From Gimesia aquarii (GTDB lineage: Bacteria > Planctomycetota > Planctomycetia > Planctomycetales > Planctomycetaceae), in contig NZ_CP037920.1 of the NCBI RefSeq assembly GCF_007748195.1, forward strand, positions 2,047,501-2,111,500: a stretch of DNA of 64,000 nt, read 5' to 3'. The translations under genes and the position numbers were made by a program. The notes under the pieces are model-generated. The model made no database searches, had not been told where the DNA came from, and saw only the letters and a program-made list of their open reading frames with translations. Positions 1 to 64,000 of the stretch are shown here, in pieces. Position 1 is the first letter of the stretch. Each line of letters opens with the position of its first letter.

Positions 1-1710
1 CATGAGTACGATCCCGGAGAATTCCTTGAAACGCACCATCCACATCCCGGGTTTGGGAAGATAGTTGATCGCTTTGGGAAAAATACTAAAGATCAGATAA
101 GGAGAGGCCATTCCCAAGCCCATCACGAGCCAGACCAGATAGGTAATGTTCGGAGTTTGTTTCACAGACCAGGCCAGAACGGGACCCAGGAAGGGACCAC
201 TACAGGGGGTTGCCAGCAGTGTTGCCAGGATTCCAGTCAGAAAAGCCCCTGTCAGTCCTTCTCGCTGTTGACCACCGGCGGCTGAACCAACCATACCTGG
301 TACGGGAATTTCAAAAACGCCCAACATACTCAAACCCATGGCGTAAACGATACAGGCCATCACAATGTTGAATTTCGGACTTTGAAACAAACCACCCCAG
401 CCCAATCCGGCAAAGACAGCCAGCGAAGCCAGAGCAAGAAAGACAGTGACTACACCCAGCGAATAGAAAATATTCAGCAGGAAGATCCGCATGCGACTTT
501 CACCTGCCTGTTGCACAAAGCTCATCACCTTGATGGCAACCACGGGGAGCACACACGGCATGACATTTAGAATCAGTCCGCCTAAAAATGCAAAAAAGAG
601 GTTTAAGGCAAGGGAACGGTTACTAGCATCGCTTGAAGAAACAATCAGGGCATCATCATCGTCATCCGATCCCTTGAGCTCTTCAATTGAAGACATGACC
701 ACCGGTTTTGCATTGGTCAGATTTCCTAATTGGAATTCGACAGGCAGTGGTCGTCGACAACTCCCTTTGTTACAGATCTGATAAGTCAGTTTGCCTTCTA
801 CGCCATACTCTTTATCCCCGGGGATGCGTTCAAACTCGCGCGTCCAGACAACTTTGTCATAGTGTGTTCGCTGGGTATAATCGTCATGTGTTTCCACTTT
901 GGGTTCCGGTGAAACAGCAAACTGTTTGGAAACCGGTTTCAAACCCTCCAGTTTGAAAATTTCAATATGAGTGGGTAAACCCGCATTCTTCTTGTCTTGA
1001 TCTAATGCAAATGTATGAAACTCCTGATCCAAAGTCATCGTAATGGTAAGTTGTACTAACTTTTCAGGACTGGTTTTCGAGGGGGCTAAGGCAAACGTCA
1101 ATTCCACCGGATCGGGTATCGAGCGGCGTTCAGGGACGACTGTTTGTGTGAGCGGCGCACTTTCTTTCTTGCCTGACAAAGTGGCTGTAAAGGAGTACTG
1201 CGAAGGTACACAGTTTTTTGAATCACAAACCTGATAGATCATTTGTCCTTTGATCTGGACTGTTGTGGGATCTTTCACATCTTGATTGACTTTGAAGCGG
1301 CGACTCCAAATCACATGTTTTGAGTATTTTTCGATTTCCTTACCAAACAGCGGTTCAAAGACTTTCTTCGGCGGATGATCCGCATTGAAATGTTTATCGA
1401 CGGAGGTCAAACCTTTGGACTCTTCAATCACGAACTTGGTCGCACCCCCGAAAGTAGGACTTGTGGAGTAGGTATAGCAGCCCTCAGGAATCATCATCGC
1501 CAGTGAAAGCGTGACGGTATCCCCGGCTTTAGCGTCTTGAGGCGTGAGGCTGACACTCACCTCTGCTTTAGGGGCAGGATTCCCCGCAGAGGCGTTTTTC
1601 TGTCCGAATAGATCGGGAAGCGATGGTTTTTGTGCCATTAAGCCGATTGAGGAGCAGACCAGGGCAGCAAAGACTGTTATAATAGCGGTAATATGGCGGG
1701 GAGATTTCAA
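1..1710 (-). CDS. dsbD: DsbD-like thiol:disulfide interchange protein (3' end outside window)
   Basis: The protein would carry electrons across the inner membrane to periplasmic thiol partners. I translated the reverse strand directly. A hydrophobic signal segment is followed by two similar periplasmic beta domains, each with a Cys pair (CDSKNC and CNKGSC). The CcdA/DsbD membrane domain follows, with its hallmark proline-flanked cysteines MPCVLPV and TPCSGPF; the window edge cuts it. I place the start at the TTG at 1710 because GGAAGG lies 8 bases upstream and only this start keeps the signal peptide; the first ATG (1638) would remove most of it. The duplicated N-terminal domain is longer than in E. 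coli DsbD, as in other planctomycete homologues. Family assignment is firm; the exact start is less certain. Confidence 0.85.
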   Translation of the reverse strand, partial: MKSPRHITAIITVFAALVCSSIGLMAQKPSLPDLFGQKNASAGNPAPKAEVSVSLTPQDAKAGDTVTLSLAMMIPEGCYTYSTSPTFGGATKFVIEESKGLTSVDKHFNADHPPKKVFEPLFGKEIEKYSKHVIWSRRFKVNQDVKDPTTVQIKGQMIYQVCDSKNCVPSQYSFTATLSGKKESAPLTQTVVPERRSIPDPVELTFALAPSKTSPEKLVQLTITMTLDQEFHTFALDQDKKNAGLPTHIEIFKLEGLKPVSKQFAVSPEPKVETHDDYTQRTHYDKVVWTREFERIPGDKEYGVEGKLTYQICNKGSCRRPLPVEFQLGNLTNAKPVVMSSIEELKGSDDDDDALIVSSSDASNRSLALNLFFAFLGGLILNVMPCVLPVVAIKVMSFVQQAGESRMRIFLLNIFYSLGVVTVFLALASLAVFAGLGWGGLFQSPKFNIVMACIVYAMGLSMLGVFEIPVPGMVGSAAGGQQREGLTGAFLTGILATLLATPCSGPFLGPVLAWSVKQTPNITYLVWLVMGLGMASPYLIFSIFPKAINYLPKPGMWMVRFKEFSGIVLM

Positions 1711-2052
1711 AACGAAACCCTTCCAGAAAACTCTGTAATGGAGTGAACCTGTCGGATGACTACGTATTGTATTATATCGGTGTCAGGATGAGGATCTTCT
1801 GTGCGATAAGTCACAAATCCTGGTTGATTCATATGGATTTTAAATGAATGAGTCAACACTGACAACAATTTACTGACCCTGTGCAATATTACTATTTTCG
1901 CATGATTTTGAAATCTAACCAAGTTGAAAATGCAAATCGTGAAGACCAAATAAGATGAGTTTTCACCAAATTTGATGGAAGTCATGAGTACACCGGATCT
2001 TATAATCCTATCCCATCAAAGAATATTGATCAATTGTAAATGTGGACTTGCG

Positions 2053-3336
2053 ATGCGACACTTTTTTACTTTCTGTTTACTGCTCGGCGGCTTTGTTTTA
2101 GAAGTGCGCGCCCAAAGTCCTTTGATCGCTCCCAAACCAACTGAATCTGTCAAAGAGATTGAGTTTCGGGACCCGATTCCCTTCGGCTTGAAACCAGTGG
2201 AATATGGGAAGGGAACGTTATCTGATCCCGTTACCGAAATGAATCTCAGATTAGAAAAACAGACACTCAAACTTGAATACGATGCAGAATGGGGTTATTT
2301 GCGTGAAGTCTTAAAAGCCCTGGAGATTCCCGAAGCGTCACAACTGATGGTCTACTCCAAAACGGCCCTTAATCCACGCTTGATCAAACCCACCAATCCG
2401 CGGGTAATCTATTTCAACGATGACGTCTACGTAGGCTGGGTTCCCGGTGCGCGGGCGATGGAAATCGCATCTGTTGATCCATTGAGAGGATCCATCTTTT
2501 TTGAAATGGATCAACAACCAGCGGCGCGACCTCGTTTTGTCCGTTCAGAACGTTGTCTCTCCTGTCATGGAGGTAGCTCAAGTTTACGCGTTCCCGGCTT
2601 GCTGGTGCGTTCTTTTCTGACCGATCAGCATGGTCGTCCGATTTCCGGTTATTCCCAAATCTCGCATGACAAACCTCTCGAAAAACGTTGGGGGGGCTGG
2701 TATGTCACAGGTACCCACGGCGAGATGGTGCATCTCGGAAATATATTTGGCAAGGCGGCTATCGAAGAATCGAAGGCCGATCCCGCTTATCGCGCGAATT
2801 TGAAACAAATCGATCAATTTGTCGATACCGTTAAATATATGAATCCGCACTCTGATCTCGTCGCGCATTTAATTTTTGATCATCAGGTTCACGGTCATAA
2901 TTTAATCACCCGTGCAAGTATGGAACAGCAGTTAGGTTTACGGTCGGATGTCGAAGACCGTCTGGTGCGTTACCTGCTGTTTATGGATGAAGCAGAAATC
3001 ACAAGTCCCCTCAAAGGGACCACCGCTTATCGAAGTTGGTTTGAAGAACAGGGAAAACGTGATACCCAAGGGAGATCGCTCAAAGAGTTTGACTTGAAAA
3101 CCAAACTGTTCCGCCATCGTTTGAGCTATTTGATTTACACCGACAGTTTCAACAAGATGCCAGAACCTGCACGTTTACGAATTTTGCGAAAAGTCTATTC
3201 GTTTCTGAACGCGACGGACATGGATTTGGATCAGAAATGGGAAGTCACACCTAATAGGTTTCCTATGGAAGAGCGACAGGCAATTATTCAAATCGTCGCG
3301 GAAACCCTGGATCGGCGGCCTGATTTCTGGAAATGA
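2053..3336 (+). CDS. Secreted protein with one c-type haem motif
   Basis: A 427-residue protein with a clean signal peptide (hydrophobic residues 4-17, cleavage near VRAQ). A single CxxCH haem-attachment motif (CLSCH) starts at residue 168, followed by a Gly/Ser-rich stretch and a motif like those of planctomycete cytochrome-like proteins of unknown role. An in-frame ATG at 1975 would add 26 residues ahead of the signal peptide, so I prefer the ATG at 2053, although no strong ribosome site precedes it. It lies upstream of another haem protein in the same direction, with about 210 bases between them. The redox partner is unknown. An oxidase or dehydrogenase accessory role is possible but is not shown by the sequence. 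Confidence 0.7.
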   Translation: MRHFFTFCLLLGGFVLEVRAQSPLIAPKPTESVKEIEFRDPIPFGLKPVEYGKGTLSDPVTEMNLRLEKQTLKLEYDAEWGYLREVLKALEIPEASQLMVYSKTALNPRLIKPTNPRVIYFNDDVYVGWVPGARAMEIASVDPLRGSIFFEMDQQPAARPRFVRSERCLSCHGGSSSLRVPGLLVRSFLTDQHGRPISGYSQISHDKPLEKRWGGWYVTGTHGEMVHLGNIFGKAAIEESKADPAYRANLKQIDQFVDTVKYMNPHSDLVAHLIFDHQVHGHNLITRASMEQQLGLRSDVEDRLVRYLLFMDEAEITSPLKGTTAYRSWFEEQGKRDTQGRSLKEFDLKTKLFRHRLSYLIYTDSFNKMPEPARLRILRKVYSFLNATDMDLDQKWEVTPNRFPMEERQAIIQIVAETLDRRPDFWK

Positions 3337-3548
3337 GACAGAAATGAGGGCAGGAACCTCAGAGTTTTGTACAAAAGATTTCTTAGCCGGTGTCAAAAGA
3401 GGGCATTGCCTTCAACAGTCTTTAAGTACTATGATACCTTTACTGCGATGTGAACGCTGTTTAAGTAGTTTCATAGCCTGACATTGACTCATATTTGGTA
3501 CAGTGATCGGGGTTTTTTCACATAGTTCAACACCAAGTATGAGGTACG

Positions 3549-6500
3549 ATGCTTCGTTTCAATATTAAACGCTCTGAAAATCGAGGTTGGTTGCCGCTAG
3601 TCTGTTTGCTGTTCATAGCAGGAATCACTGTTGCTCCCTGTTCGGCAGCCGAAGAGTTTTCTGGACTGAAAGTTCCTGAAGGCTTTCGCGCGACGCTCTA
3701 TGCCGACGATGATCTGGCCCACGACATCTATTCCATGACGATTGATTCTCTGGGTCGAGTTGTGGTTTCCGGTCCCGGATATGTTCGCATTCTGATCGAC
3801 GCGGATGAGGATGGCGTAGCCGAGTCATTTCAGCAGTATGTAGATGGTCCCAAGACCGGCGCACAAGGCATGTACTTCATCGGCAGAGATTTACTCTGCA
3901 CGGGAGATGCCGGCCTGATTCGTTATCGAGATCAAAACGCAGATGATCGAGCAGATGGTAAGCCGGATGTGTTTTTGCAAACGAAAACCGGGGGCGAACA
4001 TAATACGCATTCGATCCAACGAGGTCCGGATGGGTGGTGGTATTTACTATTGGGAAATACGGCAGGTATCAATGCCAGTTACATCACCCGTAAAACGTCT
4101 CCCGTTAAAAAACCTTACGCGGGAACTCTGATGCGGTTGAGCCCCGATCTCACAGCAGGCGAAGTCGTCGCTGATGGATTTCGCAATGCTTACGATTTTT
4201 CTTTCTCGCCCAATGGCGATGTTTTCACTTATGACAGTGATGGCGAGCGTGATATTTCCCTCCCCTGGTATCGACCCACACGCGTGTTTCATATTTTGCC
4301 TGGTTCCAATGCGGGTTGGCGCAGCCGTAGTTGGAAACGTCCTGATACATTTCTGGACATGCCGCCTGCGATTGCCGCCTTTCATCGCGGATCTCCTACA
4401 GGAGTCACCTGCTATCAACATTCACGATTTCCAACAGCATACCAGGGGGCGTTATTCGTCGCCGACTGGACCTTTGGTCGAGTCCACGCAATTCCGTTGC
4501 AGGATTTTCAGGGGACGTATGCGAGCGAACCAGTTGAATTTATCACAGGGGTCGGGCAGTTTGGATTTGCGCCGACAGATATTGCAGTTGGATCGGATGG
4601 CTCACTCTTCGTGAGTGTCGGGGGACGCGGAACACGTGGTAGTGTTTTTCGTATTGAATATACAGGGCCTGTTGTCGCGCAAAAACCAGATTTGAAATCA
4701 CAGTCATCGGCTGGAAATGAAAACGTACAATCAGACACAGTGACACAAATGCTCGATGCCTGTTTGTCGGCCCCTCAGCCATTAAGCAGTTGGTCACGCG
4801 CAAAGTGGCTTCCGTTAGTGAAATCGTTGCAGCCTGAAGATTTTTATCGAGCTGCCTTAGACGAGAGTCGCCCGGTCGCTCAACGCATCCGTGCGATTGA
4901 AATTGTGACGGAGCGACTTGGTGGGTTTCCCAATCGGATCGTTGAACAATTAATTCTGGTCAAATCGGAGCGTGTGCGAGCACGACTCGCATGGTCATTG
5001 GGCTACCATAGTACTCCTGAGCAAAATACAGAGATGTTGAATGCTCTGTTAAAAGATGATGCTCCACTCGTCGCACGCTTCGCCTTAGAAGCGTTCCAGA
5101 GGTTAGGCGATCAAATTGATCAATCAAAATGCCTTTCTGGATTGCAGAAGACGCTGGGAGCCCCTCAACGTTTTGTCAGGCAATCAGCGTCCCGAGCGGC
5201 AGCAACTTTGAATGATGAGACTTTTAAAACACTTTCAAGTGGTATTGCCGCTTCCGAAGGAGCCGCACAGATCTCACTTGCTTATGCCAGTATTATGAAG
5301 CAGGGGGGCGTTGTACCCCTCGCGGTCCGTACTGGAATCACTGTTTTTGAGGGAGACAATCAAACGGACCTCAGGCTCGAAGCGCTCAGGTTAATTCAAT
5401 TAGGCCTCGGTGATTTAGGTCCTCCGACGAAGATGGCAGCGGTCTTTGATGGATACGCGAATGGCGCTGATCTGTCCGAGTATGAACGTCATCTTGACCC
5501 GATTCGTATTCGTCTGATGCAGGCCTTCCCAAGCAGTCACGAAGTGTTGGATCATGAATTAGCCCGTGTTCTGGCGATGCTCGCACCTTACAATCCCAAA
5601 TTACTGGACCAGATACTTGCGAAGATAACCGAGGAATCGAGTCCTGTTTCTGATGTGCATTATTTGATCGTTGCCGCTCGGATTCCCAGTGATCGCAGTA
5701 GGGCACAGTCTAAAAAAATTGCAAACGCTTTGGTGCAGATTGATGCAAAATTACTGCGGCTCAAGCTTCCACAAGATACAAACTGGGACGACCGTTTTTT
5801 TGAACTCTACGCGCAACTTGTCAAAATTGATGCCGACCTGCCACGGCAAATCGTCGAGCAACCCGGATTTGGTTTGCCCGGTCATGTTCTGTTTCTGAGT
5901 GAGTTGCCACCGCAGTTTTTGGAAAAAGCCATTGAAGCCTTTGAACGAAAAATTAAAGCAGATCCTGATTTTCACTGGAACAATGATGTGGTCTTTGTTT
6001 TTGGCGAGTCAAAAAAGCCGGAGCATCGGGAAATGATTCGCAATCTCTATGCAGAATTTGCACTTCAGGCAGCCGTGTTAGCAGTGCTTTCGGAAAACCC
6101 GGAAGAACAGGACCGAGATAAATTTGTAGCGGGGCTGGAGTCCTCTCAAATCGAACTACTGGAATCTTGTGTCTCTGCATTGGAAAAACTGGAGACAACT
6201 CAGAAACCGGAAGAAGTCGTTCGACTCTTTGCCACGTTACGAAGATTGGGCCGCGATCAGCGAGAGCAAAAGCTGCAATCTCGAATTGTGAAGCTCTTAG
6301 AGAAATGGACTGGTCAACAATTGGGTTCGGCCACAGATGTCGCCGACCTGAATAAGCAGCGCGCGTTGATACAAGCCTGGGAAAAATGGGTTTCAACAGA
6401 GCATCCTGAAGTCTTTGCCTCACTCTTGAAGCAAGGCGGCCCTGAAGCGGAAAAACTCAACAAGTTGCTGGAAACCGTCGATTGGGATCTGGGCGATAAA

Positions 6501-6890
6501 GAGCGTGGAGAAACATTGTTCCGAAAACGAGCCTGTGTGCAATGTCATGGCAATCGGAGTGCTCTGGGCCCGGCATTAACGGGGGCCGCGAAACGATTTT
6601 CCCGCAAAGATCTGTTTACAGCAATCGTGTCACCAAATCAGGACGTTTCCCCCCGCTATCAGACAACTGTCGTCGGTACCGTTGATGGAAAAGTTTATAC
6701 AGGGTTGGTCGTTTACCGTTCTGTAGATGGACTGACATTGAGAAACTCAAATAATCAAACCACACGTATCGAGGCGGCAGAAATTGATTTCGAAAGCAAG
6801 AAAAATACATCACTGATGCCCTCGGGACTTTTAAAAGATCTTTCCCCCCAAGATCTCGCTGACTTAAACGCCTATTTACAAAGTCTGTAA
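3549..6890 (+). CDS. PVC-type haem-binding protein with N-terminal propeller domain
   Basis: A 1113-residue exported protein. Residues 1-34 form a signal peptide. Residues about 40-380 resemble the membrane-bound dehydrogenase-like beta-propeller (TIGR02604, Pirellula/Verrucomicrobium N-terminal domain). The middle is alpha-helical and HEAT-like, and the C-terminal 120 residues form the TIGR02603 haem domain with CVQCH from residue 996 and the downstream TGLVV and LMPSGL motifs. Such proteins are a lineage marker of Planctomycetes and Verrucomicrobia and are thought to oxidise sugars or alcohols in the periplasm. The substrate cannot be read here. GAGG precedes the ATG. Length and domain order are normal for the family. 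Confidence 0.9.
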   Translation: MLRFNIKRSENRGWLPLVCLLFIAGITVAPCSAAEEFSGLKVPEGFRATLYADDDLAHDIYSMTIDSLGRVVVSGPGYVRILIDADEDGVAESFQQYVDGPKTGAQGMYFIGRDLLCTGDAGLIRYRDQNADDRADGKPDVFLQTKTGGEHNTHSIQRGPDGWWYLLLGNTAGINASYITRKTSPVKKPYAGTLMRLSPDLTAGEVVADGFRNAYDFSFSPNGDVFTYDSDGERDISLPWYRPTRVFHILPGSNAGWRSRSWKRPDTFLDMPPAIAAFHRGSPTGVTCYQHSRFPTAYQGALFVADWTFGRVHAIPLQDFQGTYASEPVEFITGVGQFGFAPTDIAVGSDGSLFVSVGGRGTRGSVFRIEYTGPVVAQKPDLKSQSSAGNENVQSDTVTQMLDACLSAPQPLSSWSRAKWLPLVKSLQPEDFYRAALDESRPVAQRIRAIEIVTERLGGFPNRIVEQLILVKSERVRARLAWSLGYHSTPEQNTEMLNALLKDDAPLVARFALEAFQRLGDQIDQSKCLSGLQKTLGAPQRFVRQSASRAAATLNDETFKTLSSGIAASEGAAQISLAYASIMKQGGVVPLAVRTGITVFEGDNQTDLRLEALRLIQLGLGDLGPPTKMAAVFDGYANGADLSEYERHLDPIRIRLMQAFPSSHEVLDHELARVLAMLAPYNPKLLDQILAKITEESSPVSDVHYLIVAARIPSDRSRAQSKKIANALVQIDAKLLRLKLPQDTNWDDRFFELYAQLVKIDADLPRQIVEQPGFGLPGHVLFLSELPPQFLEKAIEAFERKIKADPDFHWNNDVVFVFGESKKPEHREMIRNLYAEFALQAAVLAVLSENPEEQDRDKFVAGLESSQIELLESCVSALEKLETTQKPEEVVRLFATLRRLGRDQREQKLQSRIVKLLEKWTGQQLGSATDVADLNKQRALIQAWEKWVSTEHPEVFASLLKQGGPEAEKLNKLLETVDWDLGDKERGETLFRKRACVQCHGNRSALGPALTGAAKRFSRKDLFTAIVSPNQDVSPRYQTTVVGTVDGKVYTGLVVYRSVDGLTLRNSNNQTTRIEAAEIDFESKKNTSLMPSGLLKDLSPQDLADLNAYLQSL

Positions 6891-6970
6891 CGAATCTTTT
6901 TGTATGATGCAAATAACAATGTTCAAGCGTTATTCAGGATTTTCTATCTGAGCAGGAGGCTTTCCACCGC

Positions 6971-7849
6971 GTGTCGAGTTCTGAAGAATCACCAGCCAGA
7001 AAAAAACGAACCCGCACAATGCCCAAGCCCTATAACGCGCTGGGAGGGAAGAAGTGGATTCAAAATTCGATCAGTGTCTGGAGTGACATTCGCAAGTCGA
7101 CCGAAGAAGCGCGGCTGAAACATCCAGCGATCTTTCCGGAGATGCTCGTTGAACGGTTAATCGAAACGTTCCTGCCGCTTCAGGGAGATGTAATTCTCGA
7201 CCCCTTTGCCGGTTCGGGCAGTACCATTGTGACCGCGGAAAAAATGGGAAAAACAGGGGTCGGGATCGAGTTATCTGAAGAATATGCAGCGCTGGCGAAT
7301 CAGCGTATTCAAGAGGTTGTCCACTCAGCTGACGAAGCGGTAGACTCTGGTCCGGATACAGAGAAGTTAGAATTTAAGTCGCGTGTGCATCATGGCTCAG
7401 CTTTGAATTTGTCTGAAATGGTCTCGCCGGAAAGCGTCGATTTGTGTATTACTTCGCCCCCTTATTGGAACGTTTTGAATCAACGTCGATCAGCCGATCA
7501 TAAAACGGTGCGGCATTATGGCAATCACGAGCAGGATCTGGGCGTCGTGGAAGATTATGCAGAATTCTTGGACGAACTAAAGGAGGTTTTCGGACAGGTT
7601 TTAACGGCCCTGCGTCCGGGGGGATATTGCTGTGTGGTTGTCATGGATTTAAGAAAGAAAAGTCAGTTTTTTCCTTTTCATAGTGATTTAGCAACCAGAC
7701 TGCAACAGATCGGTTTTATTTATGATGATTTGATTATCTGGAATCGTCAATCGGAATATAATAATTTGAGGCCGCTAGGATTTCCTTCTGTCTTTCGTGT
7801 CAATAAAGTTCACGAATTTATTTTGTTAATGCAAAAGAGAAAAGGTTAG
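6971..7849 (+). CDS. Site-specific DNA methyltransferase (N4-cytosine/N6-adenine class)
   Basis: This enzyme would transfer methyl from S-adenosylmethionine to DNA bases. The SAM motif DPFAGSGST starts at residue 77 and the catalytic motif TSPPYW at residue 161, followed by an LRPGG loop. The order (SAM motif first) is permuted relative to the common beta class. The start is a GTG preceded by AGGAGG 11 bases upstream; an ATG at 7019 is the alternative. No restriction enzyme gene adjoins it, so it looks like an orphan methylase in the chromosome backbone. The recognition sequence cannot be inferred. Confidence 0.85.
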   Translation: MSSSEESPARKKRTRTMPKPYNALGGKKWIQNSISVWSDIRKSTEEARLKHPAIFPEMLVERLIETFLPLQGDVILDPFAGSGSTIVTAEKMGKTGVGIELSEEYAALANQRIQEVVHSADEAVDSGPDTEKLEFKSRVHHGSALNLSEMVSPESVDLCITSPPYWNVLNQRRSADHKTVRHYGNHEQDLGVVEDYAEFLDELKEVFGQVLTALRPGGYCCVVVMDLRKKSQFFPFHSDLATRLQQIGFIYDDLIIWNRQSEYNNLRPLGFPSVFRVNKVHEFILLMQKRKG

Positions 7850-7994
7850 GTTGGAAATCGAACGTTACACTCGGTATAACTCACTTTTCAGATTTGGAAA
7901 TCTTCCAGGATCTGCTAGGAACACGTAATAAATTATGTCATAATAGTAGTATGAAGCCTAAGTATTGCTGATTCACTAATTAGAGAGTAGACCC

Positions 7995-8945
7995 ATGCAA
8001 CACATCAATTCAATCTTAGTTGGCGTAGACTTGACCCACGCTGATCGATTAGTCGCTTCCGACTTAAACGCACAAACTGCAGAAGCGGTCGAACGTGCCC
8101 TTTGGCTGGCTGACCTGGTCAATGCCAAACTGGAATTTATTGCTGCGATTGATTTGTCTGCCCATACCAAACATTTACTGGAAGAAGATCGAAATCATTT
8201 TTCCAAAAATGTAGAAGATGAAGCTCTGGAAGTGATGGTGGGACTCATCGAACAAGCAAAAGCAAAAGGGATTGATAGTTCTGCAAAAGTTGCCTTCGGT
8301 TCTTCCTGGCGTGAAATTATTCTTGAAGTCATCGAAGATAAACACGATCTGGTGCTGGTAGGTACGCGTCCCCATGGTTTTACGGGGCGGTTGTTTGGTG
8401 GAACAGTGATGAATTTGTTTCGTCAATGTCCCTGTCCCGTATACGCTGTTAAAATCGGGGAAGAGCCCGAAATTCCTGAAATTGTCGTTGCCAGCGATAT
8501 GAGTGAAGTCAGCAGCGAGATTTTGAACTTCATTGTTTCGATGGGACAAATTGCCGATGTAAAGATTCATCTGGTACATGCGATTGATACGCAGCTCGAA
8601 GTTCGACTCAAAGGCCTGGGAGTCGGTGAAGAGACGCTTCAAAAATGTGCCGAAGATATCATGGAAGAGGTCAAGAATGAACTCAACGAACAATTGGCCC
8701 AAACCGACTTCCGCACATTGACGTACGGCGTGCAAGTGCATGTCCTCGAGGGCTCTCCCGAGGAAGCGATTCCCGAATTTATCAAAGAGCACGATATCAA
8801 TCTGCTTGCCATGGGCACATTAGCTCGTTCAGGCATCAGCGGTTTCTTCATCGGCAACACCGCCGAACGCATGCTCGAAAAAGTCGACTGCTCTGTAGTG
8901 GCATTTAAACCAGGAGACTTTGTTTCGCCTGTGGTCCCTGAGTAA
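7995..8945 (+). CDS. Universal stress protein with two UspA domains
   Basis: A 316-residue cytoplasmic protein made of two tandem UspA folds. Each carries the nucleotide-binding loop pattern G-x2-G-x9-G(S/T): first around GTRPHGFTGRLFGGT, second around GTLARSGISGFFIGNT near the C-terminus, so both domains may bind ATP. Tandem UspA proteins are common in planctomycetes and act in stress survival. The role here is inferred from family only. It is monocistronic, with a strong terminator hairpin about 90 bases downstream. Confidence 0.9.
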   Translation: MQHINSILVGVDLTHADRLVASDLNAQTAEAVERALWLADLVNAKLEFIAAIDLSAHTKHLLEEDRNHFSKNVEDEALEVMVGLIEQAKAKGIDSSAKVAFGSSWREIILEVIEDKHDLVLVGTRPHGFTGRLFGGTVMNLFRQCPCPVYAVKIGEEPEIPEIVVASDMSEVSSEILNFIVSMGQIADVKIHLVHAIDTQLEVRLKGLGVGEETLQKCAEDIMEEVKNELNEQLAQTDFRTLTYGVQVHVLEGSPEEAIPEFIKEHDINLLAMGTLARSGISGFFIGNTAERMLEKVDCSVVAFKPGDFVSPVVPE

Positions 8946-9032
8946 TGGGAAGAATTTCATTCTGGTTATCAATTAATTGAGTTTGTTGTTGATCTGAGTG
9001 AGATAGATATCAAATCGACGATTCCGGAACAG

Positions 9033-9068
9033 AAAAGCATCGCTGAAAGAAATCAGCGATGCTTTTTT
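9033..9068 (+). terminator. Rho-independent terminator of the universal stress gene
   Basis: A 14-bp stem AAAAGCATCGCTGA at 9033-9046 pairs with 9053-9066 around a 6-base loop, and the right arm runs into a T tract. The stem is perfectly complementary. Confidence 0.9.
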
Positions 9069-9277
9069 GCTTCACGCAGATACTTAAAACACCCATGAGT
9101 AACAGAGAGTTAATCAAAGTGTTTGTTGCCATTGAAATGAACACACAGAAAGAGTGAATTGAGACCATCTTTATTACGAAGTTTAAAACATAACAATTTT
9201 AACGTCTGCTAGACTTTGCTCGAACAGTCAAGTAGCATGAGAGTTTATTGACTTGTTTCCGAACCGGAGTTTTCAAA

Positions 9278-12200
9278 ATGCGTTATGTGATACTTAGGAC
9301 ACGACAATGCCGTTCAGTAATCATGAACCTTGTTGTCTTGTTCTACATTAGCTCTTTGCAACTAAACGCTTTTGCTGAGGTCAAGAATAATAACAAATCG
9401 AACTCTTTTCCCTGTAGCGAACAGGAACTTGTCGAGCACGTTTTCTCATTAGCGAAAAATTATTTCGCAGACTTTCAGCACCCCAAAACTTATGTTCTCT
9501 ATGGGTCGCGGTTGTCAACAAAAGAGAGTTGGACCACACCCGACGAAGTCAAAGCAGAAAAACCTAAACCATGGGGGTATGGATCGCGAATTGCCGATAC
9601 TTCGCTGCACACTGGCCACATGCTGATCGCACTTTTAGATGCTTACGAAGCAAAACCGGATCCTTTCCTCAAGCAAAATATCAAACGTTGCTTTCAAGCC
9701 TTGAAAATGATCGGTTCTCTCCCGGAAACGCATCCCAAACAAGGAAAGCCGGCTCTTGCAGGCCTTGTCCCGCGTGGTCCACATCCTGACGACAAAAGTG
9801 CTTATTTTGATGATTCCTCCATGGATCAACATACAACGTACATTATTAGCCTCGCTCGTTATGCATGTTCCTCCTTAGCGACTACCGATGAAAAAGCTTG
9901 GATCAAACAATCACTGGAAAAAGTGGGGCAACGTCTGGAAAAAAATGGTTGGTCGATTAGACGCGCTGATGGAGTTACCCAGGCGCATGTTGGCTTTGCC
10001 TGGACCGGCTTTATTTCTCAACACGTTTCGATTCTTTTACCCTCTGTTTATGCGCTTTATCAGGGGACAGGGAACAAACACTGGTTAAACGCATATGAAA
10101 AATTTCTGTCGGAACGAGATAGCCTGCGCTGGCAGAAAATGCATGTGGGACCACACATTAAAATTAATGGACACCCAATCTATGCCAATCAGGGGGCCTT
10201 TCGTGTGAATGCTCTATTCCATTTTGAACCAAATACAGAAAAAAAGGCCACTCTTTATCGTCTATTAGAGCACATTGCTAAAATACAAATGTCGCGAGAC
10301 TTCCCCGGAGAAATGTATCGCAAGTTTCATAAAGAACAAGAGTGGCAAGATCTCCAACGTAAGTGGAACTGGAAGGATTCCGAATTGCATGGCAGTGCCC
10401 AAGCCTGGAAGCTTTATCAACCGGCCATGCTCGATCAGCAAGCTTTGGCTGTGTTGGCCCATGTTCGATTTCCCCTGACCGGCTATCATATGGTGATGAT
10501 GAGCGAAAATCCGGAGTTGATTCAGACGCACCTACCAGAAATCTGGCGTATGTTAAAAACGGTTGACCTGAAAAAAATCAGTGCAGGCGAAACAAATTAC
10601 CTGTTCACTGTTGTGGGTTTGCATGCCTATGCGTTCTACTTTAATCAACAAAAAATTCTGAAAGAGCAAAAAACGCAACTATCAAAGCAAGAACCGGCAG
10701 CAGTCACCAATCTTCCTATCGTTGCCGACGCAGGGATCGGTCCCACTATTGATGTGGCCATTGATGGTCACATCACTTACGCCATTGGTAGAGGCGCACT
10801 ACGTATTCTTGATATTTCAAAACCTGCTAAACCCAAGGTCCTTGGCAAAATCGAGGGTTTGGGAAGCACCCGGCAAATCGCAGTCAAAGATGGTATTGCC
10901 TATGTTGGTTCGCGCGAAGATGGGGCTTTTATTATCGATGTGAAAGATCAAGCGAACCCGAAACTGCTGTCGCACTATGATTCCGTTGAATTTGCAACCG
11001 GTGTTGAGGTGTCTGGTAACATACTTTTTTTGGCATTGCGTCATTATGGTGTGGAACTGGTTGATGTTTCGAATCCGGAAAAGCCACTCCATTTAAGTAC
11101 TGTGCGAACAGGTGAAGCCCAATCAATAGCAGTTAGAGATAACTTTGTTTATGCCGGTGTCTGGGCGACCTCGGAAGTTGTTGTGATTGATATTACAAAC
11201 TCACGCCAACCAAAAATTACCGCGAAAGTGAACTTGGATGGATTTGGAGACGGTGTGGATGTGAGAGGTAACTATCTTTACGCGGCAACCGGACATCATT
11301 CACGCGAAAAACATCGTCAGCCGGGCGATCCCGGTTATGGTCGTGGACATGGATTAGAAATCTTTGAATTGACCGATCCTGCACAGCCAAAATTCCTTTC
11401 CCGTATCAAGTTTCCTCCCTTTTTTGATATCGGAAATGATATGTGGGGAGTCACTGTCGTAGACAATCTTGCGTTTGTATCTGATACACACAATGGTATG
11501 TTTCTCGTCAATGTGGCTAATAAGAAACAACCTCAGATCATAGGTCGTACCGTTTTGCCCAACGTGCAAGGACGCAAAGCTCGTAGCTATGTTGGCTCGC
11601 TAGCCTTAACTAAAGATTATGTCTATGTTGCCGGCGGCTGGTCTGACTTACATATTGTCGCTGCACCGGGCAAGGCGCGTGTGCCCGATCCTGAACCGAA
11701 CACCCCACCTGTAATCCATCCCTTGAAATCAACTCCGGAATCAAACCGATATCAACTTTACAAAACAGATGGCCAAATTCATGCGATTGATATGTTAGAC
11801 GAGAAAGCGATTCTCGCTTGTGGAAATGGAGGAATTGAAGTACTTCAGCTAAAGCCCGCATTAAAACGGCTCTCAAAACTTCCCACGAATGGATTCGCAA
11901 CCGATGTTTTCGTGAAAGACTCGATAGTTTATGTTGCTGAAGGGATTGCGGGTTTAGGAATTTACAAACTTTCACGCGACAACAAATTTGAACAACTTGG
12001 TCGCTACCTTCCGCAGAGAGGGCCTGTCAAACAGGTCGAAGTTCCTGGCAATGGTCAATATGCTTTGATCCAAAATGGTGCTAATACCCTTCTGATTGTT
12101 GATGTCAAAAATCCTTCCAAGCCTAAACGGATTCTAAAAGAAAACCGTCACGGGTTGCTCTATGGCGATCAACTGCTGAGAGGGTTGGTCGAGAACCGCT

Positions 12201-12649
12201 ATGCAGCCGCGTTCTGGCATGTCTCAGGAACCCATTGGTATGACCTGCAAAATAGCTCTCACTCTGAGCCAAAATTCAGCGGAGATAATCACCCTGAACG
12301 CTTTGGTGCCTCAAATGGATTAATCGCGGTTGGCAATGAAGCACTCGTCACAACACGTGGTGGATATGTTTTGCTTGATCGAAAAGAACAACGTCCTTTC
12401 AAGGAATCAACTTTGCATCGATTAGGCACTCGTCGACATCATTTGGGAAAACCGTCTATTTTTAACAATCGGCTTTACATCGCAGATCGAGCAACGGGCC
12501 TCGTTACTATTGCCAACGTTTCTGACCTCACAAAGCCGCAATTAATCAAACAATTTCACACCATTGGAAATCCGGGCAGAATTTGTGTTCATCACGACAA
12601 GATGCTGATTCCCGATGGTCCTCATGGCTTAATGGTATTCGATCAATAG
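9278..12649 (+). CDS. Secreted helical-barrel and LVIVD-repeat protein
   Basis: A 1123-residue exported protein. The signal peptide ends at LNAFA. Residues about 35-450 are alpha-helical with Trp- and His-rich loops, like a six-hairpin glycosidase-type barrel. From about residue 480 to the end there are repeated strands of the type 'xxLxVVDVSNPxxPxxL', the LVIVD repeat (PF08309), which forms a surface propeller. I chose the ATG at 9278 because GGAG lies 9 bases upstream and the signal peptide starts cleanly there; a TTG at 9248 would add 10 residues. It may degrade or bind polysaccharide outside the cell, but no catalytic pair can be assigned. No operon partner is seen. Confidence 0.65.
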   Translation: MRYVILRTRQCRSVIMNLVVLFYISSLQLNAFAEVKNNNKSNSFPCSEQELVEHVFSLAKNYFADFQHPKTYVLYGSRLSTKESWTTPDEVKAEKPKPWGYGSRIADTSLHTGHMLIALLDAYEAKPDPFLKQNIKRCFQALKMIGSLPETHPKQGKPALAGLVPRGPHPDDKSAYFDDSSMDQHTTYIISLARYACSSLATTDEKAWIKQSLEKVGQRLEKNGWSIRRADGVTQAHVGFAWTGFISQHVSILLPSVYALYQGTGNKHWLNAYEKFLSERDSLRWQKMHVGPHIKINGHPIYANQGAFRVNALFHFEPNTEKKATLYRLLEHIAKIQMSRDFPGEMYRKFHKEQEWQDLQRKWNWKDSELHGSAQAWKLYQPAMLDQQALAVLAHVRFPLTGYHMVMMSENPELIQTHLPEIWRMLKTVDLKKISAGETNYLFTVVGLHAYAFYFNQQKILKEQKTQLSKQEPAAVTNLPIVADAGIGPTIDVAIDGHITYAIGRGALRILDISKPAKPKVLGKIEGLGSTRQIAVKDGIAYVGSREDGAFIIDVKDQANPKLLSHYDSVEFATGVEVSGNILFLALRHYGVELVDVSNPEKPLHLSTVRTGEAQSIAVRDNFVYAGVWATSEVVVIDITNSRQPKITAKVNLDGFGDGVDVRGNYLYAATGHHSREKHRQPGDPGYGRGHGLEIFELTDPAQPKFLSRIKFPPFFDIGNDMWGVTVVDNLAFVSDTHNGMFLVNVANKKQPQIIGRTVLPNVQGRKARSYVGSLALTKDYVYVAGGWSDLHIVAAPGKARVPDPEPNTPPVIHPLKSTPESNRYQLYKTDGQIHAIDMLDEKAILACGNGGIEVLQLKPALKRLSKLPTNGFATDVFVKDSIVYVAEGIAGLGIYKLSRDNKFEQLGRYLPQRGPVKQVEVPGNGQYALIQNGANTLLIVDVKNPSKPKRILKENRHGLLYGDQLLRGLVENRYAAAFWHVSGTHWYDLQNSSHSEPKFSGDNHPERFGASNGLIAVGNEALVTTRGGYVLLDRKEQRPFKESTLHRLGTRRHHLGKPSIFNNRLYIADRATGLVTIANVSDLTKPQLIKQFHTIGNPGRICVHHDKMLIPDGPHGLMVFDQ

Positions 12650-12669
12650 TCTCTATTCTTGAAGTATCA

Positions 12670-12681
12670 CTAGGCGGTGTG
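12670..12681 (+). repeat. Left arm of 12-bp inverted repeat flanking the FGE-like gene
   Basis: CTAGGCGGTGTG here is the exact reverse complement of 14056-14067. Together the arms bracket the FGE-like gene and the transposase remnant, so they may be the ends of a decayed insertion element. Confidence 0.55.
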
Positions 12682-12715
12682 GAAAATCAATTGTGTGACG
12701 CATCTTTTATCTCTA

Positions 12716-13654
12716 CTACTTATCGAGATGTAGTTTTGTGAGGACAGGACGGACGCCGATTGAGGAACGGCGGTCCTTCGGGGCGGCGTAGTAGCGATTT
12801 GCCGACCGACAGTAACGGCCCCAATAGGAATGACGTCCGTCCCTGATGAGCCTTTGTGGCGCGGGCATGAGTTGCACCGGATCAACGCCGCCCTTCGCAC
12901 TTGCGTGGTACCAGTCGAGGCACCACTCGCACAGGTTGCCATGCATGTCGTGTAAGCCCCAGGCGTTGGAAGGGTAACTGCCAACCTCTGCCGTTCGGCC
13001 GAGATTCGGACCTTCTTCGGCACCGTTGTATGGACGACCTCCATCGAAATTCGCCTGCTTGCTGCTCAGCTTGTCGCCGAAGTACGTTGCGGTCAGCGTT
13101 CCGGCTCGACAGGCGAATTCCCACTCCGCGTCCGTCGGCAATCGGTATTCGTAGCCCTTCGGCAGCTTGCCAGCCTCGCGGTCGAGTTGAGTGAGCTTCC
13201 GGCAGAATTCAGCCGCTTCAGTGTGGTTGATTTGATAGACGGGGAAACGGTCACCAGCGCCTACTGTCCGCTGTCTCAGGATCGGCCCCATCACTCGCTT
13301 CCATTCGCCCTGAGTCACTTCATACCTTCCGATAAAAAACGGCTTACTGAGCGTCACTTCTTGATGTCTCTCTCCGCCCTTTCGATCCACTTCGTCTCGT
13401 GGACTTCCCATTGGAAACGTTCCCGGCGGGATCACACACAGCTGCATCCCGATAGAGTTCTCGACGATCATATCGACTCCGAGATGATCGGCCCAGGCCT
13501 TCTGTATTGCCTGAGCCTGCTTTGCAGTGAGCGCGTGCTTGGTCATTAACACTGGCTCGGGCTCGGTGGAGTCGTCGGCATTCGTCGCGACGGCGCTCAA
13601 CATCATGGCGGCAAACACGAAAGCAGTCAGTCGTTTCATCAGGTGGGGCATCAT
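12716..13654 (-). CDS. Formylglycine-generating-enzyme-like (SUMF1) protein, exported
   Basis: A 312-residue protein with a signal peptide (residues 4-26) and an FGE-sulfatase domain (PF03781). It shows IPPGTFPMGS near residue 75, the YEVTQGEW motif, LPTDAEWEFACRAG, and GNLCEWCLDWY. Members either convert a sulfatase Cys to formylglycine or are non-catalytic carbohydrate-binding relatives. The usual RGGSW motif reads RDGRHSYW and the usual GFR near the end reads GVR, so the substrate or metal site may be altered. Its codons are more GC-rich than its neighbours, and a transposase remnant follows on the other strand, both consistent with transfer. Starts at 13654 or 13639 are equally plausible. 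Confidence 0.8.
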   Translation of the reverse strand: MMPHLMKRLTAFVFAAMMLSAVATNADDSTEPEPVLMTKHALTAKQAQAIQKAWADHLGVDMIVENSIGMQLCVIPPGTFPMGSPRDEVDRKGGERHQEVTLSKPFFIGRYEVTQGEWKRVMGPILRQRTVGAGDRFPVYQINHTEAAEFCRKLTQLDREAGKLPKGYEYRLPTDAEWEFACRAGTLTATYFGDKLSSKQANFDGGRPYNGAEEGPNLGRTAEVGSYPSNAWGLHDMHGNLCEWCLDWYHASAKGGVDPVQLMPAPQRLIRDGRHSYWGRYCRSANRYYAAPKDRRSSIGVRPVLTKLHLDK

Positions 13655-13818
13655 CGACTCCTGGAATTAGAGTTCACTTCGCACAAGATTTTTGCAGCAA
13701 ATAACGTTCTGTTTATCTTAACGCGCGAGCGTTACACCAGGTACGGTTTCAGCTCCTTCAGTTCCTTGGGCCAATGCCTTAGTCAGTGTGGACACTTGAT
13801 CTTATGTTGGTCTTATAA

Positions 13819-14067
13819 TTGGCCGAGACTGCCTTTAATTCAAGGAGGGACGGTATAAAAGTCTGCATTCTTCTCAATCCAACCCGCAACATAAAGAAGA
13901 AGTACCACCGAACTCGGTATCGCAACCGCAACGTGATTGAGCGATTCTTCGGTCGCATCAAACGCTTCCACCGAGTCGCAACACGATATGAAAAGAAGGC
14001 CAACAACTACCTAGGTTTCGTCTGGCTCGCTGCCATAGTCATACGTTTGAATGTTCACACCGCCTAG
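13819..14067 (+). pseudogene. IS5-type transposase, C-terminal fragment
   Basis: The translation contains RNVIERFFGRIKRFHRVATR followed by YEKKANNYLGF, the conserved C-terminal block of IS5-family transposases (DDE end, Y-x2-RN-x-IERFF). The N-terminal two thirds with the first catalytic Asp residues are missing, so it cannot transpose. The last 12 bases form one arm of the inverted repeat shared with 12670-12681. Confidence 0.8.
14056..14067 (-). repeat. Right arm of 12-bp inverted repeat
   Basis: CACACCGCCTAG is the exact reverse complement of 12670-12681 and coincides with the end of the transposase fragment. Confidence 0.55.
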
Positions 14068-14190
14068 AGCGGACGATCTTATGATTCCTCTAATGTATTT
14101 ATAAGATACTCGTTGACGGAATGCATCAAAGAGTATCAAAATGGTTCTAGATGAAGAGGTCTTCGGTTCCTTATCCAAAGAGGCACGCGC

Positions 14191-15465
14191 ATGTCTGATT
14201 CACTGGAAACATTCCTGGTAGAGCATTCTCAATTATCGCGTCGCTACTTTTTACAGTATGGTATCGCGGGAGCTGCTGCCCTTACGGCTCTGAATCAATT
14301 GCAGGCAGACGTTCAGAAGCGAGATCCCGCTCTTCAAAAAGCGATTGACCAACTCGAAACCAATCTCACTGTTCCCAAAGCGTTTCGAGATGTCTCGCGC
14401 GGAAATCCCAAGCCGCATTCGCTCAGTGAAGCAAAAAGGAAAGAAGTCGGTTTAACTCGTGATACCTGGTCACTTGAAGTCATTAGCGATCCGGAACACA
14501 AAGCACGGCTTGGAAATCCTCTCACTAAAGAAAAAGGGAACGCACTCGACTTTGAAGCATTGCTCAAGTTAGGAGAAAAGCATGCGGTTCGCTTTTCAAA
14601 GGTGATGACCTGTTTGAATATCAGAACGCCCCTGGGTACGGGAGTTTGGGAAGGAGTCCCATTACGAGAGATTCTCTGGCTCACAAAGCCACGCGATAAC
14701 ATTCGCCGGGTATTTTTTAAGGGCTATCATAACGATGATCCAAAACAGATTTTCAAAAGCTCGTTACCGATCGACCGTGTTTTGGAAGATCCGGATGGCC
14801 TACCTCCCGTCATTCTGTGTTACAAACTGAATGGCCAGTGGTTGAATCCGGAACGTGGTGCCCCTGTGCGCATCGTTGTGCCTGAAGCGTATGGATTTAA
14901 GTGCATCAAATGGCTGACTCATATCTATTTTTCCAACTTGTTTCACGCTAATGATACCTATGCGAATGGGAACAATGACATCGACAGCACGCTGAAAACG
15001 TATGCGTCCACGCTTTCATTCCCTAAAAAAGTAAAGCCCAACCAGCCAATCCCGATTACGGGCTACGCCCAATCGGGAACGGCGGGGCTTGCGAAAGTTC
15101 AAGTCTGGATGCAGAAGAATGGTGAGAGTCTTCCCAAAGAGGATCGCTATTTCACAACAGCGCCCTGGGTTGATGCCGAAATTCTCTTGGCCCCCGACGT
15201 CCATCAATGGGGTGGTGATTTACCCGATAATAAATTTCCGCCGCACACCATGGGTTTCGACAATCAAACCGGAAAGCCTCATGCGTGGCCGATGCGATTA
15301 ATGAAAGCCCACTGGGCGATACTGATGCCCGGCTTACCCGCAGGAAAATATACGCTTCGTTGCCGTACCATCGACGCCAACGGCAAAGCTCAACCGATGC
15401 CACGTCCTTTTCGAAAATCAGGACACGTTTCTATCGAGCGGAAAGACATTGTAGTGACCACGTGA
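14191..15465 (+). CDS. Tat-exported sulfite-oxidase-like molybdopterin protein
   Basis: A 424-residue molybdopterin oxidoreductase. The N-terminus has a twin-arginine signal (SRRYFLQYG, then a short hydrophobic stretch), so it is folded in the cytoplasm and exported. The molybdopterin-binding domain of sulfite oxidase/YedY type spans about residues 90-270. Cys141 (MTCLN) is in the position of the Mo-ligating cysteine, and GVPLREIL and PVRIVVPEAYGFK are typical. The C-terminal 130 residues match the Mo-co dimerisation domain. The substrate could be sulfite or another oxo-acid. No haem or cytochrome partner gene is adjacent. A terminator was not found. Confidence 0.85.
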   Translation: MSDSLETFLVEHSQLSRRYFLQYGIAGAAALTALNQLQADVQKRDPALQKAIDQLETNLTVPKAFRDVSRGNPKPHSLSEAKRKEVGLTRDTWSLEVISDPEHKARLGNPLTKEKGNALDFEALLKLGEKHAVRFSKVMTCLNIRTPLGTGVWEGVPLREILWLTKPRDNIRRVFFKGYHNDDPKQIFKSSLPIDRVLEDPDGLPPVILCYKLNGQWLNPERGAPVRIVVPEAYGFKCIKWLTHIYFSNLFHANDTYANGNNDIDSTLKTYASTLSFPKKVKPNQPIPITGYAQSGTAGLAKVQVWMQKNGESLPKEDRYFTTAPWVDAEILLAPDVHQWGGDLPDNKFPPHTMGFDNQTGKPHAWPMRLMKAHWAILMPGLPAGKYTLRCRTIDANGKAQPMPRPFRKSGHVSIERKDIVVTT

Positions 15466-15513
15466 ATTAACGATGGTTAGTAAATTGATATTCTATTCAA
15501 TCAGCAAATAATT

Positions 15514-16062
15514 ATGGCTAATCCGATATACAAACCACTTAATTATCCAAAAGTATGGCCACCATCAGATCTGCCTCCTGCATCACCAGAAAGTTTTGAA
15601 TATAAAATGAAACATATTCCGATACTGGGTTGGGTTGTAGCATATATTATCTGGCTATTTAGATGGAGGCGCTTTAGACAGGAAGTACTAAACCCCATCG
15701 AAGACGAGATTGTTGTACAACTGGATGCACGAGGAACTATTGAAAATTGGTATAAAACACAGAAATGGCTCAACAATCCAACAAAACAAAAAATCGGATT
15801 GATCATCTCTGAAGCGATTGGCCTTGAAAAACCTGTTGAATCACCACCGCCGTTGTATCCAGAAGATCCCTTTGGACCTCTTTTCTGGGGACCGTTTGAC
15901 GATCTGACACCATTGATTGTTGACTTAGAAATCCAAAAGGAGTTTGGCTGCCGCATTCCGAATGATGGCCTGATAGCTCAAGCTTGGAACGAGCAATGGA
16001 CCATTGAAAAACTCATTGAGTATTATGATCAGCAGATCTCACAGCATGCTGAAAGAAAATAA
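15514..16062 (+). CDS. Hypothetical protein with one membrane segment
   Basis: A 182-residue protein I do not recognise. It has a Pro-rich N-terminus, one hydrophobic stretch at about residues 36-50 followed by basic WRWRRFR-type residues, and a soluble C-terminal half that looks like a regulatory or structural domain (LIVDLEIQKEFGCRIPNDG). It starts 48 bases after the sulfite-oxidase-like gene on the same strand and could be co-transcribed. Confidence 0.6.
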   Translation: MANPIYKPLNYPKVWPPSDLPPASPESFEYKMKHIPILGWVVAYIIWLFRWRRFRQEVLNPIEDEIVVQLDARGTIENWYKTQKWLNNPTKQKIGLIISEAIGLEKPVESPPPLYPEDPFGPLFWGPFDDLTPLIVDLEIQKEFGCRIPNDGLIAQAWNEQWTIEKLIEYYDQQISQHAERK

Positions 16063-16080
16063 GTTTCTCATAAAACTCTA

Positions 16081-16287
16081 CTACTTCTTTTTCTTCGCCT
16101 CTTTCGCTTGTTTTTCCTGCATTTCACGATGGGCGGATTCGGATTCGAAGACTTCTTGCTTTTCCTTTTCCATTTCACTCTTCACTTCGGGAGTAATTTC
16201 GCCTGAAGATAAAGTTTCATCGCTGGAGCCACAGCCAGGAAACAGACATAAAGACATTAATAATAGGGCATAAGAGAGTAATTTCAC
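16081..16287 (-). CDS. Small lipoprotein downstream of DUF1559 gene
   Basis: A 68-residue protein with a signal segment ending LFPGC, Cys19 being the probable lipidated residue, followed by a highly charged Lys/Glu tail. The start is a GTG at 16287 with AAAGGA 6 bases upstream; longer upstream starts read through unrelated sequence. Small charged lipoproteins commonly sit directly after DUF1559 genes in planctomycetes, and here the gap is about 155 bases. The function is unknown. Confidence 0.65.
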   Translation of the reverse strand: MKLLSYALLLMSLCLFPGCGSSDETLSSGEITPEVKSEMEKEKQEVFESESAHREMQEKQAKEAKKKK

Positions 16288-16443
16288 AGTTTTTCCTTTG
16301 AAGTGATTCTTCTTGTAGTAAAGCAAAATTATTTCGATGCGCTGGTTGCCAACAGCAGGGCATCTTTCGTTTCCGGGGGGAAAACGTCGGAAGCCCTGCG
16401 TTCGCAATGGCGTTTTTTTGAGGGCATACTCAGTCAATCGATT

Positions 16444-17436
16444 TTAGAACTCGCCGACCGTTTCCCGGTCGTTTCGCATACTGATCCGACGCATGACTTC
16501 GCCATCGATGTTATAGCTAATTAAACGTACCGAACCATCGGCCAGACAGGCATTCATACCACCGTGATGTGCTGAGCCGAAGTAGGGATGCCAGTTAGTC
16601 CAGTTAACACCACCTTTATCAGCGACACCTACGGTGTTGGTAGGTGCATCGGAATCGGGTAGGGGAGGGATGCCATATTCCAGACCGGCACTGTTAATAC
16701 CAGCGCCCCAACGAATGACACATTCATCCCAGCCCGCGTTATTCCAAGGCTCATTATCACCACCATCAGAGCCATGACGATCAGGGTGTAATGCTTTTTC
16801 GGCAACCATGATGGTGTTAGACGCACCATCTTTAATATCATTAATACGCAGTTCAGTAACCGCGGTGGTTTGAACAAGAACGCCCTTTTGGCCATTACTG
16901 GGAGCACTGGCGACTCCACCTGGTCCACGTTGTCCCCCATTTCCAGCATAGTCGCTACGATAAAATCCGCTACCATAAGAAGTCGGCTTACGTCGACTGG
17001 GGCAGTAGTAACTTTTAATACCTTCGCGCGCGACAATGGGATAAGTTCCCACAGGGTCATCATCCGTGCCCAGTTCATAAATATTTGCCTGTTCCATATA
17101 GGGGAGAATCTGATAACTCCAACTCCAGCCTTCACGTTCTCTTGCGTTACAGCAAGCAAATGAAGTCCCTGCACCATCACGAGCTCCTGTTGGAAGATGA
17201 TCGTGCACGTCGTGGAAGTTATGAAAGGCCAGACCAATTTGCTTCAGGTTATTTTTACACTGTGTGCGGCGTGCTGCTTCACGTGCCTGTTGAACGGCGG
17301 GTAACAACAAGGCAATCAAAATCGCAATGATGGCAATAACGACCAATAATTCGATCAGCGTAAATCCATGACGATTTTTTGAGGATTGTTTTAACGTACC
17401 GGTAGCCCGGGAAGAAAATGGACGTAACGTCATCAT
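16444..17436 (-). CDS. DUF1559 protein with type IV pilin-like leader
   Basis: A 330-residue protein. The prepilin motif is G24 before FTLIELLVVIAIIAIL, with Glu29 at pilin position 5, and a following helix LLLPAVQQAREAARR, both diagnostic for DUF1559 (SBP_bac_10 family). The C-terminal HHGGMNACLADGSVRLI is the family's H-x9-DG motif. DUF1559 paralogues are massively expanded in planctomycetes and are thought to be pseudopilin-like surface proteins. AAGGAG precedes the ATG. Both family and boundaries are secure. Confidence 0.93.
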   Translation of the reverse strand: MMTLRPFSSRATGTLKQSSKNRHGFTLIELLVVIAIIAILIALLLPAVQQAREAARRTQCKNNLKQIGLAFHNFHDVHDHLPTGARDGAGTSFACCNAREREGWSWSYQILPYMEQANIYELGTDDDPVGTYPIVAREGIKSYYCPSRRKPTSYGSGFYRSDYAGNGGQRGPGGVASAPSNGQKGVLVQTTAVTELRINDIKDGASNTIMVAEKALHPDRHGSDGGDNEPWNNAGWDECVIRWGAGINSAGLEYGIPPLPDSDAPTNTVGVADKGGVNWTNWHPYFGSAHHGGMNACLADGSVRLISYNIDGEVMRRISMRNDRETVGEF

Positions 17437-17799
17437 TTTCTAATCTCCTTAAATTGAAAAAGAAAAGAATCTAGAACAGCTTTTGAATTTTCAAGGCGGG
17501 ATAATGCCGGTTTGGGTCTTGACTGACCATAGCGGAACAGGGATTGTGGTCCCTTTCCTGATGTGGTCGTATACTACTCGTCAATTGTTAAAAAATGGTG
17601 AGCAAACAATGAAATGTTGGGCTAACATTGATTCTCACCCGAACAAATCGACATGAAAATGCGCTGAAAGTGTTGCTTTTCAGTTCAGAGTCAGGCTGGA
17701 AGAAATGATAAATGGGGAGGCAATCATACCAGATTATGATAAAAATCTATGCTCTCCCAAATAGGTTGTCGTAAAGAGCCGTTTTTTTAACGATACACT
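17437..17799. other. Upstream region of the DUF1559 gene, no gene seen
   Basis: About 360 bases without a credible reading frame. It should hold the DUF1559 promoter on the minus strand; I could not pick a convincing -35/-10 pair. Confidence 0.5.
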
Positions 17800-17848
17800 A
17801 AAAAGACCGAGGCATACAGTTTTTTGTTTGATGCGACTCGGTCTTTTT
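17800..17848. terminator. Bidirectional terminator hairpin
   Basis: AAAAAGACCGAG at 17800-17811 pairs exactly with 17837-17848 around a 25-base loop. Both arms end in A/T tracts, so it can end transcription of the minus-strand gene at 17861-18211. Confidence 0.75.
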
Positions 17849-17860
17849 GTGGGAATATCT

Positions 17861-18211
17861 TTATGGTCTTTTGATGTAGCGATACTTCAATTTTAAATCA
17901 TTAGTACCGCTACCTTCCAGACGCAGTATGACTACACCTTGCACACGGATAGGGCCCTGCGGTCCTAGCGCGACCCAGGTCGCTCTCTCTTTTGTCGGAG
18001 TGATGTTCATGACAATTTTCCAGTCATCAGTTGCATGTGGGTGGTAATATTCGACGATCGAATCATCGGATGCATGCACCAGAGTGTCCTGACCGCGTTT
18101 TAATAAAATCGAATAGGGATATCCCGAGTCGTCAACTGGTTTCTCTTGTGCGTGTGTGATACATGTGGTTGCGGTAGCGATTACCATTGCGATGAATATG
18201 CGGCCCGTCAT
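17861..18211 (-). CDS. Small secreted protein, unknown function
   Basis: A 116-residue protein with a signal peptide (cleavage after THAQ near residue 21) and a compact beta-rich body. No family is recognised. It ends 12 bases before a strong hairpin terminator, which supports it as a real monocistronic gene. Confidence 0.65.
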   Translation of the reverse strand: MTGRIFIAMVIATATTCITHAQEKPVDDSGYPYSILLKRGQDTLVHASDDSIVEYYHPHATDDWKIVMNITPTKERATWVALGPQGPIRVQGVVILRLEGSGTNDLKLKYRYIKRP

Positions 18212-18903
18212 CGTGGATGCTCCTTTGATTCATTGAAATTGTTGAGTGGGAATAGAAGAACTTTGAAAGTAAGGTGACTTTCGTTGGTCCATTCTAACAC
18301 ACCTTTCGACACGAATTAAGAAACTATACAATCACCATAAGAACGTACCTTTATTTGATATCGTTTGAGCACTGGACAATTAGAGGTGCTTAGCTGCCTT
18401 ACTATACATAGATGATTGGGTGTGCTTGTTTCTATGGAACATCCTGATAGGGAGCGGTTTTCTGTAGGCTCGTATGGAGCTTCAATCAGAATAATCAAAC
18501 CGTATCGACTGAAATCGAAAATTGAGTAAGGAGCGTTCGACGAATAGAGGCCTCAGTTTTCTTTTTCAATAAGTTGTGATCGTCAGAATGTTCCGTGAAT
18601 CTTTGGGGAGCAATGATTTCGAACTTGATCTGATTTGTTCTGAACAATCTCATATGAAGCCGATGTTGTTTAAAACGGACAATGTCAAAGTCGAATAATC
18701 AAAGTGATCTGGTATTCAATTCTAGAAAAGACTTCCAATTTCTCGATAAAGCTGTCGGGAAAGTTACTGAACCTCAAATGATATGACAGACGTAATCAGA
18801 GAAGATGATTTCGATCATGTTTTAGTGACACAAAGTCAAAACCGTTTCACGAGTCATTTGACGAAATACCAAAGAGGCTATTATAACAGTACTTAATTAC
18901 GAA
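18212..18903. other. Intergenic region before tRNA-Arg
   Basis: About 690 bases of A+T-rich sequence with no supported gene. It should contain the tRNA promoter. I saw no strong hairpins or repeats. Confidence 0.5.
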
Positions 18904-18977
18904 GCCCCCGTAGCTCAGTTGGATAGAGCAATGCTTTCCTAAAGCATAGGTCGCAGGTTCGAATCCTGCCGGGGGTA
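18904..18977 (+). tRNA. tRNA-Arg, anticodon CCT
   Basis: The cloverleaf is complete. Acceptor arm GCCCCCG pairs with CGGGGGT (one G-T pair), D-arm GCTC/GAGC, anticodon stem ATGCT/AGCAT around loop TTCCTAA with anticodon CCT (reads AGG), T-arm GCAGG/CCTGC with TTCGAAT, discriminator A. CCA is not encoded. The integrase gene begins the element immediately downstream, and the 3' 42 bases are duplicated at the far end, so this tRNA is the integration site. Confidence 0.95.
18936..18977 (+). repeat. attL: 42-bp direct repeat inside tRNA-Arg 3' end
   Basis: Starts at TTCCTAAAGC in the anticodon loop and runs to the discriminator base. It is identical to 58375-58416; sequence on both sides differs. 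It defines the left border of the 39.4-kb island. Confidence 0.93.
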
Positions 18978-19008
18978 TAGATTAAAGCCCTTAATAATAG
19001 GGCTATTT

Positions 19009-20175
19009 TCATTTTAGATGTTTATCTCTGATCATATCGACTTCTGTTTGTAGACCTTTTTGTAGACCTTTTGACTGATTTATTGCTTTCCAAAGTGCAT
19101 CCGAGGTGCTCTTTGCATTCTTTCCTACATAGTAGTTCAATGTGGTCTTAATGTCTGAGTGTCGCATTAGTTCCATTAATTGCTGTGGCAATATTAGCTG
19201 TGCCCACCTTTCCCCGAATGACCTGCGAAAATCATGCGCAGTTGCATAGGTTCCTTTTTCTGGATCTGCAATCACATTTGCCTTGATTGATATTTTTTTA
19301 ATTAGTCTCCCCGTAACATCAATCCTTGGCAAGACTCCTTTTGAACGATTCGTCATTGGGTTAAAGACTCGTCCGTTTTTGTTCTTCACCTCCCTCAACA
19401 TTTCGTCAAATTCAGGAGCGGTAGCAAGTAGTCTGTCTTGGCTGCCTTTTTCCGCATCAGAACTAATTAGGAAGAAATAACGATCTTCGAGCTCAACGAC
19501 TGCAAACGGTCCAGTGTGCCACGATAGAATGAGCGCCTCTCCTAATCTTAGCCCTGACCACCAAAGTCCTTTAAGAAAAAATTCCCAGTCACTAACGTGA
19601 TCCTGGTCAATCACATGATCTACCTGTAAGAGTATCCGTTCGAACTCCTCATTAGTGATAGGACGTCCTTTCATGTATTTAGAATTCTTTGCTCGTTTAG
19701 GCATTATTATCTTTGGAACTTTTTGGATCATTCCCATATCACAGGCCCAATTTAAAGCAGCTCTAATATACGATAAATAGCCTTTTATTGTAGCCTCAGC
19801 ACAACCCCTCTTTCTTAATGAGCTTGCATACTTATTAATTTTGGCCGTATCGATTGAAGAAAGTGCTCTAATTTTTATCATGTCGCCAAATCCATCCAAG
19901 ATAACTTCATATTTATAGCTCGTACTTTGTGCGATACTTGATAGATGACCGTCACGAAAACGTTCTCTGAATTCTTCCCACGTCACTCCAGAATCTGGAG
20001 AATATGTTTCAGACTCTAATTTTTCCTCGAGTTTCGCAGCAAATTTTAATGCTTTGCGTTCGTTGGTTTCCCCAGTTGTTTTATATCTTTTTCTTCCGGT
20101 CTGTGGATCAATCCATCTAGCTTGGAGATGCTCTCTATCATTCTGTTTTACTACGATTACTTTTATCTTCGGCAT
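19009..20175 (-). CDS. int: Tyrosine site-specific integrase of the island
   Basis: A 388-residue phage-type integrase that would catalyse insertion and excision at tRNA-Arg. The N-terminal arm-binding and SAM-like core-binding domains span about residues 1-160. The catalytic domain shows Arg210 (WSGLRLGEAL), Lys243, His314-x2-Arg317 (AHDFRRSFG), His339 (LMRHSD) and nucleophile Tyr348 or Tyr349 (TTLNYY), so all key residues are present. I start at the ATG at 20175 because GGAGAG lies just upstream; an earlier ATG at 20187 is possible. Its 3' end lies 31 bases from attL. The preceding small gene overlaps its start, suggesting one transcript. Confidence 0.95.
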   Translation of the reverse strand: MPKIKVIVVKQNDREHLQARWIDPQTGRKRYKTTGETNERKALKFAAKLEEKLESETYSPDSGVTWEEFRERFRDGHLSSIAQSTSYKYEVILDGFGDMIKIRALSSIDTAKINKYASSLRKRGCAEATIKGYLSYIRAALNWACDMGMIQKVPKIIMPKRAKNSKYMKGRPITNEEFERILLQVDHVIDQDHVSDWEFFLKGLWWSGLRLGEALILSWHTGPFAVVELEDRYFFLISSDAEKGSQDRLLATAPEFDEMLREVKNKNGRVFNPMTNRSKGVLPRIDVTGRLIKKISIKANVIADPEKGTYATAHDFRRSFGERWAQLILPQQLMELMRHSDIKTTLNYYVGKNAKSTSDALWKAINQSKGLQKGLQTEVDMIRDKHLK

Positions 20176-20509
20176 GATCTCTCCCATACTTCTGATGACA
20201 TTCTATGATGAATTGTCCAAGGCACTTTAAATCGTTACCCCATGTATCGAGGCCATCATTTTTGCCTTTATGGTTTTTGATTATTATCTCTCTATGACTT
20301 TGCACAATATTTGCAGCATCACAAGCATCGTGAAAATCGTACCATCGACATGGATCCAAACCAGAAATAGATCTATTTACGAACCGAGTTGCCTTAAACG
20401 CTTTACCAATGGCATCTAAAACTACTTCCAAATATGTCAAAAAATTCCCGTTTTCACTGTTTGCACTTGACGGAGTATCCGTAAAATGGCTATCGTCTTG
20501 ATCACACAT
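20138..20509 (-). CDS. Small protein overlapping the integrase start
   Basis: A 123-residue acidic N-terminus and a His/Cys-containing middle, with no recognised family. It overlaps the integrase start by 38 bases, which fits translational coupling in a compact phage-like operon. No convincing ribosome site precedes it, so its reality is uncertain. Confidence 0.45.
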   Translation of the reverse strand: MCDQDDSHFTDTPSSANSENGNFLTYLEVVLDAIGKAFKATRFVNRSISGLDPCRWYDFHDACDAANIVQSHREIIIKNHKGKNDGLDTWGNDLKCLGQFIIECHQKYGRDHAEDKSNRSKTE

Positions 20510-20560
20510 ATGAAAAAGATCCCGATCAGGTGAATTGATTGTGTGCTAGATCAAACATTT

Positions 20561-20595
20561 CCCAACCAGGTTGCCGCCTGGTTGGGTTTCTTTTT
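20561..20595 (+). terminator. Terminator hairpin on the plus strand
   Basis: CCCAACCAGG at 20561-20570 pairs with CCTGGTTGGG at 20577-20586, followed by TTTCTTTTT. No plus-strand gene ends here; it may terminate a small RNA. Confidence 0.7.
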
Positions 20596-21348
20596 GTCAG
20601 CACAGGAAACGCACGAAAATCCATAATGCGTTTGGGTTTGGGGAGGTCCTCGTAAGGATATTACAACCGGCTGTAGCGATTCTGCCGGTAAAGAAAGCAA
20701 GGCAAGATATACTTGACGGCGCAGGTCAGAGCGCCGATTAATGATTTTAGCGACCATCGATTTTCCTACTCGCTTAGGAATTCGGTGGGCGTTAGGGAAA
20801 CAACGACGGTGCCAGCCGTCGTGGAGTACCGGGGAGCCTCCGGGCTCCCTCTTTTTATACGCCCACGTGTTCGATTGACTGTACCTATTCAAAAGTGATT
20901 TGTCAAACATTTTCAAGCCCCCACTGTTCCTGGGGGGTAGGAATTGGAATCATATCACTCTACAAATCAATTCCTATCGACAAAACTTACATTCGTAATT
21001 CTTGCATTGCTACACCTCCAAAAGTGCGTCCCAAGCATAGAGCCAAACACTAAAAACATCAGTGCAAAACCCATTGTTGAATCATGAATTCTCATCAGTT
21101 AATGAGACTAAAATCGAAACACTCGACAGTTAATTTAAAAGGCATTCTAAGTCGTCTACGATTCTCAAACTATGGCAATGATTGGTAAGCTGCTTGCTTA
21201 TTAAAATGTCCTCCTCATCTACGAAACTTCAATAGCTCCCCGCCTTGAGTCGATTCGATCCGTCGAGCAGCGATCTCGCAATATACTTCGGATACCTTAA
21301 AACTAATCGCGAGGTGTCCTTCCAGAACAGAGGCGATAAGAGAATCTC
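20596..21348. other. Gene-poor region between integrase operon and packaging operon
   Basis: About 750 bases with no supported gene. It holds a second plus-strand terminator hairpin (20831-20857). A minus-strand reading frame at 20551-20916 runs through both hairpins and resembles no family, so I do not call it. Confidence 0.5.
20831..20857 (+). terminator. Second terminator hairpin on the plus strand
   Basis: GGGAGCC and GGCTCCC form a 7-bp GC stem around a 4-base loop and are followed by CTTTTT. Like the hairpin at 20561, it has no obvious gene upstream. Confidence 0.65.
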
Positions 21349-21442
21349 GTGCTAGATCAGCAGAATGGATCCAGCACGACGGAGCGATGGTTCATACTCT
21401 TTAGCTTTCGCTATAGCGTCTTACTTGATTTGATCAAAAAAG

Positions 21443-21652
21443 TCATACGAACTTTTTGAACTCTTTATTGTTTTTGGGTTTGAAATTACAACGAGCGCAG
21501 GAAAGAAAGTAAATCCTGCCGTTTTCCGTACGCGATTGTGAGTAGCTGCTCAGTTTTCCCGTGCACTGTTTGTTCGGACAAGGATCTCCACGACGCGGAT
21601 TTTTATGATTTACCGGACACTTTTTATCGGATTTGTTAATCTGTTCGGCCAT
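21443..21652 (-). CDS. Small zinc-ribbon protein
   Basis: A 69-residue protein with four-to-five cysteines arranged as two pairs (CPNKQC and CARC) typical of a zinc ribbon. The start at 21652 is fixed by an excellent ribosome site (GAAGGAGGTGG, 8 bases upstream). It closes the minus-strand lysis/packaging operon. It may be a phage-type transcription regulator; the function is unknown. Confidence 0.7.
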   Translation of the reverse strand: MAEQINKSDKKCPVNHKNPRRGDPCPNKQCTGKLSSYSQSRTENGRIYFLSCARCNFKPKNNKEFKKFV

Positions 21653-21695
21653 TGACAGCCACCTCCTTCGGTTAATGGATTGGAAGTTTGAGCCA

Positions 21696-22280
21696 TCATT
21701 TTTTCGGTCCCTCTTCGATTTCAGATAACCGCTGCAATGCCTGCTCAATCATTGTTTGCATTTCTTTCACTTTTGACTGGCATTTTTTGCAGAGATGCCG
21801 CCGCATCTCCTTTGGTAGTGTCAACATCTGGTCGCGGGCTTCGATCACACATTCCGCGGCAAACAACTCGTATTCTTCCCGACTGATCAGTTTTTCATCT
21901 GCGATTAAATCTTTACGCTCCAGGTCCTTCCGCTTCAATTTCTCCTGGAGCAGCTTCTCTTTTTTGAGTTCTTCGTTGAGCTTCTGGGAGTCTCGATCTG
22001 CTTTCTCATCGCGATAAGATGCCACCCACGCATCACACTCAGAAACATCGAACACTCTCTTTCGTTGCGTTCCACTAACCGGAAGTCCTTTTTTGATCCA
22101 GTTCTGGATCGTCTTGTCGCTAACGTCCCATCGTTCGGCAGCAGCAGTGAATCCGATGATACATTTGACCGGCTCCGTTTTTTTCACTGAAGCCTGTTTT
22201 TTAGCTGTTTTTCTCGTTTTTGACGTGCTGCGTTTTGAAGTGGCTCTTTTGGATGATCGCTTTGCTGATTTTTTGCCCAT
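21696..22280 (-). CDS. Terminase small subunit-like DNA-binding protein
   Basis: A 194-residue protein. A Lys/Ser/Arg-rich tail (residues 1-40) is followed by a helix-turn-helix of Nu1/excisionase type (GFTAAAERWDVSDKTIQNWI, then KKGLPVSG), a strongly charged coiled coil (about 95-130) and a Cys-containing C-terminal helical region. This is the architecture of phage small terminases that recognise cos or pac DNA. A GC-rich cos-like block lies just upstream (22351-22388). No large terminase or capsid gene is present, which suggests redirection of a helper phage's packaging. A decayed copy lies at 36602-36965. Confidence 0.65.
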   Translation of the reverse strand: MGKKSAKRSSKRATSKRSTSKTRKTAKKQASVKKTEPVKCIIGFTAAAERWDVSDKTIQNWIKKGLPVSGTQRKRVFDVSECDAWVASYRDEKADRDSQKLNEELKKEKLLQEKLKRKDLERKDLIADEKLISREEYELFAAECVIEARDQMLTLPKEMRRHLCKKCQSKVKEMQTMIEQALQRLSEIEEGPKK

Positions 22281-22350
22281 CAATTTAATAGGAAGAAGAA
22301 GAAGTGACTTAAAATTGCGTTTTGAGACAAAAAAAGTGCGATTCAATAAC

Positions 22351-22388
22351 CGCGCGCGGCACCGGTCCCCCCTCGGGAGGACCCGAGA
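22351..22388 (-). other. Candidate cos/pac packaging site upstream of terS
   Basis: A GC-rich block between the Gam-like and terminase-like genes, with GGGTCCTCCCGAGGGGGG and GCGCGCGG elements. The same block, with few changes, is kept at 36494-36532 upstream of the decayed second terminase copy even though both flanking genes there are broken. Position next to terS and composition resemble cos regions of cos-type phages. Function is inferred. Confidence 0.45.
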
Positions 22389-22394
22389 TTTTTT

Positions 22395-23057
22395 TCAGCC
22401 AGACTTGTACTCGGCCGGCTTGATCGTCAGCTGCTCTTTGCCCTTGGAATATTTCAGTCCCAATTGTTTCAGATGATCTGCCGTCAAACGTTTTTCTTCG
22501 AATGCTTTTTTGATCTTCGAAACACTGAGCTTGGGTTTGAGTTCGACGACTTCAGATAACAAGCGTGCTTCTTTGTTCTTGCCAAAAATACAGATCGCAT
22601 TCAACCAGGCAACGATCTGTTCAACCAATGTTGACTGCATCAGATTATCTAAGAGACCGAGGCTGTCCGCTTCCTTCAGCCCTGAGCGATACTCCACCTT
22701 GGCTGGCTGATCTTTGAAGCTCACTGATCCATGCGGAAACGATTTCGTTTTCTTCTTGCCGTCAATCAAGCTCGATCGATTTGTTTTGCAATACTCATCC
22801 ACTCGCTCGTTGAGCAGTTCTCTCCGGCATGCAATCGTGACAGGGTCTTGATCATCAATCAAAACATATTTGCGTTGCTCAGATTCCTGTTTGAGTTTCT
22901 CGATGTACCTGGTGCAAGTCGCGTTGACCGACTGATCAAAGGCGTTCAGAAATGACAACTCATTTAAAGCCTTGTCAAGATCTTCCTCCGTCTGAATTAC
23001 GGGATCAGCTCCCAGCAATTCCGCAGCGGGTCGATCATTGGCGGTGAGGCTTTTCAC
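22395..23057 (-). CDS. gam: Mu Gam-like host-nuclease inhibitor protein
   Basis: A 220-residue protein. The first 130 residues match the Gam family (PF07352): a long helix with two-stranded elements, LDKALNELSFLNAF, RRELLNERVDEYCKTNR and the KKTKSFPHGSVSF hairpin. Mu Gam binds DNA double-strand ends and protects linear DNA from host RecBCD-type nucleases. The start is a GTG at 23057 with AAAGGA 8 bases upstream; the decayed copy at 36205 uses ATG with the same ribosome site. The C-terminal 70 residues are an added domain. It overlaps the upstream gene by 23 bases. Confidence 0.8.
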   Translation of the reverse strand: MKSLTANDRPAAELLGADPVIQTEEDLDKALNELSFLNAFDQSVNATCTRYIEKLKQESEQRKYVLIDDQDPVTIACRRELLNERVDEYCKTNRSSLIDGKKKTKSFPHGSVSFKDQPAKVEYRSGLKEADSLGLLDNLMQSTLVEQIVAWLNAICIFGKNKEARLLSEVVELKPKLSVSKIKKAFEEKRLTADHLKQLGLKYSKGKEQLTIKPAEYKSG

Positions 23058-23577
23058 GTTTGAGTCCTTTCAACAATTTGAAACCAAGATAGATCAACGC
23101 CATCAAAGCAATGAAGACGATAAAAACAGTTCTACTGTTTGATTCTGATTGATCCGCATTCACCTGATCCGAATCGCTTGAATCTTCCGGAACCTCATAC
23201 AACGGATCCGGTTTCGGTTCGATGATTTCGACGACTTCCGGATCGGGTTCTTGAACCGTAATCGTTTCGACTTTCTGAATCATGTCGAGTGCGTCATCGG
23301 CCAAAATTCCAGCAACGGCCGGCACAGGTGTTTTTTCCAACACCTCATCGACACGGTCCGCGGCTCCCTGGATCGGCTTTCTGATCTTTTCCGACGGCCG
23401 GGCTCGTTTTGAGGGGGGATTGTAAAAGGGGCGATACTGTTGTTTTTGATCGTCTGAATGACAACCAGGCAATGTCAACAAAAGCATCAGGAAAGCGAAG
23501 ATCCAAAGCAAAAGCATCGAAATCGAATCGAACAATTTGGATTCTGGTCTATTTGGGTCCGGGGAAATGGCCATCAT
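23035..23577 (-). CDS. Two-segment membrane protein of the lysis module
   Basis: A 180-residue protein with a hydrophobic segment ending at LPGC (residues about 18-35), a long Pro/Glu/Asp-rich periplasmic-type stretch, and a C-terminal transmembrane helix (VFIVFIALMALIYLGFKLL) with a basic tail. ATG at 23577 overlaps the previous stop (ATGA), showing coupling; GGGAG lies 9 bases upstream. The position between holin-like and Gam-like genes suggests a lysis or envelope role, perhaps spanin-like. This is inferred from context only. Confidence 0.65.
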   Translation of the reverse strand: MMAISPDPNRPESKLFDSISMLLLWIFAFLMLLLTLPGCHSDDQKQQYRPFYNPPSKRARPSEKIRKPIQGAADRVDEVLEKTPVPAVAGILADDALDMIQKVETITVQEPDPEVVEIIEPKPDPLYEVPEDSSDSDQVNADQSESNSRTVFIVFIALMALIYLGFKLLKGLKREKPHRQ

Positions 23578-23849
23578 TTGTGGTCGCTCCCGTAAGGCCC
23601 CTTTTGCCAATAGGGAGCGTACTCATTAAAAAGGGAATCTGAAAAGAGCCAACCGTCATAGGGAGCTGGCTCACCTTGATCGAGCATATCCGGTACCATT
23701 TTGTCTGGCACCGAGATCACTTTGGGTTCCGGTTTGCGTTTGAAGCGATCCACTAAATTACAACCACTAACGATCGTTAGTAATGCGACCACGAGTACGC
23801 ATACGGTAAAACTGCGATTGAACCGCTTGTTCGTCTCGATTCGTCGCAT
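23574..23849 (-). CDS. Small phage-type lipoprotein
   Basis: A 91-residue protein with an N-terminal hydrophobic helix and lipobox (TIVSGC). Its C-terminal DQGEPAPYDGWLFS motif matches a short signature (GDPAPFDGVLLS-like) often found in small phage lysis-region proteins. AAAGGA lies 9 bases before the ATG at 23849. It overlaps both neighbours, as usual in phage lysis cassettes. A remnant of the same motif lies at 36047-36090. Confidence 0.65.
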   Translation of the reverse strand: MRRIETNKRFNRSFTVCVLVVALLTIVSGCNLVDRFKRKPEPKVISVPDKMVPDMLDQGEPAPYDGWLFSDSLFNEYAPYWQKGPYGSDHK

Positions 23850-23964
23850 TGCGTTGAATCCTTTCCGCTTCTTCCAGTCGCTCATTTCCGTCGCTATGTT
23901 TTTTCTTGGTCCAGAAAAACAACAGCCCCAAAAGGGTTGCGATGATTCTTAATAGACCGCCCAT
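23767..23964 (-). CDS. Small single-span membrane protein
   Basis: A 65-residue protein with one transmembrane helix (residues 4-18) and a charged coil-like tail. It starts 4 bases after the holin-like gene and overlaps the lipoprotein gene by 83 bases in another frame. This layout resembles overlapping phage lysis genes, but the long overlap makes it less certain. Confidence 0.45.
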   Translation of the reverse strand: MGGLLRIIATLLGLLFFWTKKKHSDGNERLEEAERIQRNATNRDEQAVQSQFYRMRTRGRITNDR

Positions 23965-23967
23965 TGA

Positions 23968-24228
23968 TTACTCGTCTAAAGACTGACGAGGATCGTGATA
24001 TCTCTCCTCAGTTGGTTCGATTTCTCCAAACACCATTTGAATGGGAGCACTCTTTTCTAATTTGTGACCAATCCCCACGAGGCCGAAGGCCGCCAGTAAT
24101 AGCTTGATTGCTTCCGCTGTCTCAATTTCACCAAGTAGCATTCCGCTCAGGGAAAAGACAATGGTAAGAAATGCAGTGAGATACGTTTTCTTACCGTCAA
24201 GCGCTTTGAATGGGAGTTTGTCGAGCAT
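23968..24228 (-). CDS. Holin-like membrane protein
   Basis: An 86-residue protein with two predicted membrane helices (LTAFLTIVFSLSGMLLGEI and AIKLLLAAFGLVGIGHKLEK) separated by an acidic turn. The opening KALDGKKTYLTAF is typical of small phage holins. AAGGAAG precedes the ATG. It is the first gene of the minus-strand lysis/packaging operon. A decayed copy begins at 35945. Confidence 0.65.
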   Translation of the reverse strand: MLDKLPFKALDGKKTYLTAFLTIVFSLSGMLLGEIETAEAIKLLLAAFGLVGIGHKLEKSAPIQMVFGEIEPTEERYHDPRQSLDE

Positions 24229-24369
24229 CGATCTGGCTTCCTTGCCATGCTGAGAAATGATATAAAAGCGGTATTGCTTCCCTGCGCTACCGCTCTGAAA
24301 TTAACCGTCGCTTCTCCGCTCCATGGTTCGGCTCCGGCTTTTCGATTGCGTTTTAAATTAAGGATTGTA

Positions 24370-24384
24370 CAACTCGCAAAAGTC
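24370..24384 (-). promoter_or_regulatory. Candidate promoter of the lysis/packaging operon
   Basis: On the minus strand CCCTTGACTTTT contains a perfect -35 (TTGACT). The block is conserved in the inverted copy near 35774-35790. The -10 is unclear, and conservation could instead reflect the ribosome site of the divergent gene at 24396. Confidence 0.3.
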
Positions 24385-24395
24385 AAGGGCAGATT

Positions 24396-24593
24396 ATGAA
24401 GAGAAACAGGAAGATTGTTCAAGTAGAACTCAATACTGATGAGTGGTTGCCGTTAAGTCGTTATGCAGCCAAAGAGAAACGATCTATTCGCGGAATCGCG
24501 AAGGAGCAATTGATGCCGTTGATCCAGGAAGCAAAACGGAAGTTTCCGCGACAACCCATCAATGCATCCCCGCCGATCGATGATGTTCATTAA
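24396..24593 (+). CDS. Small basic protein, ribbon-helix-helix-like
   Basis: A 65-residue protein with an N-terminal strand (KIVQVELNTDEWLPL), a helix (SRYAAKEKRSIRGIAKEQL) and a basic Pro-rich tail ending SPPIDDVH. This resembles a CopG/Arc-like DNA-binding fold, which would fit a regulator transcribed divergently from the lysis operon. A close, intact paralogue is at 35576-35770. AAGGG precedes the ATG. DNA binding is inferred. Confidence 0.65.
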   Translation: MKRNRKIVQVELNTDEWLPLSRYAAKEKRSIRGIAKEQLMPLIQEAKRKFPRQPINASPPIDDVH

Positions 24594-24971
24594 TGGAATA
24601 ATAATTTCGTCAATAAGACCGTCTTTTATCCTGAGAGGCTCTGGCTATGCACCGTCCCAGTGAAACGTTTATTAGAGCTTAAATGAAAAGATATCACTTG
24701 ATTAAGGCCATCTAACCAATCTTCCTTGCCTTAAGATACAAATTAAATTTCACTGATTTCAATGTTCAATGACTGTAGCGGAAGTATCATTCTCAGATAC
24801 ACTCACGGCTTGAGTACCTGACATATGAGTGTTAAGAAAAAACTTCGTAATCCGTTTGAAAACAGTTGAAACATGAACATAAATGCTTACAATCATAATG
24901 CACAAAATGACATGTTTGGGAGTATTAATTCATCTGAAGATCAGAAACTGAATTATAGACAAAGGAAAACA
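24594..24971. other. Start of the cargo region, no gene seen
   Basis: About 380 bases. The first 50 bases are still similar to the sequence after the paralogous gene at 35576, marking how far the inverted duplication extends. Nothing else supported. Confidence 0.45.
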
Positions 24972-25952
24972 ATGAAATTCATATTAGTAATCTTATGCCT
25001 TTTCATTCATACGCCTGTCTGTAAAGCAGATACCCCCCCTTTAGTCGCAGAAATTAAGTCGATTTCGCAATTGCATGGCTCATATCGTAGTAAGTATTCG
25101 CATTCTGCTCCACTTCACCTCAGTGGTATTACGACACATAGCGGAAACCTGTTTGTGGTTGGAGACAAGTCGAACGATCGATACCTTTACGGTATCGAAC
25201 ACAAGAATGGCCACTGGCACATAGTCAGCAGGCTCTCTCTTAACTACGAAAATGATAAAAGAATGCCGAGCTTTGAAGGTGTAGCGTGTAAAGGAAATAC
25301 ACTCTTTGTCGTCAATGAGGATCCAACGCACATTTACTCATTTTCATTTAATAGTAAAAGTACTCAACTCGATTACAATAATGAAATTAAAATAGACTTC
25401 GATCCGACTGGCCTATCAATAAACCACTGGGATAACTCAGGTTTTGAAGGAATCGCGTATGATAATCAATCGCGATTGCTGTATTTGGCTAAGGAACGGA
25501 ACCCTAGATTCATTCTAGCTGTATCTCTTAATCATGCTGTTACTCGTGGCATAGTAGTTTCTCAGTTCGATGTTCCAGGAACAACCTTTACAGATGACAC
25601 TCAAAGGCATCTTGGTCGAAAGAAAACGTACTCTGGACTCACGTTTCACAATGGCTTTCTTTATGCATTGGAACGACGTGGCTATTCGATAATAAAGATT
25701 GATCCCACAAAGAAAATAATTGTATCACGTCTGTCATTTGCCGCACTCAAAGATGGTAAATATGGTTCTTTATACAAAGAGGGGACACGATATGGCCTAG
25801 CCGAGGGTATCGTATTTCACAACGGAAATATTTTAATAGGGATTGACAATAATGGAAAAGATGTTGATCGAGATCATAATTTAGTAAAAATGTATAACCT
25901 CTCCGGAAACGAACCTTCAATCGTAATACTTGGCAAGCCGGATGAATTCTAA
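24972..25952 (+). CDS. Exported phytase-like/SdiA-regulated propeller protein
   Basis: A 326-residue secreted protein: signal peptide cleaved after VCKA, then a beta-propeller with SGFEGIAYD and GLAEGIVF motifs typical of the esterase-like/phytase (PF13449) and SdiA-regulated families. AAAGGA lies 5 bases before the ATG at 24972; the upstream ATG at 24873 would put 33 extra residues before the signal peptide. It is the first cargo gene and the only clearly exported one. The substrate is unknown. Confidence 0.65.
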   Translation: MKFILVILCLFIHTPVCKADTPPLVAEIKSISQLHGSYRSKYSHSAPLHLSGITTHSGNLFVVGDKSNDRYLYGIEHKNGHWHIVSRLSLNYENDKRMPSFEGVACKGNTLFVVNEDPTHIYSFSFNSKSTQLDYNNEIKIDFDPTGLSINHWDNSGFEGIAYDNQSRLLYLAKERNPRFILAVSLNHAVTRGIVVSQFDVPGTTFTDDTQRHLGRKKTYSGLTFHNGFLYALERRGYSIIKIDPTKKIIVSRLSFAALKDGKYGSLYKEGTRYGLAEGIVFHNGNILIGIDNNGKDVDRDHNLVKMYNLSGNEPSIVILGKPDEF

Positions 25953-26290
25953 CGTCGGTTTTTTAACAATTACGTAAACCAAATAAAAATTTTACTTTTC
26001 TACTCATATAAATTGCATTAGTGGATTTACAATATGAGAATTGAATTAGGTTCCTGAAAGAAGAGCTTTAACATATCACTTCTTTCTATTCTCGCAACTA
26101 TCAATTCATCCCAAGTTCGCTCCTAGAAAAACAAATCACTTATCGCGTCAATTGACATTTTATATGTTTTTCCAGGCTTCTCTTGTTTTAATATCAACAG
26201 GCAAAATGAGTTTGCCGAAGGGGCCTGATTTTGAGTTGAAGCTGCTACATCACTGCCGATCGGCAAGTATGGCAGCAATCCATATAGAGC
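25953..26290. other. Intergenic, no gene supported
   Basis: About 340 A+T-rich bases between the propeller gene and the repeated leader. A 62-codon frame (26152-26340) overlaps the leader repeat and resembles nothing known. Confidence 0.4.
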
Positions 26291-26334
26291 CAATTGATAA
26301 TATACAGAATCAGATTCTGCCTATTAAAAGTTAT
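26291..26334 (+). repeat. Repeated leader element, copy 1
   Basis: CAATTGATAATATACAGAAT followed by ATTCTGCCTATTAAAAGTTA. It is shared with 27216-27283 and 37131-37195, each just ahead of a plus-strand cargo gene. It contains a short imperfect palindrome around CAGAATC/GATTCTG. Confidence 0.7.
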
Positions 26335-26343
26335 GAGTAAATC

Positions 26344-26910
26344 ATGATTACGGAATTGCGCCAAAGACTGAAAACACTTGCATTGCTTGACGCTATCATT
26401 GAGCCCGAGTGGCAGTACCGTTATTTTTCCTATAACTCAAAATGGTCTGATTCTGAAGAGATGGGATCCCTTAGAGATGGTTCTGGTGGAGAGTGGTTTT
26501 TATGGATATCTGGTCAACTCGCTGGGTACAAGTGCTTAAGTCCTGAAGACGGACTAATGTCGAATATTGAGAGCGTGAATAACAAGATACCGAGTAGCTA
26601 TGATTCGTTTGTTTCCGAACCGGCATTTAGCATGGATAAAGCCACCTGCGTTTGGTACCTAGAAAAATCAGAGTGGGTAAAGTTCGGATTACCTATTAAG
26701 TGGTTAATCGACCTAGAAACAGTATTGAAATGGTATGCGATTGATTATCACGTCTGGGCAACAGGTTATTATGAAAGAGAAATAAATATATCTGTTCTCG
26801 AGAAAATATTCGAAGGTAGTTTTAGTAGTGATCTTGCTATTAAACTAAATCCCGACATAGAAATGGATGGGTTGCAAATAGAGCTAGAAGAAATTGGAAT
26901 TTACTTATAA
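26344..26910 (+). CDS. Unknown cargo protein
   Basis: A 188-residue acidic, Trp-rich soluble protein with no family I recognise. Composition (many Trp, Tyr, Asp, Glu) resembles immunity-type proteins but no motif confirms this. Its stop codon begins an attC-like hairpin (26908-26977), as in integron cassettes. Confidence 0.6.
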   Translation: MITELRQRLKTLALLDAIIEPEWQYRYFSYNSKWSDSEEMGSLRDGSGGEWFLWISGQLAGYKCLSPEDGLMSNIESVNNKIPSSYDSFVSEPAFSMDKATCVWYLEKSEWVKFGLPIKWLIDLETVLKWYAIDYHVWATGYYEREINISVLEKIFEGSFSSDLAIKLNPDIEMDGLQIELEEIGIYL

Positions 26911-26977
26911 CAAGCATATGCAGTCGAACCGTTCCACTCGCTACCCGAGTGAAACGGCCGTTGATGCGAAGTGTTAC
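26908..26977 (+). repeat. Integron attC-like hairpin, copy a
   Basis: Starts with TAACAA at the stop codon and ends with TGTTAC. Outer arms TAACA/TGTTA and GCAT/ATGC, inner stem CCGTTCCACTCG/CGAGTGAAACGG around a 5-base loop. This nested structure resembles attC, though the 3' core is not a perfect GTTRRRY. Confidence 0.5.
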
Positions 26978-26982
26978 TCTTG

Positions 26983-27044
26983 CCCTCGTTCGATATACTC
27001 AAATGCGTTTTTAAATGACTGTTTTAAAAGACACCCTCTAAAAT
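26983..27044 (+). repeat. Cassette-border block, copy 1
   Basis: CCCTCGTTCGATA and TTTTAAAAGACACCCTCTAA are shared with 28074-28144. In both places the block lies between an attC-like hairpin and a 32-bp palindrome. Confidence 0.75.
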
Positions 27045-27077
27045 AATGACTGAGTATCTCTTATTTACCAGACCATT
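27045..27077. repeat. Border palindrome P1 (degenerate)
   Basis: Left arm AATGACTGAGTAT, right arm TTACCAGACCATT, centre 7 bases. Divergent first member of the palindrome family. Confidence 0.6.
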
Positions 27078-27215
27078 TTCTGGGACTTTAGATTTCAATT
27101 TCGGCAAAGGAACGTCACTCTGCCCCTCGTCTCGATCATGGTCGGATTGCCAGAAGATCAACATTCGCTGTCATTCCAGTCTTCCCTGAATAAACCTGAA
27201 GCGGATACATACCAT

Positions 27216-27283
27216 CAATTGATAATAGACAGAATTCTTGATAGATATAGACAGAATCAAATTCTGTCTATCAATAGTTAGGC
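27216..27283 (+). repeat. Repeated leader element, copy 2
   Basis: CAATTGATAATAGACAGAAT, then an inverted pair GACAGAAT/ATTCTGTC, ending in GTTAGGC, which matches the integron core site GTTRRRY. It lies 23 bases before the RusA-like gene. Confidence 0.7.
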
Positions 27284-27305
27284 CTCAAATATACGAGTAG
27301 CAAAT

Positions 27306-27986
27306 ATGTCGGATAATGGTGAGCCACTTATCGAAGCTCTTGAAGAAGCAGACGCGGGTGTCGCTCCATCACCATTCGGTGAGTTGTCTGTCAAGATCCC
27401 CGGCGCACCGGCATCCATTCAATCCAAAAAAGCCCAGCGAAACGCCTACATCGCACAAATCAAAACCGAGCTGTCAAAGTTTCAGTTCATTTTAACGGGA
27501 CAGATAATTCTCGAGATCACATGGAACGTTCCAGCGAAGAGTCGCTACGAGACCGACGCCAAAGCAGACATTGACAACTGTCTGAAACCAATCATTGACG
27601 CGTTCACTGGGCCTGATGGAATCATGATCGACGATTGCCAGCTTAAGGGGCTTTATATCTCTTGGACCCACATCAATTCAGGAGATGAGTATTTGCATTT
27701 CCAATTCAAGTTTGATTCGGACCACTATTGTGAGCGAGATGATTTGGTATTCATTCGCCTCGAAAAGGGCCTGCGTTGTCCAGTGAACACCAATTGGCCC
27801 AAAGAGCTGAAAACTATTTGGGTTAAAGCGATCCAAGCAGGTGAAGACCTCAAAGCGATTCTTGAGAATGAAAATGTATCTTACTTGACGCTTGCCTCGA
27901 TGACTGGTGGAGCACAACCGTTTCACGCAACGAGAACAGTTGGCTTTAGAGACTTGTCACCTGAAGAGTTTGCTGGCGAAACATAA
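27306..27986 (+). CDS. RusA-like Holliday-junction endonuclease
   Basis: A 226-residue protein whose residues 28-140 match RusA (PF05866). Signature residues are Asp88, Asp90-Asn91, Lys94, Asp98 and the Asp109-Asp110 pair in MIDDCQ, so the metal site is intact. RusA cuts four-way junctions and often occurs in prophages. An extra 85-residue C-terminal part is unassigned, so this is longer than E. coli RusA (120 residues). It is a single-gene cassette between P1 and P2, its stop overlapping an attC-like site. Confidence 0.8.
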   Translation: MSDNGEPLIEALEEADAGVAPSPFGELSVKIPGAPASIQSKKAQRNAYIAQIKTELSKFQFILTGQIILEITWNVPAKSRYETDAKADIDNCLKPIIDAFTGPDGIMIDDCQLKGLYISWTHINSGDEYLHFQFKFDSDHYCERDDLVFIRLEKGLRCPVNTNWPKELKTIWVKAIQAGEDLKAILENENVSYLTLASMTGGAQPFHATRTVGFRDLSPEEFAGET

Positions 27987-28048
27987 CAACAGGTCGAACT
28001 GGAGAGACCGTTCACGCGAAATATGAAATCACATTCGTTGGCTGTTAC
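27984..28048 (+). repeat. Integron attC-like sequence, copy b
   Basis: Begins with TAACAACAGGTCGAAC at the stop codon of the RusA-like gene and ends GGCTGTTAC. Outer TAACA/TGTTA pair like copy a, with shared GTCGAAC. Confidence 0.45.
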
Positions 28049-28073
28049 CCGATCAACCTAAAATTTACTTTTA

Positions 28074-28144
28074 CCCTCGTTCGATAAAATCAAACGTTTT
28101 CTCAATTGCGTTTTTAAACCGTTTTAAAAGACACCCTCTAAAAT
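28074..28144 (+). repeat. Cassette-border block, copy 2
   Basis: Shares CCCTCGTTCGATA and TTTTAAAAGACACCCTCTAA with 26983-27044, and again leads into a palindrome. Confidence 0.75.
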
Positions 28145-28176
28145 AGTGACCGGGTAACTCATATTACCTGGACATT
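28145..28176. repeat. Border palindrome P2
   Basis: Arms AGTGACCGGGTAA and TTACCTGGACATT around CTCATA. 13-6-13 layout. Confidence 0.85.
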
Positions 28177-28219
28177 ATAATTCCGGGCAACCGAATTTTT
28201 CGTAGGTTGCAACACATTG

Positions 28220-28855
28220 TTATCTGGAATTAATACCATCCTGTTCGACCCAAATTTCAGGAATTGGATGTTCTATAAGAACAGTTGTATTGTCATGGCT
28301 GATTCTATCAACAAACAACGATTTCCACCAATCGCCATTAGGCGGGGGTTGCTCAAGGTATTCTTGCATCTTTGCATCAACGTAGGAATTACTATCGAGA
28401 TCTCTCTGCCCAGCCTCGTAGGCCCATTTTTCGCGCAAGGAAGGCGGACATGCTCCAGATTCAATTATTCTCTCCCATACCCATGCGTCAATTATCGCCA
28501 GTACTTTATCGGAAGGCACGTTGAGTACCCATTCGACTTTAGTGTCATTCGGTATTTTTATATGTTCATTCGACTGTGAGTAACACCAGATAATCTGATC
28601 CGTACCGACATGGCCGGCAAGTTTATCGTACGCGGGCGGAAGCGTGGGCATACTTTGATAGAACTTTGATTGCGAATGGTCAACTCGGCCGGAAGTAAGT
28701 AAAAAGTCAGGTTTGTGCCAAGTCCAAAGCTTCACTGCGTGCTCCTGGTTCACGAACAGAGAGTCGTGATTATGTGAGAAATTCGAATACTTCAAATAGC
28801 TGGATGTTCTGCTGGAATTCTTTTTATTCACCAGCATTTTGTCGGGGAAATTCAC
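28220..28855 (-). CDS. Unknown cargo protein
   Basis: A 211-residue soluble protein I cannot place. It contains VKLWTWHKPDFLLTSG near residue 40 and GTDQIIWCYSQ near residue 85, followed by a Trp-rich helical half. This vaguely recalls DUF3841-type proteins but the match is not secure. It fills the P2-P3 cassette alone, pointing left. The stop codon TAA is followed by CAATG, an attC-like start. Confidence 0.6.
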   Translation of the reverse strand: MNFPDKMLVNKKNSSRTSSYLKYSNFSHNHDSLFVNQEHAVKLWTWHKPDFLLTSGRVDHSQSKFYQSMPTLPPAYDKLAGHVGTDQIIWCYSQSNEHIKIPNDTKVEWVLNVPSDKVLAIIDAWVWERIIESGACPPSLREKWAYEAGQRDLDSNSYVDAKMQEYLEQPPPNGDWWKSLFVDRISHDNTTVLIEHPIPEIWVEQDGINSR

Positions 28856-28877
28856 GTTTACCAGGCATCACTTCTCC

Positions 28878-28909
28878 AATGCCTGGGTAACACACATTAC
28901 CCGGTCATT
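28878..28909. repeat. Border palindrome P3
   Basis: Arms AATGCCTGGGTAA and TTACCCGGTCATT around CACACA. An extra arm, GTTTACCAGGCAT at 28856-28868, can pair with the left arm instead, giving alternative hairpins. Confidence 0.85.
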
Positions 28910-29280
28910 AGACCAATTAGATTCTAGCCACTTTAGATTTTTATATGGCCTTCAGCCTATTTGTACTATTGTGGTGTTAAAGAAATGACTGATAAATATC
29001 CAATAAACCTATGTAGTTGCTGGCTTTCTTTCTTGAAAGATGACAAATAATTCTACCAGCTTATGCTGTCGATTTATTTTCTCAAGCTAATATAAAACAC
29101 TTAGACAAAGGCTATTACTCACTTTTTGGTTTTTGGATGCGTAAATTGTTTATGTTTACAGCGAAATTGCAGCCAAAAGGATTGATATGTTCACTATTCT
29201 GTGGGTAGAGTATTTAAAATGCTGCCAGATCTGAGCAGTCTAATATCTCTTAAAACATACAACTTAGAGTTAGCACAAAA
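28910..29280. other. Leader of the ABC-3C operon
   Basis: About 370 A+T-rich bases with no gene. It should hold the promoter of the three-gene operon; no clear pair of promoter boxes was chosen. Confidence 0.4.
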
Positions 29281-30102
29281 ATGACTACGAAAGCTAGGGA
29301 TTACAAGCTCACAACAGTCAAGAGGCTTCATACTCTTTCTGGTAATCAATGCTCAGCACCAGACTGCGATCGTAAGTTACTCGCAAGAGATGATGAAACT
29401 ATGGTTAGCAAGATTTGCCACATAGAGGCGGCGTCAAAGAATGGTCCAAGATGGAACCCAACCATGAACGACGATCAGCGCAGGCATTTTGATAATCTCA
29501 TTTTATTGTGTGACGAGTGTCACAACATAATTGACAATATAGAAAACGAAAAAAAGTATCCCGTTGATCTACTAAAAAATTGGAAAAAAGAGCATGAGTC
29601 AACAGTAACTTATTCTTATCTTAACGAACGCCCCGCTTTATTAAATATAGTAATCAACGCTATTTCTAAAATTGAGTTAGATGCAGAAGAGGACCTTTCT
29701 TTCCAAAATGTCGAAGCGTTCGAAATTGAATCAAAAATCAACCATAATGATATCAAACGTAATAAAGCACTTCTTGAAGAGTACAAAGTGTTCTACATGA
29801 AAATAAATTCTTTGTATCAAACTTTAGAAGAGGAAGGATCATTCAAGAAGGAAAATCTCTTGCGTAATATTAGAGCGACATATCTAAGGATAAAGGGAAA
29901 ATACATTGAAAACAGTTCTGATCCTATGCAAATAATTAGAAACAATGCAGATAATATTATTGAAGATGTTCAAGACGAATTAATTACTATGGCTGAACAA
30001 AATACTAATGACAATAAAGAGGATATTGCATTCGGTGTGACTATAATAATGGTGGATGCATTTATGCGATGTAAGATACTAGAGGAACCAGTCATATCAT
30101 GA
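29281..30102 (+). CDS. ABC-3C system effector with HNH nuclease domain
   Basis: A 273-residue protein. The N-terminal HNH domain shows Cys24-x4-Cys29, His47 (CHIEAAS), NGPR, Asn72 (FDNLILLC) and Cys77-x2-Cys80-His81, so zinc and catalytic residues are present. The C-terminal part is the helical domain found in ABC-three-component effectors. It starts the operon; its stop overlaps the next gene by 4 bases. It is expected to cut nucleic acid when the ATPase partner senses infection, as proposed for ABC-3C systems by comparative genomics. That function is inferred. Confidence 0.75.
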   Translation: MTTKARDYKLTTVKRLHTLSGNQCSAPDCDRKLLARDDETMVSKICHIEAASKNGPRWNPTMNDDQRRHFDNLILLCDECHNIIDNIENEKKYPVDLLKNWKKEHESTVTYSYLNERPALLNIVINAISKIELDAEEDLSFQNVEAFEIESKINHNDIKRNKALLEEYKVFYMKINSLYQTLEEEGSFKKENLLRNIRATYLRIKGKYIENSSDPMQIIRNNADNIIEDVQDELITMAEQNTNDNKEDIAFGVTIIMVDAFMRCKILEEPVIS

Positions 30103-30329
30103 TCATTAGCAAGGACATAAAACCAGAAAGGCAAATCTACCGCTTGGGAGCTATGCTTTTAGAAGTATTGCAAGGAACGTCTGGTAGTGTCATTGAGTTG
30201 TTTGATTTGTATCAACTCGTGAATCGCCAAGAAACCATTTCTCTAAATGCTTTTTTTATTACAGTTGACTGGCTCTTCCTTCTTGGTGCAATAACCAATG
30301 ATAAAGGACGTATTGTAAAATGTTTCTGA
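30099..30329 (+). CDS. ABC-3C system middle component
   Basis: A 76-residue protein with a small winged-helix-like layout (GAMLLEVLQ, FDLYQLV, FFITVDWLFLLGAI). Length, motif and position between an HNH effector and a DUF2326 ATPase fit the middle component of ABC-3C systems. It overlaps both neighbours (4 and 10 bases), showing coupled translation. Confidence 0.7.
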   Translation: MIISKDIKPERQIYRLGAMLLEVLQGTSGSVIELFDLYQLVNRQETISLNAFFITVDWLFLLGAITNDKGRIVKCF

Positions 30330-32029
30330 AGAAACTCACAATCCATAATGAGTCTACAATTATCAGAGACATCCCATTCCACAAGGGACTGAATCTTATC
30401 GTTGATGAGACCCAAACCAGTGATCGAAAAGAGTCAGGAAATAGTGTAGGCAAAACAACGGTATTGAGACTTATTGACTACTGTTTCGGAAGTAGTGGAA
30501 GCAATATCTATAAAGACCCAGAATTTAAAGGTAAGACAAATTCTCAAGTTGAAGAATTCCTAAAGAAAAACAACATCATTATTTCGATGACACTGAAGGA
30601 AGACTTAGAACTTACAGATTCACTTGAAATAGAAATTCGAAGAAATTTTCTTAGTAAAAAAGAGAAGATTTTCGAAATCAATGGTGAACAACAAACAATC
30701 GAGAATTTCCCAAAGAAATTAAAAGAACTTATTTTTAAATCACCACTAGCAAAGCCTACCTTCAGGCAAATAATTGCAAAGAATATAAGGGACGAAAAAA
30801 ACAGGATTACCAATACACTGAAGGTTTTGAACTCTTTCGCAACGAAAGAGGAATATGAATCGCTCTTCTTGTTTTGGTTGGGAATCGAGCTTGATACAAA
30901 TGAACGAAAACAGCAACTAGTCCGTGACCAAAAAACAGAAAATAATTTACTACAACGGCTAAAAAAAGAGGCTTCTTTATCTCAAATTGAACAGTCCCTT
31001 ATTGTTATTAATAGAACTATCGAGGAATTGACTCTGAGAAAGAATAGCTTTGTCGTTAATGAGAGTTACGAGGAAGATCTAGAAGAACTAAACAAAATAA
31101 AATTGCAAATTAATGAACGATCTACAGCAATAAGTTCCCTGGTGTTACGTAGAGATTTGATACTGGAAAGCAAAACTGAACTCGAGAATGAAGTAAGTTC
31201 CGTCGATGATCAGCAAATTAAATCTCTTTACCAAGAAGCCAAAGTTTTAATTCCTGAGCTCCAAAAAACATTTGAAGATACCATAAGATTTCATAACCAA
31301 ATGATTTTGCATAAGGTGGAATACATCGCTAAAGAAATCCCTGATCTTGAAGAAAAGCTTGCTGAGAGAAAAAGAGAGATGTCAGAACTATTGGTTCTAG
31401 AAAAAAAGTTAGCACAAAAATTAAAAAAGGCAGGAGCTGTAGAGGAATTGCAAAAAGTGGTTTCTGATCTGAATAACACATTTGAGAAAAAAGGAAGCCT
31501 AGAAGAACAAAAACGACTATGGGAATTGTCCATAGAGAAACTCGATAACATTGAAAAAGAATTAAACAAAATTAACGCTGGAATTGATTCGAAAGATGAT
31601 CAGATACAGAAGAGAATTGCTGAATTTAACAAATATTTTTCTGAGTTGTCTAATAGGCTATACGGTGAACAATTTGTCTTGAGCTCAGATGATAAAGATA
31701 AAGATAAAAACGTATATGAATTCAAGGTAAGCAGTCTCAGTGGAAATCTAGGGACTGGTAAGAAAAAAGGCCAAATTGCTGCCTTTGACTTGGCTTATAT
31801 TCAGTTTGCAGACGCTGAAGGTATTGAGTGTCTACATTTTGTTCTTCAAGATCAGATTGAAAATATCCATGACAATCAGATTAGTAGTATCCTTACTGAA
31901 ATAGTTGCTGAAGTTAATTGCCAGTACATATTACCTGTTCTTAAAGATAAGCTTCCAGTTGAAATAGACATCGACCAATATCAGGTATTATCACTGTCCC
32001 AATCAGATAAATTATTTCGAATCCCTTAA
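30320..32029 (+). CDS. ABC-3C system SMC-like ATPase (DUF2326 type)
   Basis: A 569-residue ATPase. The Walker A loop GNSVGKTT is at residues 40-47, a long coiled coil spans about 200-470, and the C-terminal half ATPase carries GTGKKKGQIAAFDLAYIQF and FVLQDQIENI, in the positions of the signature and Walker B motifs. This is the RecN/SMC-like ATPase of ABC-3C systems. It would gate the HNH effector. The gene lies last in a tight three-gene operon. Confidence 0.8.
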   Translation: MFLKKLTIHNESTIIRDIPFHKGLNLIVDETQTSDRKESGNSVGKTTVLRLIDYCFGSSGSNIYKDPEFKGKTNSQVEEFLKKNNIIISMTLKEDLELTDSLEIEIRRNFLSKKEKIFEINGEQQTIENFPKKLKELIFKSPLAKPTFRQIIAKNIRDEKNRITNTLKVLNSFATKEEYESLFLFWLGIELDTNERKQQLVRDQKTENNLLQRLKKEASLSQIEQSLIVINRTIEELTLRKNSFVVNESYEEDLEELNKIKLQINERSTAISSLVLRRDLILESKTELENEVSSVDDQQIKSLYQEAKVLIPELQKTFEDTIRFHNQMILHKVEYIAKEIPDLEEKLAERKREMSELLVLEKKLAQKLKKAGAVEELQKVVSDLNNTFEKKGSLEEQKRLWELSIEKLDNIEKELNKINAGIDSKDDQIQKRIAEFNKYFSELSNRLYGEQFVLSSDDKDKDKNVYEFKVSSLSGNLGTGKKKGQIAAFDLAYIQFADAEGIECLHFVLQDQIENIHDNQISSILTEIVAEVNCQYILPVLKDKLPVEIDIDQYQVLSLSQSDKLFRIP

Positions 32030-32071
32030 GTGATGTTGATGGTATTTCCTTCAATAGACTCTATTGCAATG

Positions 32072-32109
32072 TAACCGGGCGGTCCGCGGATCCGGGGAAC
32101 GGATTGTTA
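32072..32109 (-). repeat. Integron attC-like hairpin between convergent genes
   Basis: On the minus strand it starts TAACAATCCG next to the stop codon and ends CGGTTA, with internal CCCCGGATCCGCGG hairpin. It separates the ABC-3C ATPase gene from the convergent nuclease-like gene. Confidence 0.45.
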
Positions 32110-32952
32110 TCAAGCTTTTTGCTCGACGATCAAATGTTCCTTGTATGCCTGTTGTTGAGCATCAACTTCATCAGTTAGCTGCTCAACCGTTTCCTTGGCG
32201 GCTGAAATAAAGCGAGGTAGAGCCGGGAGAGTCACAATGCGAACCGACACATATTCATCAGCCCGGTTCAGGAAGGGATATTTGAAGTTAATAATGCCTT
32301 CTTCGGTCTCGATGATTTCAAGATCACCAGATTCGTTCAACGAAGCCTCAAACAACTTCCCATCCAGTATTATGACGGGTTGCGTCATGCTTCCGAACAG
32401 GACCTTGTCTGCGTACCGCGAGGACCAAACCTTCTGCTCTGTTAACCGCGCAAGTCCGTGTGATGCCTTCACACAACTCATTAGCGCCTTATAAGGGATG
32501 TCACCAGTTTTTGGCGATCCCTTTCTCAGTGCCTCAGTGACACCGTACGCCCAGTTGCCGCTCCAATTATGTAATTTGTTGTCTGATAGATTGCGATACT
32601 TCAATCTTTCCTTGACTGTCGAACCGATTTTTGAACAAACCCAACCGTTACGAAAAACGCTGCCGAAAGAGCGTCCCGGTTTAACAAAAAGAACCCAGGG
32701 TGAGCTAGATTTTTTGCACTCTATCGCAAACTCTACTGAGAACATGAAATAATCCGCGAACTCACCGTCTTGACATCCTGCGACAATGTCGATTTCGCGC
32801 GGTGTGTCGTTTTCAGGATCACGGTAATAGACTGACAGCGAAATGGAAACACCAGCGTCGATAAACGCTTTCGCAACCCGCATCTCCAGGGGATAGCCCT
32901 GTTGCTCTAGCCATTCCAATATTTTCTTGTCAAGTGGTTTCTCGGTAGTCAA
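32110..32952 (-). CDS. PD-(D/E)XK nuclease-like cargo protein
   Basis: A 280-residue protein. Residues 20-85 show an alpha-beta core with Glu23, Glu53-x-Asp55 (REIDIVAGC) and Glu78-x-Lys80 (FAIECKKS), the D...ExK pattern of restriction-like nucleases. The C-terminal 150 residues are unassigned. Orientation is opposite to the ABC-3C operon. It could be a stand-alone restriction or anti-phage nuclease; no methylase accompanies it. Confidence 0.65.
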   Translation of the reverse strand: MTTEKPLDKKILEWLEQQGYPLEMRVAKAFIDAGVSISLSVYYRDPENDTPREIDIVAGCQDGEFADYFMFSVEFAIECKKSSSPWVLFVKPGRSFGSVFRNGWVCSKIGSTVKERLKYRNLSDNKLHNWSGNWAYGVTEALRKGSPKTGDIPYKALMSCVKASHGLARLTEQKVWSSRYADKVLFGSMTQPVIILDGKLFEASLNESGDLEIIETEEGIINFKYPFLNRADEYVSVRIVTLPALPRFISAAKETVEQLTDEVDAQQQAYKEHLIVEQKA

Positions 32953-33193
32953 ATAGTTCTCCGATTGTGCATCGCACTTGCTTGATAACTTGAATTAGAC
33001 TGAATTATTTCGCCATAATCCATTGAGAGTAGAGTTAGTGAAACTTTGTGTAAAGATGGAGGGATTGTCAAGAGAAAAATAAGGGAGTTGCGACAATCAA
33101 AGAGATTGGATTAAATAACTCGAATCAGGAAAAGTGGAATTCTAAACGAAACCCTAAACTCATTCTCTCACCTTTCTAAATATGATTAAAAAT

Positions 33194-33225
33194 AATGACC
33201 GGGTAAACATCGTTTCCCAGTCATT
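33194..33225. repeat. Border palindrome P5
   Basis: Arms AATGACCGGGTAA and TTTCCCAGTCATT around ACATCG. 13-6-13 layout. Confidence 0.87.
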
Positions 33226-33288
33226 CTAAGATTGTCGAGTTAAGCAAATTGATTTATCAAAACTATTACGTTGCCAGCAATGTGGATC

Positions 33289-33906
33289 TCAAGATGTAAC
33301 CGGACCACCAGTCTGGTGTATTAAGTTGTTAGCCGACTCACTGGGCTCACATACCAAGAGGCATCCGTCTCGCGTGCCAGTAACACACAACGCTGTACCC
33401 TGTGAAATCATCATGCCAGAGGCGGACATGGCGTCCAATTGCAGGCCATCAATTTCGACCGTGCCCTGGGGACGCAGAGATGACTTAGCAATGGTAGTTC
33501 TGCCAACATATTGATTGAGTGGGTCAACAGTCTGAGTTGATTGTTCGAGCGGGACTGGAGGGGTAAGGACAGCCTCGGGAAATCCTAAGACGTATTCTTT
33601 GATGAGGTATCCCAGCCCAATAAAAGGGATGCCCAGAACGCCGAGCATCTCTCCGGAGGAAACCCCGAGTACCAGTGCAGCGACAATGGTTGCAACGAGC
33701 CAAAGTGCAATGTCAAAGGCATAGCAAATCAGTACTAGCGAGAGTACGACGATGGCCAATCGAAAAACAGCACGTTGGGTTGTCTCACGAGTTTTTTTGA
33801 CTTCCTGCTGGTCCGATTTGTGAACCCAGTTCAATATGCAAAATAGAGTCACACCATAGGAAAACGCAGCAAGTGGTATGTCAATCCATGGTGAGAAACT
33901 ATACAT
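33289..33906 (-). CDS. NfeD-like membrane protein
   Basis: A 205-residue protein with three to four membrane helices in residues 8-110 and a C-terminal OB-fold (YVGRTTIAKSSLRPQGTVEI to about residue 190) typical of the NfeD C-terminal domain. The family partners with flotillin or stomatin-type proteins in membrane quality control. No protease domain or flotillin gene is nearby. It is the only gene of the P5-P6 cassette, which is unusual for a housekeeping family. Confidence 0.7.
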   Translation of the reverse strand: MYSFSPWIDIPLAAFSYGVTLFCILNWVHKSDQQEVKKTRETTQRAVFRLAIVVLSLVLICYAFDIALWLVATIVAALVLGVSSGEMLGVLGIPFIGLGYLIKEYVLGFPEAVLTPPVPLEQSTQTVDPLNQYVGRTTIAKSSLRPQGTVEIDGLQLDAMSASGMMISQGTALCVTGTRDGCLLVCEPSESANNLIHQTGGPVTS

Positions 33907-34100
33907 GATTTTGAAAACAATCCTGTCGAATAACTTGTTCTTTACTTATGCATAGCTGTGGATGACTTACCAAAGGGCCCCATATCAGCAAATTTATGCT
34001 ACCATGTAAAAGATCACCATTCAAGAAATAGGGTCTTATGATTATTGGGATGGGCAACATCATTTACCAGATTATCAAAAATTGATCCCTCAAAAGAAAA

Positions 34101-34136
34101 GAGTACGGGTAATATCCGTTACCCGGACAAATACTC
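34101..34136. repeat. Border palindrome P6
   Basis: Inner arms ACGGGTAA and TTACCCGG around TATCCG, with an extra outer pair GAGTA/TACTC. It lies only 20 bases from P7, so two borders abut. Confidence 0.75.
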
Positions 34137-34156
34137 CAACCAGCCGCGCGCATAAT

Positions 34157-34188
34157 AATGACCAGGTAAACATCATTTCCCGGTCAGT
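34157..34188. repeat. Border palindrome P7
   Basis: Arms AATGACCAGGTAA and TTTCCCGGTCAGT around ACATCA. The centre is one base different from P5. Confidence 0.85.
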
Positions 34189-34193
34189 AACAG

Positions 34194-34607
34194 CTATTTA
34201 GTATACGTGGTTGGCCTTGGTCTGTGATACCACGGGCGAGTATCTTCGAATTGTGAGGCGTCCATACTTTTTGGGATGCGTCCGTTCGTCGGAAAGGTTA
34301 CGACGCGGAAATCGTTGTTTGGAATATACTCGAAGAGCGAATGATCTTCGCCATCAACATCAAATGCGAGCCAGCAGTCATTGGCATCATGTGTTGGAGT
34401 CCAACCACATGAAATTGCAAAGCGAACAGCGTCTGCCACGTGGGATGGTTTCATGATGGCGAAGGGGAACACAAACAGACAAGGCCCAGAACCATCCGCA
34501 AGCTGTACAACAGCGCGTTCGGAACGCTCAAGAGCAATCTTGTAGTGGTATTCTACAGTATCAACAGTGAGTGATCGGCGACCTTTCCGTGGAATCGACA
34601 TTAACAT
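34194..34607 (-). CDS. Small conserved-type hypothetical protein
   Basis: A 137-residue protein with an N-terminal beta hairpin (SLTVDTVEYHYKIALERS) and MKPSHVADAVRFAISCGWTP, a layout seen in small uncharacterised proteins of many bacteria. ATG at 34607 or 34601. It occupies the P7-P8 cassette. Upstream lies the shared motif at 34637-34659. Confidence 0.6.
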   Translation of the reverse strand: MLMSIPRKGRRSLTVDTVEYHYKIALERSERAVVQLADGSGPCLFVFPFAIMKPSHVADAVRFAISCGWTPTHDANDCWLAFDVDGEDHSLFEYIPNNDFRVVTFPTNGRIPKSMDASQFEDTRPWYHRPRPTTYTK

Positions 34608-34636
34608 TTATTCCTTCGTATATTCTTACGTTTGCT

Positions 34637-34659
34637 GCATAACTTGTTATTCACCTGCA
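34637..34659 (-). repeat. Shared cassette 5' motif, copy 1
   Basis: GCATAACTTGTTATTC plus a CTGCA tail is nearly identical to 39305-39327; shorter versions lie at 33926-33940 and 32982-32996. Each lies just upstream of a minus-strand cassette gene. On the coding strand it reads AATAACAAGTTATGC, like an integron cassette junction. Confidence 0.6.
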
Positions 34660-34831
34660 CGAGACTGAATGTGATGCCCGCGAGGTATCAAAACGTGCAA
34701 AAATATTTATTCTTCTAATGTGATGACATAAGCACTGATGGATCTTTTAAAATGCAAGTCACTATAAGATCTGTAAAAATGGTATCAAGCTGAAACAGCC
34801 AGTCAACATGGGGTCTCTGACTACCGAAATT

Positions 34832-34863
34832 AATGTCCGGGTAATAAGCGTTACCCAGACAAA
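34832..34863. repeat. Border palindrome P8
   Basis: Arms AATGTCCGGGTAA and TTACCCAGACAAA around TAAGCG. The centre is identical to P18 and to P11 read on the other strand. Confidence 0.85.
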
Positions 34864-34929
34864 TCGTAGCACCCCACAGAAGAAAGACGATTCTTGTTGG
34901 ATTTGACTGGGCACATTCTTAGTGGATAT

Positions 34930-35280
34930 CTATTGGTTCACAATACTCATCGCAATCAAGCCAAGTGTTCCGCCAAACAAAACCACGAAAATAGTTACCA
35001 ATGTTGCCTGAATTCCACTTAACTCAATTCGCCCTTTGGTAAATCGCAACCGAGCGAAGTCACGTTTTCCTCGAACGATCAAAAATACTGTCATGCTGCC
35101 AGACAATATTAAAAGCAATGAAAGGGCGGCGAATCCCGGTTTCTTGTTCGAAAAAATCTGCAGGGCTACGAGTCCGAATTCGAGTTCCCACAACAAAACC
35201 GTAATCATGTATCCGAACAATGATAAGGTTGAAACTTGAGGATGATTAGGAGCCAATATCAAACCTTCCAACAAATACAT
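34930..35280 (-). CDS. Small membrane protein
   Basis: A 116-residue protein with three predicted membrane helices (about 22-42, 50-70, 92-112) and a short basic loop. No family recognised. Sole gene of the P8-P9 cassette. Confidence 0.6.
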   Translation of the reverse strand: MYLLEGLILAPNHPQVSTLSLFGYMITVLLWELEFGLVALQIFSNKKPGFAALSLLLILSGSMTVFLIVRGKRDFARLRFTKGRIELSGIQATLVTIFVVLFGGTLGLIAMSIVNQ

Positions 35281-35407
35281 CTAAAGGGAAATTCTTTAGT
35301 TCCGTTTTATCAGCTTAACAGATTGGCCATAGAATGCAAAAAATGTCTTTCTTATCCATCAGCATTGCTTCGACTTTCTTAATTCGGTTTAAAATGTTGT
35401 CTTGGAA

Positions 35408-35472
35408 AATGACTGTTACCCAGACATCAGGAAACAGCAAGTGTCCGGTAAATGCGTATTTACCAGACACTT
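35408..35472. repeat. Border palindromes P9 (half site plus full site)
   Basis: A half-site AATGACTGTTACCCAGACAT (35408-35427) is followed by a full copy at 35439-35472 with 14-bp arms AAGTGTCCGGTAAA and TTTACCAGACACTT around TGCGTA. Confidence 0.8.
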
Positions 35473-35575
35473 ATCATTAATGGGTGGCCCCAATTACGGG
35501 ATACGATTTCATTTACACCCAAATTGAAGTCTCTCAGGGCCAAATGTGATCGTTTTTGACGAAATCAATGTACAA

Positions 35576-35770
35576 TTAATGAACATCGTCGATCGAAGGG
35601 GATTCGTTGACGGGTTGCCGTGGATACCGTCTTTTCAAATCGTCGATCAATGGCATCAACGTTTTTCTTGCGAGCCCTCGAATCGAGATCTTCTCTTTTG
35701 CTGCGTAACGACATAACGGCCACCAGTCATCCCGATCAAGCTCGATCGTAATTGTTTTTTTTCTTCTCAT
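35576..35770 (-). CDS. Paralogue of the ribbon-helix-helix-like protein
   Basis: A 64-residue protein aligned end to end with the product of 24396-24593 (about 60% identity; shared RYAAKEK-SIRG and SPPIDDVH-like tail). It is the only intact gene of the inverted second module, which suggests that selection keeps it while its neighbours decay. A regulator or superinfection role is possible. Confidence 0.65.
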   Translation of the reverse strand: MRRKKTITIELDRDDWWPLCRYAAKEKISIRGLARKTLMPLIDDLKRRYPRQPVNESPSIDDVH

Positions 35771-35944
35771 AATCCAACTGCCCTTGACTTTTTTAAACGA
35801 GTTAATGCGAAATTGTAACTGCGAAAAGAAACTGGTGTAGAATGATGGATCGCATGAAACGCCAGTCATTTTCAGAGAGCGGTAGGGCATGGATGCATTA
35901 CCGCTCTTTATATCATTTCTTAATCAGGCAAGGAAGCCGAATCA

Positions 35945-36204
35945 ATGCTCGAATAAACTCCCTCTCAATCCGCTTGATGGTAAGACAACCTATCCCACTG
36001 CATTTCTGACAGTTGTATTTTTCCTACGTGAATTCCGGACATGATCGATCAAGGTGCGCCAGCTCCCTATGACGGATCGCTCTTTTCTTTAATGAGTACG
36101 TTACACATTGGCAAGAGGGGCCTCAACGGAGACAAGTTTCGTAGTATTCGTTGCTTTATTTGCTCTGATCTATCTCGGATTGAAATTGTTGAAAGGAATC
36201 AAAT
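35945..36204 (+). pseudogene. Remnants of holin-like, lipoprotein and membrane-protein genes
   Basis: Starts as the holin-like gene (AATGCTCGA-TAAACTCCC) but hits stops at once. Then DQGAPAPYDG of the lipoprotein appears near 36047, and the C-terminal transmembrane helix of the 23035-23577 protein (ALIYLGLKLLKGIKYEK) near 36150-36220. Same order as module A, inverted and mostly deleted. Confidence 0.7.
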
Positions 36205-36408
36205 ATGAAAAGCCACAGCTCAATTGATCGTCCAGCTGATAAATTACCGGGAGCTGATCCCATCATTCAGCCTGATGAAGATCTCGACAAGGCTTTGAAT
36301 GAGCTGTCATACCTGGACGAGTTTGATCAGTCGACCAATGAAACTTGCACCAGGTACATCGAGCAACTCGAACAGGAATCTGAACAACAAAATAATGGTT
36401 TTGATTGA
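36205..36408 (+). pseudogene. Truncated Gam-like gene
   Basis: Residues 1-58 match the N-terminus of the intact Gam-like protein (LDKALNELSYLDEFDQS, CTRYIEQLEQESEQ), then a stop at codon 68. The remaining two thirds are lost. The ribosome site GAAAGGA is conserved. Confidence 0.8.
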
Positions 36409-36493
36409 GTGCAAGAAGAAAGCCAATTCGCTTCCACATGATTTGTTAAGCGCTTAAGATCAGCTAGCCAAGTCTAAGTCTGACTAAAAAATT

Positions 36494-36532
36494 TCGCGGG
36501 TCCTCCCGCGGGGGGCCCGGGGTCGCGCGCGG
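36494..36532 (+). other. Second copy of the cos-like GC block
   Basis: Contains GCGGGTCCTCCCGCGGGGGG and CGCGCGCGG, as at 22351-22388. It is better preserved than the broken genes on either side. Confidence 0.5.
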
Positions 36533-36601
36533 TTGCACAATCGCACTTTTTTGGTCTCAAAACGCAATTTTAAGTCACTTCTTCTTCTTCCTATTAAATT
36601 G

Positions 36602-36965
36602 AGGGGCAAAACATCAGCAAAGCGATCGTCCAAAAGAGTCGCATCAAAACGCACCACCTCAAAAACGAAATAAACACCTAAAAAAAAGGCTCCAGTGAAA
36701 AAAATGGAGCCGGTCAAATGTGTCATTGGATTTACTGTCGCTGCCGAACGGTGGGACGTGAGCGACAAGGCGATTCGGAACTGGATCAAAAAAGGACTTC
36801 CGGTTAGCGGAACTCAACGAAAGAGAGTATTCGATGTTTCTGAGTGTGATGCGTGGGTGGCATCATATCGCGATGAGATGCTGATCAGTCGGGAAGAATA
36901 CGAGTTGTTTGCTGCGGAATGTGTGATCGAAGCCCGCGACCAGATGTTGACGAGACGCCGTTTCA
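36602..36965 (+). pseudogene. Decayed terminase small subunit-like gene
   Basis: The start ATG of the intact copy reads AGG here. The helix-turn-helix region (AAERWDVSDKAIRNWIKKGL) is intact, but about 35 codons of the coiled coil are deleted in frame, and similarity ends at RDQMLT, 20 bases before palindrome P10. The open frame at 36695-37048 covers the remaining part. Confidence 0.75.
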
Positions 36966-36985
36966 CTTTGAGGGCGTTTACCAAG

Positions 36986-37017
36986 ATTGACCGGGTAACC
37001 GTAATTACCCGCCCATT
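36986..37017. repeat. Border palindrome P10
   Basis: Arms ATTGACCGGGTAA and TTACCCGCCCATT around CCGTAA. It cuts the decayed terminase gene, as if the array ended there by recombination. Confidence 0.83.
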
Positions 37018-37130
37018 ATTTTTAATTTTAGAAGGGAAGTCACAGTGACCAGTATTGAGCATATCAATCGAGCTTTATCGACTACCAAATATGTGAAAAA
37101 TGCCCCAAGTCAGTCTTTACCATCTAGCAT

Positions 37131-37195
37131 CAATTGATAGTAGACAGGAACGCTGATAGGTTATGGCAGAATCAGATTTTCTCCTTCAAGAGTTA
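37131..37195 (+). repeat. Repeated leader element, copy 3
   Basis: CAATTGATAGTAGACAGGAA, CAGAATCAGATT and a final AGTTAG, as in copies 1 and 2. It ends 6 bases before the next gene. Confidence 0.65.
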
Positions 37196-37200
37196 GTAGC

Positions 37201-37617
37201 ATGGACCAACATCTTCCTCATCACCATGTCGTAGAGATCGTAAAGGGGATCTGGTCATCTGCTAATGCGAGATGGGATCCGATCATGTGGTTCTTCAGAA
37301 TGATAGGTGCAGCTCAAACTGTGGATGCTGTGTTTGTTATTGAATATGGCTCGGGAGATTGGGAACATCCTCTTTGTAAGGGTGAGCCAGATCAGATCTG
37401 GAAATACGATGGTTCAAACTTCGTCACGATAGAAGAAATGCCAGATCTTGTTCATGGATCCATTTCAACTAAAACACCCATTGTTAGATATTGCATCAAT
37501 AACAAAGGTAGTAAGATGATCTTGAATACATTTTATGGCTACCGCTCTGGCATTGGAACGGTGCTAGAGGAAAAAGGTGGAAAATGGATCCGAAGGGGAC
37601 CAGCATGGCGCTCGTGA
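37201..37617 (+). CDS. Unknown cargo protein
   Basis: A 138-residue soluble protein, Trp- and Gly-rich, beta-strand-like, with no recognised family. Followed by TAACAAGGCGCC at 37622, another attC-like start. Lies in the P10-P11 cassette. Confidence 0.55.
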   Translation: MDQHLPHHHVVEIVKGIWSSANARWDPIMWFFRMIGAAQTVDAVFVIEYGSGDWEHPLCKGEPDQIWKYDGSNFVTIEEMPDLVHGSISTKTPIVRYCINNKGSKMILNTFYGYRSGIGTVLEEKGGKWIRRGPAWRS

Positions 37618-37709
37618 TCCCTGCTGTTAACAAGGCGCCAAAGCGGCTACATCGCGCCCTTAGCTATGACTTTATCTGGTCACTTTTTGTGCGCGGTCTT
37701 GGTTCTCTT

Positions 37710-37741
37710 AATGTCATGGTAACGCTTATTACCCGGGTATT
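37710..37741. repeat. Border palindrome P11
   Basis: Arms AATGTCATGGTAA and TTACCCGGGTATT around CGCTTA, the reverse complement of the centre in P8 and P18. Confidence 0.83.
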
Positions 37742-37935
37742 TGCATTGTAAGAATAAGATTAGGGTTGGTGACAGGCCCACGATAGACATAAGTCGTGTG
37801 GTCGAGCATTTCTTGATTAATATAATCAGAGATACGCTTCCACGCTGAGAGCTTGACCTCGATTGCGCCTATCTTGAGTTCGCCATACTATTAGACCAGC
37901 GAGAAGTGCGTGCCATAGTTCGGAGATCTTCTGCT

Positions 37936-38007
37936 GGCTAACGCCTTGCTCTGGGGCTGCATGGAGCGAAGCGTAATGCAGAGTCCCTAGCAGCTGATTA
38001 TTAGGCC
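37936..38007 (-). repeat. Integron attC-like hairpin at cassette 3' end
   Basis: On the minus strand it runs from GGCCTAATAATC just after the stop codon to GGCGTTAGCC. Outer arms pair, inner arms GACTCTGCAT/ATGCAGCCCC flank a GCTTCGC-containing loop. It is the most typical attC-like site in the window. Confidence 0.6.
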
Positions 38008-38009
38008 AT

Positions 38010-39263
38010 TTACATATCATCAATTAGATCTTTAATCTCGTCGATCTCATCGATGCTAGCTTGAATTGTTAGCTTTCCTTGAATGTAATCCAAAAGCGAT
38101 TTCGCTTTAACTCTGGGTTTATTTTGGAATAGCTCTCCATTGGCTCTCTCATTGTCCTTAAACATTCTCGCCAAAGTCATGAGCTGATTACTATTGATCG
38201 CATCAATAAACGGCTTTAGTATCACGTGGGAATCTGATCTACCCCAGTAGTTACCACACCACACTGCAAGGATTTCTTGATAAACGTCTTCGAAAGCAAT
38301 AGAAGGTACATGAGGACCAAATTGAGCTAGTGCTTTAGCCGCTTTTTCTTCGTCAGTCCAGCCGTAGGAAGTATCTTTTGCCTTTGCAAGCTTTTTAATA
38401 GTATGCCTGTAAAGGCTAGCCCTTGCTGCATCTGGGATATATTTTATACCCTTGACTTTCACTAGAGTTTCAAGAACTCTAATTTTTGCGCCTTTGTCGT
38501 CGCTTGAATCTGAGTCAGGGTCTACTAGATATGAGTGGTATCTCTGCCCTGCTGATTTCATCAGGTCTTCGTTCGCTCTTTCCCAGGCATTTGGAAAGAG
38601 CTTGCTAGCATTTTCGTGAGATGGGCTTTCCCCTTTACAAATCATGTCTAGTAAAAAGCCAAAAGTAAGACGGATGTCTCCAGGTTTAAATGCTCTTATT
38701 TGATCCTTTAAAATCTCTTCATTCTCTTCGGATAACTCCGAGCTTTTAATTGGCTCAAATAGGCCAGATGGAGAATGTCCAGGATCTGGCATCTCAGCTT
38801 TAAAGAGATTTACTTCAAGCATAAGTGCTAGGCCGTAAACCTCCTCAGCTTTTACAGAGTCATCACTTCCATGAGCTGGGGATGCGTGATTGCGCATCCA
38901 ATTGATCATCTCAAGTGACTTTCCAGCTTTCTTGTTTAGAACACCAAGCTTTGTGGCACCATTTATTAATGTAAGATCATCAACACCAGACCATCTTTCG
39001 CCAAGAGTCTCACCATCTTTATCGTATTTTTTTCTTCCCGCTTCATCCTTCACTGCTGATACAAATAATTCAATACCATACGCTTCCAGTCTCCGACGCA
39101 AGTTATGAACTGCAGCATTCCATATGTCTAAAAGTGAATGATCAGGAAAGCCTGCATCTAAAAGCTCTCTTGCTTGAGATAAGTATCCTATTTCGGCATT
39201 AACAGTTGCGGGAAAATTATCCGTTGAAGGTTCCCCTAGTATCGCTGGTAAATTATCTGTCAC
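38010..39263 (-). CDS. Possible HEPN-type conflict protein
   Basis: A 417-residue soluble, mostly helical protein. Residues 85-160 show WMRNHASPAHGSDDS with Arg124 and His131 (R-x6-H), close to the R-x4-6-H motif of HEPN ribonucleases and abortive-infection proteins. The C-terminal 220 residues are helical repeats without assignment. The gene sits alone in the P11-P12 cassette with an attC-like site at its 3' end and the shared cassette motif 40 bases upstream. HEPN assignment is tentative. Confidence 0.55.
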   Translation of the reverse strand: MTDNLPAILGEPSTDNFPATVNAEIGYLSQARELLDAGFPDHSLLDIWNAAVHNLRRRLEAYGIELFVSAVKDEAGRKKYDKDGETLGERWSGVDDLTLINGATKLGVLNKKAGKSLEMINWMRNHASPAHGSDDSVKAEEVYGLALMLEVNLFKAEMPDPGHSPSGLFEPIKSSELSEENEEILKDQIRAFKPGDIRLTFGFLLDMICKGESPSHENASKLFPNAWERANEDLMKSAGQRYHSYLVDPDSDSSDDKGAKIRVLETLVKVKGIKYIPDAARASLYRHTIKKLAKAKDTSYGWTDEEKAAKALAQFGPHVPSIAFEDVYQEILAVWCGNYWGRSDSHVILKPFIDAINSNQLMTLARMFKDNERANGELFQNKPRVKAKSLLDYIQGKLTIQASIDEIDEIKDLIDDM

Positions 39264-39304
39264 CTTTAGTCCTTAATTTTATACCTTGCCTGTTCCGGGT
39301 GTGG

Positions 39305-39327
39305 GCATAACTTGTTATTCAGCTGCA
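39305..39327 (-). repeat. Shared cassette 5' motif, copy 2
   Basis: GCATAACTTGTTATTC then AGCTGCA, matching 34637-34659 at 22 of 23 positions. Confidence 0.6.
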
Positions 39328-39563
39328 TGACTCGTTCATATATGAAACTGATATTGAACAAATACATACAAAATGACTAGTTTTTTTCAAATATGATTCC
39401 ACAGAGGCTTCATATCACGCACAAATGCAAGTTATGGTCCTAGCATCCTAGATACTTCGCCAGACTCTAGACACATTATAAAGCAAAAAATGGTATTTAT
39501 GTCTAGTATTCTGTAGATATGAATAAACAGAAAACGCAACAGATCAAACTAGCTTCTCGGCGT

Positions 39564-39595
39564 AATGTCGGGGAAACCCTAGTTTCCCCAACACC
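39564..39595. repeat. Border palindrome P12
   Basis: Arms AATGTCGGGGAAA and TTTCCCCAACACC around CCCTAG. Confidence 0.78.
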
Positions 39596-39618
39596 AACCA
39601 ACGATCTCACAAGAAAAA

Positions 39619-39635
39619 AATGACCGGGTAACGAT
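39619..39635. repeat. Border palindrome P13, interrupted
   Basis: A perfect left arm AATGACCGGGTAA and four centre bases CGAT, then foreign sequence starts. The right arm is not found downstream. Confidence 0.75.
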
Positions 39636-39880
39636 GGGGTCTGTTGCAAAAGTCTTTACAGCCACCGTAAGTCCTTAAGCCAGGTTGTGCGAGCATTGCC
39701 TATCTTGCCCACTTCGATGAAACAAGGGGTTTTTCAACATCCATGAGGAAGCCGTTGTCAAGTTGATAGCGAGAAGGATACGGGATCTCCATCAGCTCAT
39801 GTTCTAATTCTCTCCTCATTACAGTCTTGTGAATCTTCCAGTTTATATCAGACTAAATAACTGGAAATTTGCTTCCATCA
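39636..39880 (-). mobile_element. Insertion-sequence-like remnant
   Basis: Begins GGGGTCTGTTGCAAAAGTC, like the terminal inverted repeats of IS6-type elements, exactly where P13 is broken. On the minus strand a C-terminal reading frame of about 50 residues ends at 39711. No full transposase or second end was found, so the family is unsure. Confidence 0.4.
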
Positions 39881-39928
39881 GAGTATTCTAGGGAATGTGC
39901 ACATACGCGCACATCTTTCTCGAATTTT

Positions 39929-39963
39929 AATATGTAACAATGTAACATATATTGTTACATATT
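39929..39963. promoter_or_regulatory. Operator-like palindrome upstream of higBA
   Basis: AATATGTAACAAT is mirrored by ATTGTTACATATT, with an inner TGTAACA repeat. It directly abuts the -35 box, where the HigA helix-turn-helix antitoxin would repress. Confidence 0.6.
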
Positions 39964-39968
39964 AAGTA

Positions 39969-39996
39969 TTGACTTTTGCGCGAAATGTTCGATAAT
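39969..39996 (+). promoter_or_regulatory. Promoter of the higBA operon
   Basis: TTGACT and GATAAT separated by 16 bases, 35 bases before the toxin start codon. Confidence 0.6.
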
Positions 39997-40030
39997 TGAT
40001 AAAGTAGGGCCGCTTTTCTGGAATTTTATT

Positions 40031-40327
40031 ATGGAAGTTGATTTCGAAGATGATGAACTCCAAGAGTTAGAAAACAATGAAGATGCCAAAAGCAGGCTTG
40101 ATGACTCGGTTATTAGGGCATTTAGAAAGCGTATGCGTTTTTTGAGAGACGCTGTAGATGAGCGTGATTTACGTGAAATGAAATCGTTACATTTTAAAAA
40201 ACTTAAAGGTGATAGGGATGGTCAATATTCGATTCGCCTAAATGATCAATGGCGACTGATTATTCAAATTGAGTTCAAAGAAACAGGAAACGTGATCCGT
40301 ATTTTAAAAATAGAAGACTACCATTAA
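40031..40327 (+). CDS. higB: HigB/RelE-type toxin
   Basis: A 98-residue protein with the HigB core (FRKRMRFLRDAVDERDLREM, LKGDRDGQYSIRLNDQWRLI, KIEDYH). HigB cuts mRNA on the ribosome. The basic residues of the active face (Arg in YSIRLN and QWRLI) and the C-terminal His are kept. It begins 19 bases before the antitoxin gene, the usual toxin-first order of hig loci. Confidence 0.88.
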   Translation: MEVDFEDDELQELENNEDAKSRLDDSVIRAFRKRMRFLRDAVDERDLREMKSLHFKKLKGDRDGQYSIRLNDQWRLIIQIEFKETGNVIRILKIEDYH

Positions 40328-40345
40328 ATCAAAGGGGGCAATCCA

Positions 40346-41452
40346 ATGAACAAGCATGTTTCAATTGAACCGTTCCCTCCATGGGAATTTATAAAAGAGG
40401 AATTGAATGAACGAAATTGGACACAAGACGATCTCGCCGATGTAATGGGGTGTTCTCGTCAACATGTCAATAGATTATTAAAAGGGATTACTTCAATAAC
40501 TCCAAAATCAGCAAACGAATTAGCCGCTGCTTTTGGAACTTCTGCCGAGTTATGGATGAACCTTCAAATATCATATGAGTTGTCAAAAGCAAAAGTAGAT
40601 GATGATAACATTGCGAAGCGCGCTAAAATTTACAATGAATATCCTATAAGAGATCTTGTGAAGCGTGGGTGGATTGAGAAACCTTCTGACGTAGTGGATC
40701 TTGAAAAATCACTTTGTAAATTGCTTAATGTTTCTGATCTTACTGAAACTCCACAACTGGCAGTAGCAGCACGAAAAAGCACTCCATACGATAGCCACAC
40801 CGGATCTCAGTGGCTGTGGTACAATTATGCTCGAAAGATGGCTGCACACGTATCCGCCTATCAGTTTAAGCAGGCAAAATTTGAGAAAGGTTTATCCGAG
40901 ATTACTTCACTTGCAGCATACCCTGAAGGAGTACGTCAAGTACCTAAATACTTAGCAGAGTTGGGGGTGAGATTAGTTATTTTAAAGCACATTCCAAGTA
41001 CAAAGATTGATGGCGCTGCACTTTGGTTGGGTTCCAAATCGCCAGTAGTAGCTCTGTCTTTGCGATATGACCGGATAGATAATTTCTGGTTTACCCTTAT
41101 GCATGAATTAGTTCATATTAAATACGGTCACGTTGCGCCTGTTGATGAAGACCTAAGTGGTAATGAAGAATCTGATATCGAAAAACAAGCTAACGAAGAA
41201 GCAGCAAATTACCTTATTCCTAAAGAGAAACTAGATTCCTTTATTTCAAGGCACGGAAAACTGATCTATCAAAAAAATGTTATTCGGTTTGCAAATGCGA
41301 GAGGAGTACATCCAGCTATTGTTGTTGGACAACTTAAGCATCGTAAGAAGCTTCCTCCTACTCACTTAAATAAGCTTCAAGCAAAAATTAGAGAGCATAT
41401 TGTCGGATATGCTTTAACAGATGGATGGGGAGATTCCCCTTTGGCTAAATGA
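40346..41452 (+). CDS. higA: HigA antitoxin fused to ImmA/IrrE-type metallopeptidase
   Basis: A 368-residue protein. Residues 10-75 form an XRE helix-turn-helix (WTQDDLADVMGCSRQHVNRL), which should bind the operator palindrome at 39929. The C-terminal half is an ImmA/IrrE zinc peptidase with HELVH at residues 253-257 and a downstream acidic ligand region (EKQANEEAANYLIP). The fusion suggests that the antitoxin, or a phage repressor, is cut on stress. AAGGGGG precedes the ATG. Confidence 0.88.
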   Translation: MNKHVSIEPFPPWEFIKEELNERNWTQDDLADVMGCSRQHVNRLLKGITSITPKSANELAAAFGTSAELWMNLQISYELSKAKVDDDNIAKRAKIYNEYPIRDLVKRGWIEKPSDVVDLEKSLCKLLNVSDLTETPQLAVAARKSTPYDSHTGSQWLWYNYARKMAAHVSAYQFKQAKFEKGLSEITSLAAYPEGVRQVPKYLAELGVRLVILKHIPSTKIDGAALWLGSKSPVVALSLRYDRIDNFWFTLMHELVHIKYGHVAPVDEDLSGNEESDIEKQANEEAANYLIPKEKLDSFISRHGKLIYQKNVIRFANARGVHPAIVVGQLKHRKKLPPTHLNKLQAKIREHIVGYALTDGWGDSPLAK

Positions 41453-41467
41453 GAACGGAGTAGTGTG

Positions 41468-42019
41468 ATGTCTAAATCCTGTAATACGTTTCTTGAGAAA
41501 ATGCAGAAATATACAGATGAGTTCTTTGAAGAAACCGGTAAAACAACAGTCACTACCAAAGAACTTGCGGTATGGGCAATCACAACGAACAGATGGGAAC
41601 CTCCCATGGATCTGGTTGTAAAGAAATGCCAAGAAGACTTCGCGAGAGCGATGCGTGAACAGCATATTAATAATGAACGTGGCCAACCAGTTAGAGTAAA
41701 ACATGTTGCCAGAATTCGTAGTGGAGACCAACAGTTATACTTGTGGGGCGATATCCGGAATATGCCCCAGGAGCACATGGAAATATCCTTCCAGCAACGA
41801 AGAGAGCAAATTGTTGGTGAATGTAAGCAGCTAAAGCGAGATGTAGATTTCTATAACGAACAGAATATCGGCGCAGAAAAATACCAGATGGTCTTCGATT
41901 TCCGTGAAGATATTGAAGAAGGTGAATTCTCAGCAGAATATTCTCCCGTTAGGACATCAATTGGGGATCTCAACTCATATGAAGTTGAGCCAAAGCACTC
42001 TAAAAAGGTTGCTAAGTAA
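41468..42019 (+). CDS. Unknown protein in the higBA operon
   Basis: A 183-residue protein, charged, with a winged-helix-like N-terminal part (TTKELAVWAITTNRWEPP) and a central basic segment followed by a helix. No family name can be given. It starts 15 bases after higA (GGAG precedes it), so it is probably the third gene of the operon. Confidence 0.65.
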   Translation: MSKSCNTFLEKMQKYTDEFFEETGKTTVTTKELAVWAITTNRWEPPMDLVVKKCQEDFARAMREQHINNERGQPVRVKHVARIRSGDQQLYLWGDIRNMPQEHMEISFQQRREQIVGECKQLKRDVDFYNEQNIGAEKYQMVFDFREDIEEGEFSAEYSPVRTSIGDLNSYEVEPKHSKKVAK

Positions 42020-42071
42020 AACTTATCGGTCACTATTTATTTAACAGCTCATGTAAGAAAGTAGTTATCTA

Positions 42072-43004
42072 ATGTCACTTGCAACCGTACTTCGTGAAAT
42101 TGAAAAAATGCAGAGTATGTTACCCTCTGCAAGTACAATAAACAAATTAACCTCCCATGCTCAGTTGGTGAGTAAGCTCGCGTCACCGAGTATCTCTGAA
42201 ATGTGTCGTACAAAAAAACAGTTCGACTCTATTTTTCAGAAAATTGATGCTGGACTGAATAACTCTTCTGTTACAAAGTTTTTGACCACAAAATCTGAAT
42301 TGGAAAAGTTTACGTCTACACTCGAACCGACACTTGAATTCTACAATTCATTAAGACCATTAATGTCACCTCTGAGTTCATACCAAAAATCATTTCTTTC
42401 CGGACTCAAACCACCAACTTTCCGTATTCAAGAGACGATTGACAGACTTGCTGAAGAAGCAGAAATTCTTGACGAATACGAACCTTGGGCTAAAGAAGAA
42501 AAACATGGCGATGAATACGAACCATCAAATCGCAAACAGGAAGTCCGTAATCGTATTGCTCAAGTAAGGTTCCTTCCGATTCGAATCATAGATGCAATCA
42601 CTAATAATCCGCAATTGATGCATGGTATTACTCCACGGGAATTCGAACGACTTATAGCTGAATTACTTTATGCACAAGAATTTGAGAACATTGTACTAAC
42701 ATCTGAATCTTGTGATGGTGGTAGAGATGTCCTCGCTACAAAATTTGTTGCTGGTATACCACTTCTGTTTGCATTCGAGTGTAAGCGTTACGCCGAGACC
42801 AACAAAATCGGCGTTGACATACTTCGTACGCTTTTGGGTACGGTTAATCATGCTAGCACAAAAGCTACAGTTGGGGTCCTTGTAACGACATCAACCTTTA
42901 CCAAAGGGGCTCGAGATTTCATTGTCACCGAACCTCATGTTGACGGAAAGGATTTCAACGAACTAGTCACGTGGGTAAACGATTACAAGAATCACAATAC
43001 ATGA
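42072..43004 (+). CDS. Mrr-type restriction endonuclease
   Basis: A 310-residue protein. The C-terminal domain (about 180-310) is Mrr_cat (PF04471): FERLIAELL, then DGGRDV with the catalytic Asp, and FECKRY with the Glu-x-Lys pair. The N-terminal 150 residues are helical and probably bind DNA or a partner. Mrr enzymes restrict modified foreign DNA and need no methylase. It ends the P13-P14 cassette and could be read through from higBA, 52 bases after the previous gene. Confidence 0.82.
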   Translation: MSLATVLREIEKMQSMLPSASTINKLTSHAQLVSKLASPSISEMCRTKKQFDSIFQKIDAGLNNSSVTKFLTTKSELEKFTSTLEPTLEFYNSLRPLMSPLSSYQKSFLSGLKPPTFRIQETIDRLAEEAEILDEYEPWAKEEKHGDEYEPSNRKQEVRNRIAQVRFLPIRIIDAITNNPQLMHGITPREFERLIAELLYAQEFENIVLTSESCDGGRDVLATKFVAGIPLLFAFECKRYAETNKIGVDILRTLLGTVNHASTKATVGVLVTTSTFTKGARDFIVTEPHVDGKDFNELVTWVNDYKNHNT

Positions 43005-43175
43005 TCACAAACAACTATAAAAATACTTTATTGGTGTGTTGATTAGACTTGAAACCTCAGAGCTTAATGTTGCCTAGTCAGATTACTGCGGCGTTATTTC
43101 TACCACATATAGTAATCTTTATAGTTTTCCCGTGAAGCTGATAAATATGACGGGTTTAAGTTTGTATTTAAAGCA

Positions 43176-43207
43176 AATGTCTGGGAAATTATTGTTACCC
43201 GGTCATT
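43176..43207. repeat. Border palindrome P14
   Basis: Arms AATGTCTGGGAAA and TTACCCGGTCATT around TTATTG. Confidence 0.85.
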
Positions 43208-43222
43208 CTGAAACCTACGAAT

Positions 43223-46200
43223 TTAGTTATTCATTTTGCATTCTAGTTTTGTGAGAAATTGTTTTGTATTCTGTTGTTTATCCTGATCCAAAGCATTCAT
43301 TGATAAAGCTCTTCTAAAATCATCCTTTGCCAATTTCCATTCGCCCTGTTTGTCATAACCATAGCCACGATGGACGAGTGCCTGAGCAATCCAATCGACT
43401 GGGGCTTCGGTGAGCTGGTCGATGACCCGGGTGTAATCATTCTTTGCTAATTCCCATTCGCCCTGTTTGTCATAACCATAGCCACGAAGGACAAGTGCCT
43501 GAGCAATATCATCGACGGGGGCTCCAGTGAGCTGGTCAATGACCCGGGTGTAATCATCCTTTGCTAATTCCCATTCGTCCTGGTCGTCATGATTATGACC
43601 GCGGTGGATAAGTGCCTGAGCAATCCAATCGACGGGGGCTCCAGTAAGCTGATCGATGACCCGGGTGTAATCATCCTTTGCTAATTCCCATTCGCCCTGG
43701 TCGTCATGATTATGGCCACGATGGACGAGTGCCCGGGCTACCTGATAGATGGGGGTTCCAGTGAGCTGATCGATGACCTGGGTATAATCATCCTTTGCTA
43801 ATTCCCATTCGCCCTGTTTGTTATAACTAATTCCACGTTGGACAAGTGCCTGAGCAATCCAATCGACGGAGGCTCCAGTGAGCTGGTCGATGACCCGGGT
43901 GTAATCATCCTTTGCTAATTCCCATTCGCCCTGGTCGTCATGATTATGGCCACGATGGACGAGTGCCCGGGCTACCTGATAGATGGGGGTTCCAGTGAGC
44001 TGATCGATGACCTGGGTATAATCATCCTTTGCTAATTCCCATTCGCCCTGTTTGTCATAACCATAGCCACGATGGATGAGTGCCTGAGCTACTCGATTGA
44101 CGGAGGCTTCGGGAAGCTGGTCGATGACCCGAGTAAAATCATCCTTTGCTAATTCCCATTCGCCCTGATTGTTATAACATAAGCCACGGTTGAGAAGTGC
44201 CATTGCAATTTGATCGAGGGGAGCGCCAGAGTATTCGTCGATGCCCTGCGTATAGTCCTTGATTGCACTCCCATAAAGTTCAAAAATGTGGAAAGAGAGT
44301 CCACGTCTGAAAAAGGCCAAGCTAGTTAAAAAGGACTTGTCAGTACATTGTTCGTTCGATAATTTTGCGATTAACTCTTTCGCTGGATGATCAGGAAAAT
44401 CATCCGCAGTTCTTAATAAAAATGAAGCAGTATTTAAAGGGAATCGACACCAAGCCAGCTTAAGCAATTGATATGCTTCATTCTTGCTTTTTATTGTTCG
44501 TTTATCATCAATTCTCAAATCTGCGAGTAAACGCTGTAAGACAAAATATTCTCCAAGAATATCTGGTTCATAAGAGAAAACTTGTTCTTCTCTAATAGTT
44601 TGCGAAAAACAAAATACTTGCTGTAAGTCTTGAGTGTCAAGTTCTTCACCGGAAATCAATAATTGTTCTTCCTCACTGATTGATTGATTAATGTCATCAA
44701 ATAATTTATAGGACTGTGCTCCTGTTATTGTGCTGAAAAACACATTATTCAATAACCGATCATCGAGCTGTGATTTTTTCCAACGTCCAAATTCTTTGTT
44801 AAGTATCATGTCTGACAGTATTGACTGATCCCAATGTCGCATAGATTTTAAATCATCTGTTGCACTTGAAGAGATAGCATCGGCCGTCATCATTGCGAAT
44901 AGTGGTCGTTTTTGTGGGTCAATCAAATTGAGCGTTTCCAAAATCTTAGATTGATGACAATTGTATTTTTTCTTGTCCTCATCGAAGATTGAACACATTA
45001 ATTTCCAAAGAGCATTATTTGAGAGTGGACTTAATTCTCGAGGGTCATCATATTTGAATGACTCCACCAAATGACGATTTGTGTTAATCTCTGGAAATCG
45101 AAACGATTGAAACCATCGATCAAGGTCATTGTCAGCAGAACGTTCCAAAATAAGAATACGAATGGGAGCGCTAACAGATGATTTATGTGTATCTATTTGC
45201 ATTATCAGTTTTGATGCAATATCCGGTCGAAGAATCGTATAATCAATAATGATTAAATGAGGTTGTTGAAAAGATTCCTTGTTGATCTCTCCTGTACTAT
45301 CGGTAGGAAGAAATCCTGCGTGGTAACCTTTTGAATGAGCTTCAAGGCAGAGTTCCAATGCTAACCGGCTTTTTCCTAAGCCTCCAGGACCGGTCCAGAG
45401 CCACCATTTCAAGTCAAAGGGCTTCGAAGTGTCTGGTTCCAGAAATTGCAACAATTCCTTCAGTTCCTGATCACGGCCTAATAATTGAGTACGTCTGCTT
45501 TGATAATGAAACCGAAATATATTTTGATCGTTGTTTTTGTGATCATGAGCATAATTTGGGTAGATTCTAAAATCCAATGGAAGCAGCGTTGCATTTTGTT
45601 TCTGAATTTCCGTCAACAGGGTATTGAAACGTTCTGAAAGTTGGTTTAATTCATCAAGTGTTAGCTCAAAAAACGCATCAGAATCATCAAAATAACTCAA
45701 TGATTTTGCAACTAACTGTTTTTGTAGTGCAAGATTCTCTTCTGATTGTTTCTCGATTTGTTCAATTTTTGGATTCGTTTTTGCAATTTCTCTGCAAACA
45801 GTTAATAGTTGAAGTTGTCGTTTTTGACTTTCATTGAGTTCTTCTTTGAGGTCAGTCTGTGACTTAACAATTGACTGGACTTCCTCAGTCAAATGATCGA
45901 ATTCTCCTTGTATGAAACGATGAATGATCAAGTACGGAGATCTGGAATCATGATAGCCTAAATGATCAATATTGATATCCTTCTCAATAGCAATGAAGTC
46001 TGCAATTAATTCAATCCCTTCATGTTGCTGCTTTAATGATTCGAAAGCATCCTCAACATGCTTTCGAATAGTATCAATATCTTTTCCCTGTTGGATGTCG
46101 TCGATAAGCTCTTGAGTGAGTAATCCAAGTGCCCCCAAGCAAAACAAGAGACAGCTTGAACCAATCTCCCCCCCAGACAAGCCACACCCTATTGCAACAG

Positions 46201-46258
46201 CAGATGGAAAATTGGAGATCAGCTTATTAAATATATTCGAGGCGATGGAGACCTTCAT
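43223..46258 (-). CDS. STAND NTPase with homogenised TPR repeats
   Basis: A 1011-residue protein: possible N-terminal membrane segment (17-47), coiled coil (100-225), STAND-type NTPase with Walker A GPGGLGKS near residues 290-297 and an IIIDY Walker B-like strand, a helical linker, then eight TPR units of 39 residues at the C-terminus. The layout is that of NLR-like sensor proteins of bacterial antiphage systems (Avs/STAND type). No dedicated effector domain is recognised; the membrane segment might be the effector. Single-gene cassette P14-P15. Confidence 0.75.
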   Translation of the reverse strand: MKVSIASNIFNKLISNFPSAVAIGCGLSGGEIGSSCLLFCLGALGLLTQELIDDIQQGKDIDTIRKHVEDAFESLKQQHEGIELIADFIAIEKDINIDHLGYHDSRSPYLIIHRFIQGEFDHLTEEVQSIVKSQTDLKEELNESQKRQLQLLTVCREIAKTNPKIEQIEKQSEENLALQKQLVAKSLSYFDDSDAFFELTLDELNQLSERFNTLLTEIQKQNATLLPLDFRIYPNYAHDHKNNDQNIFRFHYQSRRTQLLGRDQELKELLQFLEPDTSKPFDLKWWLWTGPGGLGKSRLALELCLEAHSKGYHAGFLPTDSTGEINKESFQQPHLIIIDYTILRPDIASKLIMQIDTHKSSVSAPIRILILERSADNDLDRWFQSFRFPEINTNRHLVESFKYDDPRELSPLSNNALWKLMCSIFDEDKKKYNCHQSKILETLNLIDPQKRPLFAMMTADAISSSATDDLKSMRHWDQSILSDMILNKEFGRWKKSQLDDRLLNNVFFSTITGAQSYKLFDDINQSISEEEQLLISGEELDTQDLQQVFCFSQTIREEQVFSYEPDILGEYFVLQRLLADLRIDDKRTIKSKNEAYQLLKLAWCRFPLNTASFLLRTADDFPDHPAKELIAKLSNEQCTDKSFLTSLAFFRRGLSFHIFELYGSAIKDYTQGIDEYSGAPLDQIAMALLNRGLCYNNQGEWELAKDDFTRVIDQLPEASVNRVAQALIHRGYGYDKQGEWELAKDDYTQVIDQLTGTPIYQVARALVHRGHNHDDQGEWELAKDDYTRVIDQLTGASVDWIAQALVQRGISYNKQGEWELAKDDYTQVIDQLTGTPIYQVARALVHRGHNHDDQGEWELAKDDYTRVIDQLTGAPVDWIAQALIHRGHNHDDQDEWELAKDDYTRVIDQLTGAPVDDIAQALVLRGYGYDKQGEWELAKNDYTRVIDQLTEAPVDWIAQALVHRGYGYDKQGEWKLAKDDFRRALSMNALDQDKQQNTKQFLTKLECKMNN
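43265..44200 (-). repeat. Eight 117-bp TPR-coding repeats
   Basis: Units such as QGEWELAKDDYT are nearly identical at the DNA level; two pairs of units recur as blocks. Variation is limited to a few codons per unit. Confidence 0.85.
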
Positions 46259-46430
46259 TGATAAAACTCAATATGACCAATCAGAAGAGGTAGTACACGA
46301 ATGACTACTCTTTACGGTACTGTCAGATTTGACGAATTTCAATTCAGGGCAGAGTGAAACCAAATTCTAAAACTGAATATTTCCAAGGAAATTTTCAGTT
46401 CCGCAGGTATCAAACGGTGTCTTCACAAAA
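46259..46430. other. Divergent promoter region of two NLR-like genes
   Basis: With P15 it forms the 366-base gap between the minus-strand STAND gene and the plus-strand TIR gene. No gene seen. Confidence 0.4.
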
Positions 46431-46463
46431 AAGTGACCAGGTAATAGCAGTTACCCGGACATT
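46431..46463. repeat. Border palindrome P15
   Basis: Arms AGTGACCAGGTAA and TTACCCGGACATT around TAGCAG. Confidence 0.87.
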
Positions 46464-46624
46464 TCCACCCTTCGATGATTTTGAGTAAATTCTCCGTGTC
46501 GCGAAATTTCATATCGCAGAATGTGTACATATAGACCGATTCGTGTTCTAGTATACGAAACAGCTCATTCGTCCATTTATTTTGAAATTGGAATGTTTTT
46601 TTTCACGACCAAGGGTCTACAGAG

Positions 46625-49510
46625 ATGTCACCGAAGCAGCTTTTTTATTCCTATTCTCACAAGGATGAAAATCTACGTGAAGAACTGGAAGAACATTTGA
46701 GCCTCTTGAGAAATCAAGAAATCATTAGCGAATGGCACGATCGAAAAATTATCGCTGGAGAGGAATGGGCTGATGAAATTGATCAGAATTTGAAGAATGC
46801 AGATATCATTCTGCTACTGATCAGTTCCAGCTTTAATGATTCCGATTACTGCTACAAAAAAGAAATGAAACTTGCGTTGGAGTTGCATGACTCGGGACAA
46901 GCTGTTGTTATCCCCGTCATCTTGAGAGATTGCGATTGGGATTCTGCTCCCTATGGAAAGCTTCAGGCACTACCCAAAGATGGGAATGCAGTTACAGGTT
47001 CTTACTGGCATAGTACCGACAAAGCTTTTAAAGATGTTGCCAATGGAATTCGTAAAGCTACTCAAAAAAAAACGACAGTAAAAACTAAGATATTTGATGT
47101 CCCATTTAATGAAAATCCGGCTTTTACAGGTCGTGAAAACGAACTGAAAAATCTTCGTTCTCGCCTCACTTCCGGTGGTCGAACTGCTCTGACTCAAGCT
47201 ATCCGCGGATTAGGGGGTATTGGGAAAACACAAATTGCCGTCCAATATGCTTATCAATATCAGGCAGAATATGAATTTGTTTTCTGGGTCCAGTTGACCG
47301 ATGAGGAAAAAAGGGAACAGACTGATCCCTTACTTCTGCTGTTAAATAGCTATGTCGGTTATTGTGAAAAATTAAGTATCCCCTTCGATCAAACCGAAGC
47401 TGAGACGGCGATACCAGCTTTTAAGAATTGGCTGGAACAGCATCATAACTGGTTACTGATTTTTGATAACGCAGATCAACCGAACTCCTTAGAAAGATTC
47501 TTACCACTCCAAAGTCAGGGGCATATTCTATTGACCTCTCGGGCAAGTGTGTTCGACACACTGCAAATCCTAGAACCAATCGAAGTCGACAAACTACCTC
47601 TGGATCAAGCGACCGCTTTCTTAATCAAACGAGTGGCACGTGAGTTGAATGAATCAGAACAGACATTCGTGCGAGAACTAGCGGAGGAACTCGATAGATT
47701 ACCTTTGGCCTTAGAGCAAGCCGGTGCCTACCTTCATAGAAAGAAAGCCTCTACTTTCGAAAACTATCTGCGTCGCTATCGCGAGTCAAAATTGACTCAT
47801 TTAAAACAGCAGGGACCGGTTCTCGGCCAATATTCGAAATCCCTCGAAAAGACTTGGCTAATCAATTTTCAGGAAATAGAAGAAAAGGAGGAATCACAGG
47901 CTTCCGCTGATGTACTTCGTTTTTGTGCATTCCTTGCCCCTGATTCCATACCCATAGAATTAATCAGACAAGGGGCACACTATCTGAATGCATCCATTCA
48001 GCGTTTTATTGAAGAGACTGGCAATGATGTGTCAGATCTACTTGAGCCATTATTGAATTACTCTCTGATTCAGATGGTGCCTGGGAAGAACGAATTCAGT
48101 ATTCACCGTCTTGTCCAGGAAGTGATGAAGTCAAGGGTCGACTCACAAGATGAGCAATCGATCTGGCAGGAACGCGTAGTGAACTGTGTCAATAAAATCT
48201 ATCCCTGGCCTAAGCATGGTAATTGGCAAGTTTGCCGAAGTCTTGCACCACAATGTATGGTCGCCAACGATTACATTAACCAGTTTAAGATAGAAACAGA
48301 AAATAGTAGATCATTGTTAGGCAAACAAGCCAATTATTTTTATCAGGTCGGTGAATACGAAGAGGCTGAACCACTCTATTTGCAGGCAATGGAAATTAGT
48401 CGTACGGTCCTGGGGGAAAACCATCCGGACTTTGCAACAAGCCTCAACAACCTGGCTAGTTTGTATACAAGCCAGGGGCGTTACGAAGAGGCCGAACCAC
48501 TCTATTTGCAGGCAAAGGAAATTCGTCGTACGGTCCTGGGGGAAAACCATCCCTCTTTTGCAACAAGCCTCAACAACCTGGCTTTTTTGTATGAAAACCA
48601 GGGGCGTTACGAAGAGGCCGAACCACTCTATCAACAGGCAAAGGAAATTCGTCGTACGGTCCTGGGGGAAAACCATCCCTCTTTTGCAACAAACCTCAAC
48701 AACCTGGCTGGTTTGTATCAAAACCAGGGGCGTTACGAAGAGGCCGAACCACTCCATCAACAGGCAATGGAAATTCGTCGTACGGTCCTGGGGGAAAACC
48801 ATCCGGACTTTGCAACAAGCCTCAACAACCTGGCTGAACTATATAGAAGCCAGGGGTGTTACGAAGAGGCGGAACCACTCTTTCTAAAGGATATGGAAAT
48901 TCGTCGTACGGTCCTGGGGGAAAACCATCCGGACTTTGCAACAAGCCTCAACAACCTGGCTGTTTTGTATAAAAGCCAGGGGCGTTACGAAGAGGCGGAA
49001 CCACTCCATCAACAGGCAATGGAAATTCGTCGTACGGTCCTGGGGGAAAACCATCCGGACTTTGCAACAAGCCTCAACAACCTGGCTATTTTGTATGAAA
49101 ACCAGGGGCGTTACGAAGAGGCGGAACCACTCCATCAACAGGCAATGGAAATTCGTCCTACGGTCCTGGGGGAAAACCATCCGGACTTTGCAACAAGCCT
49201 CAACGACCTGGCTGGTTTGTATCAAAACCAGGGGCGTTACGAAGAGGCCGAACCACTCCATCTAAAAGCAATGGAAATTCGTCGTACGGTCCTGGGGGAA
49301 AACCATCCGGACTTTGCAACAAGCCTCAACAACCTGGCTGGTTTGTATGAAAACCAGGGGCGTTACGAAGAGGCGGAAACACTCTATCTAAAGGCAATGG
49401 AAATTTTTACTTCGACACTTGGATCGGAACATCCCAAAACGAAAACTGTTAGGAAAAATTACCAGCATTGTAAAGACGCAAAAGATGGGAGAAATGAGGA
49501 TACACAATGA
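46625..49510 (+). CDS. TIR-NB-ARC-TPR protein (bacterial NLR-like)
   Basis: A 961-residue protein. Residues 5-125 form a TIR domain (FYSYSHKDE...LRDCDW) with Glu80 in the NADase position (SDYCYKKE). Residues 165-420 form an NB-ARC ATPase with Walker A GLGGIGKT ending near residue 202, LLIFDNAD and LTSRAS. A winged-helix region follows, then nine 42-residue TPR units. The architecture is that of plant-type immune receptors: repeats sense, NB-ARC oligomerises, TIR depletes NAD. Function is inferred from architecture. Single-gene cassette P15-P16. Confidence 0.88.
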   Translation: MSPKQLFYSYSHKDENLREELEEHLSLLRNQEIISEWHDRKIIAGEEWADEIDQNLKNADIILLLISSSFNDSDYCYKKEMKLALELHDSGQAVVIPVILRDCDWDSAPYGKLQALPKDGNAVTGSYWHSTDKAFKDVANGIRKATQKKTTVKTKIFDVPFNENPAFTGRENELKNLRSRLTSGGRTALTQAIRGLGGIGKTQIAVQYAYQYQAEYEFVFWVQLTDEEKREQTDPLLLLLNSYVGYCEKLSIPFDQTEAETAIPAFKNWLEQHHNWLLIFDNADQPNSLERFLPLQSQGHILLTSRASVFDTLQILEPIEVDKLPLDQATAFLIKRVARELNESEQTFVRELAEELDRLPLALEQAGAYLHRKKASTFENYLRRYRESKLTHLKQQGPVLGQYSKSLEKTWLINFQEIEEKEESQASADVLRFCAFLAPDSIPIELIRQGAHYLNASIQRFIEETGNDVSDLLEPLLNYSLIQMVPGKNEFSIHRLVQEVMKSRVDSQDEQSIWQERVVNCVNKIYPWPKHGNWQVCRSLAPQCMVANDYINQFKIETENSRSLLGKQANYFYQVGEYEEAEPLYLQAMEISRTVLGENHPDFATSLNNLASLYTSQGRYEEAEPLYLQAKEIRRTVLGENHPSFATSLNNLAFLYENQGRYEEAEPLYQQAKEIRRTVLGENHPSFATNLNNLAGLYQNQGRYEEAEPLHQQAMEIRRTVLGENHPDFATSLNNLAELYRSQGCYEEAEPLFLKDMEIRRTVLGENHPDFATSLNNLAVLYKSQGRYEEAEPLHQQAMEIRRTVLGENHPDFATSLNNLAILYENQGRYEEAEPLHQQAMEIRPTVLGENHPDFATSLNDLAGLYQNQGRYEEAEPLHLKAMEIRRTVLGENHPDFATSLNNLAGLYENQGRYEEAETLYLKAMEIFTSTLGSEHPKTKTVRKNYQHCKDAKDGRNEDTQ
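48350..49483 (+). repeat. Nine 126-bp TPR-coding repeats
   Basis: Each unit encodes GRYEEAEPL...RTVLGENHPDFAT and differs at few codons (for example LYLQ, LHQQ, LFLK). DNA identity between units is very high. Confidence 0.9.
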
Positions 49511-49540
49511 TGTCTTGGTAACTTATGTTACCCGAACATT
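49510..49540. repeat. Border palindrome P16
   Basis: Arms ATGTCTTGGTAA and TTACCCGAACAT around CTTATG. Confidence 0.83.
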
Positions 49541-49562
49541 TTTGTTTGTGTACTCGATAAAT

Positions 49563-49594
49563 AATGACCGGGTAATAGAAGTTACCCGGTCATT
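49563..49594. repeat. Border palindrome P17 (perfect)
   Basis: Perfect 13-bp arms AATGACCGGGTAA and TTACCCGGTCATT around TAGAAG. The best match to consensus, 23 bases after P16. Confidence 0.92.
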
Positions 49595-49681
49595 AAACGA
49601 AGCTACTATGGCAGAGGCAACTATTTTATCCACACCTGAATCGCATTAATATTCCAGTCACTCTCCAGATCAGGACTATCG

Positions 49682-52600
49682 ATGAATTCCACAAAACCAC
49701 TCATTCCGGTATTAAAAACAAACTTTGATTTACAAAGGGTTTTAAAACAAGCACATGCTGAAGAATGGAATGAGCTTTCTCTTATAAACAATAATTTAGC
49801 CATTTCTAATCGCGTGTTCGATCAACAAATCATAGATTACTTAAATATTGCAGAACGATGCTTTCGAATTAGTTCTCCTCTATCATTTGGGAACTTTAAT
49901 GTAATCAAAAATCTGAAAACACTAAGTTTATTTTTTTTTCAAATCGGAGCTGAGGGGGCACAGACAATCGCCCAACTTCAGAATCTCACCTCGCTCAATC
50001 TTATCGAGAACCAGATCGGAGATGAGGGGGCACAGGCGATCGCCCAACTTCAGAATCTCACCTCGCTCAATCTTACCGGGAACCAGATCGGAGATGAGGG
50101 GGCACAGGCGATCGCCCAACTTCAGAATCTCACCTCGCTCAATCTTACCGGGAACCAGATCGGAGATGAGGGGGCACAGGCGATCGCCCAACTTCAGAAT
50201 CTCACCTCGCTCAATCTTAACCGGAACGAGATCGGAGATGAGGGGGCACAGGCGATCGCACAACTTCAGAATCTCACCTCGCTCAATCTTGACTGGAACG
50301 AGATCGGAGATGAGGGGGCACAGGCGATCGCCCAACTTCAGAATCTCACCTCGCTCAATCTTGACCGGAACCAGATCGGAGTTGAGGGGGCACAGGCGAT
50401 CGCCCAACTTCAGAATCTCACCTCGCTCGATCTTTATAGGAACCAGATCGGGGATGAGGGGGCACAGGCGATCGCCCAACTTCAGAATCTCACCTCGCTC
50501 AATCTTGACGGGAACCAGATCGGGGATGAGGGGGCACAGGCGATCGCCCAACTTCAGAATCTCACCTCGCTCAATCTTCACTGGAACCAGATCGGAGCTG
50601 AGGGGGCACAGGCGATCGCCCAACTTCAGAATCTCACCTCGCTCAATCTTGACTGGAACCAGATCGGAGCTGAGGGGGCACAGGCGATCGCCCAACTTCA
50701 GAATCTCACCTCGCTCAATCTTGACCGGAACCAGATCGGAGTTGAGGGGGCACAGGCGATCGCCCAACTTCAGAATCTCACCTCGCTCAATCTTACCGGG
50801 AACCAGATCGGAGCTGAGGGGGTACAGGCGATCGCCCAACTTCAGAATCTCACCTCGCTCAATCTTGACGGGAACGAGATCGGAGATGAGGGGGCACAGG
50901 CGATCGCCCAACTTCAGAATCTCACCTCGCTCAAACTTCACTGGAACCAGATCGGAGATGAGGGGGCACAGGCGATCGCCCAACTTCAGAATCTCACCTC
51001 GCTCAATCTTGACTGGAACGAGATCGGAGATGAGGGGGCACAGGCGATCGCCCAACTTCAGAATCTCACCTCGCTCGATCTTGACGGGAACCAGATCGGA
51101 GATGAGGGGGCACAGGCGATCGCCCAACTTCAGAATCTTACCTCGCTCAATCTTCACGGGAACCAGATCGGAGACGAGGGGGCAAAAACTTTATTAGAAT
51201 TATTATGTAGTTTATCTCGGAAAATTTCCATAACATACTTGAATCTAAAAAACAATAACATATCAGGACTTATGCTTCTCAAAGAAGTCCTAGATACAAC
51301 AGACGCACAATCAATACTTGCTGCATATCGTCGATTTACTGATTCAGAAAAACAACAAAATAACGAACCACTAAACGAAGCGAAATTACTTGTGGTAGGC
51401 CATGAGGATGTAGGAAAGACATCCCTAATTAAGTTTCTTGCCAAAGGTGAAACTTGTGATCCTCAAGAAAAAAAAACCGTTGGTGTTGATATCAGAGAAA
51501 AAATTGAAACGCATACTTGGGCCCCAGAAAATACTAACATCATACTAAATATTTGGGACTTTGGCGGCCAATTAATGATGCATCAAACGCATCGTTTTTT
51601 TTTCACTGAAAGGAGTCTCTATTTAATTGTGTTGAGTGATCGGACTGAAGATGAGAAGAAGTCTGCACATTCATGGTTAAGAACAATTCAGTCTCACGGA
51701 AGAGAATCACCAGTTATTATAGTGATCAATAAGTCTGATGAAGGTAAACAGAGTTTACAACTCAATGAAGTAGGATTGAAGAAAGACTATCCAAATATTA
51801 TCTGTTTTCATCGCACATCCTGCACAAAAGGTGAATTTGCAAAACAGAGTATTGATAGTTTGAAAATAATAATTTCAACTGCACTTTTCAATGAAGAACA
51901 GTTGAAAGAGATCCATGATCCAATCCCAAATTCTTGGAAAAGAGTGAAAAATTCATTAGAAGATCAGTCGGCACAAAATAATGTCTTGAAGCACTCTGAT
52001 TTTATTAAATTATGTGAGATCCCAGACTCGAATGAGACAATTGAATTAATTGATAATCCAGATGAACAACGAGCCTTACTTAGGCTATTAAATAAACTAG
52101 GTGTCATTGTATCACATGGGCTCGACAATAACTCTCCAGCAGCTTTTAAGGAAATTGTTTTACTGAACCCGAATTGGATCACTGACGCAATTTACAAATT
52201 GCTAAATAGTCAACTAATCAGTCACCAAAATGGAGAATTTTCGAGACAGCAGATGGCTAAGATCCTGGACGGCACGATCTACCCGAAGGAAACTTATGAG
52301 TACATCTTAAGTATGATGGAATCTGATGAAATTGGGCTCTGTTTCGAAATCCCGAATAGCAATCATGAGAAATATCTAATTCCCGAAGCTCTTACTCCTA
52401 ACGAACCTGAATATCAATATTTTTTTTCTGATTCGTTAAGGTTTCGGTTCAGTTATGACTTTTTACCAACTGGCTTGATTCCTCGATTCATTGTGAACTC
52501 TTTTGGTAATTTAACGGCTAAAAAAACTCTTTGGAGAACAGGTTGTTTGCTAGAAGCTGCTTCTTGTCCGATCGTAGTCAAGGGAAATAACGATAAGAAT

Positions 52601-53410
52601 GTCGTTGATATTTTTGTTAGTGGAAAAGCTCAATACCGAAGATCTGCGCTTAGTATTATTATCAATACTCTAGAAATTGTTCATACACTTTTCCCAGAGG
52701 CGGGTGCAGAAGCACGCGTCCCCATGCCAAGCCTACCAGAGGTCGATGTCGGATATAACCATCTACTTAAATTAGAATCGAAATATGGTCCGGAACATGA
52801 GTTTGAACCAGAGGACGCTGATCGACTCTATACAGTTAAAGAATTGCTGGATGGAATTCGTTTTGACAACTCGATATCTACAGAAAAATCGAGAGAAAAA
52901 AACTATTCTCTCGATGGACTGAGTTCTATTCACATGGGTGATTACTCACAGATCAATATCGGTGAAAGCCGGCAGAATCAAATTAATTCAGTTCAAAATC
53001 ATCAATCACCAAACAAATCATTTAAATCTACCGTCATCTCGTGGCCATATATATCAATAGCTGCTGGCATCATCACCAGTATTTTTATTCTAATTATGAT
53101 TTTGCTCCCTTCAAATGCATGGCGTGCTTATTTAGGTTTACCTATTGGTGGAGGAATGCTAGTTGCAATTTGGACATTTTTTCGAGATCCAAAATATTAC
53201 TATCGTCGTTTGCTGAGCTATATTATTTCGTTCGGATTGGCAGTGATAGCGACTGGTGTTTCGTTTGATGCATATTTTAGAACTGATACTAGCCAAGGAG
53301 GAATCAGATGGGATGGTTCAATCAGTTTTGGATTTTATTTTGTCTGGGCAATCTGCATCACAGTATTTGTAGTTGCAGATTTTTTGACAAATAATAGGCA
53401 AGATTCATGA
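49682..53410 (+). CDS. LRR-Roc-COR (ROCO) protein with C-terminal membrane domain
   Basis: A 1242-residue protein. About 95 N-terminal residues are followed by 17 leucine-rich repeats of 24 residues (100-507), a Roc GTPase (Walker A GHEDVGKTS near 573-581, DFGGQ near 625, NKSD near 685), the COR dimerisation domain (about 750-1010) and four membrane helices from about residue 1119. Bacterial ROCO proteins are GTP-regulated dimers. Repeats plus a membrane module suggest a sensor that acts at the membrane, in line with the neighbouring NLR-like genes. Single-gene cassette P17-P18. Confidence 0.85.
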   Translation: MNSTKPLIPVLKTNFDLQRVLKQAHAEEWNELSLINNNLAISNRVFDQQIIDYLNIAERCFRISSPLSFGNFNVIKNLKTLSLFFFQIGAEGAQTIAQLQNLTSLNLIENQIGDEGAQAIAQLQNLTSLNLTGNQIGDEGAQAIAQLQNLTSLNLTGNQIGDEGAQAIAQLQNLTSLNLNRNEIGDEGAQAIAQLQNLTSLNLDWNEIGDEGAQAIAQLQNLTSLNLDRNQIGVEGAQAIAQLQNLTSLDLYRNQIGDEGAQAIAQLQNLTSLNLDGNQIGDEGAQAIAQLQNLTSLNLHWNQIGAEGAQAIAQLQNLTSLNLDWNQIGAEGAQAIAQLQNLTSLNLDRNQIGVEGAQAIAQLQNLTSLNLTGNQIGAEGVQAIAQLQNLTSLNLDGNEIGDEGAQAIAQLQNLTSLKLHWNQIGDEGAQAIAQLQNLTSLNLDWNEIGDEGAQAIAQLQNLTSLDLDGNQIGDEGAQAIAQLQNLTSLNLHGNQIGDEGAKTLLELLCSLSRKISITYLNLKNNNISGLMLLKEVLDTTDAQSILAAYRRFTDSEKQQNNEPLNEAKLLVVGHEDVGKTSLIKFLAKGETCDPQEKKTVGVDIREKIETHTWAPENTNIILNIWDFGGQLMMHQTHRFFFTERSLYLIVLSDRTEDEKKSAHSWLRTIQSHGRESPVIIVINKSDEGKQSLQLNEVGLKKDYPNIICFHRTSCTKGEFAKQSIDSLKIIISTALFNEEQLKEIHDPIPNSWKRVKNSLEDQSAQNNVLKHSDFIKLCEIPDSNETIELIDNPDEQRALLRLLNKLGVIVSHGLDNNSPAAFKEIVLLNPNWITDAIYKLLNSQLISHQNGEFSRQQMAKILDGTIYPKETYEYILSMMESDEIGLCFEIPNSNHEKYLIPEALTPNEPEYQYFFSDSLRFRFSYDFLPTGLIPRFIVNSFGNLTAKKTLWRTGCLLEAASCPIVVKGNNDKNVVDIFVSGKAQYRRSALSIIINTLEIVHTLFPEAGAEARVPMPSLPEVDVGYNHLLKLESKYGPEHEFEPEDADRLYTVKELLDGIRFDNSISTEKSREKNYSLDGLSSIHMGDYSQINIGESRQNQINSVQNHQSPNKSFKSTVISWPYISIAAGIITSIFILIMILLPSNAWRAYLGLPIGGGMLVAIWTFFRDPKYYYRRLLSYIISFGLAVIATGVSFDAYFRTDTSQGGIRWDGSISFGFYFVWAICITVFVVADFLTNNRQDS
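49979..51202 (+). repeat. Seventeen 72-bp LRR-coding repeats
   Basis: Units encode NLTSLNLxxNQIGDEGAQAIAQ-type repeats. Nearly all variation falls in the two codons before the Asn (TG, DW, DR, HW, NR, YR, DG, HG, IE), the D/A/V before EG and N/K/D in LxL. Other bases, including silent sites, are almost frozen. Confidence 0.93.
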
Positions 53411-53440
53411 TGACCGGATAATAAGCGTTACCCAGTCTTC
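53408..53440. repeat. Border palindrome P18
   Basis: Arms GATGACCGGATAA and TTACCCAGTCTTC around TAAGCG, the same centre as P8. Confidence 0.78.
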
Positions 53441-53552
53441 TTTCATTAATCTCACAAAAGAAGAGATCCGTAAACGAAAACTTACCAGATATTTTTTACT
53501 GAATCACACCACGGTACGGAATTCTTAGATTATCTATCACTTCTAAACCACA

Positions 53553-53737
53553 TTACATGAACTGGAGTCGTCTCTCCTTTGCATTTGCTTCTATAGCTTT
53601 AAGATGATCAGAAACACCATTCGAAGAATTAATTCCAAATCTACTTTCAATTTTTCTTACTTTGAGAACATAGCCAATCTTGGTAATGAATTCACGAATG
53701 TAACTTAGGATTCGCTGTTGTCTTTAAGTTAATTTTT
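53553..53737 (-). pseudogene. LexA-type winged-helix domain fragment
   Basis: Minus-strand translation gives QQRILSYIREFITKIGYV, then KVRKIESRFGINSSNGVSDH and LKAIEANAKERRLQF before a stop: the LexA N-terminal DNA-binding domain. An in-frame TAA interrupts the expected start (KLT-stop-RQQR), no start codon is in frame, and the protease half is absent. Confidence 0.65.
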
Positions 53738-54034
53738 CATGAGTAAGCTAAGTGTTTCTAGTCAGAGACAAGAACTCAGATGATCGTCATACCAAAGACA
53801 AAAAGTAGTGGTTGGATAAATGCAAAGTTTTTCCATAATTTGAAAGGATAATAAGTACACAATGACTAGACAACTTTTGTTATTTGAAAAAACTAATGAA
53901 TATTATTTATCAGATTCCATAAACATGTATATTATTTTTTATTGGCTAAATGTTTACATGTGGTATTATGAAATTCGTCCATTATTGTTAAGTAAATGTT
54001 TAGAATTAGTAAATATGATTGAGGGGAGAAACAA
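53738..54034. other. Intergenic, no gene seen
   Basis: About 300 strongly A+T-rich bases upstream of the charged protein gene; probably its promoter. Confidence 0.4.
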
Positions 54035-54580
54035 ATGAATGATCAAAAGTTAACATCGAACGAAATAATTGCATCATTAAAAGAATTGACAGATAGAATA
54101 CAAGATGTTGAAGATGAGCTTTTTCCTGAAATTTCAGAAGACGAATACATCGAAAATTGGACATATAATAACGAAGTGTTTAAAGAACCTTCAAACTTTT
54201 TGGAACGGGACGATGACAGACCTCACCCAGGAGAACTACCTCACGAGAGAAGGGAGGAAGAAGAAAGAGAAGCGAGAAGGAAAGAAAGAATAAAAGAGAT
54301 CGAACGAAGAAAGGAGCACGAAAGAAAACTAAATACATGTATCAAGCTTAAATTACGAAAAATAAAGCGTAATAAAAAAGCTTCAAGAGGAGTGAAAAAT
54401 GTTGATAAGAAAAAAACTGCAGATAAAGCTCTCAAAAAAATGAAAAAAAATCCAAACATGAAAAAAGGGCGAATCATGGCTCCGAAAATTAAAGAAATAG
54501 AAGATGATTGTAAGGTTCGACTAATCATTTCTTGGAAGGATGATTTTGAGTTCAGATTTGAATTAGAGTGTGTATTTTAG
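54035..54580 (+). CDS. Highly charged coiled-coil protein
   Basis: A 181-residue protein. The acidic N-terminal 50 residues precede a Glu/Arg/Lys-rich helix (70-110) and a very basic segment (110-150), then a short beta end (VRLIISWKDDFEFRFEL). GAGGGGAG precedes the ATG. No family; it may bind nucleic acid. Last gene of the palindrome-bordered array. Confidence 0.6.
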   Translation: MNDQKLTSNEIIASLKELTDRIQDVEDELFPEISEDEYIENWTYNNEVFKEPSNFLERDDDRPHPGELPHERREEEEREARRKERIKEIERRKEHERKLNTCIKLKLRKIKRNKKASRGVKNVDKKKTADKALKKMKKNPNMKKGRIMAPKIKEIEDDCKVRLIISWKDDFEFRFELECVF

Positions 54581-54624
54581 TTGTAACAGTTAAGACTTAA
54601 TCTGGCTTCCTTTCTAAAATTAAA

Positions 54625-54659
54625 AATGATGGGTGGTAAACAACCTTTTCCCACCCACT
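54625..54659. repeat. Border palindrome P19 (degenerate, last copy)
   Basis: Arms TGATGGGTGGTAA and TTTTCCCACCCAC around ACAACC. It marks the right edge of the cargo, just before the replication genes. Confidence 0.65.
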
Positions 54660-54849
54660 CACTCTCTGTTTTTAGCAGAACACAAACATTACGCGCTAAT
54701 TGCTTTAACCCTTCGCTACTGCTTGCGCGTTGCGCTAAACAACCTGTCTAGGGCAATACCAGCAGGTTTCAACCTTACCTGATCCATGATGATGGGGGCA
54801 CAACTACTCTACTTCAGCCGTGTCATTGTCATAATCACAGCGAATGAAT

Positions 54850-55527
54850 TTAGGACTCTCCACTTTCCTGCCTTCGCCATTCAAAACGTCGGTCTTCTCC
54901 TTCTGCCCACACGATAGGACCACAGAATGCACGACTATAGATTCGCTCATCAAACACCTCGGTAAATCGTTTGTGATCCAGATTCGTTGTGATCAATGTG
55001 GGTTTCCCCGGTCGCAAATCAAGAATGCGTTTTAAGATTTCGTATTTTGATGGTGTCGGCTCTTTAATCCCCATATCATCCAGGCAGAGCAGACCAGCCC
55101 TGGAGATCTTCGCATAAAAATTACCTTCAAACTGTTCTGAGGTCGTTCCGTTGCTGAATCTGGTCGTTATGGAATGGGTCGGTGAAGTACGACAGGCAAT
55201 AATTTTTGATAATAAGTCTGAGGTGTCATACCAGAGGATTGTGGCCGGCTTTTGAGGGGGCACTCGCCATGACCGATAGACGCACGCCATGGCAAACGTT
55301 TTCCCTGTCCCGACAGGCCCTGAAATCATGATTGGCCATCTCAATTTTGTCAGGGCCTCCACAAGATCCTCGGCAAGTGTTTTTGATACTTTCACCCAAT
55401 CTGGATCCGGAACACCTTCAGGTGCCTGCCTTGGCATTTCTGTCTGCGTCAAGCAACTCAAAACTATCTGGTGTGGAGTCAATTCTTGCGGGGTCTCTGC
55501 GTTCGATTCTCCGTTTTCGTTCGTCAT
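54850..55527 (-). CDS. DnaC/IstB-like ATPase, probable helicase loader
   Basis: A 225-residue AAA+ protein with Walker A GPVGTGKT at residues 70-77, Walker B LLCLDDMG, and an Arg-finger region (YSRAFCG). DnaC-like proteins load the host replicative helicase at phage or plasmid origins. GGAGGG lies just upstream of the ATG at 55527, which fixes the start despite a 110-base overlap with the preceding replication gene. It fits a satellite replication module. Confidence 0.8.
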   Translation of the reverse strand: MTNENGESNAETPQELTPHQIVLSCLTQTEMPRQAPEGVPDPDWVKVSKTLAEDLVEALTKLRWPIMISGPVGTGKTFAMACVYRSWRVPPQKPATILWYDTSDLLSKIIACRTSPTHSITTRFSNGTTSEQFEGNFYAKISRAGLLCLDDMGIKEPTPSKYEILKRILDLRPGKPTLITTNLDHKRFTEVFDERIYSRAFCGPIVWAEGEDRRFEWRRQESGES

Positions 55528-56344
55528 AACTTCCCTCCAGAATTTTCATGACATTTTTTTCACCTGTTTTCCCTTTGGCAAACAACCACACAAACTTGAA
55601 CCAACCCTGTCCATGCAGGAACGTACCATCGCGAATGCGGTTCATGAGTGTGGGAATGTCCTCGAATGCCTCGCGCCACTCAGGATCGTTCTGGACGCGA
55701 CGCCAGCCCCGGAGGACTTCTTTGCCCCGATGATGGGAGATTTTGTGGCCTATCCCAGGGGGGAGGGCTTCGAAGGCGTGTATGAGTTCATCCAGCTTTT
55801 CAGGTTTTGCAATTTTGGGGTCAGGAGGGAGATCGCTGCCGTCAGGCTGCGAATCCTTTTCTTTTTTCTCTTTTTCTTTTATTAATCTATTCTCATTCTC
55901 TTTCTCTCTCTTAGTCCGACTAATTCTGGAAGATGTTCCAGGATTACTCGGAACATTTTCGGAAGATGTTCCAGAAATATTCCGAGTTTGCTCGGAAGGT
56001 CTGCGCACGGTTTTTTGCTTTCGTCTTCGATCCATGGCCCGCTTTTTTGATGATTCTCCCATGTGTTCCTCGAACTCGGGAAATAAAACCCCGTCATCAC
56101 TAAGTTCAAGCCAGCCAACGGTTACCATTGCCTGGGCAAACCCCGGGCAGTCGACTCTTTTGTCGATATCGGCATCATCTGCAAAAGGGACAAAGCCGTC
56201 CGCGGTTCTTCCGTCTGCCCAGGACCAGACAACGATCAGGCACCCGATGACGTCAAAAACCCGCAATCCCGTTGCTTTGGCGATCGCGGAAACCTTGGGT
56301 TCGTCTACCAGACATTTCCTCGCCTTGATCCATTCGTCATACAT
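55418..56344 (-). CDS. Replication-initiator-like protein
   Basis: A 308-residue protein: N-terminal winged-helix-type region (KVSAIAKATGLRVFDVIGCL...GWLELSDDGVLFPEFEEHMG), a charged linker with DNA-level repeats, and a C-terminal domain with GWRRVQNDPEWREAF-like helices. This layout matches phage replisome organisers preceding a DnaC-like loader. I start at the ATG at 56344 (AAGGTG upstream); an upstream frame to 56602 would overlap the operator palindrome. Confidence 0.65.
   Translation of the reverse strand: MYDEWIKARKCLVDEPKVSAIAKATGLRVFDVIGCLIVVWSWADGRTADGFVPFADDADIDKRVDCPGFAQAMVTVGWLELSDDGVLFPEFEEHMGESSKKRAMDRRRKQKTVRRPSEQTRNISGTSSENVPSNPGTSSRISRTKREKENENRLIKEKEKKEKDSQPDGSDLPPDPKIAKPEKLDELIHAFEALPPGIGHKISHHRGKEVLRGWRRVQNDPEWREAFEDIPTLMNRIRDGTFLHGQGWFKFVWLFAKGKTGEKNVMKILEGSYDERKRRIERRDPARIDSTPDSFELLDADRNAKAGT
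55926..56000. repeat. Iteron-like repeats inside the initiator gene
   Basis: Repeated and mirrored GGAAGATGTTCCAG and CTCGGAA elements occur at least three times within 75 bases. The same elements make up the palindrome at 56369-56408. Such repeats inside an initiator gene often mark the origin, as in lambda O. Confidence 0.6.
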
Positions 56345-56368
56345 GTTGTGAAACACCTTCCCAAATTG

Positions 56369-56408
56369 TTCCGAGTGATTCTGGAACATCTTCCAGAAAT
56401 ACTCGGAA
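56369..56408. promoter_or_regulatory. 40-bp palindrome upstream of the initiator gene
   Basis: TTCCGAGTGATTCTGGAA on the left mirrors TTCCAGAAATACTCGGAA on the right with one mismatch and a 4-base centre. It lies 25 bases before the start codon. Probable binding site for the initiator (autorepression) or part of the origin. Confidence 0.65.
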
Positions 56409-56471
56409 TGAATGACTCGGCTGCAGACACACTGAGATCTCCTTCTCAACAGCCGAGTCGCTTCCTTGTAA

Positions 56472-57374
56472 CTAGGCTGGAACCCCGCAAAGCAGTGAAA
56501 CAACCGCTTCAATGATGGGTCTGATCTCGCGCCAGCGTTTGGGAGAAATAAAACGGCCTCTGATTCCATCTTCGTTGAAAGAGAGCCAGTCATGCCAGCC
56601 ATGGGTCAATTGATGCCCATTACTGGCACGCGATTCATACTGAATCAATTCATTTGACAAATCGAAAGTCAGTACACACCCGATGAAATAAATGATGTGT
56701 TCTCCGGTCGAATCCCGCCATTTATGAGCTACCTGATGACGGTTCAGGAAGGCTCTGATCTGTTTTTCCACGGTCATCGGTGTGACTGGTACTTCATCAG
56801 AAGCGGGAGACCAAGCTGACTTGAATACACTCCCCCGATTCTGATCAGTCTGCTGGCTGTGATTGAGAACCGAGTCTGGAGGGACAGCAGAACTATGATT
56901 CACCATTGGCGGACTGATTCGTTTGACCTTGATCCCGTTGCACCACCTGATATTTCGATAGGCGTGAATCCATTTCAGGAAGCCTGCCGGCAGTAAATCT
57001 GTTTGGGGGAAACGGGACGTGATTTCAAGAAAGACCGGTTCAAATCGGTTCCACCATGCCACATCAATCTTTCGATACTGCAAGTGAGTCTCATCCAGAG
57101 CCGCCCATTCCTGTGAACTGCCGGGCTGAACCCGATACGGACGGCTGTTGTGCCAGATCGCCACTCTGTTGAATCTCGGAAAAAACAGGACTGAATGTGA
57201 TTCGACGCCGATGGCGTAAACTTCCTGTTCGGGATTCCAATCGTAAACAAACTCTTTGAATCCATGTTGCTCCATGAGGTCCAGCAGCTCTGTTTCTGAG
57301 ATGATCAATGTTTGTCTTTCCTCATTAACTGGATTCTTCTGATCTTCAGGAGTTGGATTTCTGTCTATTGTCAT
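56472..57374 (-). CDS. Unknown protein of the replication module
   Basis: A 300-residue protein. It has Trp-rich beta segments (WNPEQEVYAIGVESHSVLFF) and a C-terminal half with a repeat of the same sort of domain (HIIYFIGCVLTFDLSNELIQ). The start at 57374 (ATGACAATAG) follows AGGAC. A primase or DNA-binding role is possible from context, but no motif confirms it. Confidence 0.6.
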   Translation of the reverse strand: MTIDRNPTPEDQKNPVNEERQTLIISETELLDLMEQHGFKEFVYDWNPEQEVYAIGVESHSVLFFPRFNRVAIWHNSRPYRVQPGSSQEWAALDETHLQYRKIDVAWWNRFEPVFLEITSRFPQTDLLPAGFLKWIHAYRNIRWCNGIKVKRISPPMVNHSSAVPPDSVLNHSQQTDQNRGSVFKSAWSPASDEVPVTPMTVEKQIRAFLNRHQVAHKWRDSTGEHIIYFIGCVLTFDLSNELIQYESRASNGHQLTHGWHDWLSFNEDGIRGRFISPKRWREIRPIIEAVVSLLCGVPA

Positions 57375-57615
57375 TGTCCTGACTTTCTGAAAAGTGATAA
57401 AATTTCCCAATGACGATGTGGTCAAAGGATGTATAAAACAGGGGACGCCAATCGAGTAAGGGCGAGTGAATGACGCTAGATAACGAATCTGCACCCTGCA
57501 AAAAGTTTTGAAAATCCACACGGCAATGAGAGTCATCAGCCCTCTCGATCGCTTCAGACTGTAAGGTTAGAGATTTCTGCGAGATGTCTTCGTGTGGATG
57601 TTTCAGGTGGTTCAT
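57346..57615 (-). CDS. Small protein overlapping the previous gene
   Basis: An 89-residue protein without recognised domains. AAGGT lies 8 bases before its ATG and its 3' end overlaps the next gene start by 29 bases, as in compact phage operons. Reality uncertain. Confidence 0.4.
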   Translation of the reverse strand: MNHLKHPHEDISQKSLTLQSEAIERADDSHCRVDFQNFLQGADSLSSVIHSPLLDWRPLFYTSFDHIVIGKFYHFSESQDNDNRQKSNS

Positions 57616-57717
57616 TAGCGCGTACCTTCTTCGCAGAAAAAATAAAGTTGTTTGAAAAATAGCATTTAAGTAACGGTGGTTAGGCTCTGTGCTGTGCTCT
57701 TGATTTGGCTTGATGGC

Positions 57718-57996
57718 TTAAGCAGTGGCTGATTCTGGTTGTTCTGAATCTTCGTTGATTAGTACATGCGATTTACGTTGTCTTTTTTCAACGGGTCGCA
57801 ACAGATCCCAGAGGTCAGATGCTCGTGCCCATTGTCGACCAGCAAACCACCTCAATTCAAGACCATTACTTTTGAGTTGTTCAATAGCTGGCCTTCCAGC
57901 TCCTGCAGACTTTGCGATGTCTGAAATTGGATAAATACAATTTAGATCGAGCTTTAAAATATCACCTGATTTGATTTCTTTTGTTTTTGTTTTCAT
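57718..57996 (-). CDS. Excisionase-like helix-turn-helix protein
   Basis: A 92-residue protein with a winged helix-turn-helix (YPISDIAKSAGAGRPAIEQL, then GLELRWFAGRQWARASDL) like Xis/AlpA. GGGGA precedes the ATG. It lies 380 bases inside attR, opposite to the integrase end; in the excised circle it would be next to the integrase. It probably directs excision. Confidence 0.65.
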   Translation of the reverse strand: MKTKTKEIKSGDILKLDLNCIYPISDIAKSAGAGRPAIEQLKSNGLELRWFAGRQWARASDLWDLLRPVEKRQRKSHVLINEDSEQPESATA

Positions 57997-58374
57997 TTAA
58001 TTCCCCATCTATTTGAGTAAAGACGAGGTCAACATTACATCTTTTTTTTCGAGTGTAAATCGTGATTGTTGTATTAACTGTAGTTATGGCATTGGTGCCA
58101 AAAAAATGTTATGAGATTTTTATGGAAGAGTTCCTGGAAAGTTCCGGGAATTTTTATTCTAGAGTTTTTACAAAAAAATTCACTGAATGTGGAATGGCAT
58201 CTGTTGAATGTCACCTAATCAATAATCCGATGGATCATGAATAGATCCTGTAGACCCAATTGTAGACCAGGGCATGGATAAAAACGCCATCGTTGACCAA
58301 AGTGCGGCTTGTAAATCAATCGAACCTTAATTAGGTTACAATCACTATGACATTATCATGACAGTGTTTATATA
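57997..58374. other. Right end of the island, no gene supported
   Basis: About 380 bases. It contains AGACCCAATTGTAGACCAG, recalling the TAGACCTTTTTGTAGACC repeat at the integrase 3' end near 19053, possible arm-type integrase sites. A 60-codon frame at 58062 is not convincing. Confidence 0.4.
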
Positions 58375-58416
58375 TTCCTAAAGCATAGGTCGCAGGTTCG
58401 AATCCTGCCGGGGGTA
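58375..58416 (+). repeat. attR: 42-bp direct repeat of tRNA-Arg 3' end
   Basis: Identical to 18936-18977. The upstream tRNA half is absent, so this is not a functional tRNA but the right attachment site. Confidence 0.93.
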
Positions 58417-58496
58417 ATAAAATTGATCTGTTATTGTGGGTTTGGGTGATCAGATATTATTAAGTATCTGTGTATGCGGTTCGGTGTAGTGATGTC

Positions 58497-58742
58497 ATGA
58501 TCGGACTTGTATTTTATTTAATTATAGTTACTTTTGTGGCGTTAATAATTTATGGCGCCATACTTGCGTTTGCATTTACACGAAAGAAGAATCACTGGTG
58601 GGCACACGTCATAGTTGTTGGTAGCTGCGTCGTATTTCTTTTATGGGGGCAATACTTGATATTTGTCTTGGCTGATTTCTCAGTGATTCTCTTAAAATTA
58701 TGTATGAAGTTGAGCCCAGCTGGGACATTTAGAGCCAGGTGA
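58497..58742 (+). CDS. Small two-span membrane protein
   Basis: An 81-residue protein with two or three hydrophobic helices (GLVFYLIIVTFVALIIYGAI and VIVVGSCVVFLLWGQYLIF). No family. It overlaps the next gene at its stop codon. Confidence 0.5.
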   Translation: MIGLVFYLIIVTFVALIIYGAILAFAFTRKKNHWWAHVIVVGSCVVFLLWGQYLIFVLADFSVILLKLCMKLSPAGTFRAR

Positions 58743-58936
58743 TGCTGTCATTCGAAGGATCGCAAAGAGACGGCCACCGCAAAAACGAGTATTACCAACG
58801 GCTCTGTGAATTGGCAGTAAAGCTTGAACTGCCTTATGACTCACCAGTCCACAAGATCCTTGCCACAGTCAAAGCCCCCACCATAGAACAGGCTAAGCTG
58901 GTAGCTACAGTGCTGGGGCGAGGAAAGAGCGGTTGA
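58742..58936 (+). CDS. Small soluble protein
   Basis: A 64-residue helical protein (YYQRLCELAVKLELPYDSPV, IEQAKLVATVLG), unknown. The preceding gene's stop overlaps its start region, suggesting a two-gene unit. Confidence 0.5.
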   Translation: MLSFEGSQRDGHRKNEYYQRLCELAVKLELPYDSPVHKILATVKAPTIEQAKLVATVLGRGKSG

Positions 58937-59090
58937 TATTCATTATAAGCTGGGATGGTGAAGAGGATTGAGGTACCGAAGTGTAGAGAGGTAATGGAGC
59001 AGAATTAAAAACTCCCAACCACAAACAGGGCCGTGAATATTATGTCAGAGAATCAAGAGCCTGCTTGACCACTCACGTCATCATCCTATC

Positions 59091-59474
59091 TCATAATAGC
59101 GAACCGTCATACCCGAGACTTTTGAGATAACTCTCCAACAGGCTAAGCACATACCACAATATCGTGCAGTTAACCACTATCATGAACCATGTCGCCAACT
59201 TAATATCTGAAAGATTCGTATCCCCGCTTGGGAACCACGAGAAAGCCAATTCACCGAAGACTATCCCATTGACGCCAGCAATAATCGCAAAAAGTCCCAA
59301 TCCGATGAGCTTTTTGGAAATCTTAATCTCCGTGACTTCTCCACTTGCCTGGTAGACCGGCCAACCGACGAACACAAGGAGAATTAGGCAGCCAATTCCA
59401 AGCACACCAAGCCCTATGAGTCGATAGCTTGGCGATTTCTTGCTTGTTGATTCATCGTCGACTTCATCCATCAC
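59091..59474 (-). CDS. Membrane protein with three helices
   Basis: A 127-residue protein with helices at about 20-40, 55-77 and 90-112, unknown family. Located in the probable older insertion. Confidence 0.6.
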   Translation of the reverse strand: MMDEVDDESTSKKSPSYRLIGLGVLGIGCLILLVFVGWPVYQASGEVTEIKISKKLIGLGLFAIIAGVNGIVFGELAFSWFPSGDTNLSDIKLATWFMIVVNCTILWYVLSLLESYLKSLGYDGSLL

Positions 59475-59552
59475 AGCCCCCTTTTCTTGTGTCCTATCTA
59501 GAATTTGACTGAATAATATTGGTAGAATCCGCCCTAATCAGGGCGGCTTTGT

Positions 59553-60116
59553 TTATTTGGGAGATGGGTCTTCTGAGTTGTCGCCTTTGCCATCTCGTCT
59601 TTCCTTGCACCATCCACGACAACACTGCCACTTCATGTACGGAACTTTGTCCCCATTCGCTGAGACAAACAGGACACGTTTTTCGCTTCTGCGGCGTTCG
59701 TACAACTCGCCGCATCGGCATCTGAAGTAGCCGAACTCCCCTTCGTGTTGTTCTAGCTCAAAGTCACCAAAGTCTGCAAGCAGTCCGCTCCTGCAATTCC
59801 CGCTTCTGCACGGCGGCAGGTACGGGATTCCATCTTTGACGACCCCCTCCAGCAGAGCAAACAGAGCAATCAGCCCATACAGGACAGCAAAGGCTATAGC
59901 GCAACCCGCAGGGAACCCTGCGAGATAGCCCAACAAGCCGAATCGTTCTCCACAAACCATGGTAAACACCAAACCTGCCAACAACATAGTCAGGACGAGA
60001 AGCAATTCAAATCCCGTTGCACCCGTGCGTTTCTTCCTCCAACCGGGAATTCCCATATGGGTTGAGCCTGAGACCGATCCGGAATCGTCATTGATAAAGG
60101 CGAACATAATCATCAA
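59553..60116 (-). CDS. Membrane protein with Cys-rich tail
   Basis: A 187-residue protein with two membrane helices (about 35-57 and 65-92) followed by a Cys-rich tail (CRSGNCRSG, FRCRCGEL, QCCRGWC) that may bind zinc. No family. A GC hairpin (59529-59546) follows its stop. Confidence 0.55.
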   Translation of the reverse strand: MMIMFAFINDDSGSVSGSTHMGIPGWRKKRTGATGFELLLVLTMLLAGLVFTMVCGERFGLLGYLAGFPAGCAIAFAVLYGLIALFALLEGVVKDGIPYLPPCRSGNCRSGLLADFGDFELEQHEGEFGYFRCRCGELYERRRSEKRVLFVSANGDKVPYMKWQCCRGWCKERRDGKGDNSEDPSPK

Positions 60117-60192
60117 TTAACCAGCCTACCAAATCCATCCTCGTGTTCAACCATCAAGTGTAAAAGCGAATCCTAAAGTGGGGAATTAATGT

Positions 60193-60224
60193 AAAAAAGC
60201 CGCCCAGAATTGGACGGCTTTTTT
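60193..60224. terminator. Terminator hairpin
   Basis: AAAAAAGCCG...GGACGGCTTTTTT forms a GC stem with A and T tracts on both sides. It serves the minus-strand gene at 60278-61339. Confidence 0.85.
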
Positions 60225-60277
60225 GTTTAGAAACCTGTCCTAACCTCGCAATTGCCGTTAGAAAATTACCACAGTAA

Positions 60278-61339
60278 TCAATAGGTGACGTAAGTAGAGC
60301 CATTTTTTACAGAAATAGATTTATCATCAGTTTTTGCAACGTTTCTTACAAAGCTTGTATGATTTATTGTTCCAGAAAGTAAATATATGTGACCATTGGT
60401 AATATCAAGGCGACTGCTATAGTCGACTACAATATTCATTTTGGTCGCTCCAACCCTGCCCAGGAACATAGAACTAGAATAACTATGATTCACATTAAGA
60501 TCTGTTGTCTCTATCGCACCAATATTTACAAAGGCAGAATGGTTACTTTTAATTGAAGTAGTACCTGGATTAGTAATTGTGCTGATTGTAACCGTACTGG
60601 AACTTGAAACTTCGACTGAGAGATCTAAACATTTTAGATTAGTAATTACAATACTTCCTGAACTAGATGCTTTGATAATTGCACTATCGCAAAAGAGGTT
60701 TTTTAAGCTTTTACTAGTACCATTAACAATGATTTCACGAGATACTGGTGGAACATACTTGTGCATCATTATTTTTACAAAATGCTTCCAGTTGTTAGGC
60801 AATGTACGATTTCCAAACCAATAAATATTACAAGTGCGGCTATTGTAATTAATAACTGAGCCCTGAACCGATATCTTTGCTGCAAACCCAATAAAGTCAG
60901 TTGGTTTTCGTCCAAGCATTTTTATAAGCTGACTATGCATCGTTTTGGCGTTAGGATCATCTTCATACTTAAACAGGGGTTTTGTTTTTACATTTTTAAA
61001 TTTTGGAAGTGGATCAATCCATGTTTTCGGTTTTTCTCCTTTTTTGACGAGTTGGCCAGGAAAAAGAAAGCATGTACCTGGAGTGATTTCTCCATAGTAA
61101 TCGTCTTTCCAAGATGTAACAGCCACTAATCCAGTTACTCCAAACTGAGGATTCATCCTCAAGAGGTAATAATTATTAATGGATTCCTGTACTATTAAAC
61201 TCTTAGTAGGAATTGGAGGAGGGTCAACATAAGCTGACTGACAAACAGATGATTTTGAGAGAACGAAAAGAATGCAAAGGGAAATTAAATAGCTTCGTTT
61301 TTTTAGTGGTGAGGTCAAATGATTTAGTACAGTTCTCAT
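60278..61339 (-). CDS. Secreted protein with beta-helix-like C-terminus
   Basis: A 353-residue protein with a signal peptide (cleaved near VCQSA, residue 36). The C-terminal 130 residues are Ser/Thr/Asn-rich repeated strands (SGSIVITNLKCLDLSVEV, SSSTVTISTI), like DUF2807-type adhesin beta-helices. GGGGCTAC precedes the ATG. Possibly surface-bound. Followed by a strong terminator. Confidence 0.6.
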   Translation of the reverse strand: MRTVLNHLTSPLKKRSYLISLCILFVLSKSSVCQSAYVDPPPIPTKSLIVQESINNYYLLRMNPQFGVTGLVAVTSWKDDYYGEITPGTCFLFPGQLVKKGEKPKTWIDPLPKFKNVKTKPLFKYEDDPNAKTMHSQLIKMLGRKPTDFIGFAAKISVQGSVINYNSRTCNIYWFGNRTLPNNWKHFVKIMMHKYVPPVSREIIVNGTSKSLKNLFCDSAIIKASSSGSIVITNLKCLDLSVEVSSSSTVTISTITNPGTTSIKSNHSAFVNIGAIETTDLNVNHSYSSSMFLGRVGATKMNIVVDYSSRLDITNGHIYLLSGTINHTSFVRNVAKTDDKSISVKNGSTYVTY

Positions 61340-61754
61340 AATGTGTAGCCCCTGATTTCAAAATGGTTATTCTTGTTATGACGTATTCCCATACAAAATA
61401 TGTCCATACTCAAAAATATATACTTATCAACATATTCATAGTTTTCAAATGGTAAATATATGTTTCTAATAAAATCATGCGTATACATCCATGTGTGTAT
61501 ATTTTTTCTGTAATAGCTTTTTACTTCAGGATTTTATTGCAATGTACAAAGTACAGTGTATTGTGAATAGATCTCAGTCCCCAAGTTCGCCAGGTGGCGA
61601 CCGCGTGTGACCCGCTGGAGGTGGTCACGTAGATTTAAAATCCGCGTCAATTCTTCAGGTCTGCATTGAATCCCAGACCTCCAAACCAAGGAAGTCTTTA
61701 AGCGATTCTGCGCGTCGTTTATTGAGCGATATTCTTACGCGCCGAGAGACAATT
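61340..61754. other. Intergenic with two small hairpins
   Basis: Holds TTCGCCAGGTGGCGA (61584-61598) and GTGACC...GGTCAC (61607-61629). No gene seen. The hairpins could be regulatory or a cassette border of another family. Confidence 0.45.
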
Positions 61755-62012
61755 ATGCCCCACTTCATACGAACCATTAGCAGAAGAAACTACCGAGTAT
61801 TCGAGCTCATAAGAAAGCACCATGAGCAGTGCCAAGATGGTATGACCTTCAATTCTATGCACCTCTACTTCAGGTGTGATCGAAGCAAGCTTTTGAATGC
61901 AGTAAACGTTCTCATGCGGCACAGATTCATCGAGCAGGACGACCGGCATATGTATTACCCGGTGGATCGTATGCCGCTTCTGATGCCTTACTATGGGACA
62001 GTATCTGTGTAA
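61755..62012 (+). CDS. Small winged-helix-like protein
   Basis: An 85-residue protein with RNYRVFELIRKHHEQ, then RSKLLNAVNVLMRHRFIEQD, the pattern of a winged helix with recognition helix and wing. Possible regulator. GAGAG precedes the ATG. Confidence 0.5.
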   Translation: MPHFIRTISRRNYRVFELIRKHHEQCQDGMTFNSMHLYFRCDRSKLLNAVNVLMRHRFIEQDDRHMYYPVDRMPLLMPYYGTVSV

Positions 62013-62161
62013 TGACAGGCAGAATTACTAACGACATTGTGTGACCGGCGAAACAAAAAGGGATGGTTGATTGTGTTGGAGCTGGAGCGGTCACCAGAAC
62101 TGGTTGAGAAGCTTTATTTGCAGATGTTTAGTGATTAAGAAGCCGGTGGGGAGTGGTATGA

Positions 62162-62443
62162 TTACTTCCACTTTGCCCAAAATAAAAGTGGAAGGGAACA
62201 GCCAAGTCCACCACCTGCCAGGATACCTATGGGGACGGTAAAAAAAAGAAAAACCCAACCAACTTGCTCGAAACCATCGCCCATGAGTACGCAAAAAAAA
62301 TAAGGGGCATAAAATCCAACAACTGCACCAAGAGCGACTCCAATAATTGCTAAAATTACACTTGAGATAAAGGTTAAGATAGCTTTCAACACCATCAAGA
62401 GTTCGTCTTCTATTCCATCTTGTATTTCGTTTTCTTCAGACAC
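62162..62443 (-). CDS. Small membrane protein
   Basis: A 93-residue acidic N-terminus followed by two Gly-rich membrane helices (ISSVILAIIGVALGAVVGFY and WVFLFFTVPIGILAGGGLG). Unknown family. Confidence 0.55.
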   Translation of the reverse strand: MSEENEIQDGIEDELLMVLKAILTFISSVILAIIGVALGAVVGFYAPYFFCVLMGDGFEQVGWVFLFFTVPIGILAGGGLGCSLPLLFWAKWK

Positions 62444-62675
62444 GCCAATACCTCAGTTTTCAGTCTAGTTGAACAGGAGAGCCTAGTTGTCGCGTACATA
62501 TTAAAGGCGTAGGAAGTAATCGGATATCACGCGATGTTTGGATAATTTGATAAAAAATCAGGCAGAAGTGATTAAGAAGCTGACGGGGGAGTGATATGAG
62601 CGATTAATGCTTAGGACTACACAAGTCATAGTAATGCTCAAAAAGATCACCGCAAAAAGAATTGTTTTGTATAGC

Positions 62676-62852
62676 CTAAGCAAGTGGGGCGTAAATGGTT
62701 ATTAATTGAGCTTCCCTTCTTGGGGGAATTTGCCCGTACTCGTCTTCTGACAAAGCGCAAACAGGGCCAATACTTAAGATATAAACCACAAGCAAAAAAG
62801 GAATTGCATAACAAACGAACCGAATAAATCGAGATTCTTTTCGTTCAGACAT
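62676..62852 (-). CDS. Tandem membrane-protein family, member 3 (short)
   Basis: 58 residues. One helix CYAIPFLLVVYILSIGPVCA is shared with the next two genes. Its C-terminal part is shortened. The start follows a leader shared with member 2 (GAGGCTGCTTGAGATAGTTC). Confidence 0.6.
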   Translation of the reverse strand: MSERKESRFIRFVCYAIPFLLVVYILSIGPVCALSEDEYGQIPPRREAQLITIYAPLA

Positions 62853-62945
62853 AAGAACTATCTCAAGCAGCCTCAGCATTTGAGGGAGAATGATTAAAAT
62901 AAAATACAACAGAAATCTACGTAAAAGATATTAACTAAGTCGTTC

Positions 62946-63233
62946 CTAGTCTAAATAAATTATTTCAAAACAAAAATATTGGTAGTCAAAAAGAAGCTCA
63001 CCAATAAATTGATTGTTTTCTGCAGTCCAGAACAAGGGAGCATAAAAAGACTCGATATTCATATTAGAGAAAATTGAATCAGATTCCACTAGTTCATGAG
63101 TATGTCTAGCCATTAAACATGAGTTTAAAACTTTCGCATAAACAGGGCCAACACTCAGGACATAAATCACTAACAGTATGGGAATGGCATAACCGACAAA
63201 CCGGAGAACTTTCCATCGCTTTTTTTCAGACAT
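62946..63233 (-). CDS. Tandem membrane-protein family, member 2
   Basis: 95 residues: basic N-terminus (SEKKRWKVLRF), helix GYAIPILLVIYVLSVGPVYA, then an extracytoplasmic tail with FYAPLFWTAENNQFIGELL. It aligns with members 1 and 3. Unknown function. Confidence 0.65.
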   Translation of the reverse strand: MSEKKRWKVLRFVGYAIPILLVIYVLSVGPVYAKVLNSCLMARHTHELVESDSIFSNMNIESFYAPLFWTAENNQFIGELLFDYQYFCFEIIYLD

Positions 63234-63283
63234 ACGAACTACCTCAAGCAGCCTCAGCGTGTGTGGGAGAGTGTTTAATTAAC

Positions 63284-63538
63284 CTAGCGATCTGTTCCAT
63301 TGCAGACGTCAATGTAAGCACGAATAGAGTCACCGACAAATTTATTATTAGATGCGCACCACTCTAATGGACCATAGAATATCATTATGGGTTTCATGTA
63401 TTTCGTGTTTACTGCGTTTCCATTTTTGTCCAAAACCCAAGCAGCAACAGGTCCAATACTCAATACATAAGACACTAGCAAAATCGGTATTGAATAGCCA
63501 AGAAATCGAAGGATTCTTGATTCTTTATTTTCAGTCAT
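63284..63538 (-). CDS. Tandem membrane-protein family, member 1
   Basis: 84 residues: TENKESRILRF, helix GYSIPILLVSYVLSIGPVAA, tail FYGPLEWCASNNKFVGDSI. ATG at 63538 aligns the N-terminus with its paralogues. Confidence 0.65.
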   Translation of the reverse strand: MTENKESRILRFLGYSIPILLVSYVLSIGPVAAWVLDKNGNAVNTKYMKPIMIFYGPLEWCASNNKFVGDSIRAYIDVCNGTDR

Positions 63539-63571
63539 AGGGATTACCTTCAGGTAACTAGAATCTGACAA

Positions 63572-63830
63572 CCCAAGTTTAAACGATTGAAGGCAGTTAA
63601 GCCACTAAAATAAGCGAGGTTCACTATGGTCACGGTAGACCAAATGAAGAGTGCCTGGGAAGACTCCTGTAATAAAAAGTCTCTATTGCTTACAAGTGAT
63701 CAACGTTTTGTACAACACTCTTGCCTCCGCACGCGTTCCAAGGGGTATTCTATGCTTTATTAATTGCTACAAAAAATTTATTATAATGCTTTATATGTAG
63801 TGTTTACCCCTTGAGTAGTTGTGTGATGCC
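63572..63830. other. Intergenic before the third att-like repeat
   Basis: About 260 bases; nothing supported. Confidence 0.4.
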
Positions 63831-63875
63831 GCTTTCCTGAAGCATAGGTCGCAGGTTCAAATTCAGCCGGGTGTA
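63831..63875 (+). repeat. Degenerate third copy of tRNA-Arg 3' end
   Basis: GCTTTCCTGAAGCATAGGTC and onward match tRNA-Arg 18933-18977 at 40 of 45 positions; the mismatches include TTCAAATTC in the T-loop. It extends 3 bases further left than attR. Likely the right end of an older insertion. Confidence 0.8.
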
Positions 63876-63937
63876 TGTTTTTGGAGAGTTGCTCGTGTCG
63901 TATTTTCTATGAAGCCGGGATTGAAGGATAGAATCGA

Positions 63938-64000
63938 ATGAATAAAGTATCTCAGTTTTTTTTCTCTTGCATTCTTACGTTTTGTGTTTTGTCACAAGTT
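63938..64000 (+). CDS. Start of a secreted protein (cut by window edge)
   Basis: ATG at 63938 opens 21 codons that form a typical signal peptide: basic NKVS, then FFFSCILTFCVLSQV. The rest lies outside the window. Confidence 0.45.
   Translation, partial: MNKVSQFFFSCILTFCVLSQV

What the first reader, a model, noticed from the sequence alone, without database searches (positions are those of the whole stretch)
27045..54659. Array of 32-bp palindromes with variable 6-bp centres bordering cargo cassettes
About 18 copies of a palindrome with 13-bp arms (consensus AATGACCGGGTAA and its mirror) and a variable 6-bp centre separate nearly all cargo units: 27045, 28145, 28878, 33194, 34101, 34157, 34832, 35439, 36986, 37710, 39564, 39619, 43176, 46431, 49510, 49563, 53408, 54625. 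None was seen outside the cargo. Each interval holds one gene or one operon in either orientation. Arms conserved to TAA/TTA at the inner edge with a variable hexamer is the geometry of Xer/dif and lox-type sites, and the layout recalls pdif modules of Acinetobacter plasmids. I infer a recombination-driven defence cassette system in a planctomycete.
Basis: partly seen in the sequence, partly recalled or inferred. Interest (0 to 1): 0.93.

Follow-up and report, generated by a model that had tools for sequence, protein, structure and literature searches.

The report
Palindrome-bounded gene cassettes in phage satellites
In one group of planctomycete bacteria, virus-like DNA elements carry rows of interchangeable genes, several of them likely anti-virus defence genes, bordered by 32-letter palindromes at which the genes appear to be cut and joined, much as in an integron but at a different kind of site.

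Summary
The palindromes are real: 15 match the 13-6-13 consensus, 27045 and 54628 are degenerate or variant, 39619 is a half site. They lie in a 39.5-kb element (18936-58416) at a tRNA-Arg gene with 42-bp att repeats, integrase, small terminase and Mu-Gam; no capsid or large-terminase relatives were found, so it looks like a phage satellite or defective prophage. The own genome has 116 sites in the ten regions read, 100 inside five such elements; the motif is nearly confined to one genus. Decisive test: cassettes shared between elements or species often stop being alike at the palindromes. Of match ends at >=90% identity, 18 of 40 lie at a site in both partners; shifted controls 1.9%. Inner arm and, in the closest pairs, hexamer stay with the cassette; the outer arm is near background. 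Cassettes occur in both orientations. This supports crossover at the palindrome centre, as by a tyrosine recombinase. No dedicated recombinase was found; arms do not match host dif; integron integrase and attC are absent. It works like integrons or dif modules but meets neither definition.

The parts
18904..18977 (+). tRNA-Arg (CCT), integration target; attL = 18936-18977
   Evidence: ARAGORN; Rfam; 42-bp exact repeat
58375..58416 (.). attR, 42-bp exact copy of 18936-18977; right end of the element
19009..20187 (-). element integrase (tyrosine recombinase, 392 aa)
   Evidence: PF00589 (27.4 bits, just over the cut-off); PHROG integrase
21696..22346 (-). terminase small subunit-like protein
   Evidence: 97% identical to the I7 homologue that matches PHROG terminase small subunit
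22395..23057 (-). Mu Gam-like end-protection protein
   Evidence: 95% identical to the I7 homologue that matches PF07352 and PHROG Gam
23035..24228 (-). three small genes of the right module (two lipoprotein-like, one membrane protein; labels by eye)
   Evidence: each family occurs in 7 of 17 islands; the 86-aa one and the I7 homologue of the 191-aa one have no PHROG match and no Pfam match over cut-off; the 103-aa one was not scanned
27045..27076 (.). degenerate palindrome, centre CTCTTA
27306..27986 (+). RusA-type endonuclease gene in the first interval
   Evidence: PF05866 over cut-off
28145..28176 (.). palindrome, centre CTCATA
28220..28855 (-). cassette gene, 211 aa, no family match
28878..28909 (.). 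palindrome, centre CACACA
29281..32952 (.). cassette: ABC-3C CTD10 protein and DUF2326 protein (PDC-M68A/B-like), plus a 280-aa gene on the - strand without family match
33194..33225 (.). palindrome, centre ACATCG
33289..33906 (-). cassette gene with weak NfeD-like C-terminus
   Evidence: just below curated cut-off
34100..34131 (.). palindrome of a close pair, centre TATCCG
34157..34188 (.). palindrome of a close pair, centre ACATCA
34194..34607 (-). 137-aa cassette gene; whole cassette 98.9% identical to an inverted copy at 278326-279035 of the same genome
34832..34863 (.). palindrome, centre TAAGCG
34930..35280 (-). cassette gene, 116 aa, no Pfam match
35440..35471 (.). palindrome of the GGTAAA subtype, centre TGCGTA
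35576..37048 (.). cassette holding a partial copy of the right module (104-aa protein, Gam fragment, truncated small terminase running into the site); 98.4% identical to a copy in I9
36986..37017 (.). palindrome, centre CCGTAA
37201..37617 (+). cassette gene, 138 aa, no Pfam match
37710..37741 (.). palindrome, centre CGCTTA
38010..39263 (-). cassette gene, 417 aa, no Pfam or PADLOC match
39564..39595 (.). palindrome with GGGGAAA/TTTCCCC inner arms, centre CCCTAG
39619..39636 (.). half site, cut off by unrelated DNA
40031..43004 (+). cassette operon: 98-aa ORF, HTH/peptidase M78 protein (PD-Lambda-2_B-like), 184-aa protein, Mrr-like nuclease
43176..43207 (.). palindrome, centre TTATTG
43223..46258 (-). 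cassette gene: TPR protein with STAND/AAA-type NTPase region, 1011 aa
   Evidence: NTPase models below curated cut-off; no PADLOC match
46432..46463 (.). palindrome, centre TAGCAG
46625..49510 (+). cassette gene: TIR-NB-ARC-TPR, 961 aa; homologous gene inverted in prophage I4
49509..49540 (.). palindrome of a close pair, centre CTTATG
49563..49594 (.). perfect palindrome (13 of 13 pairs), centre TAGAAG
49682..53410 (+). cassette gene: LRR-Roc-COR GTPase, 1242 aa
53409..53440 (.). palindrome, centre TAAGCG
54035..54580 (+). last cassette gene, 181 aa, no Pfam match
54628..54659 (.). variant palindrome of the CCCACCC subtype, centre CAACCT
   Evidence: the same centre (as AGGTTG) occurs near the start of three other arrays, I1 275627, I4 1156064, I7 4390709
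54850..57536 (-). possible replication module of this element: IstB/AAA-like ATPase (weak, below cut-off) and two genes without Pfam match

Best explanation
The palindromes are recombination sites that turn the variable zone of a family of phages and phage satellites into an array of exchangeable gene cassettes. Each site is two inverted 13-bp half sites around a 6-bp centre. A recombinase of the tyrosine type binds the two half sites and exchanges strands at the centre, so a cassette leaves with its inner half site and (in recent events) its hexamer, and gains a new outer half site. Near-symmetric arms let a cassette sit in either orientation. The elements integrate at tRNA genes with integrases of at least three types in this genome, so the array enzyme is probably another protein (element-borne, helper-phage or host). 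SHOWN: the elements, the sites, mostly one-gene intervals, breakpoints at sites, inverted copies, shared cassettes between elements and between species. INFERRED: the enzyme class, the overlap rule, that the cargo is selected as anti-phage defence, and that elements without capsid genes are helper-packaged satellites.
For: Breakpoints: of merged matches >=250 bp within arrays, 27 of 82 ends (>=80% identity) and 18 of 40 ends (>=90%) lie within 20 bp of a site centre in both partners; shifted controls 1.15% and 1.9%. Base-level junctions: I1/window 98.9% identical and inverted; G16b/G16c 99.5% and inverted; G16c/I2 95.6% and G05a/G16a 94.4% between species. In 28 junction pairs (one flank >=53 of 60 identical, other <=14 of 30), excess identity over background is 0.66 in the inner arm, 0.62 in the hexamer, 0.21 in the outer arm. 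In the 12 closest pairs (>=58 of 60) the hexamer is identical in 8, differs by one base in 3 and is inverted in 1; the inner arm is 13 of 13 in 11. Hexamers recur between unrelated sites: 304 of 29,210 pairs against 70 (sd 10, maximum 109 of 300 runs) after column shuffling. One site, G16c 5297401, joins two cassettes that each carry the same hexamer elsewhere. Arms behave largely as independent half sites: pairing exceeds all 500 shuffles only at 3 of 13 positions, and is high but within range at 2 more. Sites occur in convergent (59), divergent (34) and tandem (123) gene gaps.
Against: No recombinase specific to the arrays was found: the tyrosine recombinases near arrays are of several types and fit chromosomal integration, and a 20-site array (G13b, 3.61-3.62 Mb) has no PF00589 match nearer than 0.22 Mb. 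22 of 40 ends of >=90% matches do not lie at a site in both partners. Neighbouring sites have different centres in 180 of 181 pairs 250-8000 bp apart (about what the 1.0% background predicts), so one-site insertion of a circle, which would leave equal centres, does not explain the arrays. Among the other 16 of the 28 junction pairs only 4 have the same hexamer and some are replaced outright (ACACCG/CGAACA with 57 of 60 flanking bases identical). Of 8 sites with partners on both sides only 1 agrees on both. The step at the hexamer edge is noisy by position, pairs are not independent, hexamer recurrence could also be plain inheritance, and no excision circle or live rearrangement was seen.
Confidence: 0.6

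Rival explanations
1. The palindromes are conserved boundary elements (terminator or regulatory stem-loops) and cassettes are shuffled by ordinary phage-type homologous recombination or annealing over these short repeats, as proposed for PeSL elements of T4-like phages.
For: Sites sit between genes. 31 of 216 have a T-rich run beside the stem against 2.6% of random positions. A chromosomal solo site conserved between two species lies just after a gene and looks like a terminator. The elements carry a Mu Gam-like protein. Stretches next to sites are themselves shared by otherwise unlike cassettes. Some arm covariation exists.
Against: Only 14% have the T-run; 34 of 216 sites lie in divergent gaps where no terminator is needed; at 8 of 13 positions arms pair about as shuffled. 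In 11 of the 12 closest junction pairs inner arm (>=11 of 13) and hexamer (>=5 of 6) both follow the cassette, where an even spread of crossovers over 32 bp would leave about 41% (the expectation is mine). Two unrelated sites share only 9.5 of 13 bases per arm.
Confidence: 0.25
2. Host XerC/XerD act on the sites, that is, these are true dif modules with diverged arms.
For: Two Xer-like recombinases (by score and size) occur in the own genome and in 12 of 12 same-genus genomes searched. TAA-N6-TTA core as in dif. Reaction rules in Acinetobacter dif modules (identical or nearly identical 6-bp spacers) resemble the hexamer behaviour here (PMC13141974, passages read).
Against: Host dif halves do not fit the cassette half-site matrix: 35% of random TTA-plus-10-mers score as well as the XerC half, 87% as well as the XerD half; with one extra base put into the XerC half 1.1%. 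Symmetric arms have no separate XerD half. Genomes with both recombinases and dif can lack arrays: G001 has no site hit, G007 two strand hits, that is one or two sites.
Confidence: 0.12
3. The sites recombine as folded single strands, attC-like, during phage or satellite replication.
For: Inverted repeats with a 6-nt loop; pairing above all shuffles at positions 5, 10, 11; a gene family with weak similarity to replication initiators occurs in 7 of 17 islands.
Against: No integron integrase above cut-off in 17 genomes; GTTRRRY in 3 of 251 sites against 5.9% of nearby stretches; at 8 of 13 positions arms pair about as shuffled; cassettes occur in both orientations.
Confidence: 0.07

Closest known systems
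dif (pdif) modules of Acinetobacter plasmids
   Same: Small modules in either orientation, bounded by sites with a variable 6-bp spacer; crossover in the site; identical or nearly identical spacers used (PMC13141974, passages read).
   Different: [quoted passage not shown] here both halves are one motif, no XerD half exists, and arrays sit in chromosomally integrated phage-like elements, not plasmids.
Chromosomal integrons
   Same: Long arrays of mostly single-gene cassettes of accessory genes with a shared short recombination site. That Vibrio integrons carry defence cassettes is recalled; one search gave only a listing.
   Different: No integron integrase, no attC consensus, genes in both orientations, several arrays per genome inside mobile elements.
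PeSL promoter/stem-loop elements and boundary sequences of mosaic phages
   Same: Short stem-loop elements between phage genes tied to module shuffling (passages in PMC4503421; the primary papers were not read).
   Different: The present element has two long sequence-conserved arms, recurrent hexamers and breakpoints biased to the outer side of the hexamer. A PeSL promoter was not looked for.
Phage-inducible chromosomal islands and P4-like satellites with defence hotspots
   Same: tRNA-integrated elements with integrase, small terminase and a variable zone with defence genes; hotspots in P2/P4 (abstract start of PMC9122126).
   Different: Here the variable zone has its own repeated sites and spans about 25-30 kb in the four satellite-like elements, which are nearly as long (37.6-40.9 kb) as the related complete prophage (43.2 kb).

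Membership tests
Xer/dif, pdif modules | XerC half site plus distinct XerD half site (TTATGTTAAAT type) around 6 bp | tested here: not met
   Both halves are TTACCCGGTCATT-like; host dif halves score poorly on the matrix
Xer/dif, pdif modules | 6-bp spacer, TAA/TTA inner edges | tested here: met
   (main subtype; a GGTAAA subtype also exists)
Xer/dif, pdif modules | Alternating orientation of successive sites | tested here: inconclusive
   Symmetric arms give no direction; centres orient 174 of 244 distinct sites only by a rule built from the same bases
Xer/dif, pdif modules | Recombination depends on XerC/XerD | not testable with these tools
   needs bench work
Integron | IntI-type integrase | tested here: not met
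   TIGR02249: 0 of 1 (own) and 0 of 16 genomes over cut-off
Integron | attC with R box GTTRRRY (consensus recalled) | tested here: not met
   3 of 251 sites, 5.9% of random nearby stretches
Integron | Cassette genes in one orientation (recalled) | tested here: not met
   59 convergent, 34 divergent, 123 tandem gaps
Tyrosine-recombinase site (generic) | Inverted half sites about a 6-8 bp overlap, crossover confined to it (recalled) | tested here: inconclusive
   Geometry met; inner arm and hexamer follow the cassette in 11 of the 12 closest pairs, but hexamers are equal in only 4 of the 16 others
Tyrosine-recombinase site (generic) | Cognate recombinase gene | tested here: inconclusive
   10 PF00589 places in the own genome, none tied to all arrays
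Phage satellite (PICI-like) | Integrase, att repeats, packaging gene, no capsid or large terminase | tested here: met
   I1, I5, I7, I9: att repeats, integrase, small terminase; blastp of I4 large terminase, portal, protease, major head and a tail-like protein finds none in them, only I4 itself and, for large terminase, G09a. Distant forms could be missed.
Phage satellite (PICI-like) | Mobilised by a helper phage | not testable with these tools
   a related complete-looking prophage (I4) is in the same genome
Intrinsic terminators | Stem followed by T-run | tested here: not met
   31 of 216 sites (14%) only, though above the 2.6% of random positions

The most novel reading that the evidence does not exclude
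A third gene-cassette platform beside integrons and dif modules: temperate phages and full-length satellites of one planctomycete genus use a dedicated, still unidentified recombinase on symmetric 13-6-13 sites, with hexamers acting as address codes, to collect and swap defence genes; in satellites the array takes the place of the capsid genes so that the element keeps phage length.
Probability: 0.35. Interest if true: 0.93.

Novelty: new variant of a known kind. Interest (0 to 1): 0.82.

Why it matters
How defence genes get in and out of phage and satellite hotspots is an open question. Here the junctions are marked by a short, recognisable site, so gain, loss and inversion can be read from sequence and tested at the bench. 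If a dedicated recombinase exists it would be a new cassette tool with many possible 6-bp addresses.

Tried and rejected
Integron reading: integrase model and attC R box both fail. Host dif: located from a recalled canonical dif pattern, then compared; arms differ. Intrinsic terminators and operators as the whole story: T-run in only 14%, sites also in divergent and convergent gaps. Known RNA family: only the tRNA was found in 18000-60000 at gathering threshold. Serine recombinase: one PF00239 match in the genome, at 811 kb, not near an array. A single integrase type as array enzyme: types differ between elements. Virus collection: 16 viral contigs have an exact match to the core; with the looser score each has one site except one with two, and no relative of the small terminase or of the DUF4031 protein was found there (a method for close relatives). 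Genome collection: 105 stretches with the exact core; of the 80 rows shown, 79 have one site and one (a Spirochaetia record) two, spread over many phyla; apart from the Planctomycetaceae record identical to G005 they were not looked into and are read as chance; records near the own genome may be left out there. A lone palindrome in another genus of the family (G176) has no second site on its contig and no match to the islands. Papers: searches showed no description of this system in the held library, which misses subscription journals and preprints.
Full report
WHAT WAS CHECKED FIRST. The 18 listed places were read directly. Fifteen are 13-6-13 sites; 27045 and 54628 are a degenerate and a variant copy; 39619 is a half site cut off by other DNA. 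The window lies at 2047501-2111500 of a single 7.40-Mb contig. A pattern with up to 3 mismatches finds 67 sites in that genome and 0 read backwards. The covariance-model search of the genome scored only 150 candidates, so it is not a full census. A scored scan of ten regions of the own genome gives 116 sites; with 19 segments from ten other same-genus genomes (135 sites) there are 251 sites in 29 segments, and 0 for the reversed sequence in every segment. These segments were chosen because they held hits, so site density there says nothing about the rest of the genomes.

WHERE THEY SIT. 100 of the 116 own-genome sites are in five elements, each bounded by a direct repeat that covers a tRNA 3' part: I1 269903-310764 (79 bp, tRNA-Leu), I4 1150815-1194045 (49 bp, tRNA-Asp), I5 the window element 18936-58416 (42 bp, tRNA-Arg), I7 4384682-4423317 (57 bp, tRNA-Leu), I9 6810255-6847848 (61 bp, tRNA-Leu). 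Lengths are 40.9, 43.2, 39.5, 38.6 and 37.6 kb. I4 is a complete-looking prophage with large terminase, portal, head protease, major head and tail-like proteins and a short array of 6 sites (7.8 kb). The other four carry integrase and small terminase; blastp with five late proteins of I4 finds no relative in them (distant forms could be missed). Their arrays hold 26, 15, 27 and 26 sites over 25-30 kb. That these four are helper-packaged satellites is an inference. The other 16 sites: six just behind I9, next to an integrase fragment, and ten at 469, 973, 2490-2492, 6009 and 6995 kb.

HOW WIDE. With the covariance model, 15 of 17 same-genus genomes (own included) and 2 of 42 others, weakly, match at E 0.01; at E 1e-5, 11 of 17 same-genus genomes and 1 of 153 others in the order, that one a lone palindrome. 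The genus is unnamed in the tools; I think of Gimesia from recall only. One same-genus contig is identical to a record titled Planctomycetaceae bacterium.

CASSETTE LAYOUT. In 15 segments, 197 of 216 sites are intergenic where 26% of array DNA is, and 115 of 167 intervals over 250 bp hold one predicted gene (simple ORF caller). Window cargo includes a PDC-M68-like ABC-3C pair, a PD-Lambda-2-like operon, a TIR-NB-ARC-TPR protein, a STAND-like TPR protein and an LRR-Roc-COR protein; 6 of the 10 window proteins given to PADLOC match. Of 60 cargo proteins of at least 120 aa from I1, I4, I7 and I9, 65 PADLOC families are matched at E 1e-5, of which 25 were shown; these include PD-T4-6, IetA, mads6 and TIR/TPR families, most hitting one protein each. 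The output does not tell how many of the 60 have any match, so 'defence array' is shown for part of the cargo only.

THE DECISIVE TEST. If the palindromes are the exchange points, homologous cassettes in different places should stop being alike there. Often they do. After merging overlapping matches, 27 of 82 ends at >=80% identity and 18 of 40 at >=90% lie within 20 bp of a site centre in both partners; shifted controls give 1.15% and 1.9%. Both ends of a match do so in 7 of 41 and 5 of 20. A first, unmerged count was diluted by tandem-repeat genes (38 of 234 ends near a site in either partner against 5.1%). The remaining ends are not explained; many fall in repeat genes or partial module copies. 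The clearest whole cassettes: I1 278328-279035 with window 34157-34863, 98.9%, inverted; G16b 3651852 with G16c 5298116, 99.5%, inverted; G16c 5296628 with I2 469765, 95.6%, and G05a 2894 with G16a 3612408, 94.4%, both between species.

BASE-LEVEL JUNCTIONS. All site pairs were compared: 152 are alike on one side (>=24 of 30), and in 128 of these the other side is unrelated (<=15), in 22 it is also alike, in 2 between. In those 128 the inner arm averages 10.9 of 13, the hexamer 3.1 of 6 and the outer arm 9.8 of 13, with background 9.5, 1.9 and 9.5. In a stricter set of 28 pairs the excess identity over unrelated pairs is 0.66 for the inner arm, 0.62 for the hexamer and 0.21 for the outer arm. 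In the 12 closest pairs (>=58 of 60 flanking bases) the hexamer is equal in 8, one base off in 3, and reverse-complemented in 1 (G12a/G08a). In the other 16 it is equal in 4, one base off in 2, and in others replaced. So in the closest pairs the centre travels with the cassette, but it can be swapped over time. Pairs share members and are not independent.

HEXAMERS AND ARMS. Equal hexamers occur in 304 of 29,210 pairs of unrelated sites; shuffling columns gives 70 (sd 10, maximum 109 of 300 runs). This fits centres that must match to recombine, but also plain inheritance with cassette ends. Neighbouring sites share a centre in only 1 of 181 pairs, close to the 1.0% background. At G16c 5297401 two cassettes meet, and each carries TGTTCG at that end elsewhere; 7 other sites with partners on both sides do not agree on both, all disagreeing partners having at most 46 of 50 flanking bases alike. 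Arms pair with each other better than all 500 shuffles only at positions 5, 10 and 11 of 13, with 2 and 7 high but within range, which favours two protein-bound half sites over a strongly selected hairpin.

MECHANISM. I commit to site-specific recombination at the palindrome centre by a tyrosine-type recombinase (0.6). The enzyme is not identified. Integrases at array edges fall into several types, as expected for different integration targets. Xer-like recombinases and dif are present in the host, but dif arms differ from the cassette arms. The chief rival, homologous shuffling over conserved boundary stem-loops as suggested for PeSLs (passages only), keeps 0.25.

WHAT IS KNOWN. It works like dif modules, whose published reactions also use identical or nearly identical 6-bp spacers (PMC13141974, passages read), and like integrons in layout; it meets neither definition. 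Eight paper searches showed no description; this covers the held open library only. I rate it a new variant of a known kind, with a real chance of being a separate class.

Noticed in passing
window 39619-39660: Half site AATGACCGGGTAACGATG runs into GGGTCTGTTGCAAA, which looks like an insertion-sequence end (recalled); no second copy of that 14-mer on either strand of the window.
   Followed up: partly
34 short site-site intervals, e.g. window 34100/34157 and 49509/49563; I1 279004/279066: Close pairs of sites, mostly 51-66 bp centre to centre; some pair a main-type and a GGTAAA-type site around a conserved spacer such as TCACAGTGATCCCATAAAATGAA.
   Followed up: partly
23 site ends, e.g. I7 4390357, I4 1156064, window 33194: A shared leader (ATTTTTAATCA..TTAGAAAGG) follows the site and in many copies leads to a start codon some 30-40 bp on, often with the half-site variant TTACCCACCCATT.
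   Followed up: no
21 site ends, e.g. I3 972949, window 28145, I9 6843231: Another shared end, ATTTTAAAGGGTGTCTTTTAAAACGGT, next to sites of otherwise unlike cassettes; function unknown.
   Followed up: no
G12a 5420258 and G08a 6093: Same arms and same inner context, but the hexamer is reverse-complemented (CATCAT/ATGATG) between two species.
   Followed up: no
window 36695-37048: A truncated small-terminase-like gene runs into the site at 36986: a cassette made from phage module genes and cut at a palindrome.
   Followed up: partly
G002:C1:3575905 and G013:C1:2840802: A second dif-like site 14 kb and 8.7 kb from dif, suggesting an element integrated at dif.
   Followed up: no
L166 8149-8180 and the orthologous place in L173: Solo site in a conserved chromosomal place in two species, arms identical, centre different, just after a gene and next to a T-run: may act as a terminator.
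   Followed up: partly
I9 6847891-6848576: Integrase fragment 95% identical to the I9 integrase behind attR, followed by six more sites: perhaps a remnant of a second tandem element.
   Followed up: no
window 24396-24593: A 65-aa protein by the array edge, ribbon-helix-helix-like by eye, its family in 9 of 17 islands, no Pfam match; a candidate DNA-binding partner.
   Followed up: partly
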